A DNA stretch of 29,187 nt. Source: Fimbriimonas sp. (GTDB lineage Bacteria > Armatimonadota > Fimbriimonadia > Fimbriimonadales > Fimbriimonadaceae). Where the stretch lies: contig JAUJNV010000009.1 of assembly GCA_030447945.1 (NCBI GenBank), forward strand, positions 1 to 29,187, written 5' to 3'. The translations under genes and the position numbers were made by a program. The notes below the pieces were generated by a model. The model was not told the DNA's origin. It was given only the letters and a program-made list of their open reading frames with translations, and did no database searches. Positions 1 to 29,187 of this stretch are shown here, piece after piece; position 1 is the stretch's first letter; every line of letters starts with the position of its first letter.

Positions 1-369
1 GACTTCCCGCTCCTCGTGGTCATCACCGCATCCAAGACGAGCAACATCCACGTTGAACGGCTGTCGGGACGGCTCCCCCTCGCATTCATGGTGACGGGCG
101 TCATGGGCCCCGAGACGCGCGTGTTCTATCAGTCCAAGCAGATCATCGGACTCGCCGCGGGCCTGAAGGGCGCGTTCGATCTGGAGGGCCTGATGGAGAA
201 CGGCGCGACGACGCCTGGTGGCCGCATCGAAGGCTTTCCCGGCATGCCGAACGCGGGCTTAGGCACGAAGTTCTACCTTTCGCTCCATGTGGCCCTCGCG
301 CTGCTCATCCTGACGGTCATCATCGGCAACGTCGGCATGGCTATGGCCCGCCGGAGGAACGGCAAGTGA
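1..369 (+). CDS. Hypothetical protein, C-terminal part, 5'-truncated by window edge
   Basis: The frame is open from the first base, so the true start lies outside the window; the GTG at 16 is probably internal. The visible part has a hydrophobic stretch at its start (LLVVITA), a soluble middle rich in Gly and charged residues, and one clear C-terminal membrane segment (ALALLILTVIIGNVGMAMA) ending in a basic tail (RRRNGK). Its TGA overlaps the GTG start of the next membrane protein gene, so the two are probably translated together and may form one complex. I do not recognise the family. Confidence 0.7.
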   Translation, partial: DFPLLVVITASKTSNIHVERLSGRLPLAFMVTGVMGPETRVFYQSKQIIGLAAGLKGAFDLEGLMENGATTPGGRIEGFPGMPNAGLGTKFYLSLHVALALLILTVIIGNVGMAMARRRNGK

Positions 370-1115
370 ACCCTGAACTCTACACGCCCATCAAGCTGAC
401 GGCGGGCGTCCTCGCCACGATCGGGCTCTACTGCGTGCTCTACCGCGAAAACAAGTTTTATCGCTTCTTCGAGCATGCGTTCCTCGGCCTCGCCTCGGGG
501 TGGGCCCTGGTCGCCTTGTGGACCGAGGCCCTGCGTGAGAAGTGGTGGGACAAGATGGTCGGCTCGGGCGCCGACGCGGCCGCCGGCAACCCTGGAGCGC
601 CCGGCTACTGGGCCTACATCATGCTGCTTCCGATCGGGCTGCTGGGCTACTTCGTCTTCAGCAAGAAGCACAACTGGTTGAGCCGCATCCCCATCGGCAT
701 CATTCTCGGGCTCTGGTCGGGCCAGCAGATCCAGATCTGGTGGCGCACGTACGGCCCCCAGATCGACAGCTCCCTCCTGCCGATCCTCCCGACCACCACC
801 GAGTCGTTCATCGTCCCCTCCACCCGGAACCTCACCCCGGAGCAGACGGCGGCGATCGTGGCCCAGGTGTATCCCAGCGAGGCGATCTCGAACCTGCTGT
901 TCGTGCTCACGCTGATCTGCGTGCTGTCCTACTTCCTCTTCAGCTTCGACGTGAAGAACCGGGTTCTACGGAACGCGACGACGATGGGCCGCTACCTGCT
1001 CATGATCGGCTTCGGCGCGATCTTCGGCTCGACCGTCATGATGCGCTTCACCCTCCTGATCGACCGGATGTACTTCATCTTCGATCAGTGGCTCAAGTCG
1101 ATCGGCGTAGGATAG
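366..1115 (+). CDS. Polytopic membrane protein of unknown function
   Basis: A 249-residue protein starting at a GTG that overlaps the upstream stop codon (GTGA), which indicates translational coupling. About six hydrophobic segments can be seen near residues 10-27, 36-55, 82-99, 107-122, 174-194 and 209-233. A soluble loop at about 130-170 is rich in Pro and Thr. No catalytic or transport motif is recognised. The gene is followed at once by a heptanucleotide hairpin repeat and then recO. Function is unknown; its only clear partner is the coupled gene before it. Confidence 0.8.
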   Translation: MNPELYTPIKLTAGVLATIGLYCVLYRENKFYRFFEHAFLGLASGWALVALWTEALREKWWDKMVGSGADAAAGNPGAPGYWAYIMLLPIGLLGYFVFSKKHNWLSRIPIGIILGLWSGQQIQIWWRTYGPQIDSSLLPILPTTTESFIVPSTRNLTPEQTAAIVAQVYPSEAISNLLFVLTLICVLSYFLFSFDVKNRVLRNATTMGRYLLMIGFGAIFGSTVMMRFTLLIDRMYFIFDQWLKSIGVG

Positions 1116-1118
1116 AGG

Positions 1119-1186
1119 AGGGGTGTTGGGTGTTGGGTGTTGGGTCTTCGGATCCGGCCCAATACCTAACACCCAACACCCTCCCC
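1119..1186. repeat. Heptanucleotide repeat hairpin upstream of recO
   Basis: The left arm holds three exact TGTTGGG units (1124-1144). The right arm (about 1157-1186) is a near-perfect reverse complement with units such as CCCAACA and CCTAACA. The arms are nearly 30 nt and the short apex includes TTCGGATC. The right arm runs up to the base before the recO ATG, so no Shine-Dalgarno sequence fits in front of recO. It resembles heptanucleotide STRR elements described in cyanobacteria. Confidence 0.85.
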
Positions 1187-1939
1187 ATGCCCGAATCCAC
1201 CGTCCACGCCATCGTTCTGCGCCGTCGCGATTCGGGGGAATCGGATCGGCGGCTGACGCTCCTGACGGCGGAGCTGGGGAAGATCGACGCCGTGGCAAAG
1301 GGGGCGCGTAAGGGCGGCTCCCGCCTCGCGGGCTCCTCCGATCCGCTGAGCGTGTCGATTATGAGTCTGGCCGAAGGGAAGCGGAACCGCTTCGTCACCC
1401 AGGCCCAGCCTCTGACGAGCTTTCGCCGTTTACGCACGGATTACGACCGCCTGAGCTACGCCCTCTCTCTGTGCGAGCTCTACGCCGCCGTGGTCCCCCT
1501 CGACCAGCCCTTCCCGGAGGCGCACGAGCTGCTGCTCGCCTCGCTCCGGCAACTGGAAAGCCACGAGAAGCCCCTCGTCGCCCTCGTGTGGGCGCAGGTC
1601 GCGCTGCTCTCGATCAGCGGCTTCCTTCCCCAGTTCGCCGCCTGCGTCGTCACCGAACGCCCCGCCGTCGAGCCGCTCCCCTTCCTCTCGCCCCGCGCGG
1701 GGGGCTACGTCTGCGAGGAGGCCGCCCGTGGCTACACCGACCGCGTGCGCGTGCGCGCGGAGGTTCTGATCGGCCTCACCAAGCTCGCCGAGCTAGAGGA
1801 GCCCCCCGCCCACCTCAAGTTCGCCGAAGACTCCCTCGCCGCCCTCGCCCCCTTCTGGCACCACATCGCCGAGTCGCCGCTGCCGGCGAACGAGAGCGTG
1901 GTGAGGGAGGTGAAGCATGGGGAGGGCGTTGGGCGTTAG
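1187..1939 (+). CDS. recO: DNA repair protein RecO
   Basis: RecO works in RecF-pathway recombinational repair: it binds ssDNA and SSB, anneals strands and helps load RecA with RecR. The 250-residue product has the N-terminal OB-fold (about residues 1-80) with the family motif KGARKGGSRLAG at 38-49, then the helical C-terminal domain. The zinc site of many RecO proteins looks degenerate: only single cysteines remain where CxxC pairs are expected (AACVVTE and GYVCEEA). The ATG at 1187 gives the expected N-terminus; longer in-frame extensions run through the repeat and the upstream gene. The last residues (HGEGVGR) and the TAG stop are encoded by the downstream heptanucleotide repeat. Assignment is by recognition of sequence pattern. 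Confidence 0.9.
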   Translation: MPESTVHAIVLRRRDSGESDRRLTLLTAELGKIDAVAKGARKGGSRLAGSSDPLSVSIMSLAEGKRNRFVTQAQPLTSFRRLRTDYDRLSYALSLCELYAAVVPLDQPFPEAHELLLASLRQLESHEKPLVALVWAQVALLSISGFLPQFAACVVTERPAVEPLPFLSPRAGGYVCEEAARGYTDRVRVRAEVLIGLTKLAELEEPPAHLKFAEDSLAALAPFWHHIAESPLPANESVVREVKHGEGVGR

Positions 1940-2040
1940 GCGTTGGGGCCTTGGGGCGTTGGAGAAGGCTCCAGAGTGCCTTCAACGCTTCAATGCTTCA
2001 ACGCCTCAACGCCCAACACCTAACGCCCAACGCCCTCCCG
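1919..2040. repeat. Long heptanucleotide repeat hairpin between recO and the peptide-binding protein gene
   Basis: The left arm reads GGGCGTT, GGGCGTT, AGGCGTT and then 8-nt variants (1924-1960). The right arm (about 1990-2040) is its reverse complement with mismatches, and a block of about 20 nt at the base is perfect. The inner part continues pairing (GCGTTGGAGAAGGC with GCCTTCAACGC), leaving a loop of about 8 nt. The stem covers the recO stop codon and ends just before the TAAACT box of the next gene. Its unit is close to that of the element on the other side of recO. Confidence 0.85.
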
Positions 2041-2043
2041 GAG

Positions 2044-2049
2044 TAAACT
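2044..2049 (+). promoter_or_regulatory. Putative -10 box (TAAACT) for a leaderless transcript
   Basis: TAAACT lies 8 nt before the ATG at 2058, so transcription would begin at or next to the start codon. No Shine-Dalgarno sequence lies between them. The same TAnnnT arrangement precedes several other genes here. No convincing -35 hexamer was found; the hairpin repeat occupies that region. Confidence 0.5.
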
Positions 2050-2057
2050 CTTAACCT

Positions 2058-3628
2058 ATGCGACCCTTTATCCTCCTCGCCGCCTTGGCCGCTTTGGCGA
2101 CCGTCGGCGGATGCGGCAAGGGGAACTTCTCCCAACGCACCAACGAAGGCAAGGCGAACGTCTTGCGCTACCCCATCGTGAGCATCACCACGCTGGACCC
2201 CCACCGGGTGCAGGATGGCGACACGCTCGACGTCCTCCAGCAGGTGTTCGAAGGGCTCGTCACTTGGGGTGAGGACAATAAGGTCCGCCCCAATCTAGCG
2301 GAGAAGTGGGAGGTCTCGCCGGATGGCAAGACTTACACCTTCACCCTGAAGAAGGGCGTGAAGTTTCACAACGGGGAGCCCGTGACCGCCGACGACTTCA
2401 AGTACTCCTTCGACCGCGTCTGCGACCCGGCGCTGAAGTCCGCGACCGTGGAGTCTTACCTGAACGACATCGTAGGCGTCATGGACGTGGTGAACAGCAA
2501 GGCCGACTCCGTGGGGTGCAGGTCGTGGATCCGCAGACGCTGACCATCACCCTCGTCGCTCCGCGCCCCTACTTCCTGGGCAAGCTGACCTTCGCCACCT
2601 CCCACGTCGTCTCAAAAAAGGCGGCAAAGAAGGGGGGACCAGATCGACAGCGTCGCGGAGATGGTCGGAACCGGCCCCTTCCGCGCCAGCGGTTCGCGCC
2701 CGAGCAGCTAATCGTGCTCGCCGCGAACCAGTACCGCGACAGCGCGCCCAAGATCGCCAAGATCGAGCGCCCGACCATCGGAGATCCCGCCACGCAGCTC
2801 AACAAGTACCGCGGCGAGCTCGACATCGTATCCGGCTGGACCGCCAGAACGTCGCCGGCATGCGGATCCCAAGTTCAAAGACCACGTCCAGTTCTTCGAC
2901 CGCCCCGCGCTCTGGTACATCGGCGAACGGCGGGGCGTATAAGCCGTTCGCCGACCGGCGGGTGCGGCGCGCTTCGCGATGGCGATCGACCGCGAGAAGA
3001 TCGTCGCGAAGCTGGGCGGCATCAACACCATCGCCAACGGCATCTCCCGCCGGGCGTGCTCGGCCACCGGCCGGACGTCAAGGCGATCCCGTACGACCCT
3101 GACGCCGCCCGCGCCCTCCTCGCCGAGGCGGGCTTTAAGGACGGGGAAGGGGCTGCCTCGGATCACCATGACCTTCCGCGAGGGGATGCCGGACATCCGC
3201 ATCGTGGCGGAGACGGTGGCGAGAGCAGGCTCAAGAGCAATCTCGGGTCCAGATCGGTACCCAGTCCATGCAGTGGGGCGCCTACCTGGATAAGCACAAT
3301 AAGAAGGAGCAGGCCTTCTTCCACATGCGCTGGGGCGCGGACTACCTCGATCCGGAAAACTTCCTGAGCCTCCTGCTCGCGAGCTATGGGGCGCAGAACA
3401 AGATCAATTACAAGAACGAGGCGTACGACGCGCTTGCCGCCAGGCCGACTCGACGTTGGACGAAGCGACCCGCCTGAAGCTTTACGCCCAGGCGGAGGAT
3501 ATGGTGGTGCAGGACGCGCCCTTCATCCCCGTCTACTTCCAGAAGGACGCGGAGCTGATCAACCCGAGGGTGAAGGGCATCCGCAACTCCTCTTCGGGCA
3601 CCTGCACACGACCACGAGTCTGGAGTAA
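2058..3628 (+). CDS. ABC transporter substrate-binding lipoprotein, family 5 (oligopeptide type), multiply frameshifted
   Basis: A solute-binding protein of the OppA/DppA family (SBP_bac_5), which presents peptides or similar ligands to an ABC importer. The N-terminus is a lipoprotein signal with lipobox VGGC (Cys19). Family pattern is clear across frames: TLDPHRVQDGD and VFEGLV near the start, LAEKWEVSPDGKTYTF, VKFHNGEPVTADDFKYSFDR, then FADRRVRRA and AIDREKIV in the middle. Near the C-terminus come FHMRWGADYLDPENF and a final segment to the TAA at 3626-3628. The frame breaks at about 2515 (GGGG where five G are expected), 2638, 2692, 2845, 2930-2970, 3050, 3140, 3230, 3445 and 3590. Total length, about 523 codons, is normal for the family. 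No permease or ATPase gene of the importer is adjacent. Because family sequence resumes after each break, sequence error is more likely than decay. Confidence 0.8.
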
Positions 3629-3632
3629 TCAA

Positions 3633-4865
3633 ATGCCCCGCCGCCCCCGGACCCTCATCGAGCGCGCGGACCAGAAGCGCCCCGAAGAGGGTCCGGCTTA
3701 CCATCCCGTCGACCCGCCGCGCGACCACCGCCCCAGCGGCCTTCCGGCCTGGCAGAGCAACGGCGGCGCGGGACGGCGTCATCCGGATCGCGCGCGCCCG
3801 CTATCGTTCGAGTGCGAGGTCCCCGAGGCGGGCGGCAGCCTCCTCCGGCTCTACCTGCTAGGAGTTTTCGCGCTCCACGCCACCGCCGAAGCAGAGGCTC
3901 CCGGCACCCTTGGCGCAAGCCTTCAGCTCGCCGGGGAGGGAGACCGGCCGGTGCTGCGCCAAGAGCTGCTGAACGGACGCCACTACGCCGACGCCCGTTG
4001 CCTCGAGCCTCTCTGCCGCATGCTCGGGGACGGCACGAGCCTGGAGACGGCGGGCGTCTGCGAGATAGGCGGCGCGCTCGCCCGGGTGGATCTGCTCACC
4101 TTCGACGTGCCCCACGGGATCGCCGCGAGGAAGGTCCGCTTCAAGGATCTCGGTAGCCCCGCCTCATTCGCGTTGTTCGACGTGTTCTTCGAGTTCGAAG
4201 CGCCCAAGGGCTGCCCCTTCCGCTCCGGCGGGGGCAGCGTGCCGCTCTCGGAGTTGGGGGCGGTGGTGCGGGTCGGCGACCGGGTGCGCTTTCACAAGGC
4301 CCTCGACGGCCTAGAGAGCGCGCTGCTGGAGGCGGAGGACCTAGACGAGGCTCGGGGGCAGGCGCTGACGTTCCTCGCCGTGGCGACCGCCGCCACTCTC
4401 GAAATGGGCGGCGAGCGCGCGATGCACCTGATGACCCTGGAGGCGGCGCGGGAGATGGACCGCGTGGAGACGAAAGGAGAGATCGTCGAGGTCGCCCGCC
4501 GGGCCATCGAGGAGGTCACAGCATCTCTCTTCCGTCCCGTCGAGGGCTCCTCGTCCCACCTCGTGGATCGCGCGCTCGCGATCGTGGAGCGCAACTTCGC
4601 CCGCGACCTAAACGACGCCACCGTGGCCGCGCAGCTTGGGCTCAGCACCTCCCACTTCCGCTTCCTCTTCCGCCAGACCACCGGCCAGCCGTTCCACCGC
4701 TACCTCGTGAATCTCCGCCTGGAAAAGGCGCGGCGGATGCTGGTCGAGGGGGACGAGCCGGTGTCCGAAGTCGCCCGCGCCGTAGGCTTCGCCGGCCTCT
4801 CCCACTTCTCCCGCGCCTTCGCCCTACGCTTCTCCGCCAGCCCTACGGCGATCCGGCGAGCTTAG
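3633..4865 (+). CDS. AraC-family transcriptional regulator with N-terminal beta-rich region
   Basis: The last 100 or so of 410 residues form a typical AraC DNA-binding domain: a first helix-turn-helix (DATVAAQLGLSTSHFRFLFR), the signature RYLVNLRLEKARRML, and a second one (PVSEVARAVGFAGLSHFSRA). The N-terminal 200 residues alternate hydrophobic strands and resemble the beta-sandwich modules found with carbohydrate-active proteins (LYLLGVFALHATAEA, then TFDVPHGIAARKVRFKD); this likeness is an impression only. A helical linker at about 230-300 precedes the DNA-binding part. The ATG at 3633, 4 nt after the stop of the peptide-binding protein, is the first start after that gene; the frame is open further upstream only because it overlaps it. 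It could regulate the upstream gene or a sugar pathway; the ligand is unknown. Confidence 0.8.
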   Translation: MPRRPRTLIERADQKRPEEGPAYHPVDPPRDHRPSGLPAWQSNGGAGRRHPDRARPLSFECEVPEAGGSLLRLYLLGVFALHATAEAEAPGTLGASLQLAGEGDRPVLRQELLNGRHYADARCLEPLCRMLGDGTSLETAGVCEIGGALARVDLLTFDVPHGIAARKVRFKDLGSPASFALFDVFFEFEAPKGCPFRSGGGSVPLSELGAVVRVGDRVRFHKALDGLESALLEAEDLDEARGQALTFLAVATAATLEMGGERAMHLMTLEAAREMDRVETKGEIVEVARRAIEEVTASLFRPVEGSSSHLVDRALAIVERNFARDLNDATVAAQLGLSTSHFRFLFRQTTGQPFHRYLVNLRLEKARRMLVEGDEPVSEVARAVGFAGLSHFSRAFALRFSASPTAIRRA

Positions 4866-5093
4866 GGATGTGGTTCGTAGTTTGTAGTTTGTCGTCCTGG
4901 GTTGATCTTCAAGATTCATCCGCCGAAGGCGAATAAATCTTGAAGATCAACTGATCGCTAGCGAAGGACCGGCGCGAGGCGCCACGGCAAGAAGGCGGCC
5001 CTTGCCTCTACTCGCTATGCCGCGCCGGGACATCGCACCGAGTCTCTACTAACTCCGAGACCCGGCCCTCCTCGCTAACCTTCCGCCCCCCCC
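4866..5093. other. Structured intergenic region between convergent genes
   Basis: No gene is visible. It holds two exact GTAGTTT units (4877-4890) followed by GTCGTCC. A perfect 16-bp stem pairs 4901-4916 with 4936-4951 and has a nested CGCC/GGCG apex. A second fold pairs CCGGCGCG (4969-4976) with CGCGCCGG (5021-5028) and encloses GGCAAG/CTTGCC (4986-4991 with 5001-5006). Being between convergent genes, the first stem may act as a bidirectional terminator, although no T-run follows it. Confidence 0.5.
4901..4951. terminator. Candidate bidirectional terminator hairpin
   Basis: The arms GTTGATCTTCAAGATT and AATCTTGAAGATCAAC are perfectly complementary (16 bp). The 19-nt apex contains a nested CGCC-GAA-GGCG hairpin. 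It sits 36 nt after the AraC-type gene stop and about 140 nt beyond the moxR stop on the other strand. The absence of a T-run leaves its role uncertain. Confidence 0.45.
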
Positions 5094-6041
5094 TCACCGT
5101 GGCACGACCTGGGCGTCCAGAAGCCCCGTCAGCACCCCGTCCACCGTCAGGCCCTCGACCTCCGCCTCGGGGCGGAGGAGGACGCGGTGGCGCAGGACGG
5201 GGAGGGCGAGCTCCTTGACGTCGTCGGGGATGACGAACTCGCGGCCGCGGAGGGCGGCGATCGCCTTGGAACAGTTCAGCAGGGCGATGCCCGCGCGGGG
5301 CGAGCCGCCGACGAGGACGTCGGCGGACTGGCGGGTGGCGCGGACCGTGTCGTAGATGTAGTCGAAGACCTTGTCTTCGACGACGACGTTTCGCACCTGA
5401 TCCTGCATCGCCTGAAGGTCGCCCGGAGTCACTACCGGCTCGATGCCCGCCTCGTCGAGGCTCTGCGGGCGGAATCCGCCGTGGTGGCGACGGAGGACGC
5501 TCAGCTCGGCCTCGCGCTCCGGATACTCGACGATGACCTTCATCAGGAACCGGTCCTGCTGCGCTTCCGGCAGCGGGTACGTGCCCTCGAAGTCGATGGG
5601 GTTCTGGGTCGCGAAGACGAGGAAGGGGGGAGGAAGGGTGTGGGGCTCCCCGCCGATGGTGACGCGGCGCTCCTCCATCGCCTCCAAAAGGGCGGCTTGC
5701 GTCTTAGGCGGCGTGCGGTTGATCTCGTCCGCCAGGAGGACGTTCACGAAGACGGGCCCCTGGCGAAGCGTGAACTCGCCCGTGCGTGGGTCGAGAACGT
5801 GGGTGCCGACCACATCGCTGGGCATGAGGTCCGGCGTGAACTGGATGCGGCCGTACTCCAGCGCGAGGGTCCGCGAGATGGCCCGTACCAGAAGGGTCTT
5901 GGCGAGGCCGGGGAAGCCCTCGAGCAGAACGTGCCCATTAGCGAGCACGGCGACGAGCACCTGCTCGACAACCCGCTCCTGGCCCGCGATGGCCTTCCCG
6001 ACTTCCGCGCGAATGCGCTGGGAGAGTAACTCGACGCTCAC
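5094..6041 (-). CDS. MoxR-family AAA+ ATPase
   Basis: MoxR ATPases are chaperone-like AAA+ proteins that help assemble or activate partner proteins, often von Willebrand factor A proteins. The 315-residue product shows the MoxR Walker A variant GFPGLAKT (42-49), Walker B LLADEIN (102-108), sensor-1 ATQNP (144-148) and the conserved PLPEAQQDRF stretch. It has normal family length. The GTG start at 6041 gives MSVELLSQRI, with AGQE at 19-22 as expected. The usual DUF58 and VWA partner genes are not downstream, because the next gene in that direction is the convergent AraC-type gene. The upstream side faces the divergent ABC ATPase across a 70-nt hairpin repeat. Confidence 0.92.
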   Translation of the reverse strand: MSVELLSQRIRAEVGKAIAGQERVVEQVLVAVLANGHVLLEGFPGLAKTLLVRAISRTLALEYGRIQFTPDLMPSDVVGTHVLDPRTGEFTLRQGPVFVNVLLADEINRTPPKTQAALLEAMEERRVTIGGEPHTLPPPFLVFATQNPIDFEGTYPLPEAQQDRFLMKVIVEYPEREAELSVLRRHHGGFRPQSLDEAGIEPVVTPGDLQAMQDQVRNVVVEDKVFDYIYDTVRATRQSADVLVGGSPRAGIALLNCSKAIAALRGREFVIPDDVKELALPVLRHRVLLRPEAEVEGLTVDGVLTGLLDAQVVPR

Positions 6042-6048
6042 GCACCGG

Positions 6049-6121
6049 ATGATGGCTGATTGTTGATGGCTGATGGGTGACGACCTCCCTCACCCATCAG
6101 CCATCACCCATCAGCTATCAT
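6049..6121. repeat. Heptanucleotide repeat hairpin between divergent genes
   Basis: The left arm reads GATGGCT, GATTGTT, GATGGCT, GATGGGT (6051-6078), exactly 7 nt apart. The right arm (6090-6121) is its reverse complement with a few mismatches; the arms are about 30 bp around a loop of about 10 nt. It fills nearly all the space between moxR and the ABC ATPase gene. The right end contains TATCAT (6116-6121), 12 nt before the ATPase ATG, which could serve as a -10 box. Confidence 0.85.
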
Positions 6122-6133
6122 TTTAGGTCCCGC

Positions 6134-6886
6134 ATGCTCGAAGTCCACGGCCTGGTTAAGCAGTACAAAAAGTTTCGCGCGGTGGACGATCTGAGCTTCA
6201 CGATCCGCCCGGGGGAGATCGTCGGCCTGATCGGGCCGAACGGAGCCGGGAAGACTACCGCTTTACGGTGTATCGCAGGCATCCTGCGGCCCACGGACGG
6301 CACGATCCTCATCAACGGGCACGACGTGGTGCGGGACCAGGCGAGGGCCAAGGGGGGGCTGGCGTTCGTGCCCGAGGTCCCCAGCCTTTACGAGCTGCTC
6401 ACGGTGGACGAGCACATGCGGTTCGTCGCGATGTGCTTCGACACCCTCCCGATCTACGACCGGATGAAGGACGAGCTCCTCGCTCGGTACTCGTTGACTG
6501 AGAAGAAGAACGACCTCGTCGCCACCCTCAGTAAAGGCATGCGCCAGAAGCTTTCCGTCGCCTGCGCGCTCGTCCACGCGGCGAACGTGATGCTCTTCGA
6601 CGAGCCCCTGATCGGCATCGACCCTCAAGGGGCGAAGGAGCTGAAGAACGAGATCATCCACGCGAAGGAAGGGGGGGCGGCGGTTCTCATCTCGACGCAC
6701 CTGCTCGACACGGCCGAGCGTCTGTGCGACCGGGTGATCGTGCTGCGACGGGGTCGCAAGATCGAAGAGGGCACGCTCGCGGAGCTTCAGGAGCGGGCGG
6801 GAATGGCGGGAAGGAGCCTGGAGGACGTTTTCCTCGTGCTCACCAACGAGGAGGGCGATGAAACCGCTGGCGTTCCTCTGGGGTAG
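6134..6886 (+). CDS. ABC exporter ATP-binding protein
   Basis: The nucleotide-binding subunit of an ABC exporter, 250 residues. Walker A is GPNGAGKT (34-41), the signature is LSKGM (132-136), Walker B is VMLFDEP with Asp156-Glu157, and the switch histidine is in STHLL (about 189). At the usual Q-loop position the sequence is FVPEVPSLYE, with Glu where Gln is usual. The ATG at 6134 is chosen because the conserved N-terminus (MLEVHGLVKQYKKF) begins there; the longer open frame lies in the hairpin repeat. The 3' end overlaps the permease gene start (6858) by 29 nt, so the two are coupled. Confidence 0.92.
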   Translation: MLEVHGLVKQYKKFRAVDDLSFTIRPGEIVGLIGPNGAGKTTALRCIAGILRPTDGTILINGHDVVRDQARAKGGLAFVPEVPSLYELLTVDEHMRFVAMCFDTLPIYDRMKDELLARYSLTEKKNDLVATLSKGMRQKLSVACALVHAANVMLFDEPLIGIDPQGAKELKNEIIHAKEGGAAVLISTHLLDTAERLCDRVIVLRRGRKIEEGTLAELQERAGMAGRSLEDVFLVLTNEEGDETAGVPLG

Positions 6887-8512
6887 ATCGTTCGTGAACG
6901 GGATCAAGCGGAATCTGGGTTCCGCGAGGCGGCTCATCTCCCTGCTCGCGATCCTGGGTTACTACTTTTTCGTCGTTGCGCGCCCGCCGGGAATGTTCAC
7001 GGGCGGCCTCCCGAACGGCCCGGGCTTCGGGGGCGGCCGTGTGGACCTGCCGCACCCCCGGATGCTCGACCCGATCGTGTTCGTCGGGTTCGCGCTCCTC
7101 ACGCTGGTTCTCTCGGCGGGCGTCCTCGCCCCGCGCGGGAGCTTCCGGCCGGCGGACGTCGACGTCCTGTTTCCCACTCCCGTCAGTCCCAAGCTCGTGC
7201 TGGTGTTCCGAATCCTGCGGGACTACGTTCTGACGCTGCTCCTGCCCCTCTTCTTCGCGGTCCTTGGGTGGCGGGGCACCTTGGCGGGTACGCAGGCCCT
7301 GGAGCGTAACTTTCCGCAGCACGCGGCCTACGTCGCGCGCGCGGCATCCGTGGCCTGGATTATGGTCGCGCTCTGCTGGGTGACGATCAGCTACGCGGCG
7401 AGCCTCTTCGTCGGGCGGAGCGACCTTCAGAGCGACCGCAACCGGAAGGTCATCGGCTGGACGATCTTCGTGGCCATCGTCTCCGTGCTCCTTTACTCGT
7501 CCCTTCGGCTACGCGACGACCTCTCTTGGGCCACGGCCCGCGAAGTCGCCGAGTCGCCGTTGCTGCGGATCGTCTTCTTTACCGCGACCGCCGCCACCGC
7601 CCTGGTGATGGCGCGCTGACGGGAAACACGACGTCCGCCTTCGTGGGTTTCTTCGGGCTGATCGCGATCGTCGGCGTCTCCTCCGAGTCGCGATGACCCA
7701 GGTCGGGTGGATGTACGATCAGGCGGCGGCCAAAGGGTTCGGCGCGATGGAGACGGTGGCTCTCCAGCGCAAAGGCGACATCTACGGATTGCTCGCGGAG
7801 CGGGCGCGCCAAGGAAGCTCCGGACCGGGTGGCTCTCGAAGTGGATCGCGCGCCTGCGCCCCAGGGCCGCGGGCGCTTCTCTGAAGGAGGCGGTCCTCCA
7901 GGTTCGGGGCCAGCTTTGGAGCATCTTCCTCTTTGGGCCGATGATCCTGGGGATCATGGCGATGGCGCTCTGGACGTCGGCGCGGGCGCCTTTGCTGGGC
8001 CGGGCGGGGATCTACTTGGGGATGCAGGCGTTCGGCGTGTTCATGATCGGCTCGGCGAGCGCAGGGGCTTTATCGAGTTTCTGCGACGGGTCGACCTGCA
8101 AAAGCCGCTCCCGTTCACGTCCGGCGTCACCGTATTTTGGGAGATCGCGGCGAAGATGTTCTTTCCCGGCCTGATGGTATTAGGCGGAGCCGCCCTGGCC
8201 ACCGGTATGGTGCCCGAGCTGTGGCCCTTTGCGCTGTCTTCGCTGCTCATCGTGCCCCTCTACGGAATATCGCTGATTGCCGTGGTCGGATTGGTGACGC
8301 TCCTTTTTCCCGACGTGGACGACGCGACCCAGCGCGGCTTTCGAGGCCTGATGACCCTCCTGGGGATGGTCATCGTGACGGTGCCGACGGCGCTGGTCCT
8401 GGTGCCGCTGGTCTTCCTTCTCCGCATCAACCCCATGCTGGCGGCGCTGCCCACGGCCGCCCTCAGCTTGGGAATCACCGCCGCCATCGCCATGGTCGCG
8501 GGAAGCCTTTGA
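6858..8512 (+). CDS. ABC exporter permease, frameshifted
   Basis: The membrane partner of the ATPase, resembling the 'putative ABC exporter' family of about 500-550 residues. Its start lies inside the ATPase gene. The first intact segment (to 7619) has hydrophobic spans near residues 24-40, 74-92, 117-135 and 160-180, then 195-215. It includes the family-like phrase ADVDVLFPTPVSPKLVLVFR. The protein then continues in other frames: GWMYDQAAAKGFGAMETV (7700s), WLSKWIARLRPRA and further membrane segments (7830-8060), and finally LQKPLPFTSGVTVFWEIA to the TGA at 8512. Breaks lie near 7615, 7690, 7815 and 8062. Total length, about 551 codons, is normal. The substrate is unknown. Sequence error is the likeliest cause of the breaks. 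Confidence 0.75.
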
Positions 8513-8519
8513 TGCCTCC

Positions 8520-8525
8520 TATAAT
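8520..8525 (+). promoter_or_regulatory. Possible -10 box (TATAAT)
   Basis: An exact TATAAT lies 7 nt after the ABC permease stop and 76 nt before the ATG at 8602. A second AT-rich hexamer (TAGAAT, 8534-8539) follows. No good -35 element is visible. If active it would give the SecD-like gene its own promoter with a leader of about 70 nt. Confidence 0.3.
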
Positions 8526-8601
8526 CCGAGCGAGTAGAATCTCTTCTGCTGGGAGCGAACGATCCGCGCGCTCGGGGCGTTGCGTACTTGCAGGTAGAAA
8601 G

Positions 8602-9738
8602 ATGAAGGTGCGCACCTCCACGAAGATCGCCCTCGCGTTCGTAACCTTTGGGGTCGTCACGTACGGCGGGTACCACGTCATCACCGAGCGAACGGTGATG
8701 CGCGAAAGTTTGCCGAGCTTGTTCCCGGCGACGTGAACCTCATTGGGATTCCGCCCGAATCGGGCTACTCGATCATCGTCGCCAACCAGATGGCCCAGCT
8801 CGTAGAGAGGTCGGGCGACTTCGAGTCGGGCTCCGGCGGACAGGAGGGCGCGGCGGAAGGCGCGATCAAAAAGCGCCTGCCGATCAAGGACATGCTCAGC
8901 GGCATGCGCGGCGAAGCGGCGCCCCTGGCGCGGTTCGTCGCGGCGCTGAACGACATGAGCGAAAACGACGAGACCTGGCCGCCGGTGCGGATCGTTTGGA
9001 CGGCCGAGCGGCTGAAGAAGGCGCTCGGCGGGGACAAGCGGGAAGAAGCCGCCCTCGTGCGCGACCTCAACGTGAAGCTGGACGGCACGCCCCTCAGCAC
9101 GCTGCGTCCCTCGGCGCTGCAGAACGGAATCATCGTCGACACGCCCGTTAAGGTCCAGGTCGGCTTCGGGAACTCGCCCCGCTGGGGTGGTCTGCCGCGT
9201 CCAAGAGCCGTACAAGCCCAGCCTCATGAGGGACGTGGAGGCGGCGTACAAGGACAAGCCCAACGTCGATCGGAACGTTCAGGCGGGATACTATGCAACC
9301 TTCGCGCGCGAGGTGCTCGACGGGTCGCGTATCCGCGAAGACATTCGGGCCGCCCTCACGGAAAAGATCTCGGACGACGTGGCGCGAAAAAGGGCCCAGG
9401 CGCCGGAAAAGGTGCTGCGGACCGCGAAGATCGTGGTCAACGAGAACCATATCGTCGACGCGGGCTATCGTCCCTATAACGCGACCAACGGCGAGCGGAT
9501 GTTCGACCTCACGGTAGAGCTGACCGACGAGGGCCGCCGAAGGCTGTGGCAGTTCTCCAAGCCGCGCGTGGGCAGCCAGCTCCTGCTGACCGCGGGCGGG
9601 ATCCCCATCGCTGCCCCGCGGATCGGCCACGAACTGGCGCAAGGCGAGCTGACGATCACGCAGATGCGCGACGAAGGTCTCGTCCGGGACGCGGTCGATC
9701 TCCTGAAGCGAGGCCGGGCGCGGGCTGCAGCGCGATGA
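8602..9738 (+). CDS. Membrane-anchored protein with SecD P1-like C-terminal domain, frameshifted
   Basis: About 379 residues when read across breaks. The N-terminus (KIALAFVTFGVVTYGGYHVI) is one membrane anchor or signal segment; the rest is probably extracytoplasmic. The middle part is rich in charged residues (about 60-190). Near the C-terminus, FDLTVELTDEGRRRLWQF, then LLLTAGGIPIAAPRI and GELTIT, follows the order of the SecD P1 head: a strand with a 'T.eG' motif, the 'G..i.aP.i' strand and an 'itg' turn. That likeness is by eye only. One break is at 8707 (AAA where AAAA restores REKFAELVPGDVNL); a second is near 9175. It lacks the six-helix SecD membrane domain, so it is not a SecD subunit. 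It follows the ABC exporter genes on the same strand. Confidence 0.65.
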
Positions 9739-9819
9739 GAGCCGGGATCGTCTGTAATCCAGAGACGTCGCGTCGACTCGCGCGGACAGAGCATTTTAGC
9801 AAGGCAGGCAAGTTAAGCG

Positions 9820-10605
9820 ATGAATCGTAACGCCCTTTTTCTCCTCCTCCTCGCCGTTCCCCTCACCGGGTGTCAGCCGGATCCGGCCCCGATAGCCGGG
9901 GAACCGGGCGCGCAGGCCGTTACCTCGGGCGGTGAGAAGCCTGCCGTTCCTCCTCCCTCGCCCGCCGGTTCCCCGACCGGCGAACCCGTCGAGCCGGCAG
10001 GGGCGACTCTCGCCCAACTGCCGGCGGAGCTGAAGCACGACGCGTTCGAATACTACGGCCTCTCGAATGAGGGGACGATGCCGCTTGAGGTGACCTACAG
10101 CAACGGCGATGTCAAGACCGGCGCCCAGACCGCGCAGATCAAGGAGGTCAAGAACGGTCGCGCGACCTTTGGCATCACGCGGACGGGCGGCCTGTTCGAA
10201 GCTTTTGGGTCGAGCGAGGACGTCATGGAGCTGGACAAGAGCGGCGTTTACGCCCTTTCCACCTCCGCCGGGAAGCTCGAGGGCCGTCAGTTGGAGGTTC
10301 CTACGGGCCTCGTCCCTGGCAAGACTTGGAAGGTCAACAGCAAGATCGAGCTCAACGAAGGAGGCAAGGTCCAAATCGACCACGTTTTTAAGGTCGAGGG
10401 GATGCGGAAGATCAAGACGAAGCTCACTGAGTACCCGCAGGCGCTGCTGATCACGTCCAAGGGGACGATGCGCACCCAGAACGGCTCGGCGCGGATGGAG
10501 ACCCGGAGCTACTATGTGCGTGGCCGTGGCGCGGTGCGGAGCGAGATCAAGCAGATACCCGCAGCCGGCAAGCCGGTGACCATGGTGATCCAGGAGACGA
10601 AATAA
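9820..10605 (+). CDS. Putative lipoprotein of unknown function
   Basis: A 261-residue protein with a typical lipoprotein signal: MNRN, a Leu-rich core and lipobox LTGC (Cys18). A Pro/Gly/Glu-rich linker (about 19-67) then leads into a beta-rich domain with alternating strands. The domain opens with DAFEYYGLSNEG and includes GLVPGKTWKV and YVRGRGAVRSEIK. The last motif resembles the 'Y.aRGiGLve' phrase of the next gene, so the two are probably paralogues. The next ORF begins 2 nt after the stop. I cannot assign a function; a cell-envelope role is inferred from the signal and neighbours. Confidence 0.75.
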   Translation: MNRNALFLLLLAVPLTGCQPDPAPIAGEPGAQAVTSGGEKPAVPPPSPAGSPTGEPVEPAGATLAQLPAELKHDAFEYYGLSNEGTMPLEVTYSNGDVKTGAQTAQIKEVKNGRATFGITRTGGLFEAFGSSEDVMELDKSGVYALSTSAGKLEGRQLEVPTGLVPGKTWKVNSKIELNEGGKVQIDHVFKVEGMRKIKTKLTEYPQALLITSKGTMRTQNGSARMETRSYYVRGRGAVRSEIKQIPAAGKPVTMVIQETK

Positions 10606-10607
10606 CC

Positions 10608-11210
10608 ATGAGCCTCGCCGTCCTTTCCGCCGTCCTGACGCTCGCCGCTCCGCCCGCCGCCGAGTTTTTCCCCCTCGTGCCCGGCGCGCGCTACGGTTAT
10701 TCCGAGGAGGGCCAGTCGACGACTCAGGAGGTGGGGAAGCCCGAGAAATTGGCCGGTATGTCGGTCACGCCGATGCTGGCCATGATCGGTACGCGCGAGG
10801 TCTCGCGGGTGTACTACCACACGGCCGCCGACTCCGTGGAGATCATCGCCTACGACCCAAAGTGGCCTCTGCCGTCGCCGATCCCCGTGTTCCGCCTCGG
10901 GGAGGGGCGGCGCACCTGGAGCTTCAAAGGCAAAGTGGGGCCGGGAAAGACGGCCGAGCCGATCGCCATGGAAGGTCAGTCGCAGCTTGCCGGTGTGCGG
11001 GACGTGCTGGGCAAAAAAGTCGAAGTGCTGATTGTCCGGCTTAGGGCGACCGTGGGCGACCAGTTGCCGATGTACATCGAGCAGGATGCGATCTATGCGC
11101 GCGGCATCGGGCTGGTGGAGATGACGACCCGTCGGAGGCTGAAAAAGAAAGTCCACAGTTCGACCCTGCGGCTCGTTTCTTACGCGCCGCCCTCTCAGAC
11201 TGGGGGATGA
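10608..11210 (+). CDS. Exported protein of unknown function, related to the preceding lipoprotein
   Basis: A 200-residue protein with a short signal-like N-terminus (LAVLSAVLTLAAPPAA). The mature part begins FFPLVPGARYGYSEEGQ and ends with IYARGIGLVEMTTRR followed by a strand. This layout (PLVPG at the start, a central beta region, 'ARGIGLVE' near the end) repeats the layout of the gene before it. The ATG is 2 nt after the previous stop, with AGGAG about 12 nt upstream. Its TGA overlaps the RodA start (ATGA), so all three are probably one transcript. Function unknown. Confidence 0.75.
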   Translation: MSLAVLSAVLTLAAPPAAEFFPLVPGARYGYSEEGQSTTQEVGKPEKLAGMSVTPMLAMIGTREVSRVYYHTAADSVEIIAYDPKWPLPSPIPVFRLGEGRRTWSFKGKVGPGKTAEPIAMEGQSQLAGVRDVLGKKVEVLIVRLRATVGDQLPMYIEQDAIYARGIGLVEMTTRRRLKKKVHSSTLRLVSYAPPSQTGG

Positions 11211-12358
11211 GCCGGACGGCGCCGCGAGACTCCTTCCGGGTCGGGGCCCTCAACCGCGTGTCCGGACGCCGAACGTTCGACATGCCGCTCCTCCTTTCGG
11301 CCCTGCTGCTGATGGGCGTCGGGCTCATGGCCCTCTACAGCGAAGGGATGGGGCGCGACGGCGGCGCGGACTTCTGGAAGCAGGTCTTGAGCATCGGCGT
11401 CGGCCTCGTGCCGTTCGCAATTTTCGCGGCGGCGCATCCCCGCCTCTGGGCGCGCGGGGCGAACTACCTCTACATCGGCAGTCTGGTGCTGCTGCTCTCC
11501 GTGCTCTTGGTGGGCCAGAAGGGGGGCGGCGCGGTGCGCTGGATCGACGTCGGCCCGCTTCAGTTCCAGCCCAGCGAGCTCGCGAAGCTCTCCGTCGCGA
11601 TCACCCTCTCCGCCTTCTACTCCGCGCGGCAGGACAAGATCCATCGCCTCTCCACCTTCCTCGGCGGCCTCCTGCACGTGGGGGTCCCGACGGCGCTCAT
11701 CCTAATGCAGCCGCACCTCGGAGCCTCGTTGGTGATGCTGGTCGTGTGGTTCTGCGTGTCGCTGGTCTCGGGCCTGCCTTTCCGCTACTTGGGCGGCGCG
11801 CTGCTGATCGCCGCGCTGCTGGTCGTCGTGGCGCTTTCCGTGCCTGCCGTGCAGTCGGTATTCCTCCGGGGTTACCAGGCCAAACGCATCAAGGCTATGG
11901 CCCAGCGCGACGACCAGGGCATGGATTACCAAGTCGCGCGCGCCGAAATCGCGTTCGGCGTCGAGGGTGTCATCGGGACGGGTTACGGCGAGGGGGAGCA
12001 GAAGCGGGGCGGCTTCGTACCGGAGCAGCGCAACGACTTTATCTTCACCGTGATCGGCGAGGAGCAGGGGCTCGTCGGCTGCACCCTCGTCCTGGCCGCC
12101 TACGGCTTCTTTTTCTGGCGGATCTGGCTCGTGATGCTGCACGCCAGGGAGCCCTATTACCGGATGCTCGCGGCGGGCGTATTCGGTCTGCTCGCGTTCC
12201 ACACGTTCGTGAACCTGGGGATGGTATTGGGACTGCTGCCCGTCGTGGGCCTTTGGCTCCCCTTCCTGAGCCACGGCGGCACCGCCATCTGGCTCTGCAT
12301 GTCCTGCGTAGGTCTGCTGCTCAGCGTGCGCCGCCGCGAGCGGCCGCTGTTGTTCTAG
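11207..12358 (+). CDS. rodA: RodA/FtsW-family peptidoglycan polymerase (SEDS)
   Basis: SEDS proteins polymerise glycan strands from lipid II and work with class B penicillin-binding proteins. The 383-residue product has about ten membrane segments. It shows WIDVGPLQFQPSELAKL (112-128), QPHLGASLVML (168-178) and PEQRNDFIFTVIGEEQG (272-288), in which Asp277 matches the essential aspartate of the family. NLGMVLGLLPVVG and PFLSHGGTA follow near the C-terminus. The usual SYGG reads SHGG here. RodA fits better than FtsW because of length and lack of an N-terminal extension, but no mreBCD or PBP2 gene is nearby. The start overlaps the upstream stop. Confidence 0.85.
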   Translation: MSRTAPRDSFRVGALNRVSGRRTFDMPLLLSALLLMGVGLMALYSEGMGRDGGADFWKQVLSIGVGLVPFAIFAAAHPRLWARGANYLYIGSLVLLLSVLLVGQKGGGAVRWIDVGPLQFQPSELAKLSVAITLSAFYSARQDKIHRLSTFLGGLLHVGVPTALILMQPHLGASLVMLVVWFCVSLVSGLPFRYLGGALLIAALLVVVALSVPAVQSVFLRGYQAKRIKAMAQRDDQGMDYQVARAEIAFGVEGVIGTGYGEGEQKRGGFVPEQRNDFIFTVIGEEQGLVGCTLVLAAYGFFFWRIWLVMLHAREPYYRMLAAGVFGLLAFHTFVNLGMVLGLLPVVGLWLPFLSHGGTAIWLCMSCVGLLLSVRRRERPLLF

Positions 12359-12430
12359 CGGTGGCGCGGTCGGAAACCCGTTAAAGAAACGTGAACGCTC
12401 ACTTCAGCCCCGGGCACTAACAGAGGTCCT

Positions 12431-14542
12431 ATGCATCTCCTCTCCCACTGCGCAGTCGCCTCGACGGCCTTGGCGCAGTCGCCAAAGCCTCCGGTGCTTC
12501 ACGCGCAGGACATTACGTTGTCCGTGCGCGATCTGGATACGCCGCGTGCTGAGATCGCCATGCGGCGCTTGGCGATGCTCGGGGTCGCTGCCGTTCCCGC
12601 CCTGAATCGGGCGACGCAGTTCGGCACCCAAGCGACGCGCCTCCGCGCGGTCAGGCTGCTCGGCCGCCTCCGGCACGGAAGCTCCGTGGGTTTCCTTGGA
12701 CTCATCGCGAGGAAGACATCGAATTCGGCGATACGTATGGCCGCGGTCGACGGCCTGATCTCACTGATGCGGCTCCGGGGAAAGGAGGCGCGCCTCTCCG
12801 GCTACCCGGAGGTCGAATATTGGCTAGTGCAGGAGTTGCAGCGTGTTGGAGGACCGGCCGTGGCACCCCTCCTGGGCGCCGTGAGCCACGCCGATCCCAA
12901 GGTGCGCCGTCTCGCCGCCTCCGCGCTGGGGATGATCAAGGATCGTCGTGCCGTGCCCGCTCTCATTCGTCTGATGGAAACGCCTCGCCGCCCGACGATG
13001 GACCTGCCGAACGGGGGGACCCTTAAAGACGAGAAGTGGGAGGTCCATCGCTCTCGCTATGCGGCGGTCGAGGCGCTTGGCCAGATCGGCGCGGCGGAAG
13101 CGATCGAGCCACTGTTGAGGTGGAGCGAAGGCAACGTAGATCGCCGGAACGCGGCACTTCGGTCGCTTTGGGGCATCCGGCACCCGCGGGCAGTGGAGAC
13201 GCTGCTGAAGGCGCAGGGGACCGCGCCCTCCGGGTCGATGGTTCTGCTCCTTGCGCAAAACAAGGATCCCCGCGCATTCGAGATGTTCGAGCGACTCATG
13301 AAAGCGGCGAAGGTGGCGGAAGGGAGGTCGATGTGGGAATCCGAATCCAGGGCGCTGCTCTCGCTAGACCCGTTGCGGGCGGAGGAACCACTGCGGCGAT
13401 TGGCGGCAACGGGCGAGCAAGCGAGATTCGCGGTGCTGCGCGCCAAGGCCCGATTCGGAGACTCGGCCGCGGTAGCCGGGTTAGTCTCGCTTCTCGCAGA
13501 GGTTGCGCCAGAGGAACAGAAATGGGACCATGCGGGCGCGATAGCTGCCCTCGGGTCCATGCCCCGGGCGGACGTGGCTCGGACGCTGCGCGACGCTATC
13601 TTGGCCGGACGGTTTAGAGGCAGCGCCCTGAGGCTCGCCGTCGAAGTTCTCAGGCAGCACAACACGCCCGAAGCCTACGCCGCTCTGCGCACCGTGCTTC
13701 CACGCCTTGACCGGGAGGCGCGATTCGTCGCGGAGGACGCGCTTCTTTATGCGCCTTATCCAGATGCCACGCCGGCGTTTCGTCGTCGGGTGGTGCTGCT
13801 GAGGGAAACGATGCGCCGCCTCGCCGAGGAGCTCGACGGAAGCAAGGCCGCGCTGGAGCGCGCTTGGCGGCCTGCGCTCCTGGCGTATGCCTCCAAAATG
13901 AGCGAGGTGAACCCCGTGGTGCAGCCGGTGAGCCCACAGCGCCCGATGCTGGACCTCGATCACGAGTGGGCTCAGACGTACCCACGGCACACGTCGGGCA
14001 ACCCTTATTTCCCGCCCATGCCCGTCTACCGTCACTTCCGGCGGATAGACGGATCACCGCCTAGCCTCGCCTTCCAGATTCGGATTCCCCTGCTCACCAA
14101 CACCCTGGATCCCTTACGCGGCTTCGTCGGGCGCGGGCCGCAGCTCCTCGCCCTGTTCTGGAGGGAAGGGGGAGCGGTGAAATGGGCGGACCTCACGTAC
14201 GCCTCTTCGGTCGGCGGTCAGGTACCCACATTGGAGAAGGGCCGTCGCAGAGGAAACCTGGTGCTGATCGCGGAAGAGATGGTCCGGGAGCGCGTCGTAA
14301 AGGGCGCGGCCGGAACCTACACGAGCTCTGGCCGTTTCCCTTACGTGGCTACCCTCCGGCTCACGGCACGAGGCGCACGCCCCGTGGACCGCCGCCACTT
14401 TAGGTATGCGGGGAAGATGAGACTCGTGGATCAGGGTTCCGAGGCGTTTCCCATGTGGAGCAGAGGCGCTGACGATCCCGTTGTGGCCGAGTGGCTGGTG
14501 GAGAAACAGCGATTCCCCATCGGCGTAACGGACGACTCGTAA
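12431..14542 (+). CDS. HEAT-repeat protein, probably exported
   Basis: A 703-residue protein whose first 480 residues are helical repeats of HEAT/PBS-lyase type. Recurrent units include VAPLLGAVSHADPKVRRLAASALGMI-like stretches and AVPALIRLME, each beginning with a two-helix 'AV.aL...l.d' pattern. The last 200 residues are non-repetitive and beta-rich (IPLLTNTLDPLRGFVG, then YVATLRLTARGARP). The N-terminus resembles a short signal peptide ending TALA-QS, but it lacks the usual Lys/Arg, so export is uncertain. A short AGAGG precedes the ATG by 6 nt. HEAT proteins mediate protein-protein contacts; the partner here is unknown. The frame is intact for 2.1 kb, unlike several genes nearby. Confidence 0.8.
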   Translation: MHLLSHCAVASTALAQSPKPPVLHAQDITLSVRDLDTPRAEIAMRRLAMLGVAAVPALNRATQFGTQATRLRAVRLLGRLRHGSSVGFLGLIARKTSNSAIRMAAVDGLISLMRLRGKEARLSGYPEVEYWLVQELQRVGGPAVAPLLGAVSHADPKVRRLAASALGMIKDRRAVPALIRLMETPRRPTMDLPNGGTLKDEKWEVHRSRYAAVEALGQIGAAEAIEPLLRWSEGNVDRRNAALRSLWGIRHPRAVETLLKAQGTAPSGSMVLLLAQNKDPRAFEMFERLMKAAKVAEGRSMWESESRALLSLDPLRAEEPLRRLAATGEQARFAVLRAKARFGDSAAVAGLVSLLAEVAPEEQKWDHAGAIAALGSMPRADVARTLRDAILAGRFRGSALRLAVEVLRQHNTPEAYAALRTVLPRLDREARFVAEDALLYAPYPDATPAFRRRVVLLRETMRRLAEELDGSKAALERAWRPALLAYASKMSEVNPVVQPVSPQRPMLDLDHEWAQTYPRHTSGNPYFPPMPVYRHFRRIDGSPPSLAFQIRIPLLTNTLDPLRGFVGRGPQLLALFWREGGAVKWADLTYASSVGGQVPTLEKGRRRGNLVLIAEEMVRERVVKGAAGTYTSSGRFPYVATLRLTARGARPVDRRHFRYAGKMRLVDQGSEAFPMWSRGADDPVVAEWLVEKQRFPIGVTDDS

Positions 14543-14749
14543 AGACCGGGTTCGACCACGAACGAACAAGTCGTCTGTTCGTGCGGACGCTTATCCTGGC
14601 CCGAAAGGAGCAGCCTCAGGCGGCTTTGCTGCCCGAGCCCCTCTGCTCTCTGGCCGAGATGAGGAGCTTGATTGGCGGAGCCGACGCAGGTGGCGTGGTA
14701 CGCGCTTAGCCGATCATACCGATGGCTTGACGTACCTGGAGGTGGTTCC
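14543..14749. other. Non-coding gap after the HEAT gene
   Basis: No convincing gene is seen. A hairpin pairs CACGAAC with GTTCGTG about 15-40 nt after the HEAT gene stop and might end transcription, but no T-run follows. The continuation of the truncated binding-protein gene on the minus strand is not found here in any frame. Confidence 0.4.
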
Positions 14750-15199
14750 CTACTCGAAGGACGGGACCGACGTTTCTTGCAGCAGAAGCCCGCCTAGTTC
14801 GGCGAGCTCGTCCAAGAAGCCGTCGAGGGTGTTCGCCGTAAAGGCGAACGTGTCCCCCGTGCCCTTGATCTTGGCGACGTCGCTCTCGCTGTAGAGCAGC
14901 GCGTCGTACAGCACGAGGTCCGGCTTAATCTTGGCGATCTTCTCGTATTCCGGCTTGACGGAAGCCACCACGGGCACCTGCTTGACGGGCGGCGGATAAT
15001 CGCACGCCGCGGTCCGGCCCTTGAGCATCTCACCGGAGGCGAACCGGGCTACGACCTCGGTCGTGCTCGGACTCAGGCTGACGACACTCGTATACACCTT
15101 CTCCGGCCTGGGAGCCGAGATCGTAACCGCTTCATCCTTCCGGCAGCCGGCCATCGCGAAGGCGAGCAGAATCAAACTGAGCGGGAGAGCCCGACGCAT
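14750..15199 (-). pseudogene. BtuF/FepB-like periplasmic binding lipoprotein, C-terminally truncated
   Basis: A fragment of a cobalamin/iron-siderophore type substrate-binding protein (Peripla_BP_2). The N-terminus is a lipoprotein signal with lipobox MAGC (Cys19). Family features follow: VVSLSPSTTEVV, then the lobe-1 core KGRTAACDYPP and VPVVASVKPEYEKIAKIKPDLVLYD-type sequence. The frame stops after ETSVPSFE at about 149 residues, against about 270-300 normally, so the second lobe is absent. No other frame between the stop and the HEAT gene restores it. The start at 15199 gives the cleanest signal; an ATG at 15217 would add six residues. No btuCD-like genes are adjacent. It is divergent from tRNA-Trp. 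Confidence 0.65.
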
Positions 15200-15366
15200 A
15201 AGGAGATTGTGGCGCATCGGAGGCACGGGCATCGAGCCCCGCGCCCGGGGAGTAACGTCAGGATGCATATGCCGTTCAAGCGCCGACGCATCGCCGTCGT
15301 TCCCGAGGGGCCAGCCGTCAGGGCTAGAAGGCCGGACGGCTTGGGGTAAATTAGAAGGGTCCGCGC

Positions 15367-15439
15367 AGGGGTGTAGCTCAGCTGGTAGAGCAATGGTCTC
15401 CAAAACCATAGGTCGCGGGTTCGAATCCTGTCGCCCCTG
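15367..15439 (+). tRNA. trnW: tRNA-Trp (anticodon CCA)
   Basis: A 73-nt cloverleaf can be folded by eye. The acceptor stem AGGGGTG (15367-15373) pairs with CGCCCCT (15432-15438), with one G-T pair. The D-arm contains AGCTCAGCTGGTAGAGC. The anticodon stem ATGGT/ACCAT encloses CTCCAAA, giving anticodon CCA. The T-arm holds GTTCGAATC. The discriminator base is G, as in bacterial tRNA-Trp. The 3' CCA is not encoded (the sequence continues CAC). No other tRNA gene is adjacent. Confidence 0.95.
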
Positions 15440-15612
15440 CACGGCGATCCGGGGCGCCCAGCCGCTCCCCGGAGATGCTCCCCGCCCCTCGTCAAGCTGA
15501 CCTTCGGCGCCTAGGTTCGCACCGACAGGTCCGTTCGGATCGTGGTCTGCTCGCCCGGCCTCGTGGCCCATACGTGGAGGTAAGCGCACAAGCCTAAGAG
15601 CATGTGGAGCTG

Positions 15613-15783
15613 TTCCCTCCCCTTGCCCGGATGGTTCGTGCCGGAGAGGGGGAGGGCAGGGTGGGGGTTCCGGAAAGTCTCTCTTTCTACCCAGGCTCGG
15701 TCGAAGAAGCCACCGCACGGAACCTCCACCCCCTGCCCCCTCCCCCTCCCGCGCAAGAACCATCGCGGCAAGGGAAGGGGGTC
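15613..15783. repeat. Palindromic REP-like element, full copy
   Basis: The left arm (about 15613-15672) and right arm (about 15718-15783) are inverted copies of about 60 nt around a 45-nt spacer. Each arm runs from a C-rich end through a TGGTTCGT or TGGTTCTT core to GAGGGGGAGGG and then CAGGG-GTGGRGGTTCCG at the inner edge. Another full copy lies at 26412-26635 and a half copy at 20041-20104. Confidence 0.75.
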
Positions 15784-15874
15784 CGGATTCTCTACACCTT
15801 GTCGAATAGATCAACCTTTGCTTAGCGGGCGACTTCTCGTTCCCATCCCGGGGAGGTTGAGCAAGGGAACGGGC

Positions 15875-15880
15875 TAGACT
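15875..15880 (+). promoter_or_regulatory. Putative -10 box (TAGACT) for a leaderless transcript
   Basis: TAGACT ends 6 nt before the M28 peptidase ATG at 15887. No ribosome binding site fits between box and start. No -35 element was recognised. Confidence 0.5.
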
Positions 15881-15886
15881 GCTCGC

Positions 15887-17017
15887 ATGCTTTGCGCTCT
15901 GCTTGCCCTCGCCGTGCCTGGCAGCCTCGGGCCCATGGAAGACGCCGTCTCTGCCCGCCGCCTCCGTGCCACCGTGGAGCGCCTCGCATCATTCACCACG
16001 CGAAATACTCTCAGCCCTGGGCTGACGGAGTCGGCGGAGTGGCTCGCCGGCGAATTCCGGCGCATTCCCGGGCTGAAGGTGGAGCTGATGCGCTACACGA
16101 TCCCGAAGGGACGGCGCGTGCCGGAGGACAAAGAGGTCGTGCAGGTCGTGGCGACCCTGCCGGGGCGGTCGGATCGGCGGGTAATCGCCGGCGGGCACTT
16201 GGACTCGCTGAACCTGCAGGTCGATCCGGTGACGGGGCGCGCGCCGGGGGCAAACGACGACGGCAGCGGCGTCGCGCTCACGCTGGAGCTGGCGCGGGTG
16301 ATGGCGCGGCGGCAGTGGGCGAACACCCTCGTGTTCGTCGCCTTCAGCGGCGAGGAGCAGGGGCTGCACGGGGCGCGGGCTCTCGCCAAGCGGGCGAAGG
16401 CCGAGGGCTGGCGGATCGACGCGATGATGAACAACGACATCGTCGGCTCCAGCCGCAACAAGGCGGGCCAGTCGGCCCCGAGGCGCGTACGAGTCTTTAG
16501 TGACGAGGGGAGCAGCCGGGAGCTGGCACGGTTTGCGGAGTGGGCGGGCCGACGCCGGGGGTTCGGCGTGAAGCTCGTGCTGCGGCGCGACCGCTTCGGA
16601 CGCGGGGGCGACCACACGCCTTTCCACCAAGAGGGCTTCCCGGCGGTCCGCTTCATCGAGGTCCACGAGGAGTACACGCGCCAGCACACGCCAGACGACC
16701 TGCCGGAGTACATGGACTGGCGCTACCTCGCCAACGTCACCCGCACGAACCTCCGCGCCGCCGCCCTCCTCGCCGACGCGGCGGAGCCGCCCACGGCCGT
16801 GCGCGCGGCCCGCGCGGAGAACCACTCGACCAAGCTCACCTGGAAGGCCGCCCGCGGCGTGCGGTACGCCGTCTACTGGCGCGACACCGCGAGCGCCGCC
16901 TGGCAGGGCTCGCGTGAGGTGGGGGCGGTGAAGGAGGCGGCCATCAACCGGGTCAACGTGGACGACCACTTGTTCGCGGTGGGCGCGGTCGGCGGCGTCC
17001 CAGTGCCGCCGGAGTAG
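15887..17017 (+). CDS. M28-family zinc aminopeptidase, exported
   Basis: A two-zinc exopeptidase related to aminopeptidases S and Y. The expected metal ligands are visible: His104 and Asp106 in GGHLDS, Asp124 in GANDDGSG, Glu156-Glu157 in SGEEQG (general base and ligand), Asp184 in NNDIVG, and His267 in QHTPDD. A short hydrophobic N-terminus (LCALLALAVPGSLG) suggests export. After the catalytic domain (about 25-300), the last 75 residues (AARAENHSTKLTWKAARGVRYAVYW-type sequence) look like a fibronectin type III-like module. The frame is intact and 376 residues is a usual length. It probably scavenges peptides outside the cytoplasm; this is inferred. Confidence 0.9.
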   Translation: MLCALLALAVPGSLGPMEDAVSARRLRATVERLASFTTRNTLSPGLTESAEWLAGEFRRIPGLKVELMRYTIPKGRRVPEDKEVVQVVATLPGRSDRRVIAGGHLDSLNLQVDPVTGRAPGANDDGSGVALTLELARVMARRQWANTLVFVAFSGEEQGLHGARALAKRAKAEGWRIDAMMNNDIVGSSRNKAGQSAPRRVRVFSDEGSSRELARFAEWAGRRRGFGVKLVLRRDRFGRGGDHTPFHQEGFPAVRFIEVHEEYTRQHTPDDLPEYMDWRYLANVTRTNLRAAALLADAAEPPTAVRAARAENHSTKLTWKAARGVRYAVYWRDTASAAWQGSREVGAVKEAAINRVNVDDHLFAVGAVGGVPVPPE

Positions 17018-17053
17018 GCAACCCTCAGTTCGGGCATCGCGTATCGCATTGAG

Positions 17054-17572
17054 ATGAATCGCAAGGATCTCGGGTTTGTCGCGAGCCGTATCATGGCGAT
17101 AGTCGTCGCGCTCGCGATAGGACGGATCATGATGGGGATCGTCTTGACGGGGCCGTTCCAAGCCCAGATAGCGAACAGCGAGTATCTGGGTCGCTCGGCG
17201 AGCACGGTTCGTGCGGTGCTCTTAGCAATCTGTGGTGGTTTTGCGATGCTGGGGGCCTTCCTGTGGTTCCGGGCGGATGTGTTCGGGGGGCCAGAAGAAG
17301 CCAAAGAGAATACCAACCGACTCCCGTTCGACGCGGTTGGGTTACGGGACGCCCTGTTCTCCTGCGTGGGCTTGTACTTCGCGGTCAGCGGAATCGCCGG
17401 CCTTGTCGAATTCGGCGTGGATTACCTCCGCATTCCAAGGGAGACGCGCGACCTGCTCGTGCAGGCGAAATCCGAGTGGGTGTACTATGTGACGACGGCC
17501 GTAGTCGGCGGAGCGATCCTCTACTGGACCATGTTTCGTCGTCGGCAGCTCCATGAGGAACCGGAGTTATAG
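17054..17572 (+). CDS. Four-TM membrane protein of unknown function
   Basis: A 172-residue protein with four hydrophobic segments at about 12-32, 52-72, 99-120 and 142-160, and a charged C-terminal tail (FRRRQLHEEPEL). The loop between helices 2 and 3 is acidic. It begins 36 nt after the M28 gene on the same strand. I do not recognise the family. Two small hairpins follow the stop. Confidence 0.65.
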   Translation: MNRKDLGFVASRIMAIVVALAIGRIMMGIVLTGPFQAQIANSEYLGRSASTVRAVLLAICGGFAMLGAFLWFRADVFGGPEEAKENTNRLPFDAVGLRDALFSCVGLYFAVSGIAGLVEFGVDYLRIPRETRDLLVQAKSEWVYYVTTAVVGGAILYWTMFRRRQLHEEPEL

Positions 17573-17881
17573 AGCTGCTGCGGCTCTGTCCCCATCCTCA
17601 TTGGAGGGTTACGCCCGCAGGGCGTGTAGTCGTCGCGCCCGGCGACGCCTGGGCTTTTCTCAAGGCACGCGATTCCTTACGGAGCCGCCGAGCCATTGGC
17701 TATGGAGCGAATTGCCGATATGCCCGACATCGGATCACCGCGCCCTCATCTCGGCGAAGGCCTGAGGTCTTGGAGCCTGAAAAGTTATCTGATCCTCTAG
17801 CGACCTCGTCCGGAGCTTCTCGTCGTGCGTTTCGTGAGCGGCTACCGCGACCTAAGCACGCTCTTGGAACCGTAGCGTCTG
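17573..17881. other. Convergent intergenic region with terminator-like hairpins
   Basis: No gene is supported. Two small hairpins follow the membrane protein stop: ACGCCC-GCA-GGGCGT (17611-17625), and a CGTCGC/GCGACG stem just after it whose downstream side leads to GGGCTTTT. The second is a fair candidate for a weak terminator. The remainder shows no repeat or ORF I can support. Confidence 0.45.
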
Positions 17882-19681
17882 TTAAAGCCCCACCCCCGAC
17901 GCTCCCGACGAGATGATGACCGGGGGGTCCTTGAGGCCCGCCTTGTCCCGCGCGGCTCGTCGCCTTCGCACATGGGCGAGGAGGCCGGGGATGGCGTGGG
18001 GGGCGGTGCGGGGCTGGGCGAAGGCGCGGCCGAAGATGGGCCACATCGGCTCGATGTCGTGGGAGAGGTCGAAGACCATCACGCCCTGGGTGGAGGCGCA
18101 GGCGGCCTGGAGGACGTCCTGAAGGCCCTCGGGGTTGTCCTTGAAGTCCGCGAGCGAGATGCCCGCGTAGGACCACGCCTCGTCGCGAACAGCCCGATTC
18201 GTGAGCATGCCGCCCGCCTCGACCGTCGAGCCGATCGGGTGGGCCTTCGACATCGCCTCGTGGATCGTGGCGACAGGATAGTAGCAGCCGGTGATGAGGA
18301 AGTCGACCAGGGGCGCGAAGCCCGTCCTCTGGTAATCCGGGGTCAGGAACCAGAAGCCGGACTCGAAGCGGGGTGAGGCCCAGTTGTTGCCGAACGCGGG
18401 GTACTCGCCGTACCAAGAGCCCGCGTAGACGCCGAGCTGCGCGCCCGGCCGTATTTGGGCGAGCTCCGTTCGCACCGTGCGCACAAACTCTTTCAGCGTG
18501 GCCGCCCGCCAGGCCATCCACGCGTCGTAGTACGGTCCCGGCCGGATGCCGCGCTGGAGCGTCGGGGTGATGGTGAACTCGAATACGTCCTCCGGCCAGC
18601 GCAGCGGACGGCCCACGCGCTTCTCGAAGAGCGAGCGGGTGATCTCGCTGAAGTCCGCGTTGATCCCCCCGTAGCGGAGGCGGTCGTCGTAGATCAGGCC
18701 GTCCACAGCGTAGTTGGTGACCACCTCCCGTACGATGTCCAGCGCGTACCGCTGCACCTCCGGGTGGTTCGGGTTCATCATCAGCGGGATCTGATAGAGG
18801 GGCCGCTCCGAGATCGGCAGGAACGAGGCCTGGGTCGCGAACTCGATCCGCAGTCCCGGCACCGCGTGTAAGCGCAAGAACTCGGCTCCGGCGTCCGTGC
18901 CGTAGAGGACGACGGCGTTTCGGGGCAGCGGCGTGGGCGTGGTGCGAACGAGCCGCGAGAGCACCCGGCTCTGCTTCGTGTCGACGATCACGGCGGCGGC
19001 GTTGGGCGAGTCGGCGGGGAGCCGGTCAGGGGTCGTGAAGACGCTGACGGCGGCAGGGTCCGCCGCGTTGGGGGTGATCGAGAGGGGGAAGGCGTCCTTC
19101 GAGTACGGCGAGCGAATGATCGGCGTCGGCTCGTAAATCACCGTCTGCTGGTCCAGCCGCCCGTAGCCGGGGCCGACGAGGAACATCCGGTGCCCTTCGC
19201 TGAAGGCGTTCATGCTCACGAAGAGCGTGAGCCCGACGCCCTTGATCTCGCGCACCATCGCGGCGAGCGGGTCGTACTCCAGCGCCATCGTCTTGCCCCG
19301 CCACTCGGTCAGCTTCGGCGCGAGCTTGCTGGGATAGACGACCTGGCCGGAGATCGGCTTGATGTCGAAGACGACGGTGTTGAACCCGGCGGCCTTGATC
19401 TGCTGCGCGAGCGCGGCGATCTTCTCGTCGCTGTCGTAGCGCTCGATGTTCGCCGTGGCGTCGATCCAGAGGATACGGGCTTGGGCGTTGCGGTGGCGGG
19501 CGACCTGCTGCGCGACGCCGAACCCGTTGCCGTACGCGTCCATCACCACCGCCGGGATCGTCGGCAACGGAGCCATGAGCTCGAAGCGGGTCTTGGGAAG
19601 GGGCGGGTTCACGGCGGGACGCGGGGTAGCGCCGCCCTGGGCCGTCGCAAGGGCCACGGCGAGCGCGGGGAGGGGCAACAT
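17882..19681 (-). CDS. GHL10-type glycoside hydrolase-like protein, exported
   Basis: A protein of 599 residues from the ATG at 19681, which gives a short signal peptide (MLPLPALAVALATAQ); the frame is open further upstream, but that part lies in a repeat-like region. It resembles the glycosyl-hydrolase-like 10 family (a TIM-barrel fold related to DUF187/GHL10). The family phrase is NPNHPEVQRYALDIVREVV followed by YAVDGLIYDDRLRYGG, where the two Asp are the likely active-site region. Other barrel-like segments are AAGFNTVVFDIKP near the N-terminus and LGVYAGSWYGEYP, VDFLITGCYYP and GVMVFDLSHD towards the C-terminus. The substrate is unknown; polysaccharide or cell-wall glycan is an inference. 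The frame is intact. Confidence 0.8.
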   Translation of the reverse strand: MLPLPALAVALATAQGGATPRPAVNPPLPKTRFELMAPLPTIPAVVMDAYGNGFGVAQQVARHRNAQARILWIDATANIERYDSDEKIAALAQQIKAAGFNTVVFDIKPISGQVVYPSKLAPKLTEWRGKTMALEYDPLAAMVREIKGVGLTLFVSMNAFSEGHRMFLVGPGYGRLDQQTVIYEPTPIIRSPYSKDAFPLSITPNAADPAAVSVFTTPDRLPADSPNAAAVIVDTKQSRVLSRLVRTTPTPLPRNAVVLYGTDAGAEFLRLHAVPGLRIEFATQASFLPISERPLYQIPLMMNPNHPEVQRYALDIVREVVTNYAVDGLIYDDRLRYGGINADFSEITRSLFEKRVGRPLRWPEDVFEFTITPTLQRGIRPGPYYDAWMAWRAATLKEFVRTVRTELAQIRPGAQLGVYAGSWYGEYPAFGNNWASPRFESGFWFLTPDYQRTGFAPLVDFLITGCYYPVATIHEAMSKAHPIGSTVEAGGMLTNRAVRDEAWSYAGISLADFKDNPEGLQDVLQAACASTQGVMVFDLSHDIEPMWPIFGRAFAQPRTAPHAIPGLLAHVRRRRAARDKAGLKDPPVIISSGASGVGL

Positions 19682-19814
19682 CGGAAGGCGTTGTACCTCT
19701 TTGTCCTCCCGCAGGGTCTCTCCCCCACCCAACCTCGTGCGTAGCGGGAGCTGGGGTGGAGATTGGGAAAGCAGGCGCGGCAAGGGTTTAGTGTTGGGCG
19801 GCAGGGGGCGGGGA

Positions 19815-19842
19815 ACAGGCGACAGGCGACGGGGGACAGGGG
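19815..19842. repeat. Heptanucleotide array
   Basis: ACAGGCG, ACAGGCG, ACGGGGG, ACAGGGG follow one another exactly 7 nt apart. No complementary arm was found. The array ends about 10 nt before the inverted-repeat element. Confidence 0.65.
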
Positions 19843-19852
19843 GCCCGGAGCA

Positions 19853-19983
19853 TGGCCATTTAGTTAAGCGTCTTTGCGCTCCTTCCGCTCGTCAGGCGTG
19901 TCTCGGAAGAGAGCCTGCCGCGCGTGGGAAACGCCCCGAGCCACCGAGGCAATTCACGCTCTGGAGGTTTAACTAAACGGCTA
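19853..19983. repeat. Inverted-repeat element, MITE-like candidate
   Basis: TTTAGTTAA (19859-19867) and TTAACTAAA (19969-19977) are perfect inverted copies; pairing extends outward with mismatches (TGGCCA against CGGCTA). They enclose about 100 nt with no ORF. ATGG occurs just at both outer edges and could be a target duplication. The AT-rich termini contrast with their GC-rich surroundings. Confidence 0.4.
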
Positions 19984-20040
19984 TGGGGCAGGGGACATGG
20001 ATGGACTGGTACATCCCCCGTCACCCATCACTCTCCCGAT

Positions 20041-20104
20041 CTCCACCCCCTGCCCCGTCCTCAAAGACGAACCACATTGAGGACGGGGATCTGGAACCCT
20101 CACC
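20041..20104. repeat. Half copy of the palindromic REP-like element
   Basis: CCCCGTCCTCAA (20053-20064) pairs perfectly with TTGAGGACGGGG (20077-20088). Flanks read CTCCACCCCCTG on one side and GGAACCCTCACC on the other, matching the inner-edge motif of the full copies. The apex contains the reverse complement of TGGTTCGT, as in the copy at 15613-15783. Confidence 0.6.
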
Positions 20105-20150
20105 TCTAGTCGCTGTCCAGTGTCGAGCCACAAGGGAGATGGGCAGCGGT

Positions 20151-20252
20151 TTAGGCCTTGGCGAACGTAACCCGCCGTTTGCTCGGCTTGCGGGTGAGCA
20201 CGCATTGCCCCGGCTCGTCATCCTCCAGACGGCTCGTCGTTCTTCGCAGCAT
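20151..20252 (-). pseudogene. Relic of a second ProRS C-terminal tail
   Basis: A 33-codon frame whose last 24 codons copy the proline-tRNA ligase C-terminus: DDEPGQCVLTRKPSKRRV, then TFAKA, against DNDPGQCVLTGKPSERRV and VFAKAY in the intact tail at 20494-20566. About 70% of bases match over 72 nt by hand alignment. Many differences are synonymous third positions, so this came from a separate, once-functional ProRS rather than from a fresh duplication. The terminal Tyr codon is replaced by a stop (TAC to TAA). The first nine codons do not align. A TAAGCA sits 6 nt before its ATG, one base off the TAnnnT pattern, so a tiny expressed ORF is not excluded. Confidence 0.6.
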
Positions 20253-20288
20253 CCGCCCTGCTTAAAGAGTGGTGGGCGTGATGGGCTC

Positions 20289-20462
20289 TCACTGCCGACG
20301 CAGCTTGCCGCTCGCCCAGAGCGCCAGCATCAGGGCCAAGCCCGCTGCCACCGCGCTTAGTCCCATCCCAAGACCCTCAGATCCGCGGAGATATAGCCAA
20401 AAGCAGCCGAAGCCACAAAGGAATCCGGCCAGCACCACCAGCGCTTTGGACGCAAGGGCCAT
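20289..20462 (-). CDS. Small two-TM membrane protein
   Basis: A 57-residue ORF with two hydrophobic segments: residues 5-24 (SKALVVLAGFLCGFGCFWLY) and 34-51, ending with a basic tail (GKLRRQ). TATTCT lies 9 nt before the ATG, similar to the start-proximal boxes of other genes here, which supports it as real. It sits between the intact proS end and the relic tail, on the same strand, starting 31 nt after the proS stop. The family is unknown; a chance hydrophobic ORF is possible. Confidence 0.5.
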   Translation of the reverse strand: MALASKALVVLAGFLCGFGCFWLYLRGSEGLGMGLSAVAAGLALMLALWASGKLRRQ

Positions 20463-20493
20463 CGCGCGCAAAGAATACCGCTGAAGACCAGCC

Positions 20494-22145
<1,652 letters not shown>

Positions 22146-22210
22146 TCTCCTTCTAGGCTTTGAAAGAGCCTTAGAGGCTCGCAATTCGTCGGCCCTCCGT
22201 CACACCTGGC

Positions 22211-23224
22211 CTAAAGCCAGCGGAAGCGGCGGAACAGGAAGAGGATCAGGCCGCCGGCCGCAAACATCAGGGCGAGCGCGAAGGGGTACCCGTATCGCCA
22301 TTTGAGCTCGGGCATGTGCTCGAAGTTCATCCCGTAGATGCCGGAGATCAGGGCCATCGTCATGAGCATCGTGGCGAGGACCGTCATCTTCTTCATGACC
22401 GCGCCGAGGTTGTTCGACACGGTCGAAAGATGCACGTCCAGCAGCGAGGCCAGGGTATCGCGGTTGAGGTCGGCGATCTCGCCGATTCTCAGGACGTGGT
22501 CGTACACGTCTTGGAAGTACCGCTTTGTTTCCTGGGGCACGAGCATCATGTCGCGCCGCAGCAGGGTGTTCAGGATGTCGCGCACGGGGGCGAGCCGTCG
22601 CCGGATCTCGAGCACGCGGCGCTTGAGCGCCAGCACGTTCGCGACCTGTCCCGTGTCGCCCGCGAAGATGATGTCGGCGAGCTCGTCCACCGCGTCCTCG
22701 GCGTCGTCGATGGCGGGGAAGTACGCGTCTACCAGGGCGTCCACGATCGAGTGCAAGAGGTCCGCCGGGGTGTCGCCCACGTGCTTGGGGCGCTTGATCC
22801 ACCGCGCGAAAATGGCGTCGACCTGGGGGACGTGCCGTCCCGCCACCGTGACGAGGGAATTCCCCTTGAGGAAGAACCCGACCTCCTCGAACTCGTCCTT
22901 CCCGTCTTGGAATCCCACCACCGCGGGGATCACGAGGAAGATGTGGTCGTCGTACTCCTGCAGCGTCGGGCGTTCGTCCGGGCTGAGCGAGTCCTCCACC
23001 GCAAGCTCATGAAAGCCCAGGCGATCTTGGAGCAGGCGGCGCGCGGCCTCCCGGTCGCGGGCGATGACGTCCACCCAAACGCGCTGCTCGCCGCGCGAAA
23101 TCGCCTCGACCGCTTGATCCTCCGTGAGACCGTTGCAGGCGATATCCGACACCATGCCGGCCGCCCGAAACTCGAGGGCCGTGGGTGAGCTCTCTGCTGC
23201 GGGAGCCTGCGTGGGAACGGTCAT
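22211..23224 (-). CDS. corA: CorA-family magnesium/cobalt transporter
   Basis: Pentameric Mg2+ channel of the inner membrane. The 337-residue protein has the large N-terminal cytoplasmic domain, the long helix, and two C-terminal membrane segments. The first (about 283-300) ends in the diagnostic YGMN motif (297-300), and an acidic/aromatic loop (FEHMPELKW) precedes the second (about 312-330). The C-terminus is basic (FRRFRWL). The ATG at 23224 follows a TAAACT box by 7 nt. The frame is intact. A heptanucleotide hairpin lies about 35 nt upstream of its start. Confidence 0.95.
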   Translation of the reverse strand: MTVPTQAPAAESSPTALEFRAAGMVSDIACNGLTEDQAVEAISRGEQRVWVDVIARDREAARRLLQDRLGFHELAVEDSLSPDERPTLQEYDDHIFLVIPAVVGFQDGKDEFEEVGFFLKGNSLVTVAGRHVPQVDAIFARWIKRPKHVGDTPADLLHSIVDALVDAYFPAIDDAEDAVDELADIIFAGDTGQVANVLALKRRVLEIRRRLAPVRDILNTLLRRDMMLVPQETKRYFQDVYDHVLRIGEIADLNRDTLASLLDVHLSTVSNNLGAVMKKMTVLATMLMTMALISGIYGMNFEHMPELKWRYGYPFALALMFAAGGLILFLFRRFRWL

Positions 23225-23231
23225 GGGGAGT

Positions 23232-23237
23232 AGTTTA
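23232..23237 (-). promoter_or_regulatory. Putative -10 box (TAAACT) for corA
   Basis: On the minus strand TAAACT is followed by 7 nt (ACTCCCC) and then the corA ATG. It is identical to the box before the peptide-binding protein gene. No ribosome binding site is visible. Confidence 0.5.
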
Positions 23238-23261
23238 GACGGGCGGGAGAGAGAGGTTCTT

Positions 23262-23356
23262 GATTTTGGATTTTGGGTTTTGGGTTTTGGGTTTTGGATT
23301 GGGAATGGAGGCTCCAGAATCCGGAAGTCGCCAATCCAAAATCCAAAATTTGTTCT
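23262..23356. repeat. Heptanucleotide repeat hairpin between the Nudix gene and corA
   Basis: Six units start exactly 7 nt apart from 23262: two GATTTTG, three GGTTTTG and GATTGGG. The right arm (about 23331-23356, CCAATCCAAAATCCAAAATT) is the reverse complement of the outer units, and GTTCTT near its end pairs with AGGTTCTT before the left arm. The left arm has extra units not matched on the right. The loop is about 28 nt. Confidence 0.8.
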
Positions 23357-23370
23357 TCAGGTAGCAGGAC

Positions 23371-23940
23371 TTATAGGGCAACGTGGGTTCGCATCCACAG
23401 GAGGGCGACGAGCGTCTTTCCGTCCTTGATCTCTCCCTCGTCGACCTTGCGAAGAGCGTCTTCGACGCTCAGGCGTACGATCTCCACGTCTTCGCCCTCC
23501 TCGCCGCCTCCAGCGCTAGCTTGGTCTTCGGCGCCGACCTCTCCGTAGTAGATGTAAAGCTTCTCCGACAGTCCTCCCGGCGAGGAGTAGAACTGCGCGG
23601 CCAAGCGCAAGTCGCGGACGCGGTATCCGGTTTCCTCGAGCGCTTCGCGCCGCGCCGCTTCCTCGGGGCTCTCGCCCGGATCGATGGAGCCTGCCACGAC
23701 CTCCACCAGAAACGGCTCGCCGTGGCGCAGGGTCGCGTAGCGGAACTGGCGCACCAGGAGCAGCTCGCCCGCCCCGCGGTCGTGCACGAGCACCGCCGCC
23801 GCGTCTCCGCGCTCAACGCACAGCCGATCGGTCGGATCGCTCAGGGAGCCGTCGGGGCGCTCGTACCGAACCGTCGCCCGATCCACCGCGAATCGCGCGT
23901 CGAGCACCCGCTCGACCTCCTGAACCTCCACTCTGCGCAT
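23371..23940 (-). CDS. Nudix hydrolase, ADP-ribose pyrophosphatase type
   Basis: Hydrolyses nucleoside diphosphate derivatives, most likely ADP-ribose or an ADP-sugar, using Mg2+. The Nudix box is perfect: Gly84, Glu90 and REALEETGY (98-106). The preceding ELLLVRQFRYATLRHGEPFLVEV-type strand pair, and Pro-Gly-Gly-Leu-Ser-Glu after the box (FYSSPGGLSEK), are typical of the NudF/ADPRase group. A 10-residue Gly/Glu insertion follows at about 141-150. The protein has 189 residues and an intact frame. The ATG at 23940 is preceded by TAAGCT at 6 nt. It is divergent from the esterase gene. Confidence 0.92.
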   Translation of the reverse strand: MRRVEVQEVERVLDARFAVDRATVRYERPDGSLSDPTDRLCVERGDAAAVLVHDRGAGELLLVRQFRYATLRHGEPFLVEVVAGSIDPGESPEEAARREALEETGYRVRDLRLAAQFYSSPGGLSEKLYIYYGEVGAEDQASAGGGEEGEDVEIVRLSVEDALRKVDEGEIKDGKTLVALLWMRTHVAL

Positions 23941-23946
23941 CGCGGT

Positions 23947-23952
23947 AGCTTA
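23947..23952 (-). promoter_or_regulatory. Putative -10 box (TAAGCT) for the Nudix gene
   Basis: On the minus strand TAAGCT is followed by ACCGCG and the ATG, a 6-nt spacing. The divergent esterase gene on the other side instead has a strong Shine-Dalgarno sequence. Confidence 0.5.
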
Positions 23953-24020
23953 CTGCCCGGTCGATAGTCGGAAAAAGCGGACCCAGGAAGCTATGGAGGT
24001 GGCGAGGCGTAGGAGAAGGT

Positions 24021-24990
24021 GTGATCAGGCCCGCCCTCTCCCTCGCCGTCGCTCTGCTCGGCGTCGCATGTGCTCCTCCGATTGCCGCGCCGCTCGGTCT
24101 GGGGCAGACGCCCGCGCGCGCGCCGGGGCGGTATGTCGAGACGGTGAAGGTGAACGGGGCGGAGCGGAGCTACATCCTTCGCGTGCCCCCTGCCTATGAC
24201 GGACGGAAGTCCCTGCCGCTCGTCGTCGTCCTCCACGGCTGGACGGCCAGCGCGGCCCTCGCCGAACAGTACACAGGCATGGCCACCAAGGCGGAAAAGG
24301 AGGGGTTCCTCCTGGCGGTGCCGGACGGAGTCGGCAGCCCTAAGGGGTGGAACACCGGCTTTCTCAACCTGGGCCTCAAGGGGACCGACGACGTCGCCTT
24401 TATCAAGGCGGTTCTCGACGGCGTAGAGCGCGACGTCCGGGTCGATCGGAGCCGCGTCTACATCGCGGGGCACTCGAACGGCGCGATGATGGCGCACCTG
24501 CTCGCCTCCTCGTTCTCCGACCGAGTCGCCGCCATCGGCGCGGTCGCCGGCACCATCGGCCTCCCCGAAGCCGGGAGGTGGCTTTATTACGATCCCCGAG
24601 CCGAAGTCGCCCGTGTCCGTGATTCTCATCCACGGCAAGAAGGACCCGACCGTCGCCTACGAATCCACCGCGTCCGCCTTGCTGCGCGGCATGTCGGCGC
24701 CCGAGACGGCCAAGTGGTGGGCGAAGAGAAACGGCACTTCCGGCAGCCCCCGCCGTCAGGAGATGAACGGGGGAACGTGGTGGTGGAGACGTACGGACCC
24801 GGCAAGAAGGGGAGCGGAGGTCGTCCTCGTGTCGATCGCCAACGGCCTCCACAACCGGCCCGGCGGTCTCACCCGCGCGGGGGCGGAGACGCTCACAGGC
24901 GTCGTCGCCGCCGACCTTCTCTGGGATTTCTTCAAGGCCCACCCCGAAGCGGAAATAGGCGGCGGGAGGGTTGAGGAGGTTGAGGGTTGA
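24021..24990 (+). CDS. LpqC-like esterase (PHB depolymerase/feruloyl esterase family), frameshifted
   Basis: An exported alpha/beta hydrolase. A hydrophobic signal (ALSLAVALLGVACA) leads to the family N-terminus (RSYILRVPPAYD). The oxyanion region is VVVLHGWTAS (about 68-77), the nucleophile elbow is GHSNGAMM (Ser152), the acid is expected in ILIHGKKDPTVAY, and the histidine is probably in ANGLHNRPGG. Breaks lie near 24580 (a G run before GGCTTTATTACG), 24775 and 24810, so the last third must be read across frames. AGGAG sits about 6 nt before the GTG start, the clearest ribosome binding site in the window. The last codons and TGA lie in a GGTTGAG repeat. Substrate is not determined; depolymerase or small-ester hydrolase are both possible. 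Confidence 0.75.
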
Positions 24991-25084
24991 GGTACAAGCC
25001 CTTCCCAGACCCCAGACCCCAGACCCCAGACCCCAGACCCCCAGACCCCAGACCCCAGACCCCAGACCCCCAGACCCCAGAACC
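24969..25084. repeat. Two adjacent heptanucleotide arrays
   Basis: GGTTGAG occurs at 24969, 24978 and 24985 and supplies the esterase stop codon. After a 14-nt gap, eleven CAGACCC units start at 25006, 25013, 25020, 25027, 25034, 25042, 25049, 25056, 25063, 25071 and 25078. The spacing 7-7-7-8 recurs twice, giving a 29-nt higher-order period (25013-25070). No complementary arm is present. Confidence 0.85.
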
Positions 25085-25179
25085 CTGGCAACCCCCAGGT
25101 AGCCCGAGGGCAGCGGAACCGGTTTTTCGGCGTAGAAGAGGATAAGTCTGGGCGACCCTGATGTCTCCTGGGCTTTTCT

Positions 25180-26400
25180 ATGCCTGCAATCCTTGAATCC
25201 TGCAATCCCTCGGGCTTCAACAGCCTCGGCCTCTCGAAGAGCCTTCTGACCGCCGTGGGCTCGGCTTCGACACGCCTACGCCCATCCAGGTCGGGGCGAT
25301 CCCCATCGCGCTGCGCGGCTGCGACATGGTCGGCATCGTTCAGACCGGGACGGCAAGACCCTCGCGTTCGGCCTGCCGATGCTCGAACGGGCCTTCTCGA
25401 CAAGGGCGGCCTTGGACTGGTCTCGTGCCGACGCGCGAACTGGCGCTCCAGGAGAGCGATCTTCAGGCGGTGTGCCGCACCATGGGCCTGCGCACGGCCG
25501 TGCTGATCGGCGCGCGCCGATCGGACGCCAAATCGCCGCGCTTAAGGCCGACCTCGACATCGTGGTCGGCACGCCCCGGGCGGCTGGACCACCTTCAGCA
25601 GAGGACGCTGTCCTGCGCGAAGTGAGCGTCGCCGTGCTGGACGAGGCGGACCGGATGCTGGACATGGGCTTCGCCCCGTCGATTCGCACCATCCTCGGCC
25701 AAACGCCGAAAGGAGCGTCAGACGATGCTGTTCTCGGCGACCATGCCCCGCGAGATCGAGGATCTCGCGCAGAGCTACATAGGGAACCCGGAGCGCGTGG
25801 AAGTCGAGCGCGCGGGTACTTACGCGGCAGGCTGGTTTCGCAAGAGCTGGTGATGGTGACGAGGAAGGCAAGAACGCGATGCTCGAGGATCTTCTGCGCC
25901 AGAACCAGGGCACGGTGCTCGTCTTCGCCCGCACGCGCACGGCGCGCGCAAGGTCGCCAAGACCGTGCGGGTTGGGCTACACCGCCGCCGAGCTCCCGCT
26001 CCTGACCGGACGCTGCCCCAGCGCAAGGCCGCCCTCGACGGGTTTAAAGCGGCGCGTACCGCGTCTTGGTCGCAACGGACATCGCCTCGCGCGGCATCGA
26101 CGTGAAGGGCATCTCGCTCGTCATCAACTACGACCTCCCGGACAATCCCGAGGACTACGTGCACCCCGCATCGGCCGCACGGGCCGCGCAGGACAGGAAG
26201 GTCGCGCCATCACCCTCGCGACTCCCGAGCAGAAGCAGCGACGTCCGCGCCGTCGAGAGTGCTGATCCAGCAGGAGTTGCCGATGTCGCCGCACTCTCAG
26301 ATGAAGCTGGAGCGGCCGGTCGAGCGAGTCTCTCACCTGCGTCCCGCGCAGGGCCAGGGCTTCCTCACGGCGCCCCCAGCAGTTCGGCTCCCGGCCTCGG
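25180..26400 (+). CDS. DEAD-box RNA helicase (RhlE-like), heavily frameshifted
   Basis: All main helicase motifs can be read across frames: Q-motif region ([29 protein letters not shown]), motif I (QTGTGKT once one G is restored), Ia (VPTRELALQ), Ib (VGTPGRLDHL), II ([12 protein letters not shown]), III ([17 protein letters not shown]), IV (VLVFARTR), V ([11 protein letters not shown]) and VI ([11 protein letters not shown] after correction). It unwinds short RNA duplexes in RNA decay or ribosome assembly. At least ten breaks occur between 25250 and 26250. Several are simple losses in short runs, such as GTCTC for GTCCTC and ACGGC for ACGGGC. The C-terminal tail continues to about 26370 and merges into the palindromic repeat; its true stop is unclear. 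The ATG at 25180 starts the most plausible N-terminus. Confidence 0.75.
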
Positions 26401-26411
26401 CGCGGCCAACA

Positions 26412-26635
26412 ACCATCCGACCCCCTCGCCTCCTGGCTCCGGCAAAGGGAGAGGGGCGAAGTGAGGGTTCCGAATCCATCCCGGCCCGTAAATGTCTCGC
26501 CACGGCAGGCTGCTGCGAGAAACTCCGGGAAGCCTTGTCTACGATGAGCCAGGCGTGGTCGCAGCCGCTACTGTCAGGAACCTCACCCCCTGCCCCCTCT
26601 CCCTTTGCCGGAGCAAAAGGCGAGGGGGTCCGAGT
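26412..26635. repeat. Palindromic REP-like element, full copy
   Basis: The left arm (about 26417-26472) and right arm (about 26577-26635) are inverted copies around a spacer of about 104 nt. They share CCGACCCCCTCGCC at the outer edge, CTCCGGCAAAGGGAGAGGGG in the middle and GTGAGGGTTCC at the inner edge. It lies between the helicase gene and the uvrB stop and overlaps the apparent helicase C-terminus. Confidence 0.8.
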
Positions 26636-26818
26636 GAGCTCCCGAGAGGCTCCGGCAGGTGCGAGGTCATGGGTAGCGCCTACCTGGAGCGTCGGGTCCT
26701 GGGTGATCGGTTCTGGCGCAAACGGCGCAAAGGCTTTCACCCCCGGACCACCGCCGCCACGCTTCCTCCTACCTGTTAGAGTAAGGACGGGCACCGGTCC
26801 CGTTTTGCCGCAGGATTT

Positions 26819-28900
26819 CTACCGCTTCACGGCGAGCCGCTTCGGGCCCTTGCGCTTGTCCTGCCCCCCAGGACGTCCGTCGCTCGTGCCGAGCAGCGCC
26901 CGCAGGGACTCGATCTCGTCGCGGACTTGGGCCGCTTTCTCGAACTCCATGGCTTTGGCGAGATCCTTCATCTCCTTTTCCAGGCTCGCGACGAGGATGG
27001 GAATCTCCTCGACGCGGATGTGGGAGCCGTCTTGGCCGAGCTTCTCGCGCGTCTCGCCGCTGTACTGGGAGGCGACCTCGGCCACCGCGTCGTAGGAGCG
27101 CACAGTCTCGCGGACGACCTTGTTCACGGTCAGGGGCGAGAAGCCGTGCTCCTCGTTGTGGCGGACCTGGGTGGCGCGACGACGGTTCGTCTCGTCGATC
27201 GCCCGCTGCATGGAGCCGGTCACGTTGTCCGCGTACATGATCACGCGCCCGTTCACGTTTCGGGCGGCGCGGCCGATCGTCTGGATAAGCGAGGTCTCGG
27301 AGCGGAGAAAGCCCTCCTTGTCCGCGTCGAGGATCGCGACGAGGGTCACCTCGGGCAGGTCGAGCCCCTCGCGCAGGAGGTTGACACCCACCACGACGTC
27401 GTAGATGCCCAGCCGAAGGTCGCGCAGGATTTCGGGACGTTCCAGGGAGTGGACGTTCGAGTGGATGTACTGGACCTTCACGTTCAAGTCCTGGAGGTAG
27501 CCGGTGAGGTCCTCCGCCATCTTCTTCGTGAGGGTCGTGACCAGGGTGCGCTGCCCCAGGGCGACCCGCTTCTGGATCTCGTTGATGAGGTCGTCGATCT
27601 GCCCCTTCGTGGGCCAGATGTCGATCTCCGGATCGACGATGTAGGTCGGGCGGATGATCTGCTCCACCACCTGGTTTTGCGTCTCGTTCTCGAACGGCCC
27701 AGGCGTGGCGCTGACGTACACCACCTGCGGCACTCGCTCCAGGAACTCCTCGAACTTGAGCGGGCGGTTGTCGAGCGCCGACGGGAGGCGGAAGCCGTAA
27801 TCCACGAGGACCGACTTCCGCTGCTTGTCTCCGTTGAACATCGCGCGGACCTGCGGCAGGGTCTGGTGGCTCTCGTCGACGAAGACGATGGTATCGGATG
27901 GGAGGAAGTCGAGGAGGGTGTACGGCGCGGTGCCGGGGGCGCGGCCGTCGAAGTAGCGCGAGTAGTTCTCGATGCCGTTGCAGTACCCGACCTCCTTCAT
28001 CATCTCGAGGTCGAACTCGACCCGCTGGCGCAGCCGCTGCGCCTCCAGGAGCTTGCCCTGGCTGATAAACATCGCCTCCTGAGCCTCCAGCTCCGCGCGA
28101 ATCTGGTCGATCACGCCGTCGAGCTTTTCCCAAGGGGTGACGTAGTGGGTGGCGGGGAACACGGAGACCTTCGTGGGCTCGTCGAGCACCTCCTGGGTGA
28201 GAGGATCGAACAGGCGAATGCGCTCGACGGTGTCACCGAAGAACTCGACCCGGGTGACGATCTCCTCGTCCTTCGGCTGAATCTCCAGCGTGTCGCCGCG
28301 CACACGGAAGGTGCCGCGCTCCAAGACCATGTCGTTGCGCGCGAACTGCATCGCCACGAGGCGCGCGGTCGCGTCTTGGAGATCGAAGGTAGAGCCGGTC
28401 TCAAAGGTCACGACCGCCTCGGCGTACTCGGAGGGCGAGCCCAGGCCGTAGATGCAGGACACGGAGGCGACCACGATGACGTCGTGCCGCTCCAAGAGCG
28501 CATGGGTGGCGGCGTGGCGCAGGCGTTCGATCTCGTCGTTGACGCTGGAGTCCTTCTCGATGTACAGGTCGGCGCCGGGGACGTAGGCCTCGGGCTGGTA
28601 GTAGTCGTAGTAGCTGATGAAGTACTGAACGGAGTTGTCGGGGAAGAAGGCCCGGAACTCCTGGCAGAGCTGTGCCGCGAGGGTCTTGTTGTGCGCGAGG
28701 ATGAGCGCGGGGCGCTGCGTGCGCTGGATGACCGAGGCCATCGTGTAGGTTTTACCCGTGCCCGTCGCGCCGAGCAGGGTCTGGAATCGATAGCCGGATT
28801 CGAGGCCGTCCACGAGGCCTGCGATGGCCGTTCCCTGGTCGCCTTTCGGCTCAAAGTCGTTCGAGAGGCGCAGCGCCTCGTTGTACTTCACGATGGACAT
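26819..28900 (-). CDS. uvrB: Excinuclease ABC subunit B (UvrB)
   Basis: Damage-verifying helicase of nucleotide excision repair; it receives DNA from UvrA and recruits UvrC. The 693-residue protein is complete. Walker A is GATGTGKT (44-51). The beta-hairpin region YYDYYQPEAYVP lies at about 97-108, and VDESH (motif II) is near 347. The C-terminal helicase motifs RTLVTTLTKKMAEDLT, GVNLLREGLDLPEV and QTIGRAARN follow. The UVR domain that binds UvrC is at the end (LEKEMKDLAKAMEFEKAAQV), before a basic tail. The ATG at 28900 follows a TAACTT box by 8 nt. The frame is intact for 2.1 kb. Confidence 0.97.
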   Translation of the reverse strand: MSIVKYNEALRLSNDFEPKGDQGTAIAGLVDGLESGYRFQTLLGATGTGKTYTMASVIQRTQRPALILAHNKTLAAQLCQEFRAFFPDNSVQYFISYYDYYQPEAYVPGADLYIEKDSSVNDEIERLRHAATHALLERHDVIVVASVSCIYGLGSPSEYAEAVVTFETGSTFDLQDATARLVAMQFARNDMVLERGTFRVRGDTLEIQPKDEEIVTRVEFFGDTVERIRLFDPLTQEVLDEPTKVSVFPATHYVTPWEKLDGVIDQIRAELEAQEAMFISQGKLLEAQRLRQRVEFDLEMMKEVGYCNGIENYSRYFDGRAPGTAPYTLLDFLPSDTIVFVDESHQTLPQVRAMFNGDKQRKSVLVDYGFRLPSALDNRPLKFEEFLERVPQVVYVSATPGPFENETQNQVVEQIIRPTYIVDPEIDIWPTKGQIDDLINEIQKRVALGQRTLVTTLTKKMAEDLTGYLQDLNVKVQYIHSNVHSLERPEILRDLRLGIYDVVVGVNLLREGLDLPEVTLVAILDADKEGFLRSETSLIQTIGRAARNVNGRVIMYADNVTGSMQRAIDETNRRRATQVRHNEEHGFSPLTVNKVVRETVRSYDAVAEVASQYSGETREKLGQDGSHIRVEEIPILVASLEKEMKDLAKAMEFEKAAQVRDEIESLRALLGTSDGRPGGQDKRKGPKRLAVKR

Positions 28901-28908
28901 GGGTCTAC

Positions 28909-28914
28909 AAGTTA
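28909..28914 (-). promoter_or_regulatory. Putative -10 box (TAACTT) for uvrB
   Basis: On the minus strand TAACTT precedes the uvrB ATG by 8 nt (GTAGACCC). No Shine-Dalgarno sequence is visible. The box lies 25 nt past the end of the upstream gene. I see no LexA-type operator. Confidence 0.45.
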
Positions 28915-28939
28915 CTACGCCCAGGCCATGGCCAGGAGG

Positions 28940-29187
28940 TCAGCGCTGGCGTAGGAGTTTGCGCCGGTTGCTCGTCCCTTCCGTCTGCCGAAGTTGAGGC
29001 ACGAGCCCCTTGCCCGTGATCGCGTAGCGGTGGAAGCGGAAGGCCCAAGAACCTGCTGCGTAAGGGTCCTTGAGGAGGCCGGGATAGGTCCGTTCGACTT
29101 CCCGCCGCCACTTGGGGTAGGCCATTCCCTTGTAGCGATCGTAGACGGTGGGCTCCGGCAGCTTTTGGATCTCCGACCATTTCTGCT
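28940..29187 (-). CDS. Hypothetical protein, C-terminal part, 5'-truncated by window edge
   Basis: The frame is open from the window end (codons in phase with 29185-29183) to the stop at 28940. The visible 80 or so residues read WSEIQKLPEPTVYDRYKGMA, then YPKWRREVERTYPGLL, and end in a basic tail (NRRKLLRQR). An overlapping longer ORF in another frame is rejected because its composition is atypical. The gene lies upstream of uvrB on the same strand. Family not recognised. Confidence 0.6.
   Translation of the reverse strand, partial: QKWSEIQKLPEPTVYDRYKGMAYPKWRREVERTYPGLLKDPYAAGSWAFRFHRYAITGKGLVPQLRQTEGTSNRRKLLRQR

What the first reader, a model, noticed from the sequence alone, without database searches (positions are those of the whole stretch)
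1119..25084. A family of intergenic tandem repeats that keep a 7-nt period while changing unit sequence at every locus
Seven intergenic loci carry tandem units 7 nt apart: TGTTGGG (1124), GGGCGTT (1924), GTAGTTT (4877), GATGGCT (6051), ACAGGCG (19815), GATTTTG/GGTTTTG (23262), and GGTTGAG plus CAGACCC (24969-25084). Some loci include a few 8-nt variants. At four loci (1119, 1919, 6049, 23262) a second array in inverted orientation forms a long stem. The sequence is free to vary but the length is not, and the arms stay complementary. Heptanucleotide STRR sequences are known in cyanobacteria, where a few units recur genome-wide. Here each locus has its own unit, so a mechanism that copies 7-nt steps and inverts the array (template switching at a hairpin, or a repeat-associated polymerase) seems needed.
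Basis: partly seen in the sequence, partly recalled or inferred. Interest (0 to 1): 0.72.

Follow-up and report, generated by a model that had tools for sequence, protein, structure and literature searches.

The report
Seven-base repeat hairpins between genes
This bacterium carries, between its genes, short hairpins whose two arms are built from seven-base repeats; they appear to belong to families scattered through the genomes of some related bacteria, a variant of a known but unexplained bacterial repeat type.

Summary
In detail: period 7 stands out (10 segments against 0.1 expected), mostly at gene ends, and four loci fold into long hairpins. The window is from the Fimbriimonas group of Armatimonadota. 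The claim that each locus has its own, freely varying unit does not hold. In the relative G001 one unit, GTAAATC, recurs at dozens of places. Window units AACACCC and AAAATCC form hairpins in other genomes. Units share letters beyond chance.

In G001 the GTAAATC copies are mostly one element: four heptads, a CGGA-type core around a variable middle, four inverted heptads. All 25 pairs have the same arm order and 33 of 50 arms have exactly four units. Across genomes the G-rich arm comes first in 28 of 29 decidable pairs, though copies of a family are not independent.

Best reading: families of small dispersed REPIN/MITE-like hairpins that drift and expand by slippage. The mobiliser is unknown; Y1 transposases show no association. 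Heptad dominance and convergent heptad pairs are in print (PMC6344855, PMC4692102). Four-unit arms in a unit without G-quadruplex capacity, and polarity across units, look new.

The parts
1121..1181 (.). Hairpin 1: (GGGTGTT)3-GGGTCTT, centre CGGATCCGG, inverted arm CCCAATA-CCTAACA-CCCAACA-CCC; between orf366 (stop 1115) and recO (start 1187)
   Evidence: CGGA/TCCG also found at the inner arm ends of many G001 hairpins
1920..2039 (.). Hairpin 2: GGGCGTT-type arms; 5' arm contains the recO stop codon (1937-1939); upstream of a SBP_bac_5 gene
   Evidence: gap 118 bp against 10-64 bp in 22 array-less relatives
4873..4892 (+). Short GTAGTTT array (about 2.5 units) 8 nt after the AraC-type ORF; marginal
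   Evidence: score 10
6049..6121 (.). Hairpin 3: TGATGGC/TGATGGG arms of 32 nt with 9-nt loop, between divergent MoxR-type ATPase and ABC transporter genes
19802..19842 (+). ACAGGCG-type array (TRF scores it higher as 21 nt x 2.3) upstream of the GHL10 gene; no heptad partner arm seen
23262..23349 (.). Hairpin 4: GATTTTG/GGTTTTG arm (5.6 units) and inverted AATCCAA arm (2.4 units), between corA and a crudely called minus-strand gene at 23371-23940
   Evidence: same unit family forms hairpins in G143
24966..24992 (+). GGTTGAG array with indels, overlaps the 3' end of the esterase ORF
   Evidence: only (18% indels); not
25004..25085 (+). CAGACCC array, 11.4 units, 29-nt super-period (7+7+7+8), no inverted partner seen
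1187..1939 (+). recO (DNA repair protein), anchor gene of the synteny test

Best explanation
The hairpin loci are members of several families of small, non-autonomous dispersed hairpin elements (REPIN- or MITE-like in behaviour) whose arms consist of about four heptads. Shown: the period, the hairpins, recurrence of the same unit at many places in a relative, fixed arm order there, a CGGA/TCCG core at many inner arm ends, and a longer recO-SBP gap where arrays sit. Inferred: copies spread by some transposase-like activity acting on the hairpin. After insertion, often at gene ends, replication slippage by whole units lengthens or shortens the arms, so the 7-nt frame is kept while letters drift. 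Single arrays are half-elements or slippage-expanded remnants. Why the pitch is 7 is not explained by any data here.
For: Dispersed copies: 337 overlapping hits of (GTAAATC)3 with up to 2 mismatches in G001. All 25 inverted pairs of that family found in the sampled loci are in the order GTAAATC then GATTTAC, and 13 of them aligned show sharp ends and unrelated flanks. 33 of 50 paired arms have exactly four units. CGGA sits at the inner end of 14 of 26 G001 5' arms and TCCG at 15 of 26 3' arms, against 394 of 5006 (7.9%) control 20-mers. Three other G001 places are about 80% alike over the whole L008 element, middle included. Adjacent array pairs with inverted units: window 3 of 3; G001 15 of 43 in the contigs (36 of 87 with all G001 loci); G143 8 of 8; random unit pairs of the window and of G001 match inverted in 9% and 4%. 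Polarity: 28 G-rich-first, 1 C-rich-first, 24 ties. recO-SBP5 gap: 118 bp in the window and 173 bp in L008 against 10-64 bp in 22 array-less relatives. Patchy distribution: no period-7 segment in 40 of 42 relative loci; (GATNNNN)4GAT in 57 of 291 phylum genomes.
Against: The dispersal evidence is from G001 and G143, not from the window's own genome, which is not held. No transposase is tied to the elements: Y1_Tnp is in 22 of 28 heptad-rich and 27 of 30 pattern-negative genomes, and five Y1 loci that I read have no array within 600 bp, some of them cut by contig ends. G050 has many arrays but only 1 inverted pair of 12, with 1 direct, and no four-unit peak, which fits plain slippage better. 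Unit sharing between genomes is weak: 5 shared pairs against 2.0 (maximum 6) for permuted letters. The orf366-recO gap shows no gain: array-less L001 has 125 bp against 71 in the window. All three Planktothrix pairs begin with a GATTT arm, opposite to the G001 order. No target-site duplication was seen by eye. Pairs of one family are not independent observations.
Confidence: 0.55

Rival explanations
1. Local origin: each array arises in place by replication slippage that favours 7-nt steps, and inverted arms arise by template switching (quasi-palindrome formation). Nothing is mobile.
For: Units change in frame within one array (G050, L117 5462-5615). The 29-nt super-period at 25004-25085 points to block duplication. 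G050 has few pairs and no four-unit peak. A polymerase-footprint idea for 7 is quoted in the discussion of PMC4692102. A snap-back on a G-rich nascent strand would also give G-first polarity (inference).
Against: Does not explain one unit at dozens of loci, 25 of 25 fixed order, exact four-unit arms and the shared core in G001. Arm variants differ within pairs such as L086 and L105, so those arms are not kept complementary by copying.
Confidence: 0.27
2. Selected structure: the hairpins or G-quadruplexes act as transcription or mRNA-end signals and are kept for that function.
For: Strong folds. The arrays at 1121, 1920, 4873, 23349 and 24966 lie within 25 nt of the end of an ORF or overlap it; the one at 23349 rests on a crude gene call. 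G4 motifs at 1120-1121 and, on the minus strand, at 1172 and 24999-25076.
Against: No terminator-like site falls on any locus, though that scan only allows loops of 3-8 nt and so cannot report the long-loop hairpins. Of six loci looked at, two match a G4 motif. GTAAATC has one G per unit yet shows the four-unit arms. 40 of 42 relative loci do without.
Confidence: 0.12
3. A dedicated polymerase with a 7-nt template (telomerase-like reverse transcriptase) adds heptads step by step.
For: Fixed step with variable letters; sharp ends.
Against: No candidate enzyme was looked for. Many different units in one genome would need many templates; slippage explains step growth.
Confidence: 0.03
4. Assembly artefact of a short contig.
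For: The window lies on a 31-kb contig whose origin is not told; parts of one SBP_bac_5 gene lie in two frames, so base errors are possible.
Against: The same anatomy occurs in independent genomes, and heptad arrays occur in Planktothrix plasmid records.
Confidence: 0.02

Closest known systems
G-rich heptameric repeats GGGNATC / GGGGA(C/T)T of Xanthomonas and Nostoc (Rehm et al. 2015, PMC4692102; abstract and sections 3, 10, 11, 13, 14, 16 read)
   Same: 7-nt units with variable positions, mostly intergenic and close to ORF ends, preference for four units, convergent inverted pairs (70 cases in Xcc, 75 in Xac)
   Different: One unit type per genome was studied, and the four-unit preference was put down to G-quadruplex formation. 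Here many unit families share a genome, and four-unit arms also occur for GTAAATC, which has one G per unit. Nostoc had only a few paired repeats.
Tandem heptamers as the most abundant tandem repeats in intergenic regions of prokaryotes (SPADE, PMC6344855; passages read)
   Same: Period 7 dominant in intergenic DNA, function unknown
   Different: No arms, core or polarity in the passages read
REPINs: REP doublets forming hairpins (Bertels and Rainey 2011, PMC3116915; abstract and passages read)
   Same: Two inverted repeats with a spacer, hairpin, dispersed between genes, insertion into existing elements
   Different: Arms are heptad arrays instead of a REP sequence; no RAYT gene found beside them here
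TAACTGA direct repeats of Beggiatoaceae, cyanobacteria and Bacteroidetes (MacGregor 2015, PMC4679880; abstract and outline read)
   Same: Intergenic heptamer arrays, patchy across phyla
   Different: A single unit, 169 direct sets and one indirect repeat in the draft genome, mostly just upstream of start codons
Heptamer satellites of Chloroflexus aurantiacus, (GATAGRA)n (PMC6749651; passages read)
   Same: One heptamer unit in 22 satellites of one genome
   Different: No hairpin pairs in the passages read

Membership tests
Heptameric intergenic SSR (as in PMC4692102, PMC6344855) | 7-nt period above chance | tested here: met
Heptameric intergenic SSR (as in PMC4692102, PMC6344855) | Located mainly between genes | tested here: met
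   Crude gene calls (they missed recO): window 5 of 6, G001 31 of 38, G050 32 of 41 segments noncoding
G-quadruplex heptads GGGNATC / GGGGA(C/T)T | Unit GGGNATC or GGGGAYT with G-tracts | tested here: not met
   Window units differ; two of six loci match a G3 G4 motif
G-quadruplex heptads GGGNATC / GGGGA(C/T)T | Preference for four units | tested here: inconclusive
   Peak at 4 in G001 (58 of 153 arrays; 33 of 50 GTAAATC arms) but not in G050; too few loci in the window
REPIN | Inverted doublet that folds into a hairpin | tested here: met
REPIN | Many dispersed copies in one genome | tested here: met
   G001 only; window genome not held
REPIN | Associated RAYT (Y1 transposase) gene flanked by the repeat | tested here: not met
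   No presence/absence association. 5 Y1 loci (4 of 9 in G001, 1 of 2 in G050) read, none with an array within 600 bp; some are cut by contig ends
MITE | Terminal inverted repeats | tested here: met
   (G001)
MITE | Target-site duplication and a parent transposon | not tested
   Flanks were only looked at by eye; no empty sister sites available

The most novel reading that the evidence does not exclude
Heptad hairpins form one class of mobile element, found in Armatimonadota and perhaps in cyanobacteria and Xanthomonas, whose mobiliser recognises the 7-nt pitch, the four-step arm and the arm polarity rather than a fixed letter sequence. Units could then be exchanged between families while the core and geometry stay. 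This would explain why heptamers dominate intergenic tandem repeats in bacteria.
Probability: 0.15. Interest if true: 0.82.

Novelty: new variant of a known kind. Interest (0 to 1): 0.5.

Why it matters
Tandem heptamers are reported as the most abundant tandem repeat in intergenic regions of many prokaryotes, with no clear clue to their function (PMC6344855). The four-unit preference in Xanthomonas and Nostoc was explained by G-quadruplex formation. The GTAAATC elements show the same four-unit arms with one G per unit, and arm polarity holds across units in the samples. If both stand, the question shifts from G-quadruplexes to a geometry of hairpin arms, and a dispersal hypothesis becomes testable in strains with many copies.

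Tried and rejected
1. Own whole-genome spectrum: no genome is held for the window. 2. Y1 transposase (RAYT) as the driver: no association, no flanking arrays in five loci. 3. Arm co-variation by heptad-order shuffling: too few units; 0.08-0.09 at two window loci, uninformative at the other two and at L008; the L219 row was in the wrong register and is dropped. 4. Residual period 7 outside arrays: masked lag-7 match rates are at or near those of neighbouring lags. 5. Unit sharing across genomes: not clearly above permuted letters. 6. Rfam: only tRNA-Trp at gathering scores. 7. Terminator scan: nothing on the loci. 8. Plasmid searches: none for 23262-23349, one weak partial Azospirillum hit for 1920-2039. 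The G001 element finds three Planktothrix plasmids, covering 29-50% of the query, by position its heptad arms. 50 kb of a Chlorohelix plasmid had no period-7 segment. 9. Papers: searches showed me no description of heptad hairpins in Armatimonadota or of polarity across units; the library lacks most subscription journals, and Mrazek 2007 and the original STRR papers were not read.
Full report
Origin. The RecO protein of the window matches proteins named Fimbriimonas or Armatimonadota; 16 relatives that I aligned are 60-73% identical. Its contig is listed as 31,207 bases and no genome is held for it. Some genes were named with Pfam. The gene order orf366-recO-SBP-AraC is shared by many relatives.

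The observation. My own scan scores matches of a base with the base 7 further on. At score >=10 it gives 10 segments at period 7 against 0.10 in 60 Markov shuffles, and 4 at period 8, all within two of the same loci. The GTAGTTT locus is marginal and the GGTTGAG stretch rests on TRF alone. Four loci fold far better than shuffles.

Relatives without arrays. I looked at 42 of the 58 loci (L001-L041 and L045). Only L008 (7 segments) and L020 (1) have period-7 segments at score >=12; the other 40 loci, 665,622 bases, have none. At the recO-SBP5 gap, 22 array-less relatives measure 10-64 bp, while the window has 118 and L008 173, both with heptads of different units. Four further relatives gave unusable gaps (two with other genes between, one misassigned, one overlapping), and in 14 one of the genes was not found; start codons were set by script. 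At the orf366-recO gap the window's 71 bp is not exceptional: array-less L001 has 125, and L008 has 87 without an array there. So DNA seems to have been added at one gap; the other says nothing.

Relatives with many arrays. In the genome of L008 (handle G001) a 170-kb sample at regular contig steps has 38 segments at period 7 and at most 2 at any other period from 4 to 13. A 400-kb sample of G050 has 41 at period 7 and at most 7 elsewhere; one shuffled copy of each gave 0 and 1 at period 7. In 12 further genomes, chosen for heptad hits, the pooled counts are 15 at period 7 and at most 3 at other periods; 4 of the 12 had none in the short stretches taken. The pattern (GATNNNN)4GAT occurs in 57 of 291 phylum genomes. 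The backward-read control also occurs in some genomes, so other heptads exist too. An earlier pattern, (CTCAACA)3 with up to 3 mismatches, was in 21 of 85 family genomes.

Units are neither private nor free. (GTAAATC)3 with up to 2 mismatches has 337 overlapping hits in G001 and none for its backward control. TTGGGTR arrays, the window's hairpin-1 type, have 84, control 5. The distinct units share a motif beyond letter permutations: G001 (all sampled contigs, array-selected ones included) 3.37 against a maximum of 2.99 in 20 permutations, G050 4.26 against 3.48. GAT is in 18 of 44 and 17 of 20 units against 8.7 and 5.3. This can be descent rather than function. A test of unit sharing between genomes was not significant: 5 against 2.0, maximum 6. 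Inside arrays, units change stepwise while the frame is kept, as mutation plus slippage would give.

The element in G001. Thirteen of the 25 pairs, chosen with short middles, were aligned: (GTAAATC)4-GCCGGA-middle-TCCGGC-(GATTTAC)4 is the consensus and the flanks are unrelated. All 25 pairs within 300 nt have this arm order; the space between arms is 30-234 nt, median 61; 21 further arrays of the family are unpaired. 33 of 50 paired arms have exactly four units; 8 of 21 unpaired arrays do. Several middles contain TTGGACCTATTGG-like repeats, and L243 has a second hairpin in the loop. CGGA is at the inner end of 14 of 26 5' arms and TCCG at 15 of 26 3' arms, both in 12, against 7.9% in control 20-mers. 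Counted by hand from that list, CGGA is in 10 of 14 hairpins of the GTAAATC kind (GTAAATG included) and 4 of 12 of other units. Window hairpin 1 has CGGATCCGG at its centre; the other three window hairpins lack the core at their inner ends.

Polarity. With one strict definition (unit mismatch <=1, gap 3-160, duplicates removed) 53 inverted pairs were found: 28 with the G-rich arm first, 1 C-rich first, 24 ties. By source: window 3, G001 14 plus 22 ties, G050 1, G143 8, G227 1 plus 1 tie, others 1 C-first, Planktothrix 1 plus 1 tie. Window hairpin 1 is G-first too but its second arm scores below the limit. A looser definition gave 33 to 3 with 16 ties, and a partly overlapping set 12 to 2 with 3 ties. 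Copies of one family are not independent, so the sign-test p of 1e-7 overstates the case. The rule agrees with the convergent pairs reported for Xanthomonas (PMC4692102, section 10).

Recurrence of the window's families. AACACCC hairpins occur in G001 and G227, and AAAATCC hairpins in G143 (6 of its 8 pairs) and G050. The GTAAATC-type unit also occurs on Planktothrix plasmids: 150 kb gave 15 period-7 segments, 10 of this unit. All three loosely defined pairs there begin with a GATTT arm, opposite to the G001 order, which speaks against one inherited orientation for this unit.

What it is not shown to be. No enzyme is linked to the elements: Y1_Tnp is found in 22 of 28 heptad-rich and 27 of 30 pattern-negative genomes that I chose, and five Y1 loci had no array within 600 bp. 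No terminator-like site lies on the loci, within the limits of that scan. G050, with many arrays, few pairs and no four-unit peak, suggests that slippage alone can dominate in a genome.

What is known. [quoted passage not shown] Rehm et al. describe four-unit preference, heterogeneous units and convergent pairs for G-rich heptads (sections read). REPINs are the nearest model of dispersed hairpins (abstract and passages). New here, as far as nine searches of an open-access library go, are the multi-family heptad hairpins in Armatimonadota, the core shared by different units, four-unit arms in a unit with one G, and polarity across units.

Noticed in passing
window 4901-4951: Inverted repeat of 24-nt arms (92% complementary, 3-nt gap) just after the marginal GTAGTTT array.
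   Followed up: no
window 26416-26633: Two nested inverted repeats (21 nt at 100% and 16 nt at 94%), the inner arms 137 nt apart; looks like another dispersed hairpin type.
   Followed up: no
window 15615-15779: 42-nt inverted repeat (83%) with CCCTCCCC-rich arms downstream of the tRNA-Trp gene.
   Followed up: no
window 19753-20054: Nested inverted repeats around the ACAGGCG array, including CATGGCCATTTAGTTAAGC / GTTTAACTAAACGGCTATG.
   Followed up: no
window 2058-3367: Two parts of one SBP_bac_5 protein match in different frames of the window; frameshift or base error.
   Followed up: no
L008 about 5838-5876 and L082 about 3655-3700: Shared dispersed repeat of the CCTCTGCGCCTCTGCGT type beside or inside heptad arrays.
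   Followed up: no
L209 about 9180-9330: A heptad hairpin framed by a second inverted pair of the CACAGAGGCACAGAGA type, so different short-period repeats are nested symmetrically.
   Followed up: no
L243 568-857: A second hairpin (ACAACGGCACAACG type) sits in the loop of a GTAAATC element.
   Followed up: no
L276-L278 (Planktothrix plasmids): GATTTAC arrays mixed with GATTTGG and GATTGGGG-type units; some lie between genes annotated as DISARM or restriction-modification.
   Followed up: partly
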